In this document: one piece after another, positions 1 through 64,000 of the stretch
Layout: the number at the start of each line of letters is the position of its first letter
Numbering within the stretch: position 1 is the first letter of the stretch
Assembly (NCBI RefSeq): GCF_030271835.1
Contig: NZ_CP127389.1
Location: 2,578,001-2,642,000, forward strand
From: Proteus appendicitidis
GTDB lineage: Bacteria > Pseudomonadota > Gammaproteobacteria > Enterobacterales > Enterobacteriaceae
Direction: 5' to 3'
Length of the DNA stretch: 64,000 nt
Notes under the pieces: model-generated
Told to the model about the DNA's origin: nothing
The model's input: only the letters and a program-made list of their open reading frames with translations
Databases searched by the model: none
Made by a program: the position numbers and the translations under genes

Positions 1-1
1 A

Positions 2-307
2 GGTTTTTCTTCACAAATATGGTCTATTGGCGATTTGCAACTTAATCCAGCAAACCATCAAGTCACCTTAAATGACGAATTACTTTTATTATCAGGTAAA
101 GAATACCAACTATTATATGAATTAATGCGTAATACTGACAATGTGGTGCGTAAGTCAGAGTTGGAACAGCGTTTATTTGGTTTAGACGATAAAATTGAGA
201 GCAATTCCCTTGAAGTGCATATGCATAATTTACGAAGAAAAATAGGCAAAGAACGTATTATCACAGTTCGTGGCGTAGGTTATTTATTAAAAAAAGAAAC
301 TAATTAA
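2..307 (+). CDS. OmpR/PhoB-family response regulator, C-terminal part (5' truncated by window)
   Basis: The reading frame is open from the first bases of the window, so only the C-terminal DNA-binding half of a response regulator is present. About 101 residues are visible. They match the winged-helix trans_reg_C fold: a GDLQLNPANHQV strand region, a recognition-helix segment SNSLEVHMHNLRRKIG, and the terminal wing VRGVGYLLKK. The receiver domain with the phospho-acceptor Asp lies upstream of the window. The stop codon directly abuts the ATG of the sensor kinase gene, so the two are translationally coupled partners. The helix sequence resembles the QseB/PmrA group, but I cannot assign the exact orthologue from this fragment. 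Confidence 0.93.
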   Translation, partial: GFSSQIWSIGDLQLNPANHQVTLNDELLLLSGKEYQLLYELMRNTDNVVRKSELEQRLFGLDDKIESNSLEVHMHNLRRKIGKERIITVRGVGYLLKKETN

Positions 308-1711
308 ATGAAGATCCGCTCCTTCTTTATTTACACCATTGTCCTTCAGATTATCTCCATCGTTATGCTTTGGGGCGTTTGGTTAGCTTGGATACAATTT
401 GATTATCTTGCTGAGTTTGAAAAAGTTTATAACAAACAGCAAGAAATTATTGCTGAGGGTTTTGCTAATACCTTAGAGATTGTTGCTGACCAACCTGAAG
501 TTCTCAAAGAAATCGCTCATAATTTACAAGGTATGTATATCGACGCCATGCTTAACGGTGAAGATGATGAGCTACAATATCTGCCGTGGTTTATTGCCTT
601 AGATGAAAATAATACGCTGATTTATACTAATCGTCCTGAGTTGCCTATCCCTACAAGAGTACTTTCATTAGCATCAGAAAAAGTGTCTGTTGCAGGTGAA
701 AAATGGATACTCTCTTTTAGTTGGGGAGAAAAACATAAAATAAAAGTGTTTATCGGTGAATCTGTTGAAGACAGAGGTCATGTTATTGGTAACCCTGTTG
801 AAGGCACCTTTATTCCTTTCCTATTTATTCTTGCGACGGTTATTTTTGCCATCTTAATTACGGCCTATTTTAGTTTACGCCCTCTAAGACAAGCTGCAGA
901 ACTTATCTCTAACCGTAAACCACGTAATTTAACGCCGATTAATGTCGGTCAGCAATTTAAAGAAATTCGCCCTATCTTTAAAGAGCTAAACCAATTAATG
1001 GCAAGAATTGACGCTGCTAATATCCGTGAAAAACAATTTATGGCAGATGCCGCCCATGAATTAAGAACACCAATAGCTGCGGTTATCGCTCAATTACATC
1101 TGCTCTCTTTAGTCGATGATCAGCAAGAGCGTGAAGAAATTATTGATGATATGAAACAATCTCTTGATAGAGCCGCAGCTCTTTCTCATCAATTAATTGA
1201 TTTGGCACGATTAGAATGTGACGATTTCCCATTAAAAATAGAATCTCTTGATATCTATAACGTTATTGGAAATGCAATAGCACAACACGTTCCTTATGCG
1301 ATTACTAAAAATATTGAGTTATCACTTAATGAAGGTCAAACATTAACACTTAAGACTGATAAACAGGCTTTACTCTCTATATTTAATAATCTGCTTGATA
1401 ATGCTATTAAATATTGCCCTAAAGGTAGCCAAGTTGAGGTAACTATCGAGAATCGATATGCCGAAGGGATACATGTTATTGTGCGTGATAATGGTCCTGG
1501 TGTTGCCAAAGAACATATCAATGTTCTATTTTCACGTTTTTATCGCGTTCCAGGCTCTAACGAAACAGGCAGCGGGTTAGGTCTATCTATTGCACAAAAT
1601 CTTGCTAATAAAATTCAAGCATCGTTAATTGTTACTGAAGGGCTAAATAATAAAGGAATTGGCTTTATTATTGTTCTCCCTTTAGAAGTAAAATCATCAG
1701 AAAACGATTAA
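308..1711 (+). CDS. Two-component sensor histidine kinase (QseC/PmrB-like architecture)
   Basis: This 467-residue inner-membrane kinase would phosphorylate the regulator encoded immediately upstream. Visible order: TM helix 1 (about residues 8-28), a periplasmic sensor region of about 140 residues, TM helix 2 (about 168-190), a HAMP-like linker, the dimerisation/H-box DAAHELRTPIAAV with phospho-acceptor His250, an N-box LLDNAIKYCP, a D-box DNGPGVA and a G-box GSGLGLSI. All catalytic motifs are intact. The start codon follows the regulator stop with no gap. A strong terminator lies 25 bp downstream, so the operon ends here. Candidates include QseC, PmrB or the Proteus RppB system; sequence inspection alone does not decide, so no symbol is given. 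Confidence 0.93.
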   Translation: MKIRSFFIYTIVLQIISIVMLWGVWLAWIQFDYLAEFEKVYNKQQEIIAEGFANTLEIVADQPEVLKEIAHNLQGMYIDAMLNGEDDELQYLPWFIALDENNTLIYTNRPELPIPTRVLSLASEKVSVAGEKWILSFSWGEKHKIKVFIGESVEDRGHVIGNPVEGTFIPFLFILATVIFAILITAYFSLRPLRQAAELISNRKPRNLTPINVGQQFKEIRPIFKELNQLMARIDAANIREKQFMADAAHELRTPIAAVIAQLHLLSLVDDQQEREEIIDDMKQSLDRAAALSHQLIDLARLECDDFPLKIESLDIYNVIGNAIAQHVPYAITKNIELSLNEGQTLTLKTDKQALLSIFNNLLDNAIKYCPKGSQVEVTIENRYAEGIHVIVRDNGPGVAKEHINVLFSRFYRVPGSNETGSGLGLSIAQNLANKIQASLIVTEGLNNKGIGFIIVLPLEVKSSEND

Positions 1712-1736
1712 TAAATAGATAGCGATATTGCAGAAT

Positions 1737-1768
1737 AAAGGAGGTCTTTGTACCTCCTTTTTATTTTA
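1737..1768 (+). terminator. Rho-independent terminator after the two-component operon
   Basis: A perfect 9-bp stem (AAAGGAGGT / ACCTCCTTT) with a 6-nt loop is followed by a T-rich tail. It sits between the kinase gene and the convergent azlD homologue. Confidence 0.85.
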
Positions 1769-1791
1769 TCGTACTGAGATCCTAAAAGGTG

Positions 1792-2118
1792 TTATCCCCA
1801 AAGATTAATTAACCAACGTAGACCAGCTGTCAAAATTGCTGCACTAAGCACAATCATAATAAAAGGTTTTTTTTGCCAAGTAAGCACACCTGCGACACCA
1901 ACACCAACAATTTTTGAAATATCAGCAAGTTGGTCGCCATCAAAAAATGTCGATGTCATCGCCACTGAAAACAGAATAACAATCGCAGATAATGAGAGAA
2001 GCTCTTTAACCCTCTCTGATACCCCTGCTTTATTATTGAGTAATATTCCGGAAAGACGCATGGCGTATGTACCAACAGCAAGAATAATAATTCCTGTAAT
2101 AATAGAAGCCGTGGACAT
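1792..2118 (-). CDS. azlD: AzlD-family branched-chain amino-acid transporter subunit
   Basis: A 108-residue, very hydrophobic protein with about three to four membrane helices, typical of the small AzlD/YgaH partner of AzlC/YgaZ exporters. In E. coli the YgaZH pair exports L-valine, and in Bacillus AzlCD exports 4-azaleucine and branched-chain amino acids. The start codon overlaps the stop of the upstream azlC homologue, as usual for this pair. Substrate here is inferred from family only. The gene is leftward and converges on the kinase operon across a shared terminator region. Confidence 0.85.
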   Translation of the reverse strand: MSTASIITGIIILAVGTYAMRLSGILLNNKAGVSERVKELLSLSAIVILFSVAMTSTFFDGDQLADISKIVGVGVAGVLTWQKKPFIMIVLSAAILTAGLRWLINLWG

Positions 2119-2780
2119 TATATTCTCCTAATCACAAACAGTACGCCTAATAGCGATAATAAAACGGGTATCCCAGCAGGAAGGAATAATGTGGTTAAGA
2201 GTGCAATAATGCTCCCTATTATTGCTGCATGACGTGTTAGTTTATTTTTTAATGCAGGTAAACTTAGTGCGAGAATAATAGCCGGAAACATCGCATCCAG
2301 CCCTAGCATCTTTATATCTACGATAAATGATCCCAAGTAAACACCAAGCATGGTACCCAAAGGCCAGACAAGTAAAATACCTAATCCACAAGCCCAAAAT
2401 GCTAATTTATTTTGTTCTGCAGTACGCTGAGATAAACCAAATACAACACTCTCATCATTTAATATATGAAAACCTAATAATGATTTAAGCCCTTTTCCCG
2501 GTAGATCCTTTACCGCCATACTAAAAGGAATATGTCGTGCATTAACCATTAATCCCGCAAGAGCGGCATATATTGCACTTCCTCCCATCGCCACAACGCC
2601 AATAAAAAGGAATTCAGAAGCGCCCGCTAAAACAAAAATGGATAACACTAATGGCACCCAAAAATCAAAACCCTGTGTATGAGCTAAAGCGCCATAAGAG
2701 ATACCGACAATACCGTCAGCTAATGAAACAAGCACAATATCTCTAAGTACGTTATTATCAAGACGACTGTTAATTTGCAT
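2118..2780 (-). CDS. azlC: AzlC-family amino-acid exporter, large subunit
   Basis: This 220-residue polytopic membrane protein matches AzlC/YgaZ in length and layout. It has an N-terminal segment DIVLVSLADGIVGISYGA, a FVLAGASEFLFIG helix region and several further hydrophobic helices. With AzlD it would form an inner-membrane exporter of branched-chain or related amino acids. It overlaps azlD by a base or so, indicating translational coupling. The divergent XRE-cupin gene starting 82 bp away is the probable regulator of this operon. Confidence 0.88.
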   Translation of the reverse strand: MQINSRLDNNVLRDIVLVSLADGIVGISYGALAHTQGFDFWVPLVLSIFVLAGASEFLFIGVVAMGGSAIYAALAGLMVNARHIPFSMAVKDLPGKGLKSLLGFHILNDESVVFGLSQRTAEQNKLAFWACGLGILLVWPLGTMLGVYLGSFIVDIKMLGLDAMFPAIILALSLPALKNKLTRHAAIIGSIIALLTTLFLPAGIPVLLSLLGVLFVIRRI

Positions 2781-2862
2781 AGAATGTAGTATTTTTTATC
2801 GAACCATTCGTTCATTATGTTGAACGATTTATTTTTTTGCAAGATGATTTTTGAAGGAAGCT

Positions 2863-3426
2863 ATGATGTCATCGCCTTGTGCGCCTATTGAAATTATTTC
2901 TCAGGCTCTGGCTAGAGAAAGAAAAAAAGCGGGTCTTTCACTTGCTGAAATAGCAAGACGAGCGGGTGTTGCAAAATCAACACTCTCTCAATTAGAAGCG
3001 GGACAAGGAAATCCAAGTATTGAAACACTTTGGGCAATTTGTGTTGCGTTAAATATTCCTTTTTCTCAACTTATTTCAGCACCACAGCCTGAAATTAAGG
3101 TGATCCGTAAAGGTGATGGCTTTAAAATCAGCGCAGAAAAAGCGTACTACCATGCTTTTTTACTTTCATCCTGCCCTGTAGGCGCAAAACGCGATATATA
3201 CACCGTGATTGCACAACCCGGAAAAGATAGAGTCTCTGATCCTCACAGTAAAAATGTGACTGAACATATTATTATTATCAGCGGAAGCGCAATGGTAGGT
3301 ACTTTAGATAATCAACAAGAATTACAACCCGGTGATTATATTTGCTATCCCGGTGATGTCACTCATGTATTACGAGCTTTAGAGCCAGACACAACTGCCG
3401 TCATGATTATTGAACATCATAATTAA
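2863..3426 (+). CDS. XRE-cupin transcriptional regulator, probable regulator of azlCD
   Basis: A 187-residue two-domain protein. The N-terminal helix-turn-helix of the XRE type includes LSLAEIARRAGVAKSTLSQLE and is followed by the usual GNPSIETLWAICVALNIPF. The C-terminal half is a cupin barrel (HIIIISGSAMVGT ... GDYICYPGDVTHVL) expected to bind a small effector. I place the start at the ATG at 2863, or the adjacent ATG at 2866, because GAAGGAAG lies just 5' of it; an upstream TTG is less likely. Divergent arrangement with azlC is the common pattern for regulators of AzlCD exporters, so control of azlCD is inferred. The effector is unknown. Confidence 0.88.
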   Translation: MMSSPCAPIEIISQALARERKKAGLSLAEIARRAGVAKSTLSQLEAGQGNPSIETLWAICVALNIPFSQLISAPQPEIKVIRKGDGFKISAEKAYYHAFLLSSCPVGAKRDIYTVIAQPGKDRVSDPHSKNVTEHIIIISGSAMVGTLDNQQELQPGDYICYPGDVTHVLRALEPDTTAVMIIEHHN

Positions 3427-3447
3427 CATAATAGTAGAGCGAATTAT

Positions 3448-3508
3448 GATAAATTTACCGCACTGCTATATTACAATAATAATCTGAAAGCAGTGCGATA
3501 AATTTGAT
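3448..3508. repeat. Long inverted repeat between convergent genes, resembling a paired DNA-uptake sequence
   Basis: Two arms (3448-3467 and 3489-3508) pair over 17 bp with one mismatch around a 21-nt loop. Read outward from the loop, the arms are AGCAGTGCGGTAAATTT and AGCAGTGCGATAAATTT. It lies between the convergent XRE-cupin and transaminase genes, so a bidirectional terminator role is plausible, though there is no proper T-tract. The arm resembles the Haemophilus uptake core AAGTGCGGT followed by an AT-rich stretch (8 of 9 core bases in one arm). Confidence 0.6.
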
Positions 3509-3529
3509 AAAGAATGTCAGTCTAGTCAG

Positions 3530-4384
3530 TTATTTTTTAAGTGCTTTATCAAGGTAGATCTCTCGTAACCGTTGAGATAAATGCCCAACTATTCCCTGAT
3601 TGATATCTTCATTATCGATTGAAATAACTGGCCAAATTAATGTCGTCGCTGAGCTAATAAAAGCTTCTTTTGCTTTTTTGGCTTCATCAAGAGTAAATAG
3701 GCGTTCTGTTATTTTAAGCCCTTCTTCTTGTGCTAATTGAATAATCGCTTGGCGTGTAATACCGGGTAAAATATCCTGACTTAGCGGTCGAGTAATAATT
3801 TCATTATCATGATTAACAATAAAGAAGTTACTTGAACTGCCTTCTGTTATATAACCATCTTTAATTAAAATAGCATCATCGGCACCTTGTTGATGTGCAT
3901 GGTGTTTTGCTAAACACGCCGCTAATAATGCCACTGTTTTAATATCGCAACGTTGCCAGCGAATATCTTCAACACTAATGACTGAAATCCCTTTTTTTGC
4001 ATTAGGATGATCCACAACTGTTGAATGTTGTACAAAAGCTACGATTGTGGAAGGAACAGATGAAGATGGAAAATCAAAAAAACGAGAGGAATCAGTACCT
4101 CGTGTTATTTGTAAATAAATAAGCCCTTCATGAAGATTATTCTTTTTGATAAGTTGATGATGAACATCACTTAACAACTCTTTGGTAATGGGAAGCGATA
4201 GACCTAATTCTTTGCATGAACGCTGTAAGCGTTGAAAATGCCCATTAAAGTCAATAAGCTGACCATCAATAACAGCAGTAACTTCATAAACAGCATCTGC
4301 AAATAAAAAACCACGGTCAAAAACAGATATTTTAGCCTGCTCTTTAGGTACAAAGTGACTGTCTAAATACACGATATCAGACAT
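3530..4384 (-). CDS. dat: D-amino-acid transaminase (class IV PLP aminotransferase)
   Basis: A 284-residue fold-type IV PLP enzyme, the usual length for D-alanine aminotransferase, which interconverts D-alanine and D-glutamate via 2-oxo acids in the cytosol. The family signature is clear: FDRGFLFADAVYEV near the N-terminus, the Schiff-base lysine in RCDIKTVALLAA (Lys149), an EGSSSNFF motif and a LPGITR phosphate-binding loop. Branched-chain aminotransferase and 4-amino-4-deoxychorismate lyase share the fold, but the sequence reads most like Dat. It is transcribed alone, toward the inverted repeat at 3448-3508, with an ATG preceded by GGAGG-like bases. Confidence 0.85.
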   Translation of the reverse strand: MSDIVYLDSHFVPKEQAKISVFDRGFLFADAVYEVTAVIDGQLIDFNGHFQRLQRSCKELGLSLPITKELLSDVHHQLIKKNNLHEGLIYLQITRGTDSSRFFDFPSSSVPSTIVAFVQHSTVVDHPNAKKGISVISVEDIRWQRCDIKTVALLAACLAKHHAHQQGADDAILIKDGYITEGSSSNFFIVNHDNEIITRPLSQDILPGITRQAIIQLAQEEGLKITERLFTLDEAKKAKEAFISSATTLIWPVISIDNEDINQGIVGHLSQRLREIYLDKALKK

Positions 4385-4574
4385 TTTACCTCCGTTATAA
4401 ATTTTATTAACAATCTATCTCAATCCACTACCTTACACCTTCAATTTTCTATTTAAAAGATGCCCCTCATTCCGACATTTTTTTAATTATAATTTTATGT
4501 AACGAGGTCATGTTATATAAGCAAACATTGCTATAATTTAACTTATGTACCAAATATAAGGATAAGAGGTGGCT

Positions 4575-5153
4575 ATGTTAGATATTAATAAAAATAATTT
4601 ATCTCAGCTAACGGAGAAACTGGTTAAAAAACAATGCACTTTAATGACTATTATTGCCATACTGGGCTTTATTGCAGGTTTTATCTGTATTATTAACCCT
4701 TTTTCTTCTGGCATTGTTATTAGTGTATTACTCGGTGTTGTATTTTTTGCCTGCGCGATATCCAGCATTATTGGTGGTTTTAATGCTCAAGTTTCTTCTA
4801 GTTGGTCAATGTTGATTACGTTATTAGCGGGTTTTATTTATCTTCTGCTTGGCTATATTTTTGTCACTGATCCACTAAAAGGTATGCTTAGTCTTGCCTT
4901 TTTTATCGGCTTTCTATTTATTTTTGCGGGTATACTGCGCCTAAATATAGGCTTTAAACAGATTAAGGATAATTTTTATGGCTGGTTCAATATATTAGTG
5001 GGATTTTTGGATTTAGTGATTGCCTATTTCTTAATTGCTTTTGGACCTGAAACGTCAGTCGCTCTCGTCATGGCATTAATTGGTATACAACTTATTTTAA
5101 GCTCTATCACCATTTTATCGATAATAAGTGCGATAAAACGAATGACTCACTAA
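4575..5153 (+). CDS. HdeD-family (DUF308) inner-membrane protein
   Basis: About 192 residues with six predicted hydrophobic helices separated by short loops, and no soluble domain. This is the layout of HdeD/DUF308 proteins, which in E. coli belong to the acid-resistance island. The ATG at 4575 is preferred over the GTG at 4569 because AAGAGG ends about six bases upstream of it. It is monocistronic and converges on the gene at 5245 across a shared hairpin. A role in acid or envelope stress is inferred from the family only. Confidence 0.75.
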   Translation: MLDINKNNLSQLTEKLVKKQCTLMTIIAILGFIAGFICIINPFSSGIVISVLLGVVFFACAISSIIGGFNAQVSSSWSMLITLLAGFIYLLLGYIFVTDPLKGMLSLAFFIGFLFIFAGILRLNIGFKQIKDNFYGWFNILVGFLDLVIAYFLIAFGPETSVALVMALIGIQLILSSITILSIISAIKRMTH

Positions 5154-5196
5154 TTGATTATTTAGTGATAATAATTTTATTGATGAAATATAGACA

Positions 5197-5219
5197 AAGA
5201 GCCACACAAGGTGGCTCTT
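5197..5219. terminator. Hairpin between convergent genes, probable bidirectional terminator
   Basis: A perfect 9-bp stem AAGAGCCAC / GTGGCTCTT with a 5-nt loop lies between the HdeD-like gene and the leftward 540-residue gene. T-tracts are short. Confidence 0.65.
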
Positions 5220-5244
5220 AAGTATGAAGCAAAATAGATTTGTA

Positions 5245-6867
5245 TTAAGCACAAGGTAAGCGCATCGATACCGTATACATATTTTCTCCACAAAAGTAAC
5301 AATTTCCTGTTTTTTCAAATACCATCACCTGAATACCGAGTTGCCCTACTTCAATATTAGGCAATGCATCAGCCAAAATACTCTTTAATACCGGCTCCAG
5401 GATTTCAACTATATTAATAGGATCGTTATTAGATGTTGTATCATGTAAGAAATTACCTAAACGAGGATCATCAGCGTAGACTTCTAATGTTGAGCGATAT
5501 ATCACCTTTCTTTCATTGCCAGCTACCTTCGAATAACCATTAAAGATGATAGCTATTTTTTGGATATTCATTTTCGCTACGCGATTTTTAATTTGTAAAC
5601 ATAAAGAGGGAACAAGCCTAATATTGACAGAATTAAAGTAGCGATCGCAAATCTGAGGAATAGTGACACTAATACAAGGCTTGGGCGCGATATTTGTAAT
5701 TTGCTTATTACATTCCCCCGTTAAAGTGTTATCAATAATAATACGCTCACGTCGAGAAAAACAGATATTATCGAAGATATCAACAGTGAAGAAAGAAATG
5801 TAATGAATGCCATTTGTTAATAACTGATTTTCTAATCTCACAGAAATTGCAGACTTATCAGTACATGGCAACATCTTAAGTTGATCATTAAAATAAAATC
5901 CAACTTGTGTGCTTTCACTAATATCACGACCTAAAATGAGATTCGCGTTAACGCAATAATTATCACTATGATAGCTGAGAATACCATTTAAAGTTGCTGG
6001 TACTTTAGGAGAGGATAATTTCTCCGTTGTCATTTCAACATAATAATGTCTTGATTTTATTGGTTTATCTGGATTTTCGATATTTTCAGTTTCGGCATAA
6101 AATATAGCGACTTGTTGAGGTTCACTCTTTTTAAATTTGACTTTAAAACTGACAATACCGTATTTGTTAGTTTTGCCAATACTAATTTTCTCACCATCTG
6201 AATTATAAATTTCTGGCGCAACCGCTAAGGTACTATTTTCCTCATCGTAAATTAATTTGACCTCTTTATTTTGAACATCTTCACCATCTTTATCTTGAAG
6301 ATGTACCACAAAACTTTTAGGAACACTTTCCCACAGACTTGGCCATTGCATAGATTCTGAACGTATTGTCAGCAAATCATCAAATTTTTCACAATTATTC
6401 GATGAACAGTCAGTGTTAGGATTGATTTTAGGTGGGGTAACTCGAATTTGTATCGGTGTTGCGTAATAAACAACATTATCATCATCTTCATCTTTTAAGA
6501 TCAATTGTAATGATGCCACACCACTTCGATTACCCGTTAAAGAGATTTCTGTTTTGCTGTTATCCACTATAGTGGTGTACGCATCTTTGTTATTTGGCAA
6601 AATTAAAATGCCTTTTGGACTTGTACGCCATTCGGCTAAACGTAGATTAATCCCCGTTATAACCACCTCATATTTGATAACTCGATTCAGTTTTACTTCG
6701 TTATCAGAATCATCAGGAGATAATTTTATCTGATTGAATTTAATATCCACATCATCACCAATAACGGATTGAGTATTAGCACCATAAACAGGCGGTGTCA
6801 GTGCTATTACACTTTTATCACCTTGTAAAATTTTTTGTAAACGTTCTTCTTTTGTTTCGATATTCAT
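5245..6867 (-). CDS. Hypothetical protein with Ig-like region, 540 residues
   Basis: I do not recognise a characterised homologue. The protein is 540 residues, predicted mostly beta, acidic and polar, and has no signal peptide or membrane helix. Residues of about 185-290 read like a bacterial Ig-like (Big-1/invasin-type) domain: a FVVHLQDKDGEDV opening and an NKYGIVSFKVKF strand pattern with the conserved T/N-x-x-G turn. An N-terminal block (about 40-145) has a similar beta pattern. The C-terminal 200 residues are cysteine-rich, including CYFCG near the end. The ATG at 6867 has GGAA seven bases upstream. The gene stands alone beside a long AT-rich gap, which suggests accessory DNA. Export by a leaderless route or an intracellular role cannot be told apart. 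Confidence 0.7.
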   Translation of the reverse strand: MNIETKEERLQKILQGDKSVIALTPPVYGANTQSVIGDDVDIKFNQIKLSPDDSDNEVKLNRVIKYEVVITGINLRLAEWRTSPKGILILPNNKDAYTTIVDNSKTEISLTGNRSGVASLQLILKDEDDDNVVYYATPIQIRVTPPKINPNTDCSSNNCEKFDDLLTIRSESMQWPSLWESVPKSFVVHLQDKDGEDVQNKEVKLIYDEENSTLAVAPEIYNSDGEKISIGKTNKYGIVSFKVKFKKSEPQQVAIFYAETENIENPDKPIKSRHYYVEMTTEKLSSPKVPATLNGILSYHSDNYCVNANLILGRDISESTQVGFYFNDQLKMLPCTDKSAISVRLENQLLTNGIHYISFFTVDIFDNICFSRRERIIIDNTLTGECNKQITNIAPKPCISVTIPQICDRYFNSVNIRLVPSLCLQIKNRVAKMNIQKIAIIFNGYSKVAGNERKVIYRSTLEVYADDPRLGNFLHDTTSNNDPINIVEILEPVLKSILADALPNIEVGQLGIQVMVFEKTGNCYFCGENMYTVSMRLPCA

Positions 6868-7116
6868 TGAGTGATTTCCTTTCTTTTTCCGACTCCATTT
6901 TTAGCTTAAAGAAAAAAATTTAAGTGAAAATCACAATAGAAAAAAGTTAACTAAGCATTGTTGTCAGACAAAAATAAAAAATAGATTATAAACAATAAGA
7001 TAAGGAAAGTTTTCAATAGAATACACTCTACAGGATCGATAAAAATCACCCTTGTAATAAAAAATAATTTAAATTTTAAAATATTTTTGTATAAAGCTAT
7101 TGACTGTTATGGAAAT

Positions 7117-7130
7117 GTGATTAAAATCAA
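7117..7130 (+). promoter_or_regulatory. FNR-like box upstream of the 24-codon ORF
   Basis: GTGATTAAAATCAA matches the FNR consensus TTGAT-N4-ATCAA at 9 of 10 defined positions. It lies 22 bp upstream of a perfect CRP palindrome. The first half also resembles a CRP half-site. Confidence 0.5.
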
Positions 7131-7144
7131 TCTCAGAAAATATT

Positions 7145-7160
7145 TGTGACGCGAATCACA
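7145..7160 (+). promoter_or_regulatory. Perfect-core CRP binding site
   Basis: TGTGA-CGCGAA-TCACA is an exact 5+6+5 match to the CRP palindrome. The only open reading frame close downstream is the 24-codon ORF at 7183; a possible -10 element (TATTAA-like) lies at about 7164-7170. With that -10 the site would overlap the promoter, a position usually associated with repression. Confidence 0.65.
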
Positions 7161-7182
7161 TTTTATTAATAGGATACTTAAT

Positions 7183-7257
7183 ATGAAATCAATGACTTCT
7201 TTTATTACTAACCTGCACCAAGTTGTTGTCAAATTATCATCAACTCGTTTACTGTAA
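7183..7257 (+). CDS. Candidate 24-residue small protein or dual-function RNA
   Basis: A short ORF starting MKSMTSFITNLHQ and ending SSTRLL lies 22 bp after a perfect CRP site and 28 bp before a 13-14-bp-stem terminator, in a 600-bp gap with no other convincing gene. AGGATA sits 6-7 bases before the ATG as a weak ribosome-binding site. The peptide is amphipathic with a hydrophobic VVVKL stretch and a basic end. I do not recognise it. The unit CRP site, short ORF, terminator has the size of a dual-function small RNA (roughly 150 nt). The ORF could also be fortuitous within a non-coding RNA. Confidence 0.4.
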   Translation: MKSMTSFITNLHQVVVKLSSTRLL

Positions 7258-7285
7258 TTATTTGATTTAAAATAAAATACAGCAT

Positions 7286-7333
7286 AAAGCCAGAAATAGC
7301 CCCTCATCGCACAAAAGACTATTTCTGGCTTTT
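7286..7333 (+). terminator. Strong terminator closing the CRP-linked micro-locus
   Basis: The stem AAAGCCAGAAATAG / CTATTTCTGGCTTT (14 bp, perfect) encloses a loop of about 19 nt and runs into T residues. No gene other than the small ORF at 7183 precedes it on this strand. Confidence 0.8.
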
Positions 7334-7465
7334 ATTCACTCCGCAACGCTTATTTATCATCTCGCTTACCCTCGCATTTTTCGTAACAAAAAATTCACCT
7401 TCTTGAACTAAGATCTCTTTTCTATACTCTTAATATACACCCCACATTAACTATGAGGATATTTT

Positions 7466-8722
7466 ATGCAGCAGCAACTGCTTACATGGATACGTCAATT
7501 CAATGAGGAGTATGCACAAGTCGCCTCTCTCCTACTCGTTTTAGCCATTATTTTTCTTGTCGCAATCATTCTCCATTTTATTTTGCACAAATTGGTCTTA
7601 CCCAAAATTTCCAAAGCAATAAGTCAGTACGATCAAAAATGGCAATTTTCTCTAGAAATAAATAAATTATTTAGTCGTTTTGCTTTTTTAATCCAAGGCG
7701 TTGTTGTTAATATCCAAGCGCTGGTGTGGATGGGAGCAGGTAAAACACAAGAAATTCTCACCACCAGCGCTCAAGCGTGGTGCTTAATTTTTGGCTTGTT
7801 GATGCTTTTCTCTATTATGGATCTTTGTATGCAGATCATGAGAAATTCATCCTCATTTGGCCGATTACCATTAAAAGGTATTTTTCAAAGCTTAAAACTT
7901 GCCGCCTCTGTGCTGATTGGGATAATGATTATTTCCCTACTTATTGGCAAATCACCTCTTATTTTACTCAGTGGTTTAGGCGCCATGACGGCTGTATTAA
8001 TGTTGGTGTTTAAAGATCCTATTATGGGATTAGTCGCTGGTATTCAATTATCTGCAAACAACATGATAAGCCTTGGTGACTGGTTAGAAATGCCTAAATA
8101 TGGTGCTGATGGCGCTGTTATTGATATTAGTTTAACAACCGTTAAAGTGCGTAATTGGGATAATACGGTTACGACTATTCCAACTTATTCTCTCATTTCA
8201 GATTCCTTTAAAAACTGGCAAGCAATGACAAAATCAGGAGGACGTCGTATTAAACGAAGTCTTGCTCTTGATATTAACAGCATCCATTTTTTAGATAAAA
8301 AACAACTTGATGATCTAGAAAAAGCTCACTTGTTGGCTCCTTATATACAAAATAAGGAAAGTGAAATTAATCAATTCAATGCAACCTTGGGTAATGAATG
8401 TCAAACACCATTAAACCAACGTGGCATGACCAATATTGGAACCTTCCGTGCGTATGTTGAAGCTTATTTAAAAAATCATCCTAATGTTCATAAGCAAATG
8501 ACTATTATGGTAAGACAATTAGCACCAACTTCGGAGGGGCTTCCTATTGAAATTTACGCCTTTACGAACACGACTGTTTGGGTTCAATACGAAGCGATTC
8601 AATCAGATATATTTGATCACATCTTTGCTATTTTGCCTCAATTTGGCTTAAGAGTTCACCAATCCCCAACCGGAAATGATGTAAGAACACTCAGATTTCC
8701 TGTAGAAAATAATCCGCAATAA
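7466..8722 (+). CDS. ybdG: YbdG/MscM-type small-conductance mechanosensitive channel
   Basis: A 418-residue MscS-superfamily inner-membrane protein, close to the 415 residues of E. coli YbdG, which gives a miniconductance channel and takes part in osmotic stress protection. Visible: an N-terminal hydrophobic helix, four further TM helices (about residues 20-45, 70-95, 100-125, 140-165), the pore-helix region [28 protein letters not shown], and the MscS beta domain with [15 protein letters not shown] and [15 protein letters not shown]. The cytosolic C-terminal domain is full length. It is monocistronic, ends at a clear terminator, and the ATG at 7466 follows TGAGGA. Confidence 0.93.
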
Positions 8723-8740
8723 ATCATTTTGGTATTTAGT

Positions 8741-8767
8741 AAAAAAGAAGAATTATTCTTCTTTTTT
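8741..8767 (+). terminator. Terminator after ybdG
   Basis: AAAAAAGAAG and CTTCTTTTTT pair around a short AT loop and end in a T run, 19 bp after the ybdG stop. Confidence 0.75.
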
Positions 8768-8993
8768 ACTTTTCTTATTAACAAATATTTTTAATCTCTT
8801 ATTTTGTTATCATGTTAACAATCTTGTTTTATTATCGTGTATTAAAAATCGATATGTTATTTTTTATATATCGATCGATTGTTAAATCCTATTTATTTGA
8901 TGTTTCCGTTACCACTAAAGTGGTATTTATCAAAAAATGTAACCATTTGTTTAATAATTATTTTTTTAGATAACGTTATTAACATTTTTTATA

Positions 8994-9007
8994 TTGATAT
9001 AAATCAT
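8994..9007 (+). promoter_or_regulatory. FNR box of the dmsABC promoter
   Basis: TTGAT-ATAA-ATCAT matches the FNR consensus at 9 of 10 defined positions. If it is centred at -41.5 the transcript would start near 9042, and a TAACATATAT -10 region lies at about 9030-9040, exactly where it should. The rest of the 8723-9080 gap is AT-rich with no ORF that I would call. Anaerobic activation of dmsABC by FNR is the known arrangement in E. coli. Confidence 0.7.
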
Positions 9008-9080
9008 TATAGGTAGAAGGGTTATAACTTAACATATATATACAACTTTACTTGTTGTGAAAAATGTTAGGGTAATGTCA

Positions 9081-11513
9081 ATGTCAAAAATTAAAAATAA
9101 TACTTCTATTACTGAAATGAGTCGGCGTGGATTCATTCAGTCTGCAGCAGTTATTTCTGGTGCTGCCGCTATTGCAGGAACGGTTTCATTACCATTCGCT
9201 GCTAATGCTCAAACTCCCCAGGGTATTCGTCCTGATGAGACTTCTGAAACTATCAAATACAGTGCATGTTTAGTGAACTGTGGTAGCCGTTGTCCATTAA
9301 AAGTTCATGTGAAAGATGGTGTGATTCGCCGTATTTCTAATGAAACTATGTATGACGATTCAACATTTGGTCTTCACCAGATTCGTCCATGTCTGCGTGG
9401 TCGTTCTGTACGTTGGAAAACGTATAACCCTGATCGTTTAAAATACCCAATGAAGCGTGTAGGTAAGCGTGGTGAAGGTAAATTTGAGCGTATTTCTTGG
9501 GATGAAGCCACTTCAATCATCGCGGAAAAATTAAAATATACCATCGAAAAATACGGTAATGAGTCTATTTATTACCAATATGGTACAGGTTCCACAGGTG
9601 CAAACTTACACGGTAGAACAGCATGTAAACGCTTATTAAGTACTGTTGGTGGTTTTTTAAGTGACTATGGTACTTATTCATACTCTCAATTAACCGGTAT
9701 TGTGCCTTATGTTTATGGCGATATGCTGGAATCACTGTTAACAGAAATTGAGAATTCAGATTTAGTTGTGATGTTTGGTCATAACCTTGCTGAAACACGT
9801 ATGTCTGGTGGTGGTCAGTTTTATGAAACGTTAAATGCGTTAGATAAGAGCAAAAGTAAAGTTATCATTATTGACCCTCGTCGTACCGACAGTGTGACAA
9901 CATTAGGTGCCGAATGGATCCCTATTTATCCGGGTACTGATGCTGCATTAGTCGCTGCATTAGGCTATGTGATGATCCAAGAAGGCATCACCGATGAAGA
10001 TTTCTTACGTGAATATTGCGTCGGTTGGGATAAACAAACATTACCTGCATCAGCGCCTGAAAATGGCTCTTATAAAGATTACATTTTAGGTAATGGCCCT
10101 GATGGCATTGCAAAAACACCTGAGTGGGCAAGCAAATTAACCGGTATTTCTGTTGCACGTATTATCCAATTAGCGCGTGAAATTGGTGGTGCAAGAGCTG
10201 CATGGATCTCTCAAGGTTGGGGTATTCAGCGTACTTCAAATGGTGAGCAAGCCTGTCGTGCGATTATGATGCTACCATTAATGTCAGGTCATATTGGTCG
10301 CCCTGGTACAAATACAGGTTGTTGGGGTGGTAACGTTGCTTATCCCGTTGCAAGTTTTGCTCTGCCTAACCCAGTTAAGACCTTGATCCCAACATTTATG
10401 TGGTCTGAGGCAATTGCTCGCGGTGATCAATTGACCAGCAAAAATGCGGGTGTCAGAAATAAAGATAAACTCGATACGGGCATTAAATTTATGTGGTGTT
10501 ATTCCAGTAACGTGATTGGTAACCAACACGCTGACTTGAATAAAACACATGATTTACTGCAAGATGAATCAAAATGTGAGTTTATTTTAGTGTGGGATAA
10601 CCACATGACACCATCTGCAAAATACGCTGATATCTTACTGCCAGATGTGACAACCGTTGAGACAAACGATCTTATCAATAACTCTTACGCAAGTGGTGCT
10701 TACCATTATGTCGTACGTTTACAAAATGCGATTAAACCACTTTGGGAAAACCGCCCTTGCTATGATGTCTTAACCGATATTGCAGAAAAAATGGGTACCA
10801 AAGAGCAATTCACTGAAGGACGTACTTACGAAGAGTGGATTGAATATTGCTATAACCAAATGCGTGAGAAAAACCCAGCACTACCTACATTTGCAGAAAC
10901 TAATGATGTAGGCATTATCGATCGTAAATTACCTAACCGTAATCAATACGTTGCACTTGAAGCATTCCGTCAAGATCCTATCGCTAATCCATTAAAAACA
11001 GCGTCAGGTAAGATTGAAATTTATTCTGAAAAACTGATGCAAGACACCGATGGCTGGGTTCTACCCGAAGGCGATCGTATTCCTGCAATTCCAGAATATT
11101 GTAAAAATGAAGAAGGTGTTGAAAACGTTAAGCTTAAAGAGAAATTCCCTCTGCAAATGACGGGTTTCCACGATAAAGGTCACGTTCACTCAAGTTACTA
11201 TAACGTTGCTATGTTACGTGAAGCTATTCCTCATCAATTCTGGTTAAACCCAATTGATGCGGCTGAACGTGGATTAAAATCTGGCGATATTGCTGAGATT
11301 TATAATGCTCGTGGTCGTTTAAATATTCTCGTCAAAGTAACCGATCGTGTATTACCTGGTGTGATTGCAGTACCGCAAGGTGCATGGCGTTCACTTGATA
11401 CAACAGGTGTAGATACAGGTGGATGCATTAATACATTAACAAGCTGGCACCCATCGCCGTTTGCTAAAGGAAATCCACAACATACAAACCTTGTTGAAGT
11501 GAAACGTGCATAA
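9081..11513 (+). CDS. dmsA: Anaerobic dimethyl sulfoxide reductase catalytic subunit DmsA
   Basis: An approximately 810-residue molybdopterin oxidoreductase that reduces DMSO and related S- and N-oxides as terminal acceptor in anaerobic respiration. It starts with a twin-arginine signal (SRRGFIQ, Arg15-Arg16, and an ANA cleavage site near residue 43). A Cys cluster for the FS0 [4Fe-4S] centre follows: CLVNCGSRC and RPCLRG (Cys63, 67, 71, 104). The body and C-terminal dinucleotide-binding domain are full length. I prefer the ATG at 9081 since AGGG lies eight bases upstream; ATG 9075 or GTG 9057 are alternatives. First gene of dmsABC. No DmsD/TorD-type chaperone gene is in this window. Confidence 0.95.
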   Translation: MSKIKNNTSITEMSRRGFIQSAAVISGAAAIAGTVSLPFAANAQTPQGIRPDETSETIKYSACLVNCGSRCPLKVHVKDGVIRRISNETMYDDSTFGLHQIRPCLRGRSVRWKTYNPDRLKYPMKRVGKRGEGKFERISWDEATSIIAEKLKYTIEKYGNESIYYQYGTGSTGANLHGRTACKRLLSTVGGFLSDYGTYSYSQLTGIVPYVYGDMLESLLTEIENSDLVVMFGHNLAETRMSGGGQFYETLNALDKSKSKVIIIDPRRTDSVTTLGAEWIPIYPGTDAALVAALGYVMIQEGITDEDFLREYCVGWDKQTLPASAPENGSYKDYILGNGPDGIAKTPEWASKLTGISVARIIQLAREIGGARAAWISQGWGIQRTSNGEQACRAIMMLPLMSGHIGRPGTNTGCWGGNVAYPVASFALPNPVKTLIPTFMWSEAIARGDQLTSKNAGVRNKDKLDTGIKFMWCYSSNVIGNQHADLNKTHDLLQDESKCEFILVWDNHMTPSAKYADILLPDVTTVETNDLINNSYASGAYHYVVRLQNAIKPLWENRPCYDVLTDIAEKMGTKEQFTEGRTYEEWIEYCYNQMREKNPALPTFAETNDVGIIDRKLPNRNQYVALEAFRQDPIANPLKTASGKIEIYSEKLMQDTDGWVLPEGDRIPAIPEYCKNEEGVENVKLKEKFPLQMTGFHDKGHVHSSYYNVAMLREAIPHQFWLNPIDAAERGLKSGDIAEIYNARGRLNILVKVTDRVLPGVIAVPQGAWRSLDTTGVDTGGCINTLTSWHPSPFAKGNPQHTNLVEVKRA

Positions 11514-11524
11514 GGAGTTAACTC

Positions 11525-12142
11525 ATGAAGCAATATGGTTTTTATTTTGACTCCACTAAATGCACTGGCTGTAAAACCTGTCAAGTCAGTTGCAAGGATG
11601 AAAAAGATTTAGATTTAGGCCCTAAATTCCGCCGTGTTTATGAATACGGTGGTGGTAGCTGGGCAAAACAAGACGGGATCTGGACACAAAATATCTATAG
11701 TTATTATTTATCCATTTCTTGTAACCATTGTTCAAACCCTACTTGCGTTGCTGGTTGCCCAACTGGCGCTATGCATAAACGTGAAGAAGATGGTTTAGTG
11801 GTTGTTAACCAAGATATTTGTGTTGGTTGCCGTTATTGCGAATTGCGTTGTCCTTATGGCGCACCACAATTCGATGAGAAGAAAAAACTCATGTCTAAGT
11901 GTGATGGTTGCTACGAACGTGTAGCACAAGGCATGAAACCGGTTTGTGTTGAGTCTTGTCCTCAACGTGCGCTTGATTTTGATGATATTGAAGTGATCAG
12001 AGCAAAACATGGTACTGAATGTGGTATCGCACCAATGCCTGATCCTAGCTTGACCAATCCAAATATCGTTATCAAAGCACACAAAGAAGCGAAACCTTCT
12101 GGTGATAAAACCGGCTCAGTTCAAAATGCGGCGGAGGTATAA
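11525..12142 (+). CDS. dmsB: DMSO reductase iron-sulfur subunit DmsB
   Basis: A 205-residue ferredoxin-like electron-transfer subunit carrying four [4Fe-4S] clusters between DmsC and DmsA. Four Cys motifs are visible: CTGCKTCQVSC near the N-terminus, CNHCSNPTCVAGCP, CVGCRYCELRCPYG and CDGCYERVAQG followed by CVESCP. There is no signal peptide of its own, consistent with co-export with the Tat-tagged DmsA. It begins 11 bp after dmsA with AAGGAG just upstream, and dmsC follows after 3 bp. Confidence 0.96.
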   Translation: MKQYGFYFDSTKCTGCKTCQVSCKDEKDLDLGPKFRRVYEYGGGSWAKQDGIWTQNIYSYYLSISCNHCSNPTCVAGCPTGAMHKREEDGLVVVNQDICVGCRYCELRCPYGAPQFDEKKKLMSKCDGCYERVAQGMKPVCVESCPQRALDFDDIEVIRAKHGTECGIAPMPDPSLTNPNIVIKAHKEAKPSGDKTGSVQNAAEV

Positions 12143-12145
12143 ACC

Positions 12146-12922
12146 ATGCATGAACTTCCTCTAGTCTTTTTTACTGTTTTAGGTTCGTCAGCAGCGGGTC
12201 TGTTTCTTATTGCTTATATCAGTAAAAAATTAGGTCAAATTGATGAAAACCAACTGCGTAATGCTAATATTTTAGCCCTGATCTTAACATTAATTGGCTT
12301 AAGTATTGGTGGATTACACGTTGGACAGCCACTGCGTTTTTTCAATATGCTCTTCGGCGTTGGTCGTTCTCCAATGAGTAACGAAGCGTTTTTAAGTGGT
12401 GTGTTTACAGGTTTTGCTTTTGCAACTGTTGCACTCACTGTGATGAAAAAATGGAAGGGCTTACGTGAAATTTGTAACCTATTTACTGTTATTTTTGGTC
12501 TAGCATTCGTTTGGTCAATTCCACAAATTTATCATATTCCTACAATTGCTAACTGGAATACAAACTACACCACATTGCAATTTTGGATGACGCTATTAGT
12601 TGGCGGCGGTGTATTAGCAATGGCAACAGGTGCAAGACGTTTAGGTGCATTATCCTTTATTATCGGTGCCATTATCACTTTTGCTACTCGCTCTGGTTAT
12701 GTGAGCTTCCTTGGCTTTACAGGTCCAGAACTCAGCGCTGAGCAATCTCTATTTTGGGGATTCCAATTAGCGGTATTAGCATTAGGTGTGGTTATCGTAG
12801 GATTTACTGCAGTAAAAGCGCAAGCATCAAAAATGACGCTGGCAACTTGTGCAGCCGCTGTGATTATTGCTGAATTATCAGGTCGTATCGCCTTCTATAA
12901 TTTATGGCATATTACAATGTAA
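12146..12922 (+). CDS. dmsC: DMSO reductase membrane anchor DmsC
   Basis: A 258-residue polytopic protein with eight predicted TM helices, which anchors DmsAB to the inner membrane and oxidises menaquinol. The start MHELPLVFFTVLGSSAAG is typical of DmsC. It is the last gene of the operon: GGAGG lies directly upstream within dmsB's end and a strong terminator follows within 45 bp. The menaquinol donor would come from the men genes at 49.4-56.8 kb. Confidence 0.95.
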   Translation: MHELPLVFFTVLGSSAAGLFLIAYISKKLGQIDENQLRNANILALILTLIGLSIGGLHVGQPLRFFNMLFGVGRSPMSNEAFLSGVFTGFAFATVALTVMKKWKGLREICNLFTVIFGLAFVWSIPQIYHIPTIANWNTNYTTLQFWMTLLVGGGVLAMATGARRLGALSFIIGAIITFATRSGYVSFLGFTGPELSAEQSLFWGFQLAVLALGVVIVGFTAVKAQASKMTLATCAAAVIIAELSGRIAFYNLWHITM

Positions 12923-12963
12923 TCTTGATGTTATAGTTGATTAATCAACCATAGAAAAGAAAC

Positions 12964-12998
12964 AAAAATGCATACCCGAAAAGGTATGCATTTTTTTT
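12964..12998. terminator. Bidirectional terminator between dmsC and the DUF924 gene
   Basis: A perfect 13-bp stem AAAAATGCATACC / GGTATGCATTTTT with a 6-nt loop and T-tracts on both strands separates two convergent genes. Confidence 0.9.
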
Positions 12999-13539
12999 AG
13001 AATGAAGATCCTGGTTGCTGTAAAAAATCTAATTCTTCTGGTGTAGATGTTCTGCCTAAGATCGCATTACGATGAGGATAACGACCATATTTATCAATAA
13101 TTTCTTTATGTCTTAGTTCATATTGATAAGTATTTTCATCATTAAGCTGAGAAAACAAGATAACCGCATCTTGATGAATTTTAGGCGATTCTGAATGCAT
13201 AAATGGCATGATCATAAACTTACGTTTAACGGGTGTTAATGTCAGGTATCCCGGTAACCGGATAGCTTCTTGCGCTAAGATTAATGCCATATTATCTTGG
13301 GCGAAGGCTTTTGGCGTATCACGCCAAATATTGCGTGAGAACTGATCAAGAATAATAATCTCAGCTAAGCGCCCTTCTATCGTTTCTCTCCATGATGCCA
13401 GTTCGCCACGACTCGCGCTTAAACATAATTCACCAAATCTGCGGCTAATTTCTTTATCAAACTGAATATCTTTTTTAAACCATTGCTCTGGTGTGCATTC
13501 TTCAAACCAAAACGTCAAAGTTGATTGATAAGGGATCAT
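12997..13539 (-). CDS. DUF924 family protein
   Basis: A soluble, all-helical protein of about 180 residues matching the DUF924 family, which has a TPR-like fold and no defined biochemical role. Family-type motifs visible are LTFWF near the N-terminus, LDQFSRNIWRDTPKAFAQD, and YGRYPHRNAILGRTSTPEE near the C-terminus. I place the start at the ATG at 13539; an upstream in-frame GTG at 13551 is also possible and neither has a strong Shine-Dalgarno sequence. Monocistronic. Confidence 0.85.
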   Translation of the reverse strand: MIPYQSTLTFWFEECTPEQWFKKDIQFDKEISRRFGELCLSASRGELASWRETIEGRLAEIIILDQFSRNIWRDTPKAFAQDNMALILAQEAIRLPGYLTLTPVKRKFMIMPFMHSESPKIHQDAVILFSQLNDENTYQYELRHKEIIDKYGRYPHRNAILGRTSTPEELDFLQQPGSSF

Positions 13540-14240
13540 AAAAACTACCACGCTAGTTGTTTATTAATCAGAACAGCGTTTATTTTCACCAAAATAAACG
13601 TCATTGACGGGTTACTACTTTGATAAGTTACCATTTTAATAGAGTGACAGCTATTAACCCCTATCCGAAAAAGACATAAAAAATAAATCCCCTTTTTAAT
13701 CTTAAAAGGGGATTTTAAATGCTTCCTAGCTAACGCTTAAATCCATTAAGTCGCGCCATCCATAAGCCAATTTATCTACAAGTATGTATAAAATGGCATT
13801 CATCCCATTTGTTACATTCTGTCGATATCATGATGTAATATAATTAACCTGTACATTTTACAAACATTACATTTACCTCTTCATCACTATCCTGCCTTAA
13901 AAATCAGCATTTAAAAATTTTAATTTTTATAATGAAACTACTAAAAAAGATCGATACCATTTTGTTCTATTTTTTCTATAAATCTTTTCTTAAAACAATA
14001 AAGGTTGTTATAAATAACAAATTAAATCAATGCACTAGCTTCTAAATTTTGATTTTTAGGCTTTAACCTTGTTATTATTTTGTGTGATTACAACCTAAAG
14101 AAATCAGAGATCAAAAATGAGATGAATGTTTAAAATTTGCACATTAGTAATGACATTTATTGAAAAGTTTGCCCTATTCCTCTGTTTCTTTAACAATTTT
14201 GGAGTACAATTGTTGCAGTCTATTTACTGAATGATCTGTT
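13540..14240. other. 701-bp gap: upstream regions plus orphan hairpin
   Basis: No ORF that I would call lies here. It holds the DUF924 upstream region, a small hairpin near 13580-13600 (CGTTTATTTT / AAAATAAACG), the orphan terminator at 13685-13716 and the promoter of the GhoT/OrtT-like gene. A leftward promoter TTGTAA-17-TATTAC can be drawn near 13837-13865, which would give a transcript of about 150 nt ending at the orphan terminator. Confidence 0.4.
13685..13716. terminator. Orphan bidirectional terminator
   Basis: A perfect 12-bp stem AAATCCCCTTTT / AAAAGGGGATTT with a 7-nt loop and T runs on both strands. No annotated gene ends near it: the DUF924 gene starts about 146 bp to the left and reads away from it. 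That suggests an unannotated small transcript. Confidence 0.7.
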
Positions 14241-14420
14241 ATGTCTGCTATCTCTATTATTGGAATAAGCTACCTTATTGGGGCTGTAATATCGTTTATT
14301 ATTACTTTCTTTTTAACCAAAGATCCTAGCCTAGCCATGCGCCTTTTAAGTGCATTATTAATCGCCTTAACTTGGCCACTTAGCTTTCCTATGGCACTTA
14401 TCTTCTCTATTTTTAGTTAA
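14241..14420 (+). CDS. GhoT/OrtT-family membrane toxin homologue (orphan)
   Basis: A 59-residue membrane protein. It has two hydrophobic helices (about 4-25 and 35-58) split by a short TKDPS turn, and its second half MRLLSALLIALTWPLSFP is very like E. coli GhoT and OrtT, whose C-terminal halves read IRLLSAFLVG-TWPMS-PVALLF. GhoT (57 residues) damages the inner membrane and is controlled by the mRNase GhoS; OrtT is an orphan relative. No GhoS-sized ORF is adjacent, so this looks OrtT-like. A TACAAT -10 element lies at 14205-14210, the leader is short and the Shine-Dalgarno sequence is weak. A terminator follows. It is one gene outside the tailocin cluster. Confidence 0.8.
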   Translation: MSAISIIGISYLIGAVISFIITFFLTKDPSLAMRLLSALLIALTWPLSFPMALIFSIFS

Positions 14421-14488
14421 TTTTTTAATTTAAACTTAATAACCGTAGTTATATTCTATTAAAAGAGTAATTTTATCTTATTGCTGAT

Positions 14489-14517
14489 AAGCCACCTATT
14501 TTACAGGTGGCTTTTTA
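14489..14517. terminator. Terminator between ortT-like gene and tailocin cluster
   Basis: A perfect 9-bp stem AAGCCACCT / AGGTGGCTT with a 7-nt loop, followed by TTTTT on the plus strand. It closes the ortT-like gene and may also catch leftward tail transcripts. Confidence 0.85.
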
Positions 14518-14576
14518 TTAAAACGTTCATAAGAATGAAGATTAATCATTGTAATTTAATATTATGAAAAATATAA

Positions 14577-14969
14577 TTAATCTGGTTTTTGGGGCCATTG
14601 AATATCAACACCATCATTAGTATCTAGCTTTGATAAGTCTATCAAATATTTCATTAATAATTTTCTTCTTTCTCTTTCATCTAATGATATAATTCCTAGC
14701 TCAATAGAATAATCCAATGGTTTTAATTCATTAATTACCCATTCTATATTTCTTTTTTTCTTATCATTAGCTATTAAAATAAAATCTTCGTTTTTTATTA
14801 AATTAACGAGTATTGGATAGCCATCTTTATCTGCCTGAATCTCTTTATCTTTTCCTTGATAAAAAAGGAGTTCAGAATAATATTTAGTAGAAATTAATTT
14901 AATATCATCTGGCATTTCATCATGAATATCTTTATGGAAAAAACCATTGCTTGATGCAGAATAGTACAT
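14577..14969 (-). CDS. Tail fibre assembly (Tfa-like) chaperone
   Basis: About 130 residues, the last gene of the tail operon, directly after the fibre gene. The start MYYSASSNGFFHKDIH and the acidic linker are typical of Tfa-type tail-fibre assembly proteins, which help fibre C-termini trimerise. The ATG at 14969 is chosen since AGAGGA lies six bases upstream; an ATG at 14975 is too close to it. Position after the fibre gene supports the call. The C-terminal part is divergent and ends in DIQWPQKPD, a common Tfa ending. Confidence 0.8.
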   Translation of the reverse strand: MYYSASSNGFFHKDIHDEMPDDIKLISTKYYSELLFYQGKDKEIQADKDGYPILVNLIKNEDFILIANDKKKRNIEWVINELKPLDYSIELGIISLDERERRKLLMKYLIDLSKLDTNDGVDIQWPQKPD

Positions 14970-14983
14970 ATACATTCCTCTTT

Positions 14984-16546
14984 TTAGTATCCAATAGCGA
15001 ACCAATAATAACTATTTTCATAAGATTGATGTATCATTTTAAAATTAGATTTAGTTAAATCTATAACTGATACTCCATTATTATATGGATCTTGATTTAA
15101 TTTACTTGAAACTGAAATTACAGACGTACATTTATTTGGAAATGATAATGGAAAAGTTATAGTTTTACTTCCATCCCTAGGAATATTTCCTGAATACCCC
15201 CACTGATAAATAACACCTGTATCATTACATTTCCACCAACCATTATCTGCTTTGCTTGCTGTATTTTTAGAACCATAGTTCCCTTTTGGTTGATATTTAT
15301 TATCAGACTCACCTTTTGAATAACTATATCCAGAAGCTAAATAATTTCCTTTTGGCTGATACTTACCATCAGACTCACCTTTTGAATAACTATACCCCGA
15401 AGCTAGATAATTCCCTTTCGGTTGATATTTACCATCTGATTCGCCTTTGGAATATGCGCCTACATCACCTGCAGTTGGTTTATTTTGACTATTAAACTCT
15501 TTTGCCCATGGTGTAAAACCTTCGTTACCATAATGGCTACGAGAATAAATACGGCTCGAGTTATAAACATAATAAAGTTGAGTAATACCCGCATTTTTTA
15601 AAACAATTAATGTACCCGCCATGGCTTCTGGGTAATTTAAATTTGTCGCTGCATTCGCATTTGCAGACTGGAAATAAATACCGGCGGTTTTATAGTTATT
15701 TAAATTTTGATTAGCGCCAATTGAAATCGCCTGATTAGAAAAAATATCTTGCGATGTTACCGTTACATCACCACTCAATGGCTTATCATTAACTTTACGT
15801 GTGGCAGCAACATAATTACCTTTCGCTTGATATCTATTATCCGCTTCAGATTTTGAGTAACTATAACCCGCGGCTTGGTAATTCCCTTTCCCCTGATATT
15901 TACTATCAGATTCGGCTTTAGTATAGCTTTCGCCTTTATTGGCATAATTTCCCGAAGGTTGATAACTTCCTTTTGGCTGATATTTACCATCAGATTCGGC
16001 TTTGGTATAGCTTTCGCCTTTATTGGCATAATTTCCCGCGGGGGCATAATTCCCTTTAGGTTGATATTTCGTATCAGATTCAGCTTTTGAATAGCCATGG
16101 CCTTCAACTTGATATTTACCTACAGGTTGGAAGCGTTTATCGGCATCATCTTTAGAATAAGCACCAACATCATTCGCATTAATATCTGCTTTTAATTCAA
16201 TCCATGCATTACCTGCAACTGGCTCTACATTATTATTTTCAATTTTAGACTGCCAAGCTTTATTTTTATGATAAACCACACTACGAATAGGATAAGGTTT
16301 ACCTGCTTCCGACCACTTAGCAAAACCCTGCAATTGCATTTCACCAATAGACTCAGTGATATCGTGAAATAAACTATTCATTTTTTCACGTTCAATATCT
16401 TTTGCTGCCGGATCAGTGACTTGGTCACGCTCATAATCGTAACCATAACCTTGTGTATAAGACACTGAACCATCAGATTGAATTTCAACAGGCACAACTG
16501 TTTTATCCCCTTGTGTTGCAAAGGGGGTTTTAAATATTTTAGTCAT
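14984..16546 (-). CDS. Tail fibre protein with tandem repeats
   Basis: A 520-residue fibre that would bind the target cell surface and so set killing range. The N-terminus (about 1-130) is the baseplate-attachment part. The shaft carries about eight copies of a repeat of about 22 residues with the core ESDxKYQPKGNY and YSK, interrupted by a spacer domain (about 265-375). The C-terminus (about 440-520, WWKCNDTGVIYQWGY ... YYWFAIGY) resembles the gp53-like fibre tip domain. The protein is asparagine-, serine- and tyrosine-rich. It follows the DUF2612 gene and precedes the assembly chaperone. Confidence 0.88.
   Translation of the reverse strand: MTKIFKTPFATQGDKTVVPVEIQSDGSVSYTQGYGYDYERDQVTDPAAKDIEREKMNSLFHDITESIGEMQLQGFAKWSEAGKPYPIRSVVYHKNKAWQSKIENNNVEPVAGNAWIELKADINANDVGAYSKDDADKRFQPVGKYQVEGHGYSKAESDTKYQPKGNYAPAGNYANKGESYTKAESDGKYQPKGSYQPSGNYANKGESYTKAESDSKYQGKGNYQAAGYSYSKSEADNRYQAKGNYVAATRKVNDKPLSGDVTVTSQDIFSNQAISIGANQNLNNYKTAGIYFQSANANAATNLNYPEAMAGTLIVLKNAGITQLYYVYNSSRIYSRSHYGNEGFTPWAKEFNSQNKPTAGDVGAYSKGESDGKYQPKGNYLASGYSYSKGESDGKYQPKGNYLASGYSYSKGESDNKYQPKGNYGSKNTASKADNGWWKCNDTGVIYQWGYSGNIPRDGSKTITFPLSFPNKCTSVISVSSKLNQDPYNNGVSVIDLTKSNFKMIHQSYENSYYWFAIGY
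15275..16130. repeat. Intragenic tandem repeats in the fibre gene
   Basis: Units of roughly 66-81 bp recur in the fibre shaft, coding ESD-KYQPKGNY repeats. Two neighbouring units near 15289-15430 are almost identical at the DNA level, which could allow copy-number change by recombination or slippage. Confidence 0.75.
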
Positions 16547-16551
16547 AGGAA

Positions 16552-17208
16552 TTATTCTCCGAAATTACTCTTCAGAAAGTTTTTACGATATTGACCATAA
16601 CCAAAGGCTTTCTTGGTTACGATACGATATTTGACACCCACGCCAGAAGGACGCGGCATTAAGTCGAAGTTTTCTAATAAAAGGCGTAAACGTTCATCTG
16701 GATTAAAATTAAAAACGTAATACATATACGTCATATCAAAAGGATCGAGCACAAAAACTTTGCTATCTTCACGCCAGAAAAAACGTTTAAGGAACTCATT
16801 AATATTGGTCACGGTAGGGCTTTGGGTGAGATTAAAATAACGCATTCTCACCAGCATTCTTTTTTGATCTAAAGTCAGCGATAGAGTGTAATCAGCATTT
16901 CGTCGAAAGTTTGCCTTAAAATTGGCTTTCTTTTTACCAAAACCAAAACCTATTTTATTTTTATCACTAGGAGGAATATCTATTCCTAAAGGCACATCTA
17001 AAATGCGTGACCATACTGATAAACCAAAATCGTTAGCTGTATCAATATTAAATACATCTCGGTACCAGTTTTGCCAAAATAATACCGTAGATTGATTAAA
17101 GTAAGCCGCTTTTAAATGTGCTAATGCTTTTAGCTTATCTGCATTTTCATATTGCCAGAGGATCGCTTTAAGTAGATCAGAATGAAAATCAAATTCTTGA
17201 ATATTCAT
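16552..17208 (-). CDS. DUF2612 family tail/baseplate protein (gpI-like position)
   Basis: A 218-residue protein located between baseplate J and the fibre, the position of P2 gpI. It matches the DUF2612 phage family: an N-terminal helix with ADKLKALAHLKAAYFNQS, FWQNWYRDVFNIDTANDFGL and a DVPLGIDIPPS turn. It would link the baseplate wedge to the fibres. It overlaps the baseplate J gene by 4 bp. Confidence 0.82.
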   Translation of the reverse strand: MNIQEFDFHSDLLKAILWQYENADKLKALAHLKAAYFNQSTVLFWQNWYRDVFNIDTANDFGLSVWSRILDVPLGIDIPPSDKNKIGFGFGKKKANFKANFRRNADYTLSLTLDQKRMLVRMRYFNLTQSPTVTNINEFLKRFFWREDSKVFVLDPFDMTYMYYVFNFNPDERLRLLLENFDLMPRPSGVGVKYRIVTKKAFGYGQYRKNFLKSNFGE

Positions 17209-18392
17209 ACGATCACCACTTGTACTGCCCCTTTTGGTAATCGGGCAATTTGATTAAGACCAATAGGAATTAATGCAACATTCCAATTCTTTCCATCTGT
17301 TGAAAGCTCCACTTTAGTGACAAATAAATGAGGCTCCACCGCATTAACCGCGGCTGAAATTTCAAAAGGAGAAACTTCTCGCCCGACCACCAGCCCATTG
17401 TCTCCATCTATTTCACCCTGTACCCATTTCTCTAACGCATTAGGAATAATGGTTTGCGCATCAATATTGGATTTTTTGACAGAAACACGGCAAAACACCG
17501 ATACTTCTTTCGGTCGTGAAAACTTAATAGGATATTCTTGACCACTTGCTGGCTCTATTACCTTTATTTCAATATCACCATTAAATGCAGCACCTATTGT
17601 TTTTGTTCTTAATAATGATTTAGCAATTTCATGGCTATCTCCACCTTCTATACACACATAAATGCTATGCGGTAATAATGAAATGCCATCGACAATTAAT
17701 GCCTTATCATTAAAATTTTCACGAAAAGAAAGGGAATTAACTCCCTCTAATTCATATAGCGAAGAAGTAATTGCTTCAGCGACGCTGACTGTATTTTTAG
17801 CGAGTGTTTGTTTACGCCGACGCCTTGCTTTTATATCTGACTCAGCATGACGACCAACAACTGCATGGGTTAAGTTATTCACTTTTTCCCATCCCAATAC
17901 AGAACTGGCCACTTTATTTAATTGCCCAATACCACAAGTAATAGCCCCATATTCTTTGGCTCGCATATCGCCTTTAATTTTCCCATTATTAGCGATAATT
18001 AATGGCGATAACGTTTCAAAAACAGCGCCCATTGTTGTGAGAGCCTGAGAACCTTTAGGAATAATAGTACCGGGAATGCCAGTAAACTCGACATCACTTA
18101 AATAGGAATGTGTGGCATTAATACGCTCTCCGCCCATTAACGCCCATATTGCATCGAGAAAAACACCACCAGCAATATCTGGATTTATTTGATTTGCCAG
18201 TTCAGCATTATTACGAACAATCGCATCTCTATTTTCAATTTCCATGGTTGCCAATACCCCTTGTGGGGTTTCTGGCGATAAATTAATAGATTGGCCAAAT
18301 ACAGTACGAAATTCATCTTCGACATTATTTCGTAACGTCGATGTATCTGGCACAATCACCCCTTTATTATTAATATAACGATAGTCAGCCAT
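17205..18392 (-). CDS. Baseplate J-like protein
   Basis: A 395-residue wedge protein of the gpJ/gp47 family of contractile tails. The N-terminus NNVEDEFRTVFGQSINLSPETPQGVLATMEIENRDAIVRNNAE region is a standard opening, followed by FLDAIWALMGGER and a TGIPGTIIPKGSQALT motif. Full length. It overlaps the gp25-like gene by 8 bp and the DUF2612 gene by 4 bp, as expected in a tightly coupled tail operon. Confidence 0.92.
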   Translation of the reverse strand: MADYRYINNKGVIVPDTSTLRNNVEDEFRTVFGQSINLSPETPQGVLATMEIENRDAIVRNNAELANQINPDIAGGVFLDAIWALMGGERINATHSYLSDVEFTGIPGTIIPKGSQALTTMGAVFETLSPLIIANNGKIKGDMRAKEYGAITCGIGQLNKVASSVLGWEKVNNLTHAVVGRHAESDIKARRRRKQTLAKNTVSVAEAITSSLYELEGVNSLSFRENFNDKALIVDGISLLPHSIYVCIEGGDSHEIAKSLLRTKTIGAAFNGDIEIKVIEPASGQEYPIKFSRPKEVSVFCRVSVKKSNIDAQTIIPNALEKWVQGEIDGDNGLVVGREVSPFEISAAVNAVEPHLFVTKVELSTDGKNWNVALIPIGLNQIARLPKGAVQVVIV

Positions 18393-18729
18393 TCAATGTA
18401 AATCCTCCATATATCGTGCGTATATCTGCCTGATATTTCAATGTTCCCTCTTCTAGAAAAGCATGGAAATAAGTGATAGAGACAACTTCCTCTATTTCAG
18501 CAATACGTTGTCGAAACGCCATTTCAAATAAAGGAAGATCAACTTGTCGGCTAAATGTTGCTGACCAATAAGGGATACCTTTATCTTTTTTATGTAGCAT
18601 TTCACCACGGACAGCCTTAATAAAATGCTGACAAAGATTTCTTACTGCATCATCGTTGTCACAAATTTGAAGGTTACCATCAGCACCTATCGCAAAATCA
18701 TTCTGCTGGTTTATTGAAAATGTCCTCAT
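18385..18729 (-). CDS. GPW/gp25-like baseplate wedge protein
   Basis: A 114-residue protein at the usual place immediately before baseplate J. It starts with the pattern FAIGADGNLQICDNDDAVRNLCQHFIKAVRGEM seen in gp25/DUF2634-type wedge subunits, and the rest has the alternating beta pattern of the family. It overlaps both neighbours by a few bases. Confidence 0.82.
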   Translation of the reverse strand: MRTFSINQQNDFAIGADGNLQICDNDDAVRNLCQHFIKAVRGEMLHKKDKGIPYWSATFSRQVDLPLFEMAFRQRIAEIEEVVSITYFHAFLEEGTLKYQADIRTIYGGFTLNG

Positions 18730-19418
18730 ATTGGGCTTCCTGTATTGTCTTTCCCTGCTTGCACCCCACTATGGGTATGTGTGGAGCCGATATCTTTTCC
18801 GTTATGGCGCATCAACCCACCTTTTGAATCGCTATTACCATTTACAGCGTAATTACCATTAACAGTAACATTGCCAGTAAATATCGTTTCAGGGGCGTTG
18901 ATTTCATATTTTGGGGTTTCTAAGACAACTTTATCGTTATGAAGAGAGAAACAGACAGAACCATCCATTGATTGAATAACCAAGGCATCAATATTTTTTC
19001 CATCAATTGCCCATCCTTTGATCGTGTCAGGAAAAAACATCGCATCGCTAAATGAATGTAGTCGCGTTGTATTGGGTTGATCTTCTAAACCACCACGCTG
19101 AAAAATAAGGCTAATATCGCGATCACTGGCTTTTAACCAGCCAAAATCACCTGGTTTAATGGGCGCTCTAATAAAAAAACCACCGCCACCAAAGCGAAAT
19201 ACGGGAATATTAGCAACCGGTGCGCGAGAGATTTTTTCATCATCCGTAGTCAACATCATGACCAAGGGCTTTATCATGGCTCGGTTAGTTTTTTCATCAT
19301 AATTAATGACGGTTGCGGGCAACATATCATCTGTATTCATCATCAAATGGCGAAATGCAGACGAAAAAGCCCCAGCCAATGAACCAACATTGGCAATATC
19401 ATTATTGGGTTTACTCAT
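18726..19418 (-). CDS. Gp138-type membrane-puncturing spike / baseplate assembly protein V
   Basis: About 230 residues, with an N-terminal OB-like domain (ATVINYDEKTNRAMIKP) and a C-terminal beta stretch with NGNYAVNGNSDSKGG and an HNGKDIGSTHTHSGV end. The HxH tip motif is typical of metal-binding spike tips that pierce the outer membrane. The ATG at 19418 is chosen; the longer frame needs a TTG. It lies between the hub and gp25-like genes. Confidence 0.85.
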   Translation of the reverse strand: MSKPNNDIANVGSLAGAFSSAFRHLMMNTDDMLPATVINYDEKTNRAMIKPLVMMLTTDDEKISRAPVANIPVFRFGGGGFFIRAPIKPGDFGWLKASDRDISLIFQRGGLEDQPNTTRLHSFSDAMFFPDTIKGWAIDGKNIDALVIQSMDGSVCFSLHNDKVVLETPKYEINAPETIFTGNVTVNGNYAVNGNSDSKGGLMRHNGKDIGSTHTHSGVQAGKDNTGSPI

Positions 19419-19420
19419 AA

Positions 19421-20233
19421 TTAAGCTCGTTTGCACGTTGCGGTATAGGCGAAATCAGCATCGTGAGAGGCAACTTTAAATTCAAGCTGCTCGATAATGT
19501 AATCACCATTTAGTGAGGTATTTAGTTTGCTATCAAGGCGAAGCATTCCGCCTAATTCAGAGGTACTATCGATAAGATAACTCACCGTCAATCCACTCTC
19601 TGTGGCTTTAGGAATGCCAATCATGCCTGAATTCATATTCAAAATACGAAATCGGCTTTTTAATGCTTTATCGTCATCTTTTACAAATAACGTATCATCA
19701 TCAATAAAAGCTTTAACATTTCCTGACTCTTGTAAACGCTCTATTTGATGTAATGCAGAGCCACAATAATACCAATTAGCAATATTCTTATCGGTCGCCT
19801 GGAAATCTAATTTCACACCACAGTCATTAGCAATGGCTAACGCTATTTCACTCAATTTTTGAATTGCGCCACCACTAGAAGAAATAATTTTTCCAGAACA
19901 ATGATTACTGGTTTTTGCGGATAATGTTACGGTGACATTTGGAGGAGAGTCTATTTCTGCACTGGTGATATCACCAATAAAAAGCGAAAATAACCCAGTG
20001 TTAATTCGACCAACTTCTAAATAAAGCCGCCGAACTTGTTTGTTTTTATTATAAGGGCTGGTTTCCGTCAGTAAATAATCTCTTGTCTCGGCATTAAGCC
20101 CTGTAATAGCGATTTTACATTCGTTTTGTAATGGATTTGCATATTTCTTTCCTCCTGCTGATATGCGCAATCCTTCATACCATTGAAGCCTTTCGCCGAC
20201 CTCAATACCTACCCTTATTCGCCGAAGATCCAT
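19421..20233 (-). CDS. Baseplate hub protein
   Basis: About 270 residues, in the position of the gp27/gpD-type hub, before the spike gene. The beta-rich start, the ECKIAITGLNAETRDYLL segment and LYLEVGRINTGLFSLFIGDIT match this baseplate hub group in DUF3383-type tails. The ATG at 20233 is favoured by GGAG eight bases upstream; an ATG at 20239 is also possible. It overlaps the upstream plug gene. Confidence 0.78.
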   Translation of the reverse strand: MDLRRIRVGIEVGERLQWYEGLRISAGGKKYANPLQNECKIAITGLNAETRDYLLTETSPYNKNKQVRRLYLEVGRINTGLFSLFIGDITSAEIDSPPNVTVTLSAKTSNHCSGKIISSSGGAIQKLSEIALAIANDCGVKLDFQATDKNIANWYYCGSALHQIERLQESGNVKAFIDDDTLFVKDDDKALKSRFRILNMNSGMIGIPKATESGLTVSYLIDSTSELGGMLRLDSKLNTSLNGDYIIEQLEFKVASHDADFAYTATCKRA

Positions 20234-20522
20234 CTTCATTACTCCAATACACTAATGATTGTGTTTTTGTAAATTCCTCATACCACGGCAAAGCATCATT
20301 TTCTGTTAGAAAAACTAAATTAATCCCTTGGTTTAAATAGCGATAAGGAATAATAGGTGTATTAGCAACTAAGCGAATACCTGTAATAAGTATTTCACCA
20401 TCTCGCTCAATATCACAAAACATTGTTTGATTAGCGACTTTCAACGTAAAAACCCAATCAACACCGGCTATTTCGACAGAAAATCGCTGATTAGGAATAG
20501 CTTGTAATGGAATAACTTGCAT
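20202..20522 (-). CDS. Baseplate plug family protein (DUF6983-like)
   Basis: A 106-residue protein with the family opening MQVIPLQAIPNQRFSVEI and a FCDIERDGEILITGIRL core. Small proteins of this kind lie between the Dit-like and hub genes in DUF3383-type myovirus tails. It overlaps the hub gene by more than 30 bp. The 69-residue plus-strand frame across it is a shadow. Confidence 0.75.
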   Translation of the reverse strand: MQVIPLQAIPNQRFSVEIAGVDWVFTLKVANQTMFCDIERDGEILITGIRLVANTPIIPYRYLNQGINLVFLTENDALPWYEEFTKTQSLVYWSNEDGSSANKGRY

Positions 20523-20534
20523 TTTATCTACCTC

Positions 20535-21023
20535 CTAACTTTCTTTTTTTCCGGTTTGTGTTGATTTTTTGCTTTTGACATTTCCACGATTGACCGTAGA
20601 GGTTTGCTTTGGTTTTTTTGTTGATTTAGAGGATTTTTTATTATATTCAGGCTCTATTGTTTTCCATTCTATAAACTTAAGCTTTAATTCAATGGCATTC
20701 ACTTTTTGAGGATCTTCATCATGAGTCAAACTTTCTAACAACATCGGTTGATAGGTTCTGACTCTGGTTTGAATTCCCACTAATGTATGCTCGTCATAAA
20801 GCTGCTTTATAATAGAATAACGATTTACAATATCACCCGTTAATAGCAACTCGACACTTATACTGATAGGATCAATAATGATGTGATCACTACGATTTTC
20901 ACCATTTTCAACCGCAAATTTAATGACCTGATGACTATCAGTAATCGAAACTTTCATCGGATTAACGCTATCAAATAGTGTTGCGAATGACTCTAAATCA
21001 AAAATTCTAACTTCAGTTATCAT
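20535..21023 (-). CDS. Dit-like baseplate/tail protein
   Basis: A 162-residue protein next to the tape measure. The N-terminal 115 residues match a Dit-like phage tail N-domain (KVSITDSHQVIKFAVENGENRSDHI, SISVELLLTGD). The last 35 residues are a lysine-, serine- and threonine-rich tail, probably disordered. It would cap the distal end of the tube and join it to the baseplate hub. Confidence 0.75.
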   Translation of the reverse strand: MITEVRIFDLESFATLFDSVNPMKVSITDSHQVIKFAVENGENRSDHIIIDPISISVELLLTGDIVNRYSIIKQLYDEHTLVGIQTRVRTYQPMLLESLTHDEDPQKVNAIELKLKFIEWKTIEPEYNKKSSKSTKKPKQTSTVNRGNVKSKKSTQTGKKES

Positions 21024-21025
21024 AA

Positions 21026-23329
21026 TTAAACCTTACCTCCGCTAGAGTGGTGCTCTGAGATTTCTTTAGCCGCTTCATTTATCAGTGTTTCATTAATCAC
21101 TTTCGCAACACCTGGGCCATCAGTGGCTTGTGTTTCAATTCTGATTTCACCAATTTGAACATTACTTTCATTTTTAACGCTTGATTGGTTACTGATCATT
21201 TGACTGGTCATCGGGTTTAAACGATTTGTTGATGACAGTGTTAATCCATTATTTAACGCATTTACATCTTGTACTGGATTATAATAGGGTATTGCTGGAT
21301 TCGGCTGTGGAATGGTGTAATTGAGATTACCTTCGTCAGATAATTGTCGCTCTACTTTTTGAACAACTTTTATTTCGTTTTCAGCATCTTCCATTCCCAA
21401 AAAACTTTTTGCTGATTGCCAAATTCCTTTTATGGAATCAATACCTTCATTAACCCAACCTAATATTTTCTCTATATATTCCCACATCCAACTAAATACA
21501 CTAACCACAGCATCAGAGACAAAAACAAAAACATTAATAATGGATTGTCCCCACTCTATAATATTATTAATGCCGGCATTCAGCGCTATAACAAATTGAT
21601 TAAATGCGTCAGATATATAATTCCAAGCAGCAATAACATGTTCAGCAATAGCCTTTGAAGCAATCTTTAATGATTGAACAAAAACTTGCCATGCTTCCCA
21701 TACAACCATTATTGCGTCTTTAAGCGCGGGGTATTGATCCAAAATACTTCCTATCATTGAATCATTACCATTAATAAAATTCATAATATCGTCATAGACG
21801 AGTTTAAATGCCGTCGCTAAGATGCCAATAACAGCAGCAATAGCTAATATAGGGAGTGCAGTTGCAAGTGTAGCAACTGCCGCAGACACCATTGCAGGTA
21901 AATAAAAAATAGCAATAGCACTACCAATAGCTGAAAAGAAACCGATAACAAAATCTTTATTCTCAATACAAAAATTAACTAATTTATCAAACCACGTTAT
22001 TCCTTTTGCAAGAACGGGAATAATGATATCTAAAAAGTTATTTTTTAATTGTGCCGCTAATTGATCAAACTTATTCATTACTGCATTAAGTTGAATAGAA
22101 CTTTCGACACTTTCATCATTAATACCAGAAAATTGTTTTTGCACCCCCATTGTGCGCTCTAATTCTTCGCGACCCTTCATCATTAATTCAATGGTTTTTT
22201 CATCCACAACACCCAATTTTTCCAGCTCTTTTTGGGCGCCATCAAAGCTCATCCCTTTGACTTTATCTGCGGTCTTTAAAAGTTGTTCGATAGGATCTTC
22301 TGTATCATTAAATGCATTGGCCATTGCCGTTAAATCGGCTTGAGCAGCCTCTTTTGTGCCTCCAATTTCAGCCATCGCACCAGAAAATGCATCGATATCG
22401 ATAGCTGCGATACCTATTTTTTTACTCAGTTTATCTAGCGACTCTATTTCTTTGGCGCGATCTAATGAAGCAGAAAAAACCTTTTGCAAAGTCCCCGTAA
22501 TATCCTTAACGCCAATAGCATTAAGAATATAATCCTTCATTTTCTCTACGGTTTTCTGATAGCTTTTACCTGTTTCATCAACACTATCACCTAATCGACG
22601 TTGAGCCTTTGCTTCTTTAACTGCCGCCTCAATGCCTTGTGTTTGCATTGTGGTAATAAAAGTATCGTAATCGGCACCTAATTGCTTAATGAGTGCATCG
22701 ATAGCAATTTTACTTTCTTTATTCTTCTTTTCTGCTTCAGTTAAAGATCCCAATTCATTATTCAGTGAGGAGAGTTGATCTTCCATTGTTTCATATTCAG
22801 CATTGAGGCCTGCTAAAATATGAGCTTCCGCTGCGCCATTGTTATTGACCAATCCTCTTTGGTAATCTAACACCGACATAGCGCTTTTCAGGTCATCAAT
22901 ACTTTGAGTTACTGAATTAATTTTATCTTGAGTTTCACTGATATTAAGATCAATATTTATTGGCTCATTAAGTGATAAGCCCAGCATGCCCACTAAGATT
23001 TCTTGCAAGAATTTATCAAACTCTTGCGCTCCCATTAGTGCGCTTTTAACAATGCTTTGAATTGAGTTTTCAATAGTTACAGAAGCACTTGTAATTTCAT
23101 CACTATTAAATGAAATAATTATGTCATAATCTTCGGGTAATTCCCCAAGATTGAAGTGAATTTCTTGAACAAAGTTATAGAAACTAGTAATACCTCCTGA
23201 AACCCCTTGCTCAATATTTTTCATTTCAACCAGAATTTCATCTGCTGATTTTCTAATATTTGCTAATGCACTATCAGATACTTCAGCCTCCAACATCAGT
23301 ACCTGAGAAAATACCTGTAATAGAGACAT
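21026..23329 (-). CDS. Tail tape measure protein
   Basis: A 767-residue protein that fixes tail length and occupies the tube lumen. It has long predicted helices and coiled coil (about 130-210, 260-420), a hydrophobic transmembrane-like block (about 455-510, rich in A, I, V, L) and a flexible C-terminal region. Its ATG overlaps the stop of the -1 frame of the chaperone gene (TAATG) with AAGGAG upstream, which strongly implies coupling to the frameshift product. Length is typical of a tail of roughly 100 nm. Confidence 0.93.
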   Translation of the reverse strand: MSLLQVFSQVLMLEAEVSDSALANIRKSADEILVEMKNIEQGVSGGITSFYNFVQEIHFNLGELPEDYDIIISFNSDEITSASVTIENSIQSIVKSALMGAQEFDKFLQEILVGMLGLSLNEPINIDLNISETQDKINSVTQSIDDLKSAMSVLDYQRGLVNNNGAAEAHILAGLNAEYETMEDQLSSLNNELGSLTEAEKKNKESKIAIDALIKQLGADYDTFITTMQTQGIEAAVKEAKAQRRLGDSVDETGKSYQKTVEKMKDYILNAIGVKDITGTLQKVFSASLDRAKEIESLDKLSKKIGIAAIDIDAFSGAMAEIGGTKEAAQADLTAMANAFNDTEDPIEQLLKTADKVKGMSFDGAQKELEKLGVVDEKTIELMMKGREELERTMGVQKQFSGINDESVESSIQLNAVMNKFDQLAAQLKNNFLDIIIPVLAKGITWFDKLVNFCIENKDFVIGFFSAIGSAIAIFYLPAMVSAAVATLATALPILAIAAVIGILATAFKLVYDDIMNFINGNDSMIGSILDQYPALKDAIMVVWEAWQVFVQSLKIASKAIAEHVIAAWNYISDAFNQFVIALNAGINNIIEWGQSIINVFVFVSDAVVSVFSWMWEYIEKILGWVNEGIDSIKGIWQSAKSFLGMEDAENEIKVVQKVERQLSDEGNLNYTIPQPNPAIPYYNPVQDVNALNNGLTLSSTNRLNPMTSQMISNQSSVKNESNVQIGEIRIETQATDGPGVAKVINETLINEAAKEISEHHSSGGKV

Positions 23330-23870
23330 TATCTCTCCTTTGACGCCGCAAGCGCCTCGTTATAACGATTGGTAATCGCGATCTCCCACAGATCAAAGGC
23401 TTCCTCTAGATCTATAGTTGTTTTGAGTTCTGTGAAGGAGGCGAAACCCGCGGAGATGATGACTGCAAAGAAGCCATCAGCGTTTTTATAATCGACGGGA
23501 GAGAACCGCTGAACTTGCCTAGAAGGTATTGTAGGAAATTTTGGCTCCCGTCTTTGCCGAAAAAACTGGTGTTATACTTCAGCATTTCGAGTTCAAGACG
23601 AATCAAAGCTTCCCCATCAGGCACATGATTATCAATTAATGTGCTAGTTTTTAGATAAATTTCTTGTCCTTCTTTTTCAACTGCCACATAAGCCATCATT
23701 TTTAACATGGCTTCTTTGCTAACTTCATAATCGCCAATTTTAGGTGCATTTGATAAAGGATATTTAGCGAGAATTTCTCGCCCAATCGTTGCAGGTAATC
23801 GGCTAATAATAAAAGTATGTTCTTCACGATCACTATCAATAACAGTGATTTCTTTTGGTTTAATTAACAT
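23329..23870 (-). CDS. Tail assembly chaperone, -1 frameshift (G-T type) fusion product
   Basis: In codon phase, AGT TTT TTC GGC contains the slippery heptamer T TTT TTC (23559-23565). Slipping back one base there opens a frame of 76 codons that ends at 23329-23331, overlapping the tape-measure ATG. The frame is closed by a TAA five codons upstream of the slip site and contains no ATG, GTG or TTG where a separate protein could start. The predicted fusion is about 180 residues and ends with a typical T-domain: SAGFASFTELKTTI, EEAFDLWEIAITNRYNEAL. Such gpG-gpGT pairs are needed for tape-measure assembly in many phages. Confidence 0.8.
23412..23870 (-). CDS. Tail assembly chaperone, zero-frame product
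   Basis: A 152-residue protein between tube and tape measure, where contractile and siphophage tails encode gpG/gpE-type chaperones. The N-terminal 100 residues (HTFIISRLPATIGREILAKYP, ALIRLELEMLKYNTSFF) form the conserved domain; the last 48 residues, after the slippery site, are serine- and proline-rich and end SQNSKQL. The zero-frame stop is at 23412-23414. A second product from a -1 frameshift is described separately. Confidence 0.85.
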   Translation of the reverse strand: MLIKPKEITVIDSDREEHTFIISRLPATIGREILAKYPLSNAPKIGDYEVSKEAMLKMMAYVAVEKEGQEIYLKTSTLIDNHVPDGEALIRLELEMLKYNTSFFGKDGSQNFLQYLLGKFSGSLPSIIKTLMASLQSSSPRVSPPSQNSKQL

Positions 23871-23933
23871 GATTAAATTCCATAAAAAAGGCGGCCGAAG
23901 CCGCCATTAGATGAATAAGAATAACGCTAAAAA

Positions 23934-24386
23934 TTAACGCGCTCTGACACGATCAAAATCTTGGAAAATAAAGGTGTACTGCTTAGATTTGAGACGCCCT
24001 TCACTCGCAATTGAATTACCACGGCTACCATTAGTAATTCGACCATTACGAGCCGTGGTAATAGAGCCATCGCCATAAGAAGCCACTAACGTAATAATAT
24101 CGCTTGTAGGACGACGTCCTCGTCTTGCTGTATTTGCATCAAGCAAAATAGCCAAGTTTTCGTCTTCTTCACTGCCTGCTAATACATTAATCGTCACCGT
24201 TTGAGGTGTAGGAGCCGACCAACTCACTAAATTACCATTAATATCCACTGCGGTTTGTGTGATATCTACTGCTGGTAGATCTAGCGGATCACCATTATCT
24301 GCAAATGTGCTAATAGGAATACCAGCAGGAAATGTGTTACTTGCCTGAATAATTAAACTTAAACCTGTTGCTGAAATATCGTTCAT
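23934..24386 (-). CDS. Tail tube protein (DUF3277-like)
   Basis: A 150-residue beta-rich protein directly after the sheath gene, the usual place for the tube. It starts MNDISATGLSLIIQASNTFPAGI and has a repeated VTINVLAGSEEDENLAILL strand. It matches the DUF3277 phage family found beside DUF3383 sheaths. It would stack as hexamers within the sheath. Confidence 0.82.
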   Translation of the reverse strand: MNDISATGLSLIIQASNTFPAGIPISTFADNGDPLDLPAVDITQTAVDINGNLVSWSAPTPQTVTINVLAGSEEDENLAILLDANTARRGRRPTSDIITLVASYGDGSITTARNGRITNGSRGNSIASEGRLKSKQYTFIFQDFDRVRAR

Positions 24387-24396
24387 TGTTTGTTCC

Positions 24397-25884
24397 TTAA
24401 ACTAAATTGTGTGAGCCTTCAACTTTACGAACCCAATCGCCTTTACCGTAAATTAATACATATTTCATGGTGTATTCTGGTAAATTAGAAGGACCTGTTT
24501 CTTCAACGATTTCAGCGTTGTACCAATAACCTTTATTTTGTACGTCGTGCCACGCTAAATCATCACCTGATGCATCTGTAATTGCGATTTTTTGTACTTC
24601 GGCCAGCGTTTTACCGGTAAGAATAGTGCCATTATTTAATGCTTTTGTAACAGCACCAGCAATAACCATCATCGCTTTTGCTTCACCATCTTTATTAGCT
24701 GGAATACCACGAGTGGAAAGCAATAAGCTTAACCATTGCTGTGCGATATAGGCTTTTAACCATTGCTCATTAGTATGAACACTCATATCTAATGGATTAG
24801 AAGCATTTCCACATAAAAAACCACGTTGATAGAAACTAATATCAGTGCCCGTAACAGCCGTTTCACCGTAATAGTTCACACGTAATTTATCTAATCGATC
24901 CGCAGCAAGATCTGTCTTAACTTGAGATGGGAAAGTGATACCAAATTGACGATACATATAGTTAGTGGTCGCATTTGTGCGATCAAAATCTGTTGCCGCC
25001 ATAATTGCCATCGGTAGAGCTTGAACAAAAAAACCATCATCTGTTTTTAAATTTAATCCCGTTGATGCGGTGCCGATTAATGCTTTACTATAAATTTCGG
25101 CTTGTTTATCCGGAACTGACAAATAGAGCTGATATTTTACATTTTCACCCGCAATGTACTCTGCTAACTCAACACTTTGCTCGACTGAAAGCTCAGTTAA
25201 GAATGTTGCACTACCAAATGAATCAGAAATTGCTTCGGCAGCGATAAATGCTTGAAGTGCCGTTTGAGCCACATTGCCTTCAGATGCTTCTGCGTCACTT
25301 AACCCCAGAGCATCGGCTAAAGGTGAGTGATCCATCGTGATTTTCGCTTTTTCTTGTACGCCACCACTTAGCAAGAAAGCACCATCAAGAGCATTAAAAG
25401 TGACGTAGCAATTTGCAAATTGAGATTCGCTTTCAGCATTTAATTTAGCCTGGATCAGAGAAGCAACATCAGCGTAGGACTCAACATCTTTTAAAGAAAT
25501 ATCAGTCATATTTTTAGAGATATCACCGATAGTTAAAGTAAATGCCCCCTCTTCAATTAACTTTAATTTATCAAGCGTTGCTGCTGGCGTACCAAATAAT
25601 GCCGGAGCGCGACCTACCGGTTCAAAAGAAGCAATTTGTAGCTCTTTAGGTTTACTAATAGGTGCGGGGCTAACATAACTGAAATATTGACGAGCAAATT
25701 TCGCTTCTGGTGATCCTGCACCAAGTAATTCATCCACTTGCCCGCTAGCAAATTCAAGTACTTTCCCTGCTGGAATTTTAGGATTTGTTGAGAAAATACG
25801 AGCTGTAAGTTTGCGCATAGGTGCGGCCGATGCACCAATAACCGCACTCGCGATATCAATATAGCGCGTTTGTTTAATAGACAT
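24397..25884 (-). CDS. Contractile tail sheath (DUF3383 family)
   Basis: A 495-residue protein with the opening SIKQTRYIDIASAVIGAS and a C-terminal domain containing GYWYNAEIV and TMKYVLIYGKGDWVRKVEGS, the marks of DUF3383 sheath proteins of myoviruses. Its presence shows that the tail is contractile. Full length with no frameshift. The ATG follows AAGGATAAAT. It is followed at once by the tube gene. Confidence 0.9.
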   Translation of the reverse strand: MSIKQTRYIDIASAVIGASAAPMRKLTARIFSTNPKIPAGKVLEFASGQVDELLGAGSPEAKFARQYFSYVSPAPISKPKELQIASFEPVGRAPALFGTPAATLDKLKLIEEGAFTLTIGDISKNMTDISLKDVESYADVASLIQAKLNAESESQFANCYVTFNALDGAFLLSGGVQEKAKITMDHSPLADALGLSDAEASEGNVAQTALQAFIAAEAISDSFGSATFLTELSVEQSVELAEYIAGENVKYQLYLSVPDKQAEIYSKALIGTASTGLNLKTDDGFFVQALPMAIMAATDFDRTNATTNYMYRQFGITFPSQVKTDLAADRLDKLRVNYYGETAVTGTDISFYQRGFLCGNASNPLDMSVHTNEQWLKAYIAQQWLSLLLSTRGIPANKDGEAKAMMVIAGAVTKALNNGTILTGKTLAEVQKIAITDASGDDLAWHDVQNKGYWYNAEIVEETGPSNLPEYTMKYVLIYGKGDWVRKVEGSHNLV

Positions 25885-25892
25885 ATTTATCC

Positions 25893-26405
25893 TTAAATAC
25901 GAAATAGATTAGAAATAAGTAAATTTGTTGCAGCAGTGTCTAAAGATAAGGTACTGGAAAAAGTGATATTAAAATCAAATGAAGGATTATGCTCATAGCT
26001 ATTTCCAGCATTCATTATTGGCGCTCGCCTAATTTCGCTCGCACGTTGTATCCCTATTCCCACTTTTCTCATTGATTCGACAAAAGACAACGAATTAATA
26101 ATCATTCGAGTCATTCGAATTAAATCACCTGCTGTTAAATTTGGATGTTGTTTAATAAAACCTTGAACCTGAAACGTTAATTCGATCAGTTGTTGTTCTT
26201 TATGGTTTGCATTATTACCTTGAATATTATAATTTCTTTTTTGCCAACCTTGGGCAACCTCCTTTATAGGGAAAAACATAACAATATTATTATCTTGTTT
26301 TTTATCTGGTTGATAACCAGCAATAACATCAACATTAATATTTGCTAATTTAAATTGTTTTAATAGTTGTTCACGAATGGCAATATTAATATCATTATCT
26401 TTCAT
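25893..26405 (-). CDS. Tail terminator / neck protein (gp12-like, LIC_12616 family)
   Basis: A 170-residue protein located directly before the sheath. The pattern NIVMFFPIKEVAQGWQKRNY and the ELTFQVQGFIKQHPNLTAGDL core fit the phage neck-terminator group found upstream of DUF3383 sheaths. In a tailocin it would cap the head-proximal end of the tube. GGAGG lies upstream of its ATG. Confidence 0.72.
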   Translation of the reverse strand: MKDNDINIAIREQLLKQFKLANINVDVIAGYQPDKKQDNNIVMFFPIKEVAQGWQKRNYNIQGNNANHKEQQLIELTFQVQGFIKQHPNLTAGDLIRMTRMIINSLSFVESMRKVGIGIQRASEIRRAPIMNAGNSYEHNPSFDFNITFSSTLSLDTAATNLLISNLFRI

Positions 26406-26501
26406 TTCACCTCCTTAATATAGCTCTCCTTTTCTTTAAAAATTTAATCTATTTTATTTTATAAATAATTTTTATTGATTATAAATTAATTAAGTTAATT
26501 T

Positions 26502-26951
26502 TTAATTAATACACTCTTGTCGAATATAATCTTGTAAACCTAAAATGATCTGTTCTGACTGCGCAATTCGTTCTCTGAGTAGCCAATAATTTCGGATAGC
26601 GGTGTCAGTAGGTCTGGCGGTGTTTGCATCAACCAAGCCGGCGGTGGAAGTGGCTGAGAGTTTGTGACATTCTGCTTTGATATACACCCGCTCAGGAGCG
26701 CGCTCGCTAATATCACGCAACTGATCAATTTCTTTTTTTGCATGAACAAGTTCCTGTAAATGACGATTATCAAGTTGATTAAGCTGATTTATTCTTAATT
26801 GATAATCTTTATTCTCTGCAATCTGCTGAATAAGAGATTGATAAATATTATTGTATTCCTGTTTCAAGGATTTGTTTTTATCAATTAACCAAATCAATCC
26901 TATACCTAGACATAAGATCGCTATTACCATTATTTTTAATAAATAATTCAT
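26502..26951 (-). CDS. Rz-like spanin, inner-membrane subunit
   Basis: A 149-residue protein with one N-terminal TM helix (about 2-23) and a long periplasmic coiled coil (about 30-90), the architecture of Rz i-spanins that fuse inner and outer membranes at lysis. The ATG at 26951 overlaps the endolysin TGA in an ATGA junction. A complete Rz1 frame is nested within it in the +1 frame, the classic embedded pair. Confidence 0.88.
   Translation of the reverse strand: MNYLLKIMVIAILCLGIGLIWLIDKNKSLKQEYNNIYQSLIQQIAENKDYQLRINQLNQLDNRHLQELVHAKKEIDQLRDISERAPERVYIKAECHKLSATSTAGLVDANTARPTDTAIRNYWLLRERIAQSEQIILGLQDYIRQECIN
26540..26743 (-). CDS. Rz1-like spanin, outer-membrane lipoprotein, nested in Rz
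   Basis: A 67-residue lipoprotein encoded entirely within Rz in another frame. The start MQKKKLISCVILASALLSGC is a lipoprotein signal with the lipobox LSGC (Cys20). The mature part contains PLPPPAW and further prolines, as Rz1 proteins do. I begin it at the internal ATG (26743) because the upstream residues do not fit a signal peptide. Confidence 0.85.
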   Translation of the reverse strand: MQKKKLISCVILASALLSGCISKQNVTNSQPLPPPAWLMQTPPDLLTPLSEIIGYSENELRSQNRSF

Positions 26952-27352
26952 AATAACAACCAAGCATCTTCAAAAACTTTTTCTGAATAAGGTTGATAGC
27001 CAAGTTCAATATTAACAATCGCTACGGTTAAAGGAATGGTGACACTTTTTAATTGTGTATTAATTGAATCATCGGATTCAATGCCAATTTCTTTTGATGC
27101 CAGGCTAATATAGCCGGCTGTATTATTTTCGTTAGGTGGCGCATAACGATTGATAATTGTTTTAATGGTGTTTAAACCATATTTTTTTTGGTACGTTTGT
27201 AATAATTTGTAGATAGCTCGTATTCCATATTCAGGTGAAATAAATTGGCAAAAATCTTTATCGCTTTGCTCTATGGATAATCCTTGCCATTTCGAACCGT
27301 GCCGGATATTACCGGGGTTATTATTACGCTCACCTCGTGCTATTTTAGCCAT
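26948..27352 (-). CDS. Phage endolysin / P5-like muralytic protein
   Basis: A 134-residue protein between holin and Rz. The opening RGERNNNPGNIRHGSKWQGL and the FISPEYGIRAIYKLLQTYQKKYGL stretch match the small structural-protein-P5-like lysozyme family of phages and prophages. It would cleave peptidoglycan at release. No signal peptide, so it depends on the holin. It overlaps the holin gene by 8 bp. Confidence 0.8.
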   Translation of the reverse strand: MAKIARGERNNNPGNIRHGSKWQGLSIEQSDKDFCQFISPEYGIRAIYKLLQTYQKKYGLNTIKTIINRYAPPNENNTAGYISLASKEIGIESDDSINTQLKSVTIPLTVAIVNIELGYQPYSEKVFEDAWLLL

Positions 27353-27653
27353 TTTTAACTCCTGCTCTTCCTTTAAGGAGTTTACTCACGGAATCTACTC
27401 CGACATAGCCAATAAACACACTGGCTAAGTAAGCAAACTCATGATTTATATTAAATAAAATTAGAATATCTTTAATAAACCAGGCAAACATTGCACACAT
27501 CAGCCCATCTATAGAGGTTTTTTTCCATCCTCCGCCGTTATATAAACCTCGAAGAATAGCCATTCCTCCAGCTAGAGAGGCTGATATTCCTTGTTCTTTC
27601 ATTGAAGAAAGGACAATAAATATCTGTTCCCATAGATCTGGATTTTCTTTCAT
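27345..27653 (-). CDS. Phage holin
   Basis: A 102-residue membrane protein with about three hydrophobic stretches (about 22-38, 46-64, 70-88) and a charged C-terminus, matching the lambda-like holin family (Phage_holin_3 type). It is the first gene after the late promoter and terminators and so the first product of Q-dependent transcription. Placement of lysis genes ahead of the tail genes is common in tailocins. Confidence 0.85.
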   Translation of the reverse strand: MKENPDLWEQIFIVLSSMKEQGISASLAGGMAILRGLYNGGGWKKTSIDGLMCAMFAWFIKDILILFNINHEFAYLASVFIGYVGVDSVSKLLKGRAGVKNG

Positions 27654-27782
27654 TGTTTCTCATGGCTTACCTCCAATAGGAGGAACTGTAATAAATAATA
27701 TACTCATCCACAGCACTTAAATTTAAGTACTGTTTTAACATGAGTATGTTTATGTTTTATCTAATTAGATAAGTGGCAGATA

Positions 27783-27807
27783 TAAAAAAAGACCACATGG
27801 TGGTCTT
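27783..27807 (-). terminator. Second tandem leader terminator (tR'2-like)
   Basis: On the minus strand, the perfect 8-bp stem AAGACCAC / GTGGTCTT with a 3-nt loop is followed by seven T residues. It lies between the late promoter and holin. Confidence 0.82.
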
Positions 27808-27867
27808 CTATTGAAGATAAAATTTAGCAGATATCGTTAATTTATATTAGTTAAGACAATAGAGATA

Positions 27868-27896
27868 CAAAAAAGCCCCACTTCAAAAGCGGGGCT
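27868..27896 (-). terminator. First tandem leader terminator (tR'1-like)
   Basis: On the minus strand, AGCCCC pairs with GGGGCT (plus an inner CTT/AAG) and six T residues follow. It is about 45-70 nt after the predicted late transcription start. Confidence 0.82.
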
Positions 27897-27947
27897 ATTT
27901 ATATTCTGTTGTAAGGTCTTTAGATACAAATCTCTCACTGTGGAGTT

Positions 27948-27976
27948 ATAGTATGCTTATTTTTCCTGAAAGTCAA
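27948..27976 (-). promoter_or_regulatory. Late promoter (pR'-like)
   Basis: On the minus strand TTGACT (27971-27976), a 17-bp spacer and TACTAT (27948-27953) form a near-consensus sigma-70 promoter. It starts just after the Q gene and feeds into two terminators, the lambda pR'-tR' plan. Confidence 0.8.
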
Positions 27977-28015
27977 TAACTAGTTTCTACAAAAATAAAT
28001 AAATATAGAAAATTA

Positions 28016-28831
28016 TTACTTAACAGTCACTTCTTGAAGAATTTTTTCTGATAAAGACTCTTCTTTAAAGCACTCTTCAACTAAATGTTCAAATAACGGT
28101 TTATAGTTACTGTACGCAACAGTTTTAGAAACACTCACTACTGTTTGTACTTGCTCTAATACTTCACTGAATTTTAAGCGAGGATACCCACGACCTGAAC
28201 ATTGATTACAAGGTTTGAAAACAGCCCCCCCCTGCTTTTCACTCTCTTTTTTATCTAAAACTTGACCACGTCCATGACAACGACATGCTAAACGAATTTC
28301 AGCTTTGCCCTTACATGTAGGGCAAACAACCCGAGTTGTTTCTCTTACTTCACGGTAAGAAGTGTTATTTTGGGGTTTAACTTTAAGCTCCCCGTTAAGA
28401 TTTCGCGCAAGCTCTTTAACAGATTTTGAGGTGTAACTTTTGGTAGTAAAAACGTCAACTTCAATAAATCCATTACTGCAGTCAGGGCACGCTTTCTTAC
28501 TTGCGGCACTTCTTGCGTAATCTTGGAAAGCATAATTAGCAATAATGTGTAAAACATTAGCTTTCACATCTTCATTAAGTTTATCAATGGCTTTGTATTG
28601 ATAAGCTTGAGTTAATGCGTATTGATAAAGGCTTTCAATTGCTTCACTAGGATGATTAATACTATGTTTAGCTAAAAATAACTCTATACCCATTCGCCCT
28701 TTTCGAGCGGCTAAACTAATTGATGTCATTACATCAGTCACTGACAGTGAATCCACTGTTTTCACTGTTCTTACATCACTCAATACTATGCTTTTTGGTG
28801 AAAAATATTTAGGTAAGTCCGCTAGTCTCAT
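28016..28831 (-). CDS. Phage antitermination protein Q
   Basis: A 271-residue antiterminator with the family opening LPKYFSPKS. It contains a DnaJ-like zinc-binding region of paired cysteines: CPDC (115/118), CPTC (170/173), CRC (183/185) and CNQC followed by SGRGY (208/211). Q proteins bind DNA at the late promoter and load onto the paused polymerase, making it ignore downstream terminators. The promoter and two terminators directly downstream are the expected target. It is driven from a leftward promoter under the repressor operators. Confidence 0.92.
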   Translation of the reverse strand: MRLADLPKYFSPKSIVLSDVRTVKTVDSLSVTDVMTSISLAARKGRMGIELFLAKHSINHPSEAIESLYQYALTQAYQYKAIDKLNEDVKANVLHIIANYAFQDYARSAASKKACPDCSNGFIEVDVFTTKSYTSKSVKELARNLNGELKVKPQNNTSYREVRETTRVVCPTCKGKAEIRLACRCHGRGQVLDKKESEKQGGAVFKPCNQCSGRGYPRLKFSEVLEQVQTVVSVSKTVAYSNYKPLFEHLVEECFKEESLSEKILQEVTVK

Positions 28832-28861
28832 TTAATGCTCCTTTTGATTTCCTATCACTAC

Positions 28862-28906
28862 TTATTGGTCATCCATGTACCACGACAAGGCATGGCATTT
28901 ATGCAT
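28862..28906 (-). CDS. Possible 14-codon leader ORF upstream of Q
   Basis: ATG...TAA encodes MHKCHALSWYMDDQ and ends about 30 bp before the Q ATG. A GAG-containing stretch precedes it. It may be a leader peptide or chance; no other gene such as Cro lies in this leader. Confidence 0.2.
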   Translation of the reverse strand: MHKCHALSWYMDDQ

Positions 28907-29006
28907 CTAAATCACTCGCATTTTACGGCGTTATCTCAACGTGATTTTTACTTACCACTCTTGCATTGGTTTATTTAGTTACTTTTTTGTACTTTTCGCA
29001 CTTTTA

Positions 29007-29021
29007 TTAACCAATAGTTAA
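29007..29021. promoter_or_regulatory. Repressor operator O1
   Basis: TTAACCAATAGTTAA is a near-perfect dyad, one base away from the perfect palindrome at 29063. It overlaps the predicted leftward start site. Confidence 0.7.
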
Positions 29022-29049
29022 TGTTATATTTTAACCAAAATGACGTCAA
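29021..29049 (-). promoter_or_regulatory. Leftward promoter for Q
   Basis: On the minus strand TTGACG (29044-29049), a 17-bp spacer and TAACAT (29021-29026). A TTAACCA half-site (29031-29037) lies in the spacer and operator O1 covers the start site, so repressor should block it. Confidence 0.65.
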
Positions 29050-29062
29050 GTAGCAAAGGAAA

Positions 29063-29077
29063 TTAACCAATGGTTAA
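29063..29077. promoter_or_regulatory. Repressor operator O2, spanning the repressor start codon
   Basis: TTAACCAATGGTTAA is a perfect 15-bp palindrome; the ATG of the repressor gene is inside it, which points to autoregulation. Confidence 0.7.
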
Positions 29078-29807
29078 AAATGATAATAAAACGGAGTTCA
29101 CAAAAAGGCTTCAAGAAGCTTGCTTAGATTCAGGGATTGCAGGACGTGGGTTAGGTAAAAGAATTACAGATGCACTCGCGGAACAAGGCATAAAAGTCAG
29201 TGCTCCAGCAGTATGGAAATGGCTAAATAATGAATCAATTCCCGATCCAACAAATATCTTAGCATTAAGTCAATGGCTCGATGTTCGAGCAGAATGGCTA
29301 GAATATGGGCGAGGAGCAAAAAAAAATGATGGCGTTTCAGTAAATGAAATGACACCCGTTGATGATTGGGATAATAATACGCCGATAGAACGAGATGAAG
29401 TCGAGATCCCCTTCTATACTACTATTGAATTAGCTGCAGGTTTTGGAAGTTGTACCACTGATAATCAAAAGGTGGAATTATTGAGATTTTCTCGTTCTAC
29501 ATTTAATCGCTATGGCGTTCAACCTAGCGATGCCGTTGCTTTTAAAGTTCATGGTGACAGCATGTCCCCTGTTATTCCTGATGGTTCGATTGTCACTATC
29601 AGTACAGGGCATACAAAAATTGTTGATGGCGGTATTTATGCTATTCAACAAGGCGATCTTTTGAGGGTCAAAATTTTACATCGACTCCCCAATAACACCA
29701 TTATCATCCGTAGCTATAATACTATTGATTACCCAGATGAGCGTTCTACATTAGAAGAAGTGAAAATTTTGGGGCGAGTATTTAATTGGTCTGTGATGGG
29801 TTGGTGA
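29070..29807 (+). CDS. LexA/CI-type S24 repressor of the tailocin cluster
   Basis: A 245-residue repressor. Residues about 10-80 form a helix-turn-helix (GLGKRITDALAEQG, APAVWKWLNNESIPDPTNILALSQWL). The C-terminal half is an S24 peptidase domain with an Ala-Gly scissile bond in IELAAGFGS (Ala123-Gly124), catalytic Ser164 in HGDSMSP and Lys201 in GDLLRVKIL. These are the elements needed for RecA-stimulated self-cleavage, so the cluster should be SOS-inducible. Gene is divergent from Q with shared operators and is followed by its own terminator. Confidence 0.93.
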   Translation: MVKNDNKTEFTKRLQEACLDSGIAGRGLGKRITDALAEQGIKVSAPAVWKWLNNESIPDPTNILALSQWLDVRAEWLEYGRGAKKNDGVSVNEMTPVDDWDNNTPIERDEVEIPFYTTIELAAGFGSCTTDNQKVELLRFSRSTFNRYGVQPSDAVAFKVHGDSMSPVIPDGSIVTISTGHTKIVDGGIYAIQQGDLLRVKILHRLPNNTIIIRSYNTIDYPDERSTLEEVKILGRVFNWSVMGW

Positions 29808-29821
29808 TCACGATAATACAC

Positions 29822-29854
29822 AAAAACACCACGATCTTTTTATGTGGTGTTTTT
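29822..29854 (+). terminator. Terminator after the repressor gene
   Basis: The stem AAAAACACCAC / GTGGTGTTTTT (11 bp) ends in T residues, 15 bp after the repressor stop. Confidence 0.82.
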
Positions 29855-29891
29855 GAAAATCGCTAATTCAATATTAAAATTGATCCAAGAA

Positions 29892-29923
29892 AAAACCCGT
29901 TATCTCTTGCGAAATAACGGGTT
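29892..29923 (-). terminator. Terminator of tRNA module 1
   Basis: On the minus strand AACCCGTTAT and ATAACGGGTT pair and six T residues follow, just after tRNA-Thr copy 1. Confidence 0.82.
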
Positions 29924-29929
29924 CTTATA

Positions 29930-30005
<76 letters not shown>

Positions 30006-30011
30006 TAATTC

Positions 30012-30099
30012 TGGCGGAAGGATAGAGATTCGAACTCTAGGATGGTTTCCCATCGGCGGTTTTCAAGACCGCTGCCTTCAGCCACTCGGCCATCCTTCC
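30012..30099 (-). tRNA. serT-like: tRNA-Ser(TGA), copy 1
   Basis: An 88-nt class II tRNA with an encoded CCA and a long variable arm. It starts GGAAGGATGGCCGAGTGG; the anticodon loop CTTGAAA gives TGA (reads TCA), and GTTCGAATC forms the T-loop. Confidence 0.95.
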
Positions 30100-30109
30100 A
30101 TAGCGCGGA

Positions 30110-30138
30110 ATTATGCCTATCTCTGACCTCGCTGTCTA
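30110..30138 (-). promoter_or_regulatory. Promoter of tRNA module 1
   Basis: On the minus strand TAGACA (30133-30138), a 17-bp spacer and CATAAT (30110-30115), followed by a GC-rich TCCGCGC discriminator, as expected for a stringently controlled stable-RNA promoter. The same block is conserved before module 2. Confidence 0.7.
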
Positions 30139-30352
30139 GTCCTGATCGTAAAAAAAATGACTTTTTTATCTGTTTGCTTAATCTTCAGTCTATTTTTGAT
30201 TAAAAAGTGCTAACTTACTAATATGTTGGTTAAATTTTGATAACTAGAGATAAAAAATCATCGCTATATCGCGAGATAAACGGAGTAACCCAAAAGGAAT
30301 TAAATAGAAATTAACTAAGAGGAAAAATACAAAGTAGAATTATAGATAAGAA

Positions 30353-30384
30353 AAAACCCGTTACCTCTTGCGAGATAACGGGTT
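30353..30384 (-). terminator. Terminator of tRNA module 2
   Basis: Minus-strand stem AACCCGTTATC / GGTAACGGGTT followed by T residues, just after tRNA-Thr copy 2. It is the counterpart of the module 1 terminator with two base differences. Confidence 0.8.
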
Positions 30385-30390
30385 CTTATA

Positions 30391-30466
<76 letters not shown>

Positions 30467-30472
30467 TAATTC

Positions 30473-30560
30473 TGGCGGAAGGATAGAGATTCGAACTCTA
30501 GGATGGTTTCCCATCGGCGGTTTTCAAGACCGCTGCCTTCAGCCACTCGGCCATCCTTCC
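30473..30560 (-). tRNA. serT-like: tRNA-Ser(TGA), copy 2
   Basis: Identical to copy 1 at a 461-bp offset; full cloverleaf with variable arm and CCA. Confidence 0.95.
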
Positions 30561-30570
30561 ATAGCGCGGA

Positions 30571-30599
30571 ATTATGCCTATCTCTGACCCCGCTGTCTA
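30571..30599 (-). promoter_or_regulatory. Promoter of tRNA module 2
   Basis: On the minus strand TAGACA (30594-30599), a 17-bp spacer and CATAAT (30571-30576) with the same GC-rich discriminator as module 1. Confidence 0.7.
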
Positions 30600-30762
30600 G
30601 CTCCGATTGTAAAAAAATTGGATTTTTTTGTTTGTTTGCTCAAAGTTCATCCGAATATCCCTTTTAATAGGATAACCTGTTAATATAATGGCTGAATAAT
30701 GGTGATTGTTTATTCAATTTTCTATTTTTAACTACATTGTCTCTTAAAGGCTCGCAAACTGA

Positions 30763-33471
30763 ATGCGTACATTGAACCAACTCAAGCCAAATACACTAAC
30801 TCGTCTATATGCCCTGTTTCTTCTTTTTATGGTCATATCGCTTTTTCTCTACGCTTACAGTTATTTTGACACTTGGCTAGATAGCAAAAAAAACGCTATC
30901 AACAATACGACTCAAAAATTCGCCCGACAGGTTGAAGATTACCGTTACCACTCTAATCAACTTTTTCAGTTATCAAATAAAATAGCCGATACTTCGACGT
31001 TCCCTGTGTTACGACTTAATCCAATAAAATTACGTTCTGATGTATTTTGGCTTGAAGGGCGAGATCAAACTGTAGATTCCATTATATTTGGTAAACCCAA
31101 TGAGCAAACCTTTCAGTTAGCGCAACGATTTGCAAATTCACTCGAAATTCTTTGGGGTGTACGTAATGATTACAGTTCACTTTATTATTTAAATGGTAAA
31201 GGGAATGATCTGATCTTAATTACAACCCATTCTGTTCTTAAGCCAGAGATCCGTTACAAAGAAAGTTATTTAACATTAACGGCTGAAAATAAACGGTCTG
31301 AGTTATTGATGCAATCAACGGCATTAGATGAAAAAGAAAGCCTTTCTCCTATTAGGAAGATGTCTACAGAAAACATCTATTACTACACTTATCGTATTAT
31401 GTTTAATGTGCCGGGTCAGTTAACCAGCGTAGTGGCGTTTGATTTACCTATCAATAATTTCTTGCCTTCAGAGCTATCGCCACACTACCTAAGATTACTC
31501 CCGACAGGTCAACAATCCGTTTATGACAAGAATAGCATTGAAATATCAACCGATGGCTCTTCACTGATTTTTTCTCAACCGATTATTGGTATCCCATATT
31601 CACTCTCTTATGAATACCCGATGAAATCGATTATAAAAGAGATTGCCTACAAAAATATTTGGTTATTAATCAGCCTTCTGGTATTTATTTCTATCTCTGT
31701 TTTTGGTCATATCTATATCCGTAATAAGTACGTTTTCCCTTATATCTCTATGACTCGTAATCTACGGATCAAAGAAGAGATGACAAACGACATCATTTCA
31801 AATCTTCCGATAGGATTACTTGTCTATAATTTTTCCTCTAACCATAAGATTATTAGCAATAGTCATGCGGAAAAATTACTGCCTCATATCGATTTATCTA
31901 AGATCCGCCAAATGGCAGTGGAGCACAATGGCTTAATCCAAACGGCTATTAACAATGAAATTTATGAAATAAGAACAAGTAATAATAACAATATTGACAA
32001 TACATCATTATTCATATTTCTGAATAAAGATAACGAAGCCCTAATCAATAAAAAATTACAACTTGCACAGCAAGAATATGAGAAAAATACCATCGCACGA
32101 CGCAAGATCTTATCTAATATGTCATTAGAATTAATGCGTCCTATCAAAGATATAAATGAGATGGTTTATCAATTCAAAGAATTATTACCCGAAGACACTC
32201 ACCAACAATTGCTTAGCTTATTATTAGAGAAAACAAATTACATTTCTGAGTGGATAGAAAACATTACATTAATTAATAAGTTAGAAAATCAAGAATGGAA
32301 AATTCATAAGGATGAATTTGAACTATCAACATTAGTTGAATCTATTCTGATAACAGCATCACCTTTTATGATAAGAAAAGGGCTAACACTTTATTTCCAC
32401 AATAATATAAGACCTGGATTGCTTTTAATTAACGATGGCCCAGCTTTAAGTAAGATTATTTTATCATTGATTAATTATGCCATTAGCACGACTAATTATG
32501 GAAAGATAACCGTTAATCTGAATTTAGTTAAAAATAAAGATAAAGAAGAAATACTTATAGATATTATTGACAGTGGAAGCGGGCTTACACCTCAAGATAT
32601 TGCTAATATAAAATACCCATTCTTAGGACAAGCAATGGGAGACAAATATTATTCTAATTCAGGTATCATTTTTTATTTATGCCATTTGCTATGCCATAAA
32701 ATACAAGGAGAATTAACGATTAAGAGCCAAGAAAGCATTGGTTCTCATTTTCAAATCGCACTCCCATACCAGCATATAGATACTGAAGAGCGAACATTTA
32801 ACGTATTATTAGAGGGAATAAACGCAAAACTCGCTATAAAAAATCCTGAAATAGAAAAAATCATCTGTCAACAGCTTGATAAATATGGCGCGACATACTT
32901 TGATAAAAATAGAGAGAATCTTTATCCTGAATACGATATCATACTTAAGGATACACCGAATGATAACCCTGAATCTCCAACAATATTATTAATCAGCTCT
33001 ATTGTTGGATTTGAAAAAATATCAAAAGATTTAATAAAGTGTAACTATAACTTCGGTGATCCTTTAATTGAGGCTATTACTTATTTAATTGAAGAAAATG
33101 AGTCATTTTCCCTAGATACAACTAAAGAGAGTATTTGGGATGAAAATAATAACCTTGATAAATACGAAGTAATTCTTAATAATTATAGGAAGAAGTTGAA
33201 TGGTAGTGATTATAAGGAACTATTTATCAGTACTGTTCCTATTGATGTTGAAAAACTACACTTAGAAGCAACAAATAAAGACTTTCATTCTCTAGCCCAG
33301 ACAGCTCATCGTCTAAAAGGGGTTTTTGCCATGTTAGATTTAGAATATCTCAGAGAAAGCTGTGAATATTTAGAGCATGACATAAAAAATCATAATGAAT
33401 TAGAGATCAAAGAACGTATCACTCAACTGGATAAATGGATTCAACAGTTGCTGCAGCAAGGTAACAATTAA
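30763..33471 (+). CDS. rcsD: Rcs phosphorelay phosphotransferase RcsD
   Basis: A 902-residue inner-membrane protein that passes phosphate from RcsC to RcsB in the envelope-stress phosphorelay, which controls capsule, flagella and, in Proteus, swarming. Visible: TM helix (about 15-36), a periplasmic domain, a second TM (about 300-322), a degenerate kinase-like domain and a C-terminal HPt domain with AQTAHRLKGVFAMLDLEYL (phospho-acceptor His849). E. coli RcsD is about 890 residues. It is followed after 2 bp by rcsB, giving the usual rcsDB operon. Confidence 0.96.
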   Translation: MRTLNQLKPNTLTRLYALFLLFMVISLFLYAYSYFDTWLDSKKNAINNTTQKFARQVEDYRYHSNQLFQLSNKIADTSTFPVLRLNPIKLRSDVFWLEGRDQTVDSIIFGKPNEQTFQLAQRFANSLEILWGVRNDYSSLYYLNGKGNDLILITTHSVLKPEIRYKESYLTLTAENKRSELLMQSTALDEKESLSPIRKMSTENIYYYTYRIMFNVPGQLTSVVAFDLPINNFLPSELSPHYLRLLPTGQQSVYDKNSIEISTDGSSLIFSQPIIGIPYSLSYEYPMKSIIKEIAYKNIWLLISLLVFISISVFGHIYIRNKYVFPYISMTRNLRIKEEMTNDIISNLPIGLLVYNFSSNHKIISNSHAEKLLPHIDLSKIRQMAVEHNGLIQTAINNEIYEIRTSNNNNIDNTSLFIFLNKDNEALINKKLQLAQQEYEKNTIARRKILSNMSLELMRPIKDINEMVYQFKELLPEDTHQQLLSLLLEKTNYISEWIENITLINKLENQEWKIHKDEFELSTLVESILITASPFMIRKGLTLYFHNNIRPGLLLINDGPALSKIILSLINYAISTTNYGKITVNLNLVKNKDKEEILIDIIDSGSGLTPQDIANIKYPFLGQAMGDKYYSNSGIIFYLCHLLCHKIQGELTIKSQESIGSHFQIALPYQHIDTEERTFNVLLEGINAKLAIKNPEIEKIICQQLDKYGATYFDKNRENLYPEYDIILKDTPNDNPESPTILLISSIVGFEKISKDLIKCNYNFGDPLIEAITYLIEENESFSLDTTKESIWDENNNLDKYEVILNNYRKKLNGSDYKELFISTVPIDVEKLHLEATNKDFHSLAQTAHRLKGVFAMLDLEYLRESCEYLEHDIKNHNELEIKERITQLDKWIQQLLQQGNN

Positions 33472-33473
33472 AC

Positions 33474-34130
33474 ATGAATAACCTTAATATTATTATTGCC
33501 GATGATCACCCAATCGTTTTATTCGGTATTCGTAAATCTTTAGAACAAATTGAATGGGTCAATGTTGTAGGTGAATTTGAAGATTCAACTTCACTTATCA
33601 ATAACTTACCTAAGTTAAATGTAGATGCTTTAATTACTGACTTATCTATGCCTGGCGATAAGTATGGTGATGGTATTACACTCATTAAGTACATTAAAAG
33701 ACATTATCCTAATTTGTCGATTATTGTACTCACAATGAATAACAATCCAGCTATTTTGAGCGCTGTTCTTGATCTTGAAATTGAAGGTATTGTGCTTAAG
33801 CAAGGTGCTCCGACTGATCTACCAAAAGCATTAGCTGCGCTACAAAAAGGTAAGAAATTTATGCCTGAAAGCGTTGCGAAGCTACTTGAGAAAGTAAATG
33901 CAAATGGTTACGGCGATAAACGTTTATCACCAAAAGAAAGTGAAGTGCTGAGATTATTTGCGGAAGGCTTTCTTGTAACCGAAATCGCAAAAAAACTTAA
34001 TCGTAGTATTAAAACGATTAGTAGTCAGAAAAAATCAGCCATGATGAAATTAGGTGTCGATAACGATATCGCATTACTTAATTACTTGTCATCAGTGACT
34101 ATTGATAAGGAAATTAACGGACCGGATTAA
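33474..34130 (+). CDS. rcsB: Response regulator RcsB
   Basis: A 218-residue NarL/FixJ-type regulator and final acceptor of the Rcs phosphorelay. The receiver domain has the acidic pair DD at residues 10-11, phospho-acceptor Asp56 in LITDLSMP and a Lys in VLKQG. The C-terminal LuxR-type helix-turn-helix includes LSPKESEVLRLFAEGFLVTEIAKKL and SIKTISSQK. ATG lies 2 bp after the rcsD stop. RcsB can also pair with auxiliary regulators such as RcsA. Confidence 0.97.
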   Translation: MNNLNIIIADDHPIVLFGIRKSLEQIEWVNVVGEFEDSTSLINNLPKLNVDALITDLSMPGDKYGDGITLIKYIKRHYPNLSIIVLTMNNNPAILSAVLDLEIEGIVLKQGAPTDLPKALAALQKGKKFMPESVAKLLEKVNANGYGDKRLSPKESEVLRLFAEGFLVTEIAKKLNRSIKTISSQKKSAMMKLGVDNDIALLNYLSSVTIDKEINGPD

Positions 34131-34172
34131 TTTCACCGTTGTTACCTTAGCTTAGCCGCACCGATAAAATCA

Positions 34173-34206
34173 GGAAGCTCATCCCTTTGTGGGAGCTTCT
34201 CTGCTT
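34173..34206 (+). terminator. Probable terminator of rcsDB
   Basis: A GAAGCTC / GAGCTTC stem with a 12-nt loop is followed by TCTGCTTTTT, 43 bp after the rcsB stop. Confidence 0.65.
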
Positions 34207-34480
34207 TTTAGCCTTTGCTCTTTATTCCCACTCTCTTTAGGCTTTCCTTTCTCTTTCTTCGCCAATATTTCTTGTTCACAAGCACCTTATAAGCTGCGTG
34301 GCTTTTAATTCATCCCTTTTATCCCTTTCCTCGTTTTTTCGCTTACAGGCTGTTACAAAGACTTTCTCCCCCCTTTTCATCTGTTTGTCTTATTTGTTTA
34401 TCTTATTATGGCTGTGCTTTATTTCATTTTATCTATCAAAATGCTTTGTGATTACGTTATTTTTGCTTTATTGGGGCTTT

Positions 34481-34518
34481 AAACAAACAAAGACTAATAA
34501 ATTAGTCTTTGTTTGTTT
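34481..34518. repeat. Perfect 18-bp inverted repeat, likely rcsC terminator
   Basis: The arms AAACAAACAAAGACTAAT and ATTAGTCTTTGTTTGTTT are exact reverse complements around a 2-nt centre. It lies 22 bp after the rcsC stop. The stem is AT-rich but the outer T run suits termination on both strands. Confidence 0.8.
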
Positions 34519-34540
34519 ACTCGTGTTATCCGTTCTGGAA

Positions 34541-37375
34541 TTATTCTTTTGGAATATACTTCACCAGCACTTCTCTTAAAATAGAGAGCGAAACAGGTTT
34601 AGATACACAATCATTCATTCCTGCATCAATGCAACGTTGTTTCTCTTCTGCAATTGCATTCGCCGTCACACCTATCACCGGCATATTACTGCCCATTTCT
34701 CTTATATGTGTTGCCAGCTGATAACCATTCATGTTTGGCATATTGACATCCGTCAGAACGATATCAACATGGTTTTTAGCTAAATACGTTAATGCGTCAC
34801 AGCCATCTTCTGCTGTTGCTGTATTAAAGCCGATTTTTTTCAGTTGATCGGTCAACAATAAGCGGTTGATGGGGTGATCATCGACAATAAGAACCGTCAA
34901 GGTTTGTAAGTGGCAATCCGTATCTTGCGCCACCATTTCCACACAATTTGCTTCAACTTTAGTTTGAGGCAATTGTAGTATTATTTTTGTTAACTCGTTT
35001 AGTTTATAAGTACTGCAAACCCATACGTTTTCAGCGATTTTCTTCGACGGCTCCAAATAATGCTCATTGATCCTAATAAATTGGCAGTTATCTTTTCTGG
35101 GCACATCGTAATCTGTGATAATAAAATCGGTTGAAGATAACACCACTTCTTCAGTCAGTAATTCACAACTCAAACCAAAATAACGAAGGTATCGACCAAT
35201 AAAACCTTCTAAATAAAGATTTTTAATATCAATAAAGCAGCGAACATTATTTTCTTTATAAATATTGCGTTTAAAAGAAGACTCTATTTCGTCTAGGGCG
35301 CCATAAAGAGGGATACGAACCGTAAAGCGGCTACCAATATTTTCTTGGGAAACAACGCTAATATCCCCATCCATTAAGTTAATCAGCTTTTCACAAATAG
35401 CTAAACCTAACCCGGTTCCTTCTGATGCACTTTCTGTATTTTGAGATACTTGGAAGAAAGGTTCAAAAAGCTCATGCAATGCTTTGTCGCTGATCCCTCG
35501 ACCTGTATCGTGAATATCAAAATAGAGATAATAATCATCTTTATAAAGATGCAAGGTAATACATCCCGTCGTGGTGAACTTAATACTGTTATTCAATAGA
35601 TTAGAGATAACTTGTTGCACACGAACAGGATCACTATTTACAATTTTAGGTACATCAGGTTCGATAAAACAGTAAATAGCTAAGTCTTTTTTCGCAATCA
35701 ACGGTAAATAGTTAGAGATAACAAAAGAGAGCACTTGGCGACAATTAAATGGCTTAATATCAATTTTTAATTGTTTAGATTCAATTTTCGAGAAATCGAG
35801 GATATCGCTAATAATTTTTAGTAATAACGATGAGGAGTTATCCATCGTTTTTAATAATCGAGCAGTATCGTCGCTTTGTGTAAGAGATTGTAATAACTCT
35901 AAATTACCAATAATGCCATAAAGTGGTGTTCGTAATTCATGGCTAACCGTTGCCAAGAACATCGATTTAGCTTGGTTAGCTTGCTCTGCAGCTGTCGCCA
36001 TATTTTGTAATGAACGCTCCATTTTAACCCGTGCGCTGATATCCACTAAAACACAGATAGCCACATCTTCATTTTGATAACGTGAATTAACAAAGCTTAT
36101 TTGTAGATGATTACGATTGTTGGTCACAACATCGACCATATTGCTACTTTTTTCAGCAATAATAGAGAGGATATTTTGTTTATCGCTATGGCTAAGTAAA
36201 CGAAAATAGTTATGTGCGAGTTCGTTACTTAGAATAATCATACCGTCACGTATTCTAAGAATACTGATCCCGACTGGCGCTGATGCCACAATCTTATGAT
36301 TAAACTGCTCGTGCTCTTCTAGACGAGAAGCATTATTTTCAGCTGGGGAGAATATTTTTCTCTCAAATATCCATACAAAGATAAAAATCATAATGGCTGA
36401 AATAATATTTAAGATCAGCGCATTAAAAATCGTGAATTTAAATTCATTTAAAATTTGTTTGAGTGGTAATGAATACACCACACTAAAGGATGAAGGCAAT
36501 AATTTACGCTTAGCAACTAAGTCACTAAAATCTTCATCAAAACCAAAATAAGGGGCGCTAACATCAGGGACTTGTTTAACTGTATGATAGTTATTTTCTG
36601 CAGGATAGCTTAAAACCGTGGTATTTCGACTATTAAGAAGATGAATTGAAATCACTCTGTCTTTAGCTGGAGAAAAATATTCAAGACGGATAGCCCTTTC
36701 AATACCAATCAGACCAATAAATTTACCTGATGCATAAACTGGCGACATAACATATAAAATGCCACTATCCCCTTTTGCATCTGGCACTATCCAATATTGG
36801 TTTACTTCTTTGCCTTGCGCGCGTTGATTAATATAATTACGTGTGTTCTCGTAAACCATTTTCTTCAGCATTTCAGTATCAACAGGCGACGCTCGTAAAG
36901 GAAAGTTAATCATACACATGCTATGAGAACCGACCATAAAGACTTGGTTTATCCCTTGCAGCGCAGGAGTGTTATCTTTCCAATAATATAAGATGCTGTT
37001 AAATGAGCGAAAATAGTTGTTCGTTTGTCCTTTAAATAATTCACAATCCGCAGTGTCATTCAGTTTATGAAGTGAAAAAGGACCTTCATAAAATAATGAA
37101 TTTTTCATCCCCGGATTTAAATTGATCTGTTCTTGATGTCGTTCTGCGAGGTATTGTAAATCACGGATGGTGCCAGAGGTTTGCCTAAAGAAGCCAAGGA
37201 GATTGGTGTAGTTATTACTATACTCTTGCCGAATATCTGACTTAGTATCATTGAAAATATTGATGAGGTAAAACATGGTTAGCAATGCCCCCATCGCCCA
37301 CAACATAATACCTAATATGCGAAAAAGGTAGCGGGAAATTTTTAACGATGTTTTAAAGGACGAGAGATATCTCAA
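34541..37375 (-). CDS. rcsC: Hybrid sensor kinase RcsC
   Basis: A 944-residue inner-membrane hybrid kinase at the head of the Rcs phosphorelay. Visible: TM1 (about 20-42), a periplasmic domain, TM2 (about 310-332), a PAS-like region, the H-box TVSHELRTPLYGIIGN (His479, the same number as in E. coli), the ATP-binding domain with N-box NLLNNSIKFTT and GTGLGLAI, an RcsC-specific ABL linker and a receiver domain with Asp876 in IVLTDVNMPNMNG. Convergent with rcsDB, as in other enterobacteria. Confidence 0.96.
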   Translation of the reverse strand: MRYLSSFKTSLKISRYLFRILGIMLWAMGALLTMFYLINIFNDTKSDIRQEYSNNYTNLLGFFRQTSGTIRDLQYLAERHQEQINLNPGMKNSLFYEGPFSLHKLNDTADCELFKGQTNNYFRSFNSILYYWKDNTPALQGINQVFMVGSHSMCMINFPLRASPVDTEMLKKMVYENTRNYINQRAQGKEVNQYWIVPDAKGDSGILYVMSPVYASGKFIGLIGIERAIRLEYFSPAKDRVISIHLLNSRNTTVLSYPAENNYHTVKQVPDVSAPYFGFDEDFSDLVAKRKLLPSSFSVVYSLPLKQILNEFKFTIFNALILNIISAIMIFIFVWIFERKIFSPAENNASRLEEHEQFNHKIVASAPVGISILRIRDGMIILSNELAHNYFRLLSHSDKQNILSIIAEKSSNMVDVVTNNRNHLQISFVNSRYQNEDVAICVLVDISARVKMERSLQNMATAAEQANQAKSMFLATVSHELRTPLYGIIGNLELLQSLTQSDDTARLLKTMDNSSSLLLKIISDILDFSKIESKQLKIDIKPFNCRQVLSFVISNYLPLIAKKDLAIYCFIEPDVPKIVNSDPVRVQQVISNLLNNSIKFTTTGCITLHLYKDDYYLYFDIHDTGRGISDKALHELFEPFFQVSQNTESASEGTGLGLAICEKLINLMDGDISVVSQENIGSRFTVRIPLYGALDEIESSFKRNIYKENNVRCFIDIKNLYLEGFIGRYLRYFGLSCELLTEEVVLSSTDFIITDYDVPRKDNCQFIRINEHYLEPSKKIAENVWVCSTYKLNELTKIILQLPQTKVEANCVEMVAQDTDCHLQTLTVLIVDDHPINRLLLTDQLKKIGFNTATAEDGCDALTYLAKNHVDIVLTDVNMPNMNGYQLATHIREMGSNMPVIGVTANAIAEEKQRCIDAGMNDCVSKPVSLSILREVLVKYIPKE

Positions 37376-37507
37376 ACAACCACCCTAATCAATATTCCTA
37401 CCGCACTAGAAACTTATTCTATTCTAGCAGAAGTTACCGTATGTCTGAATGATATGATCTTTATCATCAGGATAATTATTTCTGATGATGCACTGATCCT
37501 ACCTCAT

Positions 37508-37536
37508 AAAAAAAGCAGGCAATTATGCCTGCTTTC
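37508..37536 (-). terminator. gyrA terminator
   Basis: Stem AAAGCAGGCA / TGCCTGCTTT with a 4-nt loop and T run on the minus strand, about 30 bp after the gyrA stop. Confidence 0.85.
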
Positions 37537-37567
37537 ATTTATTTATACATCACAATAATGATAAATA

Positions 37568-40195
37568 CTATTCTTCGTCCGCATCATCTGCTAAATCTGG
37601 ATCTGGCGCTTCCGATGACTCTTCGTTAATAACCTCATTAACTTCGTCATCATCTAATGCATCGTCTTCATCTTCAACACGTTGCAAGCCAACAACCAAT
37701 TCACCTTCTGTTGTACGAATTAAGGTAACACCTTGTGTATTACGTCCAACAATGCTGACTTCTGAAACTCGTGTACGAACTAACGTACCCGCATTCGTGA
37801 TCATCATAATCTGGTCAGTTTCTTCAACTTGAATTGCGCCAACAACTTTACCGTTACGCTCACTAACTTTAATGGAGATAACGCCTTGTGTTGCACGATT
37901 CTTCGTTGGATATTCGCCTTGAGCAGTACGTTTACCATAACCATTTTCAGTAACAGTTAAGATATCACCATCACCGCGAGGAATAATAAGTGAAACCACT
38001 TTATCGTCATCGCTGAGTTTCATACCACGAACACCTGTCGCAGTACGACCCATTGGGCGAACACAATCTTCTGCAAAGCGAACCACTTTACCATCCGCAG
38101 AGAACAACATAACTTCGTTAGTGCTATCGGTTAAATCAACACCGATTAACTCATCGCCTTCATTTAAATTAACGGCAATGATACCTGCACTACGAGGACG
38201 GCTGAAATCTTGCAGAGGTGTTTTCTTCACAGTTCCGCTTGCGGTTGCCATAAAGACAAACTTACCTTCTTCATACTCTCTTACTGGCAAAATAGCGGTA
38301 ATACGTTCATTTTGCTCAAGAGGTAATAAGTTGATAATTGGACGACCACGAGCGCCGCGACTTGCTTCTGGTAACTGGTAAACTTTCATCCAGTAGAGAC
38401 GACCACGGCTTGAGAAGCATAAAATCGTGTCATGGGTGTTAGCCACCAATAGACGATCGATAAAGTCTTCTTCTTTAATTCTTGCTGCTGATTTACCTTT
38501 ACCGCCACGACGCTGTGCTTCGTAATCAGTAAGTGGCTGATATTTAACGTAACCTTGATGAGAAAGTGTCACAACAACATTTTCTTCATTGATCAAGTCT
38601 TCGATATTAATATCTGCTGTATTTTCAGTGATCTCAGTACGACGAGGATCGTTATATTGATCTTTAATCGCATTTAGCTCTTCACGAATGACTTCCATCA
38701 GACGCTCAGGGCTTCTTAAGATATGCAATAGCTCAGCAATTTGGAGTAATAACTCACGATATTCATCTAACAGTTTTTCATGTTCAAGACCTGTCAGTTT
38801 CTGCAAGCGCAGATCCAAAATAGCTTGAGCTTGTTGCTCTGTTAGATAGTACTTACCGTCATGCACGCCATATTGTGGCTCTAACCATTCAGGACGAGCA
38901 ACATTGCTGTCGCCAGCACGCTCTAACATGGTAGAAACGCTACCTAAATCCCAAGGTTGTGCAATTAACGCCGCTTTTGCTTCTGCTGGATTTGGTGCTT
39001 GACGGATCATTTCAATAACTGGGTCAATGTTCGCCAAAGCAACAGCCAGTGCTTCTAAGATATGCGCGCGGTCGCGTGCTTTGCGTAATTCGTAAATCGT
39101 ACGACGAGTAACAACTTCACGACGATGACGAATAAAGGCAGAGATAATTTCTTTTAAATTTAATAATTTTGGCTGCCCTTGGTGAAGCGCAACCATATTA
39201 ATACCAAAAGAAACCTGCATTTGTGTTTGTGAGAATAAGTGATTTAATACCACTTCACCCACAGCATCACGTTTGATTTCAACGACAATACGCATACCGT
39301 CTTTATCAGACTCGTCACGTAAGCCGCTAATACCTTCTATACGCTTATCTTTAACAAGCTCTGCAATTTTTTCAATTAAGCGAGCTTTATTCACCTGATA
39401 AGGAATTTCTGTCACGATAATCGTTTCGCGACCTGTTTTCTCATCAGTTTCGATATCAGCCTGAGCACGGATATAGATTTTTCCGCGACCAGTACGGTAA
39501 GCATCTAAAATTCCTCTGCGACCATTAATAATAGCGGCAGTCGGGAAATCAGGCCCCGTAATATGTTCCATCAGCTCTTCAATCGTGATGTCTTCGTTAT
39601 CAACGTAAGCAAGGCAGCCGTCGATAACTTCGCCTAGGTTATGTGGAGGAATATTTGTTGCCATCCCTACCGCAATCCCTGAAGAACCATTGACTAGCAA
39701 GTTTGGAATACGGGTTGGCATTACTGCCGGAATATGTTCTGTTCCATCATAGTTAGGAACAAAATCAACCGTTTCTTTTTCCAAATCCGCCAGCAGTTCA
39801 TGGGCGATTTTCGCCATACGAACTTCGGTATAACGCATTGCAGCCGCCGAGTCACCATCAACTGACCCGAAGTTACCCTGCCCGTCAACCAACATGTAAC
39901 GCATAGAAAAAGGCTGTGCTAAACGAACAATCGTTTCATAAACAGCACTGTCCCCGTGCGGGTGATATTTACCGATAACATCCCCAACAACACGGGCTGA
40001 TTTTTTATAAGGTTTATTCCAATCGTTTCCTAGTACATTCATCGCGAAAAGCACTCGGCGGTGTACTGGCTTCAGTCCGTCTCGAACATCGGGTAATGCG
40101 CGTCCTACAATAACAGACATCGCATAATCCAAATATGAGCTTTTTAGCTCTTCTTCGATATTAACTGGTGTGATTTCTCTGGCAATGTCGCTCAT
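37568..40195 (-). CDS. gyrA: DNA gyrase subunit A
   Basis: An 875-residue type IIA topoisomerase subunit, exactly the E. coli length with this start. It breaks and rejoins DNA for negative supercoiling with GyrB. Visible: the N-terminal winged helix, active-site Tyr122 in AAAMRYTE, the QRDR with Ser83 and Glu87 ([13 protein letters not shown]), beta-pinwheel repeats and an acidic C-terminal tail. The ATG at 40195 ([17 protein letters not shown]) is chosen by homology; an in-frame ATG at 40213 is six codons upstream. Ser83 and Glu87 are, as I recall, the wild-type residues of quinolone-susceptible Proteus. Confidence 0.98.
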
Positions 40196-40367
40196 GGAGC
40201 CACTGTCCCTCATACTACGGATTCAAAGGTTTAGAACTATACCACAAATCGCCAATTTTTGGAAAAAGGAAACAACTAAATTAATGATCCTTTCGCTATT
40301 CTCTTCGATTTCACCGTCTAACGTTGGTAGAATCATGGCAATATGAAAATAGGAGTAATACTTTCTG

Positions 40368-41105
40368 ATGAATGATAAAACAACCTCTTTACATGCTAAC
40401 GTGGATCAGCATGAAATCGACAAGTTTGAAAGCGTCGCATCACGGTGGTGGGATCTTGAAGGTGAATTTAAGCCATTACACCGCATCAACCCACTAAGAC
40501 TCAACTATATTCAAGAACGCGCAGACGGCCTATTTGGAAAAAAAGTCCTAGATGTCGGTTGTGGTGGCGGTATTTTGTCTGAAAGTATGGCATGTACGGG
40601 AGCTGAAGTGACGGGTCTTGATATGGGAACAGAACCATTACAAGTCGCACGTTTGCACTCGCTGGAATCAGGTATTCCTGTCACTTACATTCAAGATACT
40701 GTTGAAAACCATGCAAATGAAAACCCACAAGCTTACGACGTCGTTACCTGTATGGAGATGTTAGAGCACGTTCCTGACCCATCTTCTGTTGTAAGAGCCT
40801 GTGCAAAATTGGTAAAACCGGGTGGGCATGTTTTCTTCTCAACCATCAATCGCAATAAAAAAGCGTGGCTAATGCTGGTCGTAGGTGCGGAGTATATTCT
40901 GAATATGGTACCTAAAGGCACACATGATGCTAATAAGTTTATTCGCCCATCAGAATTACTGAGTTGGGTCGATGAAACCGATTTACGCAGCAAAAATATG
41001 ATTGGTTTACATTATAACCCAATCACCGACAAATTCCGATTAGCGCCAAATGTTGATGTGAATTATATGGTGCACACACAATCGACACATAACTCGAATT
41101 CATGA
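40368..41105 (+). CDS. ubiG: Ubiquinone biosynthesis O-methyltransferase UbiG
   Basis: A 245-residue class I SAM-dependent methyltransferase that carries out both O-methylation steps of ubiquinone synthesis. The SAM motif [14 protein letters not shown] is clear, with [11 protein letters not shown] and [15 protein letters not shown] further on. An N-terminal [19 protein letters not shown] is diagnostic of UbiG. Divergent from gyrA, as in E. coli. It is probably monocistronic: a 10-bp stem lies at 41198-41228. Confidence 0.97.
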
Positions 41106-41197
41106 AACTGAAAGTTTGATTTGGTTTAATAAAACATCAAACGATCACATTTTTTAAAATTGACTTTACATCATTGTCACTTGAATTTGTGTTTCTT

Positions 41198-41228
41198 ACT
41201 GCCTGTATTTATGCAGGGTACAGGCAGT
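41198..41228 (+). terminator. Hairpin downstream of ubiG
   Basis: Stem ACTGCCTGTA / TACAGGCAGT, 10 bp, 11-nt loop. The T-tract is weak, so termination efficiency is uncertain. Confidence 0.6.
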
Positions 41229-41250
41229 TGTTAAAAAATTTATCCCCTAT

Positions 41251-41259
41251 TTATCCACA
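41251..41259 (+). promoter_or_regulatory. DnaA box upstream of nrdA
   Basis: TTATCCACA is an exact consensus DnaA box, with a weaker TTATCCCCT 11 bp before it. In E. coli two DnaA boxes upstream of nrdAB link ribonucleotide reductase expression to replication initiation. Confidence 0.7.
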
Positions 41260-41329
41260 GAAACAATCAGATTTGTACACTTGATCAATCTCTCAATTAC
41301 CTTTATCTTGTTATCACCATTTGAACCAA

Positions 41330-41345
41330 CCCCTATATATTGTGT
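41330..41345. promoter_or_regulatory. Candidate NrdR box upstream of nrdA
   Basis: On the minus strand ACACAATATATAGGGG matches the first 13 bases of the NrdR consensus ACAC-ATATAT-GTGT. NrdR boxes usually occur in pairs; I do not see a convincing second copy at the expected 31-32 bp spacing. Confidence 0.5.
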
Positions 41346-41453
41346 TTCCTTAAATTTCACACCACAAGACTCCTTGACACTAATTGTCATCGGGAGCGTT
41401 TTTTTGCGGTATAAAATTTCAGGTAACACTAATGCAAGAAAGGTGCATCGCTC

Positions 41454-43745
41454 ATGAATCACAGCCTGCTCGTCACAAAACGTGATGGTCATAAAGAACG
41501 CATTGACTTAGACAAAATTCACCGTGTTATCGCCTGGGCCGCTGAAGGTCTAGAAAATGTCTCTGTATCTCAAGTTGAATTACGTTCTCAGATTCAGTTT
41601 TATGATGGTATCAAAACTGCTGATATCCATGAAACGCTGGTAAAAGCTGCTGCAGACTTAATCTCTGGTGAAACGCCTGATTATCAGTATCTCGCTGCCC
41701 GTCTTGCCGTATTTAATTTACGTAAAAAAGCGTATGGCCAATTTGAGCCACCAGCACTGTATGATCACGTTAAAAAATTAGTCGATTTAGGCAAATACGA
41801 TCGCCATCTTCTTGAAGATTACACACAAGAAGAGTTCGAACAGATGAATAACTTTATTGTTCATCAACGTGATATGAATTTCTCCTACGCTGCGGTTAAA
41901 CAATTAGAAGGCAAATACTTCGTTCAAAACCGTATTACTGGTGAAATTTACGAAAGCGCACAGTTCTTATATGTTTTAGTTGCAGCTTGCTTGTTCTCTC
42001 GTTATCCACAAGCAACGCGTATGGACTATATCGAACGTTTCTATAATGCGATTTCAACTTTTAAAATCTCATTACCAACGCCAATCATGGCGGGTGTAAG
42101 AACACCAACTCGTCAATTTAGTTCTTGTGTTTTAATTGAGTGCGACGACAGCCTTGATTCTATCAATGCAACATCAAGTGCCATTGTGAAATATGTTTCT
42201 CAACGTGCAGGTATTGGTATTAATGCCGGTCGTATTCGTGCATTAGGTAGTGCTATTCGTAATGGTGAAGCATTCCACACAGGTTGTATCCCATTCTATA
42301 AACACTTCCAGACTGCGGTAAAATCATGCTCGCAAGGTGGTGTTCGTGGTGGTGCAGCAACCTTATTCTACCCATTATGGCATTTAGAAGTTGAAAGCCT
42401 GCTGGTACTGAAAAATAACCGTGGTGTTGATGATAACCGTGTTCGTCATTTGGATTACGGCGTTCAGTTAAACAAATTAATGTATGAACGTTTAATCAAA
42501 GGTCAGGATATTACTTTATTCAGCCCTTCTGATGTTCCAGGTTTATATGATGCATTCTTTGCTGATCAAGATGAATTTGAACGTTTATATGTGCAATATG
42601 AGAAAGATAAGAGCATCCGCCAAAAACAAGTTAAAGCGGTTGAGTTATTCTCATTAATGATGCAAGAACGTGCCTCAACTGGCCGTATTTACATTCAGAA
42701 CGTTGACCATTGTAATACTCATAGCCCATTTGATCCGGCTATTGCACCAATTCGCCAATCAAACTTATGCTTAGAAATTGCACTACCAACTAAACCATTA
42801 AATGATATTAAAGATCCTAATGGTGAAATTGCACTGTGTACGTTATCTGCATTTAACTTAGGCGCAATTGAAAATCTTGATGATTTAGAAGAACTTGCTC
42901 GTTTAGCCGTTCGTTCATTGGATGCATTGTTAGATTACCAAGATTATCCAATCTTAGCGGCAAAACAAGGTGCAATGGGTCGCCGTACCTTAGGTATTGG
43001 TGTTATTAACTTTGCTTATTATTTAGCAAAACACGGTGTTCGCTACTCTGATGGTAGTGCAAATAACTTAACCCATCGTGCATTTGAAGCAATTCAATAC
43101 TATTTATTAAAAGCCTCTAATGAGTTAGCGAAAGAACAAGGCGCATGCCCATGGTTTAATGAAACCACTTACGCTGAAGGTATTTTACCTATTGATACCT
43201 ATAAAAAATCATTGGATGTGCTGACAAAAGAGCCACTGCATTACGATTGGGAAGGTTTACGTAAAGACATTAAAGAGCACGGTTTACGTAACTCAACACT
43301 GTCGGCACTGATGCCATCAGAAACCTCTTCACAGATTTCGAATGCAACAAATGGTATCGAGCCACCGCGTGGTTATATCAGTATTAAAGCCTCTAAAGAC
43401 GGTATTTTACGTCAAGTGGTTCCTGAGTATGAGCGTTTGAAAGGCGCTTATGAATTACTGTGGCAAATGCCAAGTATTGAAGGTTACTTGCAGTTAGTGG
43501 GCATTATGCAAAAATTCGTTGACCAAGCAATTTCAGCAAACACTAACTACGATCCTACTCGTTTCCCTAGCGGTAAGGTTCCAATGAACCAACTGCTGAA
43601 AGATTTGCTGCTCGCTTACAAATATGGCGTGAAAACACTTTATTATCACAATACCCGTGACGGTGCAGACGATGTACAGGGTGATCTGGAAGAAGTCGTT
43701 GAGACGGAAGATTCAGATTGTGAAGGCGGCGCGTGTAAAATTTAA
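41454..43745 (+). CDS. nrdA: Class Ia ribonucleoside-diphosphate reductase alpha subunit NrdA
   Basis: A 763-residue catalytic subunit that reduces NDPs to dNDPs aerobically. The N-terminus is an ATP cone ([20 protein letters not shown]). The 10-stranded barrel follows with the radical-site segment [12 protein letters not shown], the PSEYTSS-like [21 protein letters not shown] and YYHNTRDGA near the end. The C-terminus CEGGACKI carries the two shuttle cysteines. Followed after 11 bp by nrdB. Upstream DnaA and NrdR-like boxes suggest control by replication and nucleotide level. Confidence 0.98.
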
Positions 43746-43756
43746 TTGAGGAAGCT

Positions 43757-44887
43757 ATGTCTTATACTACTTTTTCACAAGTTAAAAATGATCAACTTCA
43801 GGAGCCAATGTTTTTTGGGCAGCCTGTTAACGTAGCGCGTTATGATCAGCAAAAATATCCTATTTTTGAAAAGCTAATTGAAAAACAACTCTCCTTCTTC
43901 TGGCGCCCAGAAGAAGTGGACGTTTCTCGTGATCGTATTGACTATAATGCGTTACCTGATCATGAAAAACATATTTTTATTAGTAACTTAAAATATCAAA
44001 CACTGTTGGATTCGATTCAAGGAAGAAGCCCTAACGTGGCATTCTTACCTTTGATTTCAATCCCAGAGTTAGAGACATGGGTTGAAACATGGTCATTCTC
44101 TGAAACCATTCACTCACGCTCTTATACTCATATTATTCGTAATATTGTTAACGATCCGTCTATTGTGTTTGATGATATCGTTGAAAATGAAGAAATTTTA
44201 AAACGTGCGCGTGATATTTCTTCTTATTATGATGAGTTAATCAAGCTGACAAACCTTTATCACATGTATGGAGAAGGCAACCATCAGGTTAAAGGTAAAA
44301 CGGTTCATGTCACGTTACGTAAATTAAAGAAGCAGCTTTATCTGTGTTTAATGAGCGTCAACGCACTAGAAGCGATTCGTTTCTACGTTAGCTTTGCCTG
44401 TTCATTTGCCTTTGCTGAGCGTGAATTAATGGAAGGTAATGCTAAAATCATTCGATTAATTGCTCGTGATGAAGCGTTACATTTAACCGGAACACAGCAC
44501 ATGCTGAATTTACTGCGTTCAGGTCAAGATGATCCTGAAATGGCTGAAATTGCGGCTGAATGTGAACAAGAGTGTTATGACCTGTTTGTTGAAGCGGCAG
44601 AGCAAGAAAAAGAGTGGGCGGAATACCTATTCTCTGAAGGCTCTATGATTGGTTTAAATAAAGATATCCTTTGCCAATATGTTGAATATATTACCAATAT
44701 TCGCATGCAAGCTGTGGGTCTTAAATTACCATTTAAAGCACGCTCTAACCCTATTCCATGGATCAATGCATGGTTAGTGTCTGACAACGTTCAAGTTGCA
44801 CCTCAAGAAGTTGAAGTCAGTTCTTACCTCGTGGGTCAAATCGATTCACAAGTTGATACTGATGACTTAAGTAACTTTGAACTGTAA
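43757..44887 (+). CDS. nrdB: Class Ia ribonucleotide reductase beta subunit NrdB
   Basis: A 376-residue diiron-tyrosyl radical protein partnering NrdA. It has the ferritin-like ligand motifs [15 protein letters not shown] and [13 protein letters not shown], and ends in DLSNFEL-type residues that dock to NrdA. GGAAG lies just before the ATG. It is the second gene of nrdA-nrdB-yfaE. Confidence 0.98.
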
Positions 44888-44912
44888 TACTGAGAAATAA
44901 CACCGATACGTT

Positions 44913-45191
44913 ATGGCATCTCATAAAGTGACCCTGCATCAGCAGGGTCTTTCAACACCTTTAGAATTTCATACTGACACTCACCCTTCTTTGCTTGATG
45001 CATTAGAACATGGGAAAGTCCAAGTCGAATACCAATGTCGTGAAGGCTATTGCGGCTCTTGTCGTCTACGTTTAGTGAAAGGCAAAGTGTGTTATCGCAA
45101 TGAACCTTTAGCGTTTATCCAAGCCGATGAAATACTCCCCTGTAGCTGTCATCCCATTAGTGATATAGAAATAGAAATTTGCTCTAAATAA
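44913..45191 (+). CDS. yfaE: 2Fe-2S ferredoxin YfaE, diferric-tyrosyl radical cofactor maintenance
   Basis: A 92-residue plant-type ferredoxin with the ligand pattern C-x4-C-x2-C (YQCREGYCGSCRLR) and a distant Cys in LPCSCHP. YfaE supplies electrons to assemble and repair the NrdB cofactor. It lies 25 bp after nrdB, as in E. coli. Confidence 0.96.
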   Translation: MASHKVTLHQQGLSTPLEFHTDTHPSLLDALEHGKVQVEYQCREGYCGSCRLRLVKGKVCYRNEPLAFIQADEILPCSCHPISDIEIEICSK

Positions 45192-45281
45192 TTTGAATTA
45201 TCTTAATTTTTGCTTTTTTCTAACACTCTTGTTCAATTTTGACTAAGGTTAAATTAACACGATAAAAAAAGGAAAAGCATT

Positions 45282-45515
45282 ATGAAATTAAAGTCTATTT
45301 TCTCAGCCGTTGCTATTTCTACATCAATTCTGCTCGTCGCAGGCTGTTCAAGCCCACAAAAAATAGAAACAGTAAATGGGGAAACAATTTTAACGACAGA
45401 TAAACCCCAAGAAGATGAAGCAACTGGATTAATTACCTACAAAGATTCAGAAACAGGGCAAATTAAACAAATTAATCGTGATCAAATAAGACGAATGGTA
45501 GAGCTTGACGATTAA
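45282..45515 (+). CDS. YgdI/YgdR family lipoprotein
   Basis: A 77-residue lipoprotein. The signal MKLKSIFSAVAISTSILLVAGC ends in a VAGC lipobox (Cys22) and the mature part has ETVNGETILTTDKPQ and YKDSETGQIKQINRDQI, the YgdI/YgdR SH3-like fold. Function unknown in all members. A terminator follows. Confidence 0.88.
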   Translation: MKLKSIFSAVAISTSILLVAGCSSPQKIETVNGETILTTDKPQEDEATGLITYKDSETGQIKQINRDQIRRMVELDD

Positions 45516-45541
45516 CGCGCCTATAAACATTTCTCTTAAAG

Positions 45542-45573
45542 CGCCAACTCATATTTATGATTGGCGTTTTTTT
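45542..45573 (+). terminator. Terminator after the lipoprotein gene
   Basis: CGCCAA and TTGGCG pair, with TCAT/ATGA continuing the stem, then seven T residues. Confidence 0.85.
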
Positions 45574-45590
45574 ATTCACAAAATCCTTTT

Positions 45591-45608
45591 TGTAAACTAA
45601 TCATTACA
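45591..45608 (+). promoter_or_regulatory. TyrR box upstream of tyrP
   Basis: TGTAAA-CTAATC-ATTACA matches the TyrR consensus TGTAAA-N6-TTTACA with one mismatch. It ends 18 bp before the -35 element of tyrP, consistent with TyrR control as in E. coli. Confidence 0.7.
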
Positions 45609-45625
45609 CTATACGTAATTAAAAT

Positions 45626-45652
45626 TTGACAGAAATTTACCATTCTTATACT
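45626..45652 (+). promoter_or_regulatory. tyrP promoter
   Basis: TTGACA (45626-45631) and TATACT (45647-45652) with a 15-bp spacer, or TACTCT with 17 bp. It lies between the TyrR box and the tyrP start. Confidence 0.55.
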
Positions 45653-45696
45653 CTGCTTTCCAAGTAAATAAAATAGTCTAGTGAACAGAGGATCTT

Positions 45697-46908
45697 GTGA
45701 AGAATCGCACTATAGGCAGTGTTTTTATTGTTGCAGGAACAACAATCGGGGCTGGTATGCTGGCAATGCCGCTGGCTGCTGTGGGTATTGGTTTTAGCAC
45801 TATGTTGCTATTGCTCGTTGGCTTATGGCTATTAATGAGTTATACCGCATTACTGCTGGTGGAAGTTTATCAATACAATGATCCTCATACTGGTCTTGGC
45901 TCTATTGCAAAACGCTATCTTGGTATCGGTGGTCAAGTGATCACTGGACTCGCATTATTGCTATTAATGTATGCACTAACAACAGCTTATATTAGTGGTG
46001 CCGGTGAACTACTCTCATCCACACTCTCGTCTTGGATTGGTCATGAGCTTTCTGTCACACAAGGTATCATTATCTTTACAGTGATTGGTGGTGCTGTGGT
46101 AGGAATTGGTACAACATCGGTTGATATGATTAACCGTCTATTGTTTACCGCAAAAGTTTTCTTCCTCATATTTATGCTGATTGTAATGTTACCTCACGTT
46201 GAATCAGTAAACTTAACCTCAATGCCTGTGGCGTATGGGCTTATTCTTTCTGCTATTCCTGTTATCTTTACCTCATTTGGTTTCCACGGTAGTGTGCCAA
46301 GTATTGTAAGTTACATGAACGGTGATATTAAAAAGCTACGTATTATCTTTATTATTGGTAGTGCCATTCCGCTTGTTGCTTATATTTTATGGCAAATTGC
46401 CACATTAGGCGCCATCCCAACAAACACATTTATGGGGATTATGGCGCAACAATCTGGATTAAATGGCTTACTGACTGCTATTCGTGATGTTGTTGCTACA
46501 CCTCGCGTGAATATTGCGGTAAACCTATTTGCTGCGCTAGCATTAGCCACCTCATTTCTTGGTGTTGCATTAGGTCTATTTGATTACCTTGCTGACCTAT
46601 TTAAACGCAGTAATCGTGCAACTGGTCGTATGCAATCAAGCCTATTAACCTTTGTGCCACCTTTACTATGTGCGCTTTATTTTCCTAACTTTGTGCAAGC
46701 CTTAGCCTATGCTGCTATTGCATTGTCAATTTTAGCGCTACTGTTACCGGCTTTATTAGTATGGAAAGTCAGACAAGAACAAAACGGTGCCGATAAATAC
46801 AAAGTTAAAGGTGGAAAAAGCACATTGGCCGTTGTGTTTATTTGTGGCTTAGTGGTTATTGGTATTCAAATCGCTATCACCTTTGGTTTATTACCACAGG
46901 TCGGCTAA
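45697..46908 (+). CDS. tyrP: Tyrosine-specific transport protein TyrP
   Basis: A 403-residue inner-membrane proton symporter for tyrosine, the same length as E. coli TyrP. It has 11 predicted TM helices. The opening [21 protein letters not shown] and the segment [20 protein letters not shown] are diagnostic of the Mtr/TnaB/TyrP group and closest to TyrP. The start is GTG with GAGGAT upstream. A TyrR box precedes the promoter. Confidence 0.94.
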
Positions 46909-46929
46909 ATACTCACTTATATCAACAAC

Positions 46930-46967
46930 AAAAAAGCAGGTGCTGATTTTTCAACACCTGCTTTTTA
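46930..46967. terminator. Bidirectional terminator between tyrP and yfaZ
   Basis: A perfect 12-bp stem AAAAAGCAGGTG / CACCTGCTTTTT with a 12-nt loop serves both convergent genes. Confidence 0.9.
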
Positions 46968-46992
46968 TTTGATCTTATCTGCTTTTTCTAGA

Positions 46993-47535
46993 TTAGAAGC
47001 TTAAACCCGCTCCAACATAGAAACCATCAGCAATTTTATTATTACTTCTATTATGTGAGTTTTCGATTTCAATCACACGGTAACCCGCATTAACATGCAG
47101 TGGTTTAAAGACCGTTAATTGAGCGCCCACATCGGCTTCATAATAAGACTTGCTGCCAGAGGTTAATCCTTCAGGAGAAGCATAAGCTTCACCATAAACA
47201 TTCAATGAAGGGAGTACATTCCAGTTTAAACCAACACCACCAGCTAGTGCAGCACCATCATCACCATTTTTTGGTGATAAGTAGAGTGCTTTACCTCCAA
47301 CGCTCGCTGAAAAAGGTCCTAATGGTAATGCAAATTTTGTCCCTAGGCTGCCCATCTGACCATCATGATCACTACGCGCCCAGTTACCATTAAAAGATAG
47401 CCCTGCGTTAGGATTGCCTAAACCCGCACGAACATCAGTGTAATGTTTACCCGCTTGAATATTCATTGATACTGCATTTGCATTACCAGCCATAAATAAC
47501 GCACTTACAGCGCCGACCAATAAATATTTTTTCAT
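46993..47535 (-). CDS. yfaZ: YfaZ family outer-membrane protein
   Basis: A 180-residue protein with a Sec signal (MKKYLLVGAVSALFMAGNANA) and a beta-barrel-like mature part with alternating strands ending in FYVGAGLSF, a C-terminal Phe typical of outer-membrane proteins. E. coli YfaZ is also 180 residues. The internal ATG at 47535 is used as start since GGAG precedes it and the signal begins there. Confidence 0.9.
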   Translation of the reverse strand: MKKYLLVGAVSALFMAGNANAVSMNIQAGKHYTDVRAGLGNPNAGLSFNGNWARSDHDGQMGSLGTKFALPLGPFSASVGGKALYLSPKNGDDGAALAGGVGLNWNVLPSLNVYGEAYASPEGLTSGSKSYYEADVGAQLTVFKPLHVNAGYRVIEIENSHNRSNNKIADGFYVGAGLSF

Positions 47536-47818
47536 TGTTATTACTCCAGCAAATAATTGTCCTAACTTATAATTATACAACAAATTTATTAAACCACTTT
47601 AGCTAAAATTGAAAGCTAATCTGTAGAATTTTCAATCTATGTAAATAAGTTACATCTATCAATGTTATTGGTCTAATTGGTTTTATTAATGGGTTTATTA
47701 TTGCTAAAGTGGAATTACAGTCAATATTAACCATAATAAGTATAAGGCTGTTCGCTTCGTTTTATTCACACATGCTATTTTTTAGAACGTTCATTATTTC
47801 ATAAACTGGAGATATGTG

Positions 47819-49273
47819 ATGGAAAAGAAAAAGCTAACAACAGCGTCTGGTGCGCCGGTTGTAGACAATAATAACTCTATGACAGCAGGTCCTCGTGGCC
47901 CTATGTTGCTTCAAGATGTCTGGTTTCTAGAAAAACTTGCTCACTTTGATCGTGAAGTTATTCCTGAAAGACGTATGCACGCAAAAGGCTCTGGTGCTTT
48001 TGGTACATTCAAAGTGACTCACGATATTACAAAATATACTCGTGCTAAAATATTCTCTAAAGTGGGTAAAAAAACAGACATGTTTGCTCGCTTTTCTACT
48101 GTTGCGGGTGAACGAGGTGCAGCAGACGCCGAACGTGATATTCGTGGCTTTGCGTTAAAATTTTATACCGAAGAAGGTAACTGGGATATGGTGGGTAACA
48201 ACACCCCTGTTTTCTATCTTCGTGATGCCCTGAAATTCCCTGACTTAAACCACGTTGTAAAACGTGATCCTAAAACTAACCTACGCAATATGGCATACAA
48301 ATGGGATTTTTTCTCTCATTTACCAGAAGCTTTACACCAGTTAACCATTGATATGAGTGACCGTGGTTTACCGCAAAGCTATCGCTTTGTTCATGGTTTT
48401 GGTAGTCACACTTATAGTTTTATTAATAAAGATAACGAGCGTTTTTGGGTTAAGTTTCATTTCCGTTGCCAACAAGGCATTAAAAATCTGATGGATGATG
48501 AAGCGCAATTACTAGTAGGTCAAGACAGAGAAAGCTCACAACGTGACTTATTTGATGCTATTGAGCGCGGTGACTTCCCACGTTGGAATTTACAAATTCA
48601 AGTGATGCCAGAAAAAGAAGCCTCTAAAGTTCCTTATAATCCTTTTGATTTAACGAAAGTTTGGCCTCATGCGGATTATCCATTAATTGATGTAGGTTAT
48701 TTTGAATTAAATCGTAACCCTGAGAACTATTTCTCTGATGTAGAGCAAGCAGCATTTAGCCCTGCGAACATTGTTCCGGGTATTGGTTTCTCTCCTGATA
48801 AAATGTTACAAGGTCGCCTATTCTCTTATGGTGATGCACATCGTTATCGTTTAGGTGTTAACCATCATCAGATCCCCGTTAATGCGCCACAATGCCCATT
48901 CCATAATTATCATCGTGATGGTGCAATGCGTGTTGATGGCAATAGTGGCAGCGGTATTACCTATGAGCCAAATAATGGCGGTATGTTCCAAGAACAACCT
49001 AATTTCAAAGAGCCACCATTATCTATCGAAGGCGCGGCTGATCACTGGAACCATCGTGAAGATGAAGATTACTTCAGTCAGCCTCGTGCTCTGTATGAAT
49101 TACTGAGTGATGAAGAGCACCAACGTATGTTTGCTCGTATTGCAGGTGAGTTAATTCAAGCAAGTAAAGACACTCAAAAACGTCAGATTGCCCTATTTAA
49201 GAAAGTCCATCCTGAATATGGTGCGGGTGTTGAAAAAGCAATGAAAGCATTAGCAAAAAAAGACGCTAAATAA
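47819..49273 (+). CDS. katA: Haem catalase KatA
   Basis: A 484-residue small-subunit monofunctional catalase that dismutates hydrogen peroxide, the exact length of the structurally known Proteus mirabilis enzyme. Visible: the distal haem motif [13 protein letters not shown] with Met53 and catalytic His54, [19 protein letters not shown] with the distal Asn, and the proximal [14 protein letters not shown] with the haem-ligand Tyr. Met53 is oxidised to a sulfone in the known enzyme. The ATG at 47819 follows GGAGA by six bases. Monocistronic with a strong terminator. Confidence 0.97.
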
Positions 49274-49310
49274 CCGTATAATAAGAAGCCCTGTGAGCAA
49301 CTCGGCACTC

Positions 49311-49343
49311 ATGCCCCTAGTTAAAAGCTAGGGGCATATTTTT
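49311..49343 (+). terminator. katA terminator
   Basis: Perfect 10-bp stem ATGCCCCTAG / CTAGGGGCAT, 7-nt loop and T run. Confidence 0.88.
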
Positions 49344-49405
49344 ATATTAAAGGATATTTAACTATATAAATTAAAGACTTCGCCTTTAGTATTAATAAAT
49401 AACAA

Positions 49406-50842
49406 TTATATCTTCTTAAGAGCCATTTGCCCTTTCACCCACTCTTGCACTTGTTTACGGGAAATTTTAATTCCGCCATTTTTAAGGCTTTCAGGGAGTT
49501 GCAGGCAAGCAACGGGTCGTTGAAATCCCGCTAATCGAGAGTGATACCATTGTGGTAATTGATTGATTATTTCAATTTCTGCATCGACAACTGCGACTGG
49601 ACGTTGCCCAAATTCAGTATCATCAATAGGAACAATAAAAGACTGGCTTACACTTGGATGTGTATTAAGGATTTTCTCAATATCTTCGGGTTGAATACCT
49701 TCGCCAGCACTGAAAAAGAGATTGTCTAAGCGTCCTAAAACACACCATTCATCCGCGATAAAACCGCCTTTATCTCGTGTTGAATACCAGCCATCCGCAG
49801 TGAGTGATAACGGTTTTAATTTACCATCAAACCAATAACCTAAAGCAATACTGTCTGATTTAATCTGGATTTCATCATCGAGTGTTCTTACACTTTTGCC
49901 TTTTAATGGTAACCCTACTCCCGCTTTACCGTCTGCGCGTTTGGCGCAAACTGTGGATGCCATTTCGGTCATACCATAACCACACCAGCATTGAACGCCC
50001 CAATGTTCTGCTTCTTGCGTTAATTCAATGGGGATCATCGCGCCACCTAATAGAACAGATTTTAAGCTGAACGAGTGTTGCTTATCTTGTTGCGCTTTAT
50101 TTTGTAAGAAACGCCAAAGCTGAGTCGGTACTAAAGAGGCATGAGTACAACCTTGTAATGCATCGACAAAAGGATGCATTTCACGCACCACCAGCGTTGC
50201 ACCACGTAACAACCAACGCCAAAAAACACCTTGCCCTGAGACATGAAACAAAGGTAAAGAGAGTAACCAGCTATCGCCTTTTTCAAAGGGCATTAATGAT
50301 AAAACACCTTCCGCACTGCAAAGATGTGCATCAAAAGTATGAACAGCCGCTTTAGGTAAACCCGATGAACCCGATGTCAAAATAAGCGTTGCCATGCGAG
50401 ATGGCTCCCACTGTACAGCTTCTGTTTCATTTTTATGTTGACGTGGTGCGTTATCAAACTCAACGCCATTAAGATCAAGCAAAGTCGCATCCAGATCGAG
50501 CGTTGATTCACTCAGATCAGCATAAAAATCAATATTTAAATGAGGTAATAAATCATCAAGTAAAGACTTTGGAAGTTGTGGATTTAAAGGTAAAACCTTA
50601 GCTCCACATTGAAAAGCAGCGAGTAATGTAAAAACAAGATTGAGGTTATTTTTTCCACGCAATAGCACAGTGCTTTGCGTATCAACACCTTGTTTAGCAA
50701 AATTGTTAGCTAAGTGATTAATATGACAACTGAGTTGCTGCCATGTAATAGGTGAAATACCTGAAATGATGGCCGTTTCATTTGGGTAGAATTGCGCCCA
50801 GTGATGCCACGGCCATTGTTTAAATGGAACTACTGTTGCCAT
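49406..50842 (-). CDS. menE: o-Succinylbenzoate-CoA ligase MenE
   Basis: A 478-residue acyl-CoA synthetase that activates o-succinylbenzoate in menaquinone synthesis. The AMP-binding P-loop [11 protein letters not shown], a GYGMTEMAS motif and a C-terminal [21 protein letters not shown] are visible. It overlaps menC by 13 bp and is the last gene of menD-H-B-C-E. Confidence 0.95.
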
Positions 50843-51801
50843 ACTGTCTCTAGTTGTTCAAGAGAGATAAGTGGAATATCCACGTTTGGCCAAGGACGAA
50901 TAAGTTGTTGTTTAATTAAATCAACGGTATCCAATCCCGGAATAGTATTCGGTGTTAGCCACTGTGCAATTCTTGCCAATTGAGTCAGCCCAAAGCTACT
51001 TTCAATACTTGAACTGATAATGGCGTCTAGCCCTAAAGCATGAGCTTGTTCAACAAAAGATTGACAGCGTTCAAGACTTCCCACCAATGTGGGTTTGATA
51101 ACAATTGTTGTTACACCAGCTTGGGGTTTGATTTCAAAACCTTCATCGCGCACCGTTTCATCCCAAGCAATATTAATTCCTGTTGCTTGTGAAAAAGCGA
51201 GTGATTCTTCAGGTGTTTTACATGGTTCTTCTAAGAATGCAATGCGATCTCGCCATGCAGGGTTTACGTATTTCGCAAATCCTTCGGCTTTTGCTGGCGT
51301 CCAACTTCTGTTCGCATCCAATCTTAATTTTAAGTCTGGGATCGCTTCTAATAACAGATTAACCACTATTCCGTCACGCACAGCTTCATATAAACCCACT
51401 TTGATTTTAGCGACTTTTTCACCTTCCATATCATTAAGGCTTAAAATCAAATCATCAGGATCGCCATTACATAAAGGTGCGGCACGATAATTCGCGTCTT
51501 GTGGCAATGTGCCTTCAAGCTCTGCTAATGCACAGCTAATACCAAAAGCAACACTGGGTAGTTCACTATAAACCGGGTTTTCACCCGCACACCAAGCGGT
51601 TAACCAAGATTGTGCAGCTTCTTGGGCTTGTTCTAAAGTTTCACGGCTAAACTCAGGAAGAGGTGAAATTTCACCCCATCCTTGTTTGCCATTTTGCTCT
51701 AAACAGACCAGAAAACCATCACGCGTTTTTAGCCTTTGATAGCGCAGAACAACGCCTGCATCTACAGGTAGGCTGAATGAATAGAGTTTGGCGTTTCGCA
51801 T
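50830..51801 (-). CDS. menC: o-Succinylbenzoate synthase MenC
   Basis: A 323-residue enolase-superfamily enzyme that dehydrates SHCHC to o-succinylbenzoate. Visible catalytic segments include [10 protein letters not shown] with the first Lys, DANRSW, FLEEPC, and [12 protein letters not shown] with the second Lys. Its start abuts the menB stop (overlap of one base). Confidence 0.95.
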
Positions 51802-52658
51802 TATGGGTTACGTTTAAATCGAGAGAAATCAGGTTGACGTTTTTCGTTAAAGGCGTTGCGGCCTTCTTGACCTTCATCAGTCATATAGAACAGCATAGTT
51901 GCATTACCCGCTAATTCTTGAAGACCGGCTTGACCATCGCAATCTGCATTTAATGCAGCTTTTAAGCAACGTAATGCCATTGGGCTGTTTTCCAGCATTT
52001 CACGACACCAACGTACCGTTTCTTTTTCAAGAGAGGCATAAGGAACAACGGTATTAACCAAGCCCATTTCTAAGGCTTCTTTTGCATCATATTGACGGCA
52101 TAAGAACCAGATTTCGCGCGCTTTCTTTTGACCAACAATACGTGCCATATAAGAAGCACCCCAGCCACCATCGAAAGAGCCAACTTTAGGGCCTGTTTGA
52201 CCAAAAATCGCGTTTTCAGCAGCAATGGTTAAGTCACACATCATATGAAGCACATGACCACCACCGATAGAATAACCAGCAACCATTGCGACAACAGGTT
52301 TTGGACACGTACGGATTTGGCGTTGGAAATCCAGCACATTTAGGTGATGTGTACCGCTATCATCGCGATATCCGCCGTAGTCACCACGAATTTTTTGGTC
52401 ACCACCTGCACAGAATGCTTTTTCACCGGCACCTGTTAAAATGATTGTGCCAATTGCATCATCATAACGAGCATCCGCTAACGCTTGGATCATCTCTTTC
52501 ACTGTCAAAGGACGGAAAGCATTACGTACTTGCGGGCGGTTAATCGTAATTTTTGCAATGCCATCGACTGATTTATGATAGAGGATATCTTCAAAACCTT
52601 CCGAACAATCCTGCCATTCAATCGGTGCATATAATTTTTCTTCGCTCGGGTAAAGCAT
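51801..52658 (-). CDS. menB: 1,4-Dihydroxy-2-naphthoyl-CoA synthase MenB
   Basis: A 285-residue crotonase that closes the naphthoquinone ring. It has [22 protein letters not shown] and [21 protein letters not shown], typical of MenB, and ends DFSRFKRNP. Length is the same as E. coli MenB (285). Confidence 0.97.
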
Positions 52659-52670
52659 AATTAGGTTCCT

Positions 52671-53438
52671 TTAACCAAAGAGGGATAAAACATGATTTAT
52701 CACCGCCGCATAAGCAACAGGCTGTGCCTGATGGGCATTATGTCCAGCGTGCGGGATAGTCGTTAATGGCAGCGAATATTGCTGCGCAATAGATTGAAAT
52801 TTATTATCTTTCTCACCACAAAGCCAAATAAACGGCAATGTGAGTTGCTGTAACTCTGTGACAAGCCAAGGCTGATTACCTAAAGAAAGCGTTTCTAAAC
52901 TTTCTGCAATACAAAAACCAGCATTACGACAACGTTTTTCAACGAGGAATTGGCGTTTCTCATCACTTAAATCGGCAAATACGGGTTGCTGATACCATTG
53001 TGTCAATACGTCACGGATAGGCTCATTACGAAAACGCTCAGCCCAGTGTTTATCATGTGCAATGCGACTTTGTCTTTCTGTTGCATCATATAAACCCGGA
53101 TTTCCACCTTCTACAATCAACCCCATTAATCCCGTAGTATCACCAAAACACGCATGATACATCGAAATTCTGCCACCTAACGAATAACCAATTAACCAAT
53201 AGTGGTCAATACCTTGCTCTTTAAGTGTCTCTGTCAGCAAGGTACTCACTTCAACAAAATTTTTCGCGCTGATAGAAGCAGAACCACCATGACGAGGCAA
53301 ATCAATCACCAGTGATGGGTATTCATGGCAAGCCTGAATAACAGGCTCCCATTCACAACCCTCACCTAATAGCCCATGCAACCAAACTAACCAAGGCCCT
53401 TCATTATGGGTATTATATCGTTGACATGCTAAAGTCAT
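52671..53438 (-). CDS. menH: SHCHC synthase MenH
   Basis: A 255-residue alpha/beta hydrolase-fold lyase that removes pyruvate from SEPHCHC. The nucleophile elbow [11 protein letters not shown] carries Ser; [11 protein letters not shown] near the end carries the catalytic His. It overlaps the menD 3' end by 26 bp and precedes menB. Confidence 0.94.
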
Positions 53439-55107
53439 GAGATGTTACCTGTTTTACCAGCTGATTTAATGTTTTTGCACCATCAGTATCATCAACAATT
53501 AATTCAATTAATGTCGTTGTTGGCGCCCCTGCCCAGCATTTCTGAACAGTCGTTAACAGTGCATCCCAACTTGTTGGTGATACATAATGCAAACCAAACA
53601 TTGCGGCTGCATGTTTGAAATTTAGTGAATGAGGCATACAGTAAAAGCGTTCTCGCTCTGCCTCTGGCGTTGGTAGCATTGAAAATATTTGCCCACCGTT
53701 ATTATTCACTACGATAATAACATTAGGCGCATAAACTTGTTGATGTAACGCTAAACTATTTAAATCATACAGTGCAGATAAATCACCCAATATTGTTAAT
53801 GTGGGCTTTTCTGTTGCACGATGAACACCCGCAGATGTTGAAATTAAGCCATCAATACCACTTGCGCCTCGATTACTCATCACAGGATAACCTTGTGGTA
53901 ACTGAGCAAATGCATCGATTAATCGTACTATCAGACTATTACCAACAAATAATTGTCCATCATTAGGAAGTAATTTATCTAATTGGTGCGCAACCTGTGC
54001 TTCACCAAAATAATCGGTTATTTCACTGACTGTCTGATAGGTCTGTTTAGCGATATGAGTTAATGCATTAGCCCACGGTAAATTATCGACCGCAGAATGT
54101 GCTGTTAACCACTGCATTGGTGATAACGTAAATTTCTCACCTTGATGATGACCCGGATCTAAGCGCCCCGGAATTGGATCAATAATCCAATACGTTTTGG
54201 GAGAGCATCCTACTTGCCATTGTAATAAGCGTTTTCCTGTTAAACTAGAGCCAAATTGAACAACGATTTCAGCTTTATTTAATTCTGATTTTATCTGTGG
54301 ATTATTCAACCATAAATCGGCACAAGGTAGTGGCTGCCCTGTTTGAGATAATACATCACCCAATAAAGGCCAACCTAATTGCGCAGCCCATTTTGCAACT
54401 TCAATCCCCTCTTCTGGGCTAATACGCCCTGCAATAACGACCCCTTTTTTCTGGCGTATAACATCCCATTGAGGATGCGTTGATACAGCGGTAAAAAGAG
54501 ATCCTTGTAACCACGGCTTATCACTTTGCCACCAATGACCTAACACCTCAGTCCACGGAGTGGATGTTTCAATATCATCACCATATAACGGCTCAGCAAA
54601 AGGACAATTGACGTGTAATGCGCCATGAACCAATGTGTTCATCGCATTATCAAGTGTAGAAACTAACCAATTTGCGGGAATATCAGTTGTCGGTCGTGGT
54701 AAAGAGAGTGTTTGTGAAGGATGAGTTGCAAAAATACCTTGCTGACGAATTGCTTGATTCGCACCACAATCAATTAATTCAGGCGGTCTATCTGCGGTTA
54801 AAAAGATCACTCGTTCACCCGTTAATCCTGCTTCAATTAAAGCGGGATATAGGTTAGCGACCGCAGTACCCGATGTCACAATAACAGCAACCGGTTCTTT
54901 CGATGCTTTTGCAAGCCCTAATGCTAAATGCCCCAATCCACGCTCATCAAAATGCGTATGACAGGTTAATTTATGATTTGCGGCTGCGGCAAGTGTTAAA
55001 GGTGTCGAACGAGATCCGGGTGCAATACAGATATGGCGTAAACCATGACGAGTCAAAGTTTCGAGTATAACTTTAGCCCATTGGCGATTAAACGAACTAT
55101 TAGACAT
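53413..55107 (-). CDS. menD: SEPHCHC synthase MenD
   Basis: A 564-residue thiamine-diphosphate enzyme adding a succinyl-semialdehyde unit to isochorismate. The N-terminal [22 protein letters not shown] is diagnostic; the ThDP/Mg motif [12 protein letters not shown] ... NNNGG is near the C-terminus. First gene of the menD-H-B-C-E operon; a 346-bp gap with a terminator separates it from menF. Confidence 0.96.
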
Positions 55108-55453
55108 TGATCATCCCAACAACGAAAACCTGCAATTGCTATTATAATATCTGTTCCTAAATACTTTTCTTTAGCCTAGTTCAATGAACAGTCGTTTTCG
55201 TTAAATAAATCGTTAAAGAAACACTCAAAGAGTGCATTATTTAGGCTAATCATCCACTCTATTTTCAATGAATTCTTTTTATCGTTAAGAATAAGAATAA
55301 ATAGCACAAGTGGCTTAAAGAATAGCATCAATTAGTTAACAAATCGTAATAGTTAATTGAAAAGTAGCACTAAAAATGCACTTAAAATAAAACCATCAAA
55401 TTATGATGGTTTTAATAATGCTATTTAATAAATTTGAGACTATCTGTAAATAA
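55108..55453. other. 346-bp gap between menF and menD
   Basis: It contains a terminator for menF and an AT-rich region that must carry the menD promoter. I see no ORF or RNA gene. Confidence 0.6.
55387..55415 (-). terminator. menF terminator
   Basis: Perfect 10-bp stem AAAACCATCA / TGATGGTTTT with a 5-nt loop, T runs on both strands, about 40 bp after the menF stop. Confidence 0.82.
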
Positions 55454-56767
55454 TTAACTCTCTTTTTCCAACAATGTGCGTAGGCCTGCGGCTTTATTCT
55501 CAATTTCGGTCCATTCTTGTAGAGGATCTGAACCTGCAACAACACCGGCACCTGCATAAAGTGTCAGAGTATTATCATGCAGTTCGCCACACCGTAGACT
55601 GACTGCAAACTCTGTGTGTGGTAATCCTAAATACCCTGCTGAACCCGCATACCAACGGCGTTCAAAAGGTTCATGTTGACGAATAAAAGCACGAGCAATG
55701 CTACGAGGTAAACCACATACGGCAGCAGTAGGTTGAAGTCGTTTTAAGCAGTCAATATCATTAGAATGAATTAATTTGCCATGTATATAGCGACGAAGAT
55801 GCTGCACTTTACGCAACCGAATAACATCTGCGGGTGAAACATCGATACCTTCTACACCACCCTGTAATCGTTGACAAATATCATCGACGACCACCAGATT
55901 TTCATGCTGATTTTTTTTGTCATTCATCAACCAATCTGCAAATTCTGTCGCTTGTTGTTCATTGTCAGAGCTGGCTGCCGTTCCTGCTAACGCTTCGGTA
56001 TACAGCATCAACTCATCACGCTTATATAATCGTTCTGGGGTTGATCCCATAAATGCATCAGAAGGCGAAAAAGCCAGCATATAATGATAGCAGTGATGAT
56101 TAACATCACGACTTGCTTTCATAAATTGAATCGCTTTTAGCGGATTATCCATCGTCAAGCAAGTTGCCCTTGCGGGGACAACTTTTTCAAATAAGCCTTG
56201 GCTAATCTCATCTAAAGCAATATTGAGATAGTGAGTCCACTGCTCTTGCGTTAAAGAGTGATTAACATGCGTCACAGAAACAGACAGTGGTTCAATTTCT
56301 ACGGCTTGATTTAATGTTTGCAGAAAATCTAATGTATTTTGCTTATCACCTTCATCCAACATATTGAGATGAACAGAAAGCTGTTGCTGGTGGCGTCTAA
56401 TTTCAATGCGAGGCAAAAAAAGGTAGGCATCATCACCTTTTACTTCATCAATACGACCCGGAATAATGGTATCCCACGCATTCAAGCCCCAAATACGGAC
56501 ATCATCAATACAGAGATCCGATTGATGCACAGCTAAAAATTGGTGTGCATCTTCAATATGATTGAAACAGCGTAATTGTCCACAGGCAGCCACTTCTTCA
56601 TGCTCATCGCGATGCTGCCAATAAAATTGAGGATAATACGACTGCGCAGCAAGCCATGAGAGCAATGAAAATGAAACCTCTGCCGGCAAGGTGACTTTCA
56701 AATGTAAAAGATTACCTTGTGCTGTCAGATTTATATTTTTAACTTTTTCGTACAGTGTCGAAAACAC
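55454..56767 (-). CDS. menF: Isochorismate synthase MenF
   Basis: An approximately 437-residue chorismate-binding enzyme converting chorismate to isochorismate for menaquinone. C-terminal signatures include VVPARATCL, GSTPERLY, EALAGTA, LRKVQHLRR, PTAAVCGLPR and WYAGSAGYLG. The start is unsure: a GTG at 56767 has AAAAGG eight bases upstream and aligns best with the 431-residue E. coli protein, but in-frame GTG 56785 and TTG 56800 are possible. Unlike in E. coli it is separated from menD by a terminator. Confidence 0.93.
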   Translation of the reverse strand: MFSTLYEKVKNINLTAQGNLLHLKVTLPAEVSFSLLSWLAAQSYYPQFYWQHRDEHEEVAACGQLRCFNHIEDAHQFLAVHQSDLCIDDVRIWGLNAWDTIIPGRIDEVKGDDAYLFLPRIEIRRHQQQLSVHLNMLDEGDKQNTLDFLQTLNQAVEIEPLSVSVTHVNHSLTQEQWTHYLNIALDEISQGLFEKVVPARATCLTMDNPLKAIQFMKASRDVNHHCYHYMLAFSPSDAFMGSTPERLYKRDELMLYTEALAGTAASSDNEQQATEFADWLMNDKKNQHENLVVVDDICQRLQGGVEGIDVSPADVIRLRKVQHLRRYIHGKLIHSNDIDCLKRLQPTAAVCGLPRSIARAFIRQHEPFERRWYAGSAGYLGLPHTEFAVSLRCGELHDNTLTLYAGAGVVAGSDPLQEWTEIENKAAGLRTLLEKES

Positions 56768-56995
56768 AGGATTAACCTTTTCCACTCCAAATACCCACAA
56801 CTAATTAAAAGGGAGATTATACGTCTCTATACGAATTATCAAAGGGCTGATTAATTATAACCTTTGTCATTTATCAAAGTTTTGTATTTTTCATGTTACA
56901 AAGTAGAAGCATTAACTCGCACTTCTGAAATAACCAACAAATCTTCATTAGATAAAGTGGTAAAGATAAAAATTTTCATACATAAGTGAGGTTAT

Positions 56996-58210
56996 ATGGA
57001 TACAACCACCTTTGAACACGTCGATAAAATTATTGAGACGTCTGATATTCCTAAGGTTGCTTTGGGATTAATATTAGGTATAGATATTGAAGATGGACGA
57101 CTGCCTGGTATTGTGACATCTCATGATTTAATAAAAATAAAGTCTTATGTTAATAAAGCACTTTCTCTTCCTTACAAAATAGATGATGTCATCAAATTTA
57201 TTCATTACAGTAAAACAAATGAATCACAACTCTCTCCTGATAATATTTTGTCTCTGTTCATTCAAATACGGGAGCATGCATTTGAATGGAATCAAATTGA
57301 ATATGCAATAAAGCAACAAGCAATTGATTTAGAAATAATGGGTAGAGAAATCACTTCTACAGGTGAAAGTATCATTTTATTTATTAGTCAAATGCCTTTA
57401 TTAGCAAAAATATCTACTATTATTAATGACATTTCTGAACAAGAGTTAAAAAATATTCGATACACATCTCAAGATAAAGAAGTTTCAACACAATTAATTC
57501 ATATATTAGAAAGTATGAAAGAGGATATTGAAAATGAACGTGACAAGACCATAAAAATAAAAGACAGCTTATCTACCTTTAGAAGTAAAATAATGGGAGG
57601 CAAAGATAGCCAGAATGTTAATCATCATTCTATTTATCACGATATTCTTAACAAGAAAAGATTTATTAATGAGTTTTATACAGATAATAGTCGTTCACTT
57701 ATTGAAGAACGAGATTTACTCGTTGAAGAAATAGAAATGCTCAAAGATGAATATAAACACTATGTTGGTCTTGCATTTACAGGGCTAGCAATAGGTGTTA
57801 TTGGTGTTATTATCACTGGGGGAATATTTGGCTCCAAAGCCGAATCTATACGTAAAAAGAAAAATGAACTGGTTGAAAAAGTAAAAAGAATCAATATTGA
57901 TATTGATATTTATGCCAATTTATCCTTACATCTAAATACACTTTATATTGAATTATCTGAAATAGAACTATTTATCGAAGATGCAAATATGGCGTTAGAA
58001 CATATTGAATATGTCTGGCAAGCTATATTAACAGAAATAGAAACATCAATAATCCATTTTAATAAAATTAACAGTGCATTAGAGCTGATTAAATTTAGTA
58101 TTTACCTAGAAAAAATTATCGCGCCTTGGTATATGGTCATTGGTTACTCAAAGGAGATCTTACTCTCTTTTGATGATGCTCTTTCTACATTTTATTCATC
58201 TAAAGATTAA
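56996..58210 (+). CDS. xaxA: XaxA-like subunit of alpha-xenorhabdolysin-type binary cytotoxin
   Basis: A 404-residue, almost wholly helical protein, the length of XaxA from Xenorhabdus (about 408). It has long coiled coils and a single hydrophobic hairpin near residues 256-281 (YVGLAFTGLAIGVIGVIITGG) flanked by charged helices, the hallmark of ClyA-like alpha-pore-forming toxins. No signal peptide. XaxA and XaxB assemble a large pore in host membranes; XaxB forms the transmembrane pore and XaxA supports it. It is followed after 15 bp by the XaxB-like gene. Insertion between menF and nuoN and the high AT content point to acquired DNA. Confidence 0.82.
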   Translation: MDTTTFEHVDKIIETSDIPKVALGLILGIDIEDGRLPGIVTSHDLIKIKSYVNKALSLPYKIDDVIKFIHYSKTNESQLSPDNILSLFIQIREHAFEWNQIEYAIKQQAIDLEIMGREITSTGESIILFISQMPLLAKISTIINDISEQELKNIRYTSQDKEVSTQLIHILESMKEDIENERDKTIKIKDSLSTFRSKIMGGKDSQNVNHHSIYHDILNKKRFINEFYTDNSRSLIEERDLLVEEIEMLKDEYKHYVGLAFTGLAIGVIGVIITGGIFGSKAESIRKKKNELVEKVKRINIDIDIYANLSLHLNTLYIELSEIELFIEDANMALEHIEYVWQAILTEIETSIIHFNKINSALELIKFSIYLEKIIAPWYMVIGYSKEILLSFDDALSTFYSSKD

Positions 58211-58225
58211 CAAAAGGATATTGTT

Positions 58226-59269
58226 ATGAGTCATAATGAAAAACCCGTCAATTTAGAAGAATGTTTTAAACATAATCAATTATTTCATGCGCACAGAAAT
58301 ATTCTCTCTTTAAGTAATAGTAAATGTTATCTAGATAGTACACTTGAGGGAGAAGTCAATAATCTATTAGAAACAAACAATAAAAATATTGAACGCATTA
58401 TTTATTTTTCACTTAGTTTAAAAAGCAGATTAAGGCAAAGTTTATTTAATGATATTTTTAAAACAATAAATGAAATTGACAATGAGATAAAAACAGGAAA
58501 TCTTGATAATGAAATAAAAAACAAATTAGAAAAAAAAAGAAAAGAAATAATCAATATATTTTCAAATGAAATAGATGAAGTAGAGAAAATGATAAATGAA
58601 CATGGTCATTCACTTTCAATTGAAATCAACAAATTAAAAAATAAATTCCTCACAAATAAAGTAATACCTTTTATCTATGATAAAGAAAATGATGTTAAAA
58701 TATGTTCAGAAGAGATTATTATCTTAGAAAGCACATCAGAAAAAACAAAAAATGAGTTAGATATTATACGTGATAGTGAAGATATCTTACATAAAAGAAA
58801 TTTTTTCGATCTTTTCAAAAACAAACTTCCTCAGCAACAACAAATTGAAGATCTTAATATTGAAACACAAGAAAAAAACGTTTTATCTTCATTGGTAAAA
58901 ATACTGAGTAATTTATTTTCCACGTTAGATGCTGGCTTTTCTTATAGTAAAGTTGTTGAAACTCGGCATCAACTTACTTCGCTTTATTTATCACAAATAA
59001 AAAGCCTTCATCAATTAAAAGCTAAGCAGCAAAAAATATTATTAAATATGAAACATCATTATAATATTATGGATATTGATTACTTTCTTCATATATTGAT
59101 TAAACAGTTAACATTTCTATCTGAAAGTTGGCGAGAAATAGCCTTAAAAATATCAATTTTAGAAAACAATATCTTATTAAACGAAGAGATTATTATTCCT
59201 ATCTTCTCATTTTTAGATGATTTCTCTTTATATTATGAGAGCGCAGACAAAATAAATATTTATCAATAA
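58226..59269 (+). CDS. xaxB: XaxB-like subunit of alpha-xenorhabdolysin-type binary cytotoxin
   Basis: A 347-residue, lysine- and asparagine-rich, helical protein, the size of XaxB (about 346), immediately downstream of the XaxA-like gene. Long helices with heptad patterns run through residues 60-140 and 160-290. The order and spacing A then B and the shared terminator match the xaxAB operon. AAAGGA precedes the ATG. Identification rests on pairing, length and architecture more than on short motifs. Confidence 0.8.
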   Translation: MSHNEKPVNLEECFKHNQLFHAHRNILSLSNSKCYLDSTLEGEVNNLLETNNKNIERIIYFSLSLKSRLRQSLFNDIFKTINEIDNEIKTGNLDNEIKNKLEKKRKEIINIFSNEIDEVEKMINEHGHSLSIEINKLKNKFLTNKVIPFIYDKENDVKICSEEIIILESTSEKTKNELDIIRDSEDILHKRNFFDLFKNKLPQQQQIEDLNIETQEKNVLSSLVKILSNLFSTLDAGFSYSKVVETRHQLTSLYLSQIKSLHQLKAKQQKILLNMKHHYNIMDIDYFLHILIKQLTFLSESWREIALKISILENNILLNEEIIIPIFSFLDDFSLYYESADKINIYQ

Positions 59270-59274
59270 TAATT

Positions 59275-59305
59275 AAAAAACGGCTCTATAAAAGAGCCGT
59301 TTTAT
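59275..59305. terminator. Bidirectional terminator between xaxB and nuoN
   Basis: Perfect 11-bp stem AAAACGGCTCT / AGAGCCGTTTT with a 5-nt loop and T runs on both strands. Confidence 0.9.
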
Positions 59306-59341
59306 TATTTAACTATACGTTATTACAACACGTTATTACGA

Positions 59342-60811
59342 TTAGTTGATTGCAGGTGCAATAATCGCAAAATTCGTTAATTCAATAAGTGGTTGTGGCC
59401 ATACACCTAAGGCAATCACAACAACTGCACAGATTAACGCAACAAATGTTGCCATATTTTGTGATGTTGTAGAAATCGCAGGAGTGTTGTCGTTGTCTGG
59501 TTTGCGTAAAAAGACAATAGCCGCAGCACGTAGGTAGTAGAATAAGCCAATCGCACTACCTAACACAACCATACCTGTTAACCACCATAAGCTTGAGCTA
59601 ATGCCCGCAATGATGACATACAGTTTACCAATGAAACCTAATGTAATTGGTACACCTGCCAGCGATAACATCATCAGTGACATCACCACAGCCACAACAG
59701 GACGACGCCAGAATAAACCGCGGTAATCTTCCAGTGAGTCCATTTCGCTTTCACGATAAGGGCTTGAAGCTACTGCAATAGCACCAAACGCCCCGAGACT
59801 TGCAAACAAGTAGCCAGCTAAATAAATTTCAGCGGTTTCTTGTGCTAATACAGGGCTGTATTGCAGCACAATTAATGCCACAAGTAGATAACCGAGGTGC
59901 GACACTGAAGAGTAACCCAATAAGCGTTTTACGCTCTTTTGCGTTAACGCCATGATGTTACCAAACAAGATAGAGGCAATTGCCATGAAACCTAAGATCA
60001 TTCGTAAGGTTTCACTATCCGCAGCTGGCGCTTCAAGGAATAAACGCATAACAACAGCAAAAATACCAATCTTACTTGCCGTCGCTAAGAACGCACCCGT
60101 TGGTGCTGGCGCACCTTGGTAAACATCGGGAGTCCATAATTGGAATGGGAATAAAGATAATTTAAACCCAATTCCCACTAGAATCATACCTAAACCTGCG
60201 AGCACTAATGGTTTATGGATATTGCTATCACTCAAACTTTGTCCCATTGCAGTGAAGGAGAGGTTCCCTGCTTCTGCATAGAGAAGTGCCATACCAAAGA
60301 GTAAGAAAGAAGAAGCTGCCGCAGAAAGCAGCATATATTTGATGCCGGCTTCCAGTGATGGACGTTGTTGGAATGCGTAACCGATAAGACCAAACAGCGG
60401 TAATGTCAGTAATTCAATACCAATAAACATCGATGCGAAGTGGTGAGCTGAAGAGAGTAAAATCCCTCCCATCACTGCAATCGCAATCAGCAAGTAAAAC
60501 TCTTCTTTGTTATCTTGATAGCCTTCTAACCAAGGATAAGCAAAAGCAATAGTGCCAATACCAGAAAGGATCACTAGTGCAGTAAAGAAGCTTGAGTATC
60601 CATCAACGTGGTAAAGCGTGGTTACGTCTACTACACCTAATGCATTAACGTAATAGAGCGAACCTAGCGCAATGATGAAACCTGTTGCTGTCAAAGTGGC
60701 AATAGTAAAATGATCGCGTCGCCACGCAATGGACAGCATCACAACCACCACCGTCAATCCGACGATCAATAGCGGTAGCATTGCAATCAATTGTTCAGAA
60801 GTTATTGTCAT
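59342..60811 (-). CDS. nuoN: NADH-quinone oxidoreductase subunit N
   Basis: A 489-residue antiporter-like membrane subunit of complex I with 14 predicted helices. It contains [19 protein letters not shown] with the functional Lys, and [18 protein letters not shown]. Last gene of the nuo operon, 6 bp after nuoM. Confidence 0.96.
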
Positions 60812-60817
60812 GGCGAA

Positions 60818-62347
60818 TTACGGCCTTACTGTTGAAATAGAAGCGGAATACCAAGTCTGGAGATTTTCCATCGCTGATATTGATGTGTCTAATACAGGTT
60901 GTGGGAAGAAGCCCAAAATAACCAGTAAAACAACCAATGTGATCAGGATAAAGAATTCTCTCAGATCTAACCCTTTATAGGTTCTTTCAGCTGTTTTCGG
61001 TGAACCATAGTAAGCCTGTTGCATCATCCACAGTGCATAGACAGAAGCAAAGACTAAACCAAAGACCGAAATAATAGTGATCAGCTTAAAGTGACCATAA
61101 GTACCAAACAGGATCATAAACTCACCAACGAAGTTACCTGTTCCTGGCATACCTAAAGAGGCAACCGCAAAGAACAGTGAAAACGCTGGTAAGAAACGGA
61201 TGCTTTTCCACAATCCACCCATTTGGTTCATATCACGCGTACCTAAACGCTCATACAGCATGCCACACATGATAAACAGACCTGCTGCTGACAAACCATT
61301 GGTGATCATTTGAATAATCGCACCTTGGTAAGCCAATACAGAGCCGGCATAAATCGCAATCACGATAAAGCCCATGTGAGAAATACTACTGTAAGCCGCG
61401 AGACGTTTGATATCTGTCTGACGGAAGGCTAACAGCGCTGCATAGAATACGGTAATTAAACCTAACCACATCGCCACAGGTGCCAGCAACGCTGACGCTT
61501 CAGGAAAGAGTGGTAAGTTAAAACGTAATAGACCGTAAGCCGCTGTTTTTAGCAAAATACCTGATAAGTCAACAGAGCCTGCTGTTGGTGCTTCTGCGTG
61601 AGCATCCGCTAACCAGCCATGAACAGGTACGATAGGCATTTTCACCGCAAATGCCGCGAAGAAACCTAACATCAGAATAAATTGCAGTTCAGAGCCTAAT
61701 ACCGTATGTGCTTGTAGTAAGGTATCGTAATTAAACGTCCAAATACCCGTTTCACGGTAGAAAGCAACCGCAAGACCGATAATGGCCAGCAACATTAACA
61801 GACCACTTGCCTGTGTATAGATAAAGAATTTTGTTGCTGCACTAACGTGTTTTTTATCGCTACTTCCTTTGTGTCCCCATAAAGAAATCAGGAAATACAT
61901 TGGGATCAACATCATTTCCCAGAAGAAGAAGAATAAAAACAGGTCAGTCGCTAAAAATACCCCCATCACACCGGCTAAGATCCACAGCAGGTTAAAATGG
62001 AAAGCACCTTGTGATGGCTGATTTTCATTCCACGATGAAAGTACCGCTAAGATACCTAAAATCGCAGTTAGTACAGTCATCAGCAATGACATACCATCAA
62101 GTGCAAATTGGATATTAATCCCTAAAGCAGGGATCCACGGCACAAAGTAATACTCTGTCCAACGTGGTGCTCCATCAGCACTAAGTAGTTGATAATCGCC
62201 TTGCAACCAAAGTTGCACAGAAATAACGAGTGTTAATCCCATCGTCAGCAACGCAACCCAGCGAGGGACTTGCGAGCCGATTCGTTCAGCCTGCCAACTT
62301 AGCAGGCCACCGATGAAGGGAATAAGTATTAGCCAGGGTAATAACAT
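60818..62347 (-). CDS. nuoM: NADH-quinone oxidoreductase subunit M
   Basis: A 509-residue antiporter-like proton-pumping subunit of complex I, the same length as in E. coli. Diagnostic segments: FFFFWEMMLIPMYFLI with the key Glu, KMPIVPVHGWLADAHAEAPTAGS and RLAAYSSISHMGFIV. Lies 19 bp after nuoL. Confidence 0.97.
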   Translation of the reverse strand: MLLPWLILIPFIGGLLSWQAERIGSQVPRWVALLTMGLTLVISVQLWLQGDYQLLSADGAPRWTEYYFVPWIPALGINIQFALDGMSLLMTVLTAILGILAVLSSWNENQPSQGAFHFNLLWILAGVMGVFLATDLFLFFFFWEMMLIPMYFLISLWGHKGSSDKKHVSAATKFFIYTQASGLLMLLAIIGLAVAFYRETGIWTFNYDTLLQAHTVLGSELQFILMLGFFAAFAVKMPIVPVHGWLADAHAEAPTAGSVDLSGILLKTAAYGLLRFNLPLFPEASALLAPVAMWLGLITVFYAALLAFRQTDIKRLAAYSSISHMGFIVIAIYAGSVLAYQGAIIQMITNGLSAAGLFIMCGMLYERLGTRDMNQMGGLWKSIRFLPAFSLFFAVASLGMPGTGNFVGEFMILFGTYGHFKLITIISVFGLVFASVYALWMMQQAYYGSPKTAERTYKGLDLREFFILITLVVLLVILGFFPQPVLDTSISAMENLQTWYSASISTVRP

Positions 62348-62366
62348 GGCGCAATGTGTCCCTTAA

Positions 62367-64000
62367 TTAAACCAGAAGCAGCAGAGCGATGACCAGCACT
62401 GCACCTAAACCGAGAGAAGCCGCATACCAACGTGCTAATCCATTCTCACTGAAACTTAATCCTTTATTGGTTCCTTTAAGCAGGCTACCGAATAGATTAA
62501 AGAATTGGTTAACAGGATCATTTTGGATAAGCCACGCCGCCCCTTTATAAGGTTTGACAAACAGCACTTCATACAGTGCATCGAATCCCCAAGCATGGAA
62601 CCACCATGTTGAGAAGAAACGACCTGTACGAGTATTAGCAACCTTAGAAACACATTGACGCTGTTTCAGGTATAACCATGCTGCAATGGCAACGCCTACT
62701 ATCGCTACCACACCAGAAAGCGCTTCTAATACATATTTACCCTCATGCGATGCGTTTCCTTCAGGGAAAACAGCACCTAACGGCTGAGTAATTAATGCAC
62801 CGATAAATGTTGATAACAGTGCTAATACCGCTAATGGGAAAGTATGAGTAAACCCTTTAACTTGGTGTGCTTCGGTTTTGGTTTCACCATGGAATACGAT
62901 GAAAATCAAACGGAAGGTATAAAGTGACGTAAATAACGCGCCAACTAAACCTGCAAGCATTAAATTGAAATGCCCGTTTGAATACGCACCCCATAAGATT
63001 TCATCTTTACTGAAGAACCCTGCTGTTAACAGTGGTAATGCCGCTAATGCGCCACCACCAATGAGGAAACAAGCATAAACAAATGGGATCTTCTTACGTA
63101 ACCCGCCCATCTTAAAGATATTCTGTTCGTGGTGGCAGGCAATAATCACAGAGCCTGCAGATAAGAACAGTAATGCTTTAAAGAAAGCGTGGGTCATTAA
63201 GTGGAAAATTGCCGCATCCCATGCTTGAGCGCCTAAAGCCAAGAACATATAACCAATTTGGCTCATGGTTGAATAAGCAAGAATACGTTTGATATCGGTT
63301 TGTACTAAAGCCGCAAAGCCCGCTAACACTAATGTGACTGCACCAATAATACCGACTAACTCAAGTACTTCAGGTGCCATTAAGAATAGCGCGTTACTAC
63401 GTGCAACCAAGTATACACCTGCCGTAACCATCGTTGCGGCGTGGATTAATGCAGATACTGGTGTAGGACCTGCCATCGCATCCGCTAACCAAGTTTGTAA
63501 TGGAAGCTGTGCTGATTTACCTACTGCACCGCCTAATACCATCAACATTGCCCAGTTAATGACACTTGAACCTACTGCTAATTGCTCAGGCGCAAGTACG
63601 GCCATTTCACGGAAACTCAATGTGCCTAATTGGTCAAACAGGATAAACATACCGATAGCTAAGAACACATCACCGATACGCGTTACGATAAACGCTTTCA
63701 TCGCAGCTGCGCCATTAGCAGGATTGCTATAATAGAAACCAATTAACAGGTAACTACATAGACCAACCCCTTCCCATCCCATGTACATCAGCATCATATT
63801 ATCAGCCAGTACTAAGACAACCATACTTGCGATAAATAAGTTGGTATAAGCAAAGAAGCGAGAATACCCTTCTTCTCCACGCATATACCAAGATGCATAC
63901 ATATGAATAAGGAAGCCAACACCGGTAATCACACCCAGCATTGTTAATGAAAGACCATCAAGAACCAGTGTAAACGGAATATTAAAATTCCCTGCTGACA
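62367..64000 (-). CDS. nuoL: NADH-quinone oxidoreductase subunit L (5' end beyond window)
   Basis: About 543 C-terminal residues of NuoL (about 613 in E. coli). The frame is open to the window edge, reading NFNIPFTLVLDGLSLTMLGV, so an internal ATG at 63941 is not the true start. It contains MGWEGVGLCSYLLIGFYY, LPLQTWLADAMAGPTPVSALIHAATM and the C-terminal lateral helix and final TM (GLGAVLVIALLLLV). Confidence 0.97.
   Translation of the reverse strand, partial: SAGNFNIPFTLVLDGLSLTMLGVITGVGFLIHMYASWYMRGEEGYSRFFAYTNLFIASMVVLVLADNMMLMYMGWEGVGLCSYLLIGFYYSNPANGAAAMKAFIVTRIGDVFLAIGMFILFDQLGTLSFREMAVLAPEQLAVGSSVINWAMLMVLGGAVGKSAQLPLQTWLADAMAGPTPVSALIHAATMVTAGVYLVARSNALFLMAPEVLELVGIIGAVTLVLAGFAALVQTDIKRILAYSTMSQIGYMFLALGAQAWDAAIFHLMTHAFFKALLFLSAGSVIIACHHEQNIFKMGGLRKKIPFVYACFLIGGGALAALPLLTAGFFSKDEILWGAYSNGHFNLMLAGLVGALFTSLYTFRLIFIVFHGETKTEAHQVKGFTHTFPLAVLALLSTFIGALITQPLGAVFPEGNASHEGKYVLEALSGVVAIVGVAIAAWLYLKQRQCVSKVANTRTGRFFSTWWFHAWGFDALYEVLFVKPYKGAAWLIQNDPVNQFFNLFGSLLKGTNKGLSFSENGLARWYAASLGLGAVLVIALLLLV

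Follow-up and report, generated by a model that had tools for sequence, protein, structure and literature searches.

The segment 14577–29807 of the window is very probably a domesticated R-type tailocin with an E217-type tail. By the window we mean the whole 64,000-nt stretch of Proteus appendicitidis DNA that was analysed (GCF_030271835.1, NZ_CP127389.1 positions 2,578,001–2,642,000, forward strand). The segment carries a complete contractile tail, baseplate, fibre and lysis set, a Q antiterminator and an S24 repressor, and all frames are open (Table 1). Judging from these genes, the particle would most likely kill rival bacteria, and the S24 repressor suggests that its synthesis is SOS-inducible. 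A previous sequence-only reading of the same DNA had listed tail, baseplate, fibre, lysis, repressor and Q genes, and each class was found open where that reading had placed it. It had also claimed the lack of capsid, portal, terminase, replication and integrase genes, and none of them was present among the 19 scanned proteins of the element. With head, packaging and integration genes missing, the element is not a functional prophage. As in R-type tailocins generally, an open tail and baseplate set with its own lysis genes and no head genes is combined with a fixed site and host inheritance, selection on tail genes and a variable receptor-binding tip.

Gene content and control sites

Table 1. 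Genes and sites of the locus, with positions in the window
Feature	Position	Strand	Basis and remarks
Tail fibre assembly chaperone (Caudo_TAP)	14577..15005	-	Pfam PF02413, E 2.7e-14
Tail fibre, 520 aa, C-terminal receptor-binding tip	14984..16546	-	PF21882 at 439-520
Baseplate protein DUF2612	16552..17208	-	PF11041, E 3.1e-54
Baseplate J-like wedge	17205..18392	-	PF04865, phrog_6
gp25-like sheath initiator / wedge	18385..18729	-	phrog_120, E 2.4e-16; PF10934 below cut-off
Gp138-like central spike, apex motif	18726..19436	-	PF18352, E 1.6e-15; PF18946 just under cut-off
Baseplate hub, E217 gp41-like	19421..20239	-	PF22759, E 1.4e-84; solved E217 hub 8eon, E 9e-17
Baseplate plug, Pam3 gp18-like	20202..20522	-	PF22479, E 2.7e-21
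Dit-like / E217 gp38-like baseplate component	20535..21023	-	PF21821, E 1.1e-17
Tape measure protein, 767 aa	21026..23329	-	phrog_34923, E 7.9e-32; no Pfam match
Tail assembly chaperone, 152 aa	23412..23870	-	Position and conservation; no Pfam match
Inner tube protein	23934..24386	-	PF22764 (E217_Gp32), E 3.5e-56
Contractile sheath DUF3383, 495 aa	24397..25884	-	PF11863, E 3.7e-137
Tail terminator / gateway, E217 gp29-like	25893..26405	-	PF22756, E 4.4e-40
Rz spanin	26502..26963	-	PF03245
Rz1-like lipoprotein frame nested in Rz	26540-26773		New relative to the sequence-only reading
Endolysin / lysozyme-like protein	26948..27352	-	phrog_873, E 8e-46; no Pfam match
Holin, lysis protein S family	27345..27653	-	PF05106, E 2.2e-25
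Second late terminator-like hairpin	27784..27806	-	In 13/14 aligned species; absent in P. mirabilis
Late terminator-like hairpin, tR'-like	27869..27896	-	T run in 14/14 aligned species
Candidate late promoter, PR'-like	27948..27976	-	Aligned in 14 species, both boxes somewhat variable
Q antiterminator	28016..28831	-	PF03589; phrog_127, E 7e-75
Operator region, predicted	28968..29077		15-base palindromic sites 29007-29021 and 29063-29077; weaker one 28968-28982
S24 (LexA/CI-type) repressor	29070..29807	+	PF00717, E 2.4e-19; phrog_4

The tail belongs to the E217/Pam3-type lineage, with a DUF3383 sheath, a tube, hub and terminator of the E217 type and a plug of the Pam3 type. The profile of the window sheath matches the solved E217 sheath gp31 (8env, E 1.6e-79). 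The tape measure protein is exactly 767 aa long in all ten R-tail loci, and the tail assembly chaperone is 93–100% identical in the other nine. The Caudo_TAP chaperone is not conserved: a similar gene was found in two of the ten R-tail loci (the window and genome G015), and a partial one in G012. Three proteins (DUF2612, plug and lysozyme-like) carry the PHROG label "head and packaging", which we regard as label noise on tail and lysis families.

The operator sites flank a promoter-like site at 29021–29049 on the minus strand. The palindrome occurs twice without mismatch in the 64 kb of the window, where 0.07 occurrences would be expected. The operator region could be aligned in 15 species; the control-region alignments omit G009, where the anchors were not found, and G011, and the Q–holin alignment also omits G019. 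A promoter scan found 10 sites against 12.5 expected. Since this is not above chance, the scan was dropped as evidence, and conservation across species was used alone. The repressor has Ala-Gly at 123–124, which we take to be the cleavage site, and the Ser of GDSM at 164 and the Lys of RVK at 201, presumably the catalytic dyad. A second S24 repressor was considered as a sign of a second tailocin and rejected, as it stands alone.

These features suggest how the element could work. At rest, the S24 repressor would occupy the palindromic operators and silence the promoter of Q. When DNA is damaged, RecA would prompt self-cleavage of the repressor, and Q would be produced. RNA polymerase starting at the late promoter could then pass the terminators ahead of the holin gene under the action of Q, and the lysis and tail genes would be transcribed together as a single late unit. 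Headless contractile tails are expected to assemble, with the tail terminator as the cap and the tape measure setting the length. The holin, endolysin and Rz/Rz1 would lyse the producer cell. The fibre tip would attach to a sugar or protein on the surface of a related strain, and contraction of the sheath would drive the spike and tube through the envelope, so that the victim is depolarised.

Distribution across Proteus and loci without an R tail

We compared 20 Proteus species genomes, one per species; variation within species was seen solely through IMG/VR copies. An ortholog of the repressor is at the locus in 17 of the 20 species, and a search of 127 genomes outside Proteus (E 1e-50) returned none. 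The whole R tail is present in 10 of the 20. Nine species besides P. appendicitidis have the same gene order at the same site, which is beyond chance. In seven species the R tail was lost as a block, and three have no locus. The loss left scars: the terminator is fused next to the fibre in G019, and pieces of it remain in G017. On the species tree, from which G010 was left out because its rcsD is split, the presence of the tail shows no more clustering than in label shuffles (233/500). The best explanation is that the locus has been in the chromosome, between the ortT-like gene and the tRNA-Thr/Ser–rcsD region, since roughly the time when the genus arose. The claim that the locus is fixed between an ortT-like gene and tRNAs thus holds for its position and fails for its presence, with the R tail lost in half of the species. 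The tandem tRNA-Thr/Ser pairs (29930–30560) were considered as an attachment-site duplication and rejected, as the double pair is also found in the element-free genomes G006 and G010.

We also assessed whether the locus extends beyond Proteus. A sheath search of 392 family genomes matched 12 non-Proteus genomes. It turned out that 11 of the 13 loci fetched carry head genes; in the fetched non-Proteus loci L211 and L217 none was found. Given this result and the absence of the repressor from the 127 genomes searched outside the genus, the idea of such a spread was dropped.

Some relatives carry another kind of tail. P. vulgaris PR00166 has a lambda-like F-type tail at the locus (on two contigs, not in one piece), and the contig IMGVR_UViG_2868841959_000002 carries both an F and an R tail, each preceded by a separate copy of the late promoter and terminator. 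In both relatives the lambda-like tail is free of head genes, as in F-type tailocins, and uses the same control and lysis frame; the window has no such tail. The locus is thus more than an R-type tailocin when its relatives are included. Tentatively, the locus may be read as a modular weapon dock, in which one repressor–Q switch and one lysis cassette serve tails that are loaded and unloaded (R, F, both or none). Each module would be wired in by its own late promoter/terminator repeat, and in species without a tail, switch and lysis genes would persist as a unit for inducible self-lysis. We consider this a real possibility, somewhat short of probable.

Alternatively, the conserved unit might mainly be the regulated lysis cassette (repressor, Q, holin, endolysin, spanin), kept for itself, for example for the release of other bacteriocins or of public goods, with the tails as changeable cargo. 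All seven species without the R tail have retained the repressor, and Q, holin and endolysin are still present in most of them. Over six of these species, or fewer for certain genes, dN/dS amounts to 0.03 for the repressor, 0.10 for Q, 0.06 for the holin and 0.12 for the endolysin, and the F-type tails of P. vulgaris and the IMG/VR contig share the cassette. However, recent loss of the tail would yield the same dN/dS, and where the tail is present, selection on it is just as strong as that on the cassette. Moreover, Q and the holin are truncated in G011, and G009 retains a remnant of Q, with no holin found; a cassette that decays once its tail is gone should look like this. We therefore consider this explanation unlikely.

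Headless layout, selection and fibre tips

Related Proteus prophages hold their heads exactly where the tailocin has none. Prophages L036 and L037 (genome G013) have the same tail gene order as the window and 78–79% sheath identity. In L036, Rz and the tail terminator are separated by 10.9 kb of terminase, portal, capsid and neck genes, whereas in the window these two genes are 96 bases apart; the lysis and Q types of L036 also differ from those of the window. Among 77 loci compared, 12 have Rz directly before the tail terminator with no head gene, all with a sheath at least 85% identical to that of the window, and 61 of the remaining 65 have a capsid match between the two genes; the 12 and the 65 are not independent, as several are duplicates, one genome being present in two collections (L118/L131, L119/L133, L127/L181). 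The tail genes of 10 tailocin loci split from those of 6 Proteus prophages with a support of 100/100. The element probably originated from an E217-type temperate phage that lost its head genes from the interval separating Rz and tail terminator.

Twelve tail genes are under strong purifying selection, with dN/dS of 0.03–0.20 in nine species. In the same species their mean pairwise dS is 0.15–0.37, compared with 0.30 for the flanking rcsD and 0.31 for the DUF924 gene. Tail trees and flank tree are partly in conflict. The tail protein tree groups G015 together with four species (99/99), but in the flank tree it branches outside all eight; the positions of G008, G014 and G003 differ as well. Thus, inheritance of the locus likely includes some exchange between species.

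The fibre has a conserved N-terminal part of ~360–400 aa and a swapped C-terminal part of ~80–120 aa. In the seven non-mirabilis species compared, the first ~360 aa are 82–100% identical to the window, and in six of the seven the tip is 7–35% identical. There are five tip types, and their distribution does not follow the flank tree; the G014 fibre was left out of this comparison. The sequence-only reading had proposed comparing the locus across Proteus, and its view of a domesticated tailocin is supported by the conserved position, purifying selection and swapped tips across the 20 genomes.

According to another explanation, this is a recently decayed prophage of the E217 type that lost head, integration and replication genes by chance, with the remainder drifting. 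Loss of the R tail in 10 of the 20 species, in several with scars, fits decay, and so do broken genes in three R-tail copies out of ten. The draft of P. mirabilis ATCC 29906 has a broken sheath and a broken holin gene, G014 a broken fibre gene and G016 a broken holin gene. The frameshifts of ATCC 29906 were dropped as proof of decay. Sheath and holin are open in three P. mirabilis-like IMG/VR copies 99.1–99.3% identical to this strain, and the breaks may be strain-specific or a draft error. Frameshifted tail genes had been named beforehand as the sign of degradation; all frames are open in seven of the ten copies, which speaks against it, with the three broken copies on the other side. The low dN/dS with dS like that of the flanks, the constant tape measure length and the conserved control regions also argue against drift. 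The same headless layout is found in 12 of 12 tailocin loci, and since it is shared with distant P. mirabilis (rcsD dS 1.19 to the window), it is not a recent deletion. This explanation is largely refuted and now very improbable.

It is extremely unlikely that the locus supplies tails for the heads of another element or delivers DNA or effectors instead of killing by piercing. In favour of this reading, PF03237 terminases (the one terminase family searched) occur at three or four further sites of the 4.1-Mb home genome, the closest ~105 kb outside the window, and a tail terminator that could join a head is retained. On the other side, tail completion by itself is also of use to headless tailocins, neither a second related sheath nor a match to the capsid of a related Proteus prophage (a search without its own positive control) was found in this genome, and no AAA+ ATPase or recognisable effector is among the 19 scanned proteins.

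Comparison with known tailocins and phages

R-type pyocins of P. aeruginosa and P2-derived tailocins (xenorhabdicin, dickeyocin) are likewise headless contractile tails with their own regulator and lysis genes, a fixed chromosomal site and varied fibre tips. Xenorhabdicin is described as genus-wide with variable fibres in the available portion of one report (PMC13280938). In contrast to P2-derived tailocins, the window has a DUF3383 sheath and a tube, hub and plug of the E217/Pam3 type, and it uses antitermination by a lambdoid-type Q family protein. The earlier claim of a non-P2 tail was therefore borne out, both by the Pfam families and by the match to the solved E217 sheath. No Mu tail family was found among the Pfam and PHROG matches of the 19 element proteins. 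BceTMilo is a Mu-derived R-type tailocin. Pseudomonas phage E217 and cyanophage Pam3 have the same tail protein families as the window, but they are complete phages. The closest sheath in 50,697 phage records is that of Stenotrophomonas phage B2 (46.6% identity), and all 398 matching records stay below 60%. The Mu-derived R-type tailocins of P. syringae and enterocoliticin are further cases in which a contractile tail of non-P2 origin was co-opted independently, according to the excerpts available (PMC12090994, PMC13030884).

Afp/PVC-type toxin-carrying injection systems differ by an AAA+ ATPase and effector cargo, neither of which was recognised among the 19 scanned proteins of the element. 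The R/F pyocin cluster of P. aeruginosa has two different tails at a single locus, served by a common lysis cassette. In the Proteus relatives with two tails, unlike this cluster and that of P. chlororaphis, the R tail is of the E217 type, and each tail module has its own late promoter and terminator. The hybrid two-tailocin clusters of P. chlororaphis also hold two unlike tails in a single locus with a shared lysis cassette, as far as the excerpt of the source describes them (PMC12090994). The duplicated late promoter and terminator of the F+R relatives offer a concrete route by which a tailocin locus could acquire a second weapon.

Among the listed matches in the openly licensed PMC literature, none describes a Proteus tailocin or a DUF3383 tailocin. 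The locus is a genetic candidate for the Proteus bacteriocins called proticines, which a review, in its available part, tentatively connects with the Dienes lines between swarming strains (PMC5080321). Because E217-type tail structures have been solved, the particle can be modelled at once. Beside P2 and Mu, the locus would add a third phage source of enterobacterial R-type tailocins.

Gene content and tail lineage

The host genome is complete (4.1 Mb), and the window occupies G000:C1:2578001-2642000 in it. Every gene class that the sequence-only reading had placed at the locus was found by window frames and family scans, and the frames are open. In transcription order, on the minus strand, the genes run from Q through holin, endolysin and Rz (Rz1 nested) to the tail terminator, sheath and tube. 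These are followed by the tail chaperone, tape measure, Dit-like protein, plug, hub and spike, and the run ends with gp25-like, J-like and DUF2612 proteins, fibre and chaperone. The S24 repressor lies on the opposite strand. Family scans of the proteins of the element gave no head, packaging, replication or integrase families, as had been claimed. The proposal that the tail is not of the P2 type also held up: Pfam identified a DUF3383 sheath and the families E217 gp29, gp32 and gp41 and Pam3 gp18. In the PDB, a profile of six sheaths matched E217-type sheaths (E 5e-79 to 9e-80), and the hub matched E217 gp41 (E 9e-17) and, weakly, the Pam3 hub (E 8.5e-4).

Distribution and inheritance in Proteus

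The flanking genes, rcsD and the DUF924 gene, are present in all 20 Proteus species genomes. The whole R tail lies between them in ten: G000 (the window's own), G002, G003 (P. cibi), G004 (P. columbae), G007 (P. mirabilis ATCC 29906), G008, G013, G014, G015 (Proteus sp. FME41) and G016 (P. terrae). Seven genomes have lost the R tail and keep the repressor and lysis parts (G001, G009, G011, G012, G017, G018 and G019, P. vulgaris PR00166), and three have nothing of the locus (G005, P. faecis; G006; G010). The G005 interval is unassembled, and absence was called there because this genome contains neither a repressor ortholog nor a sheath of the tailocin type; what remains is a sheath-like scrap of 29 residues interrupted by stops. 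In G010 (stretch L100), rcsD is split into two frames. At E 1e-50, a repressor ortholog (84-100% identity) was found in 17/20 Proteus genomes and in none of the 127 searched genomes outside Proteus. The position proved conserved, as had been claimed: the repressor sits there in 17 genomes and the whole R tail in ten, whereas the other ten genomes lack the R tail. The tandem tRNA duplicate was rejected as an attachment scar because it also occurs in species without the element.

Seven of the ten R-tail copies are fully open. There is an in-frame stop in the fibre of G014 and near the holin start in G016. The sheath and holin are split in the ATCC 29906 draft; both are open in three copies from IMG/VR that share 99.1-99.3% identity with this draft. 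By the Nei-Gojobori method (nine species, 36 pairs), dN/dS was 0.03-0.20 and dS 0.15-0.37 for the 12 non-fibre tail genes, compared to 0.04 and 0.30 for rcsD, 0.07 and 0.31 for DUF924, 0.03 and 0.31 for the repressor, and 0.23 and 0.53 for the fibre. Against P. mirabilis, dS was 0.5-2.3 for tail genes, 1.2 for rcsD and 2.1 for DUF924, as if tail genes and flanks were equally old. Tail and flank trees both pair G000 with G013 and both unite G002, G008, G014 and G016 in one group. They conflict in the position of G015, the order within the latter group and the surroundings of G003; therefore, partial exchange between species is likely. Mapped on the species tree, R-tail presence requires about six changes and is not clustered beyond shuffled labels. 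Thus, the simplest reading is repeated loss of the whole tail block rather than slow decay.

The repressor and lysis genes of the species without an R tail may be retained as a self-lysis unit. Their dN/dS is 0.03 for the repressor, 0.10 for Q, 0.06 for holin and 0.12 for endolysin (six species, five for some genes). However, Q and holin are truncated next to a transposon in G011, and no holin was found in the G009 locus. These genes may also simply reflect recent tail loss. Beside the lysis remains of G011 (L099, 3799-5450) lies a transposon-like frame pair, by eye an RNA-guided-nuclease-like and a small transposase-like frame.

A variable fibre, part of the check proposed earlier, was observed in nine species (G014 left out). 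Except in P. mirabilis, the first ~360 residues match the window at 82-100% identity; the P. mirabilis fibre is shorter, and its divergence sets in earlier. At the other end, the terminal ~80-120 residues form five types: G000 and G015; G004, G008 and G013; G003 and G016; G002; and G007. Tips of other types are 7-35% identical to the window tip. The flanks make G000 and G013 sisters, but these two differ in tip, and the distant G000 and G015 have a tip in common; the distribution therefore fits the pattern expected of target switching.

Control regions

The repressor has Ala-Gly, Ser and Lys at positions compatible with S24 self-cleavage. The repressor-Q gap, aligned in 15 species, contains two exact 15-base palindromes, recognisable in P. 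mirabilis as well. With up to one mismatch, 64 kb holds two matches against 0.07 expected; 2 of 100 shuffles also gave two. The Q-holin gap is organised like that of a late operon dependent on Q, on which Q would act. Both boxes of its promoter-like site vary somewhat across the aligned species, and by count promoter-like sites show no excess over chance.

A stand-alone S24 repressor, ~48% identical to the tailocin repressor in G000 (L338:6062-6754; G000:C1:2334172 region), occurs in 20/20 Proteus genomes (45-55%). No tail genes surround it in G000. Cross-talk between this repressor and the operators of the tailocin is possible.

Features of the window by position
Feature	Position	Remark
Tailocin locus	14577-29807	
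Second hairpin, Q-holin gap	27784-27806	kept in 13/14 aligned species
GC-rich hairpin with T run, Q-holin gap	27869-27896	T run kept in 14/14 aligned species
Promoter-like site, Q-holin gap	27948-27976	
Palindrome, repressor-Q gap	29007-29021	
Palindrome, repressor-Q gap	29063-29077	
tRNA-Thr/tRNA-Ser pair	29930-30560	tandem duplicate
AT-skewed end	59001-64000	skew up to 0.13-0.19, differs from remaining window

Prophage relatives and F-type tails

In 12 of 77 related-sheath loci, some of them the same genome in two collections, Rz immediately precedes the tail terminator and head genes are absent; all 12 share at least 85% sheath identity with the window. The other 65 (69-84%) gave capsid matches in 61; four are partial or odd (L176, L177, L179, L191). 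The Rz-to-terminator gap is 96 bases in the window; in a G013 prophage it measures 10.9 kb and is filled with genes for terminase, portal, capsid and neck. A prophage in G358, from another genus, has a holin (55%) and an endolysin (64%) of the window type, immediately followed by terminase and head genes, and is likely a picture of the tailocin's ancestor. When seven tail proteins were combined in an unrooted tree, ten tailocin loci split from six Proteus prophages at 100/100. None of 50,697 phage records exceeded 47% sheath identity to the window.

In the IMG/VR stretches L176, L179 and L191, Rz lies close before the terminator or sheath, head matches are weak or absent, and regulators and lysis genes are different; parallel head loss is possible. 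Same-lineage tail clusters with other neighbours occur in L211 (G223) and L217 (G021, beside an icd-like gene), with no head genes within the 20 kb examined. These are possibly independent tailocins or deleted prophages.

In P. vulgaris PR00166 (L116, L107, L117), a terminator/fibre scar is what is left of the R tail. A lambda-like tail lies between Q and holin on two contigs: tube, DUF6246 and a 1120 aa tape measure on the first, and gpM, L, K, I, J and fibre on the second. No head gene adjoins Q or holin. The 30,225-base contig IMGVR_UViG_2868841959_000002, analysed as the overlapping stretches L221 and L132, carries repressor, Q, the same F-type tail (genes named by likeness to the P. vulgaris proteins, the only ones family-scanned), holin-endolysin-Rz and then a complete R tail. 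In both, there are two copies of the late promoter/terminator stretch, one following Q and one preceding holin, which are identical to each other over 104 bases (P. vulgaris) and 122 bases (IMG/VR); on the IMG/VR contig each tail stands behind its own copy. DUF6246 proteins occur in 11/20 species genomes, at this locus only in P. vulgaris, and local lambda-like prophages are therefore the probable source of the F tail. No F tail is present in the window.

A complete headless tail, the same site, purifying selection and swapped tips bear out the main reading as a tailocin. Judged by sequence, the locus is an R-type tailocin that derives from a third lineage of phage tails and is ancestral in Proteus; SOS induction, particles and killing are predicted for it. 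In relatives, outside the window, the locus accepts F-type tails as well. R-type tailocins themselves are already known, and what is new is only the variant.
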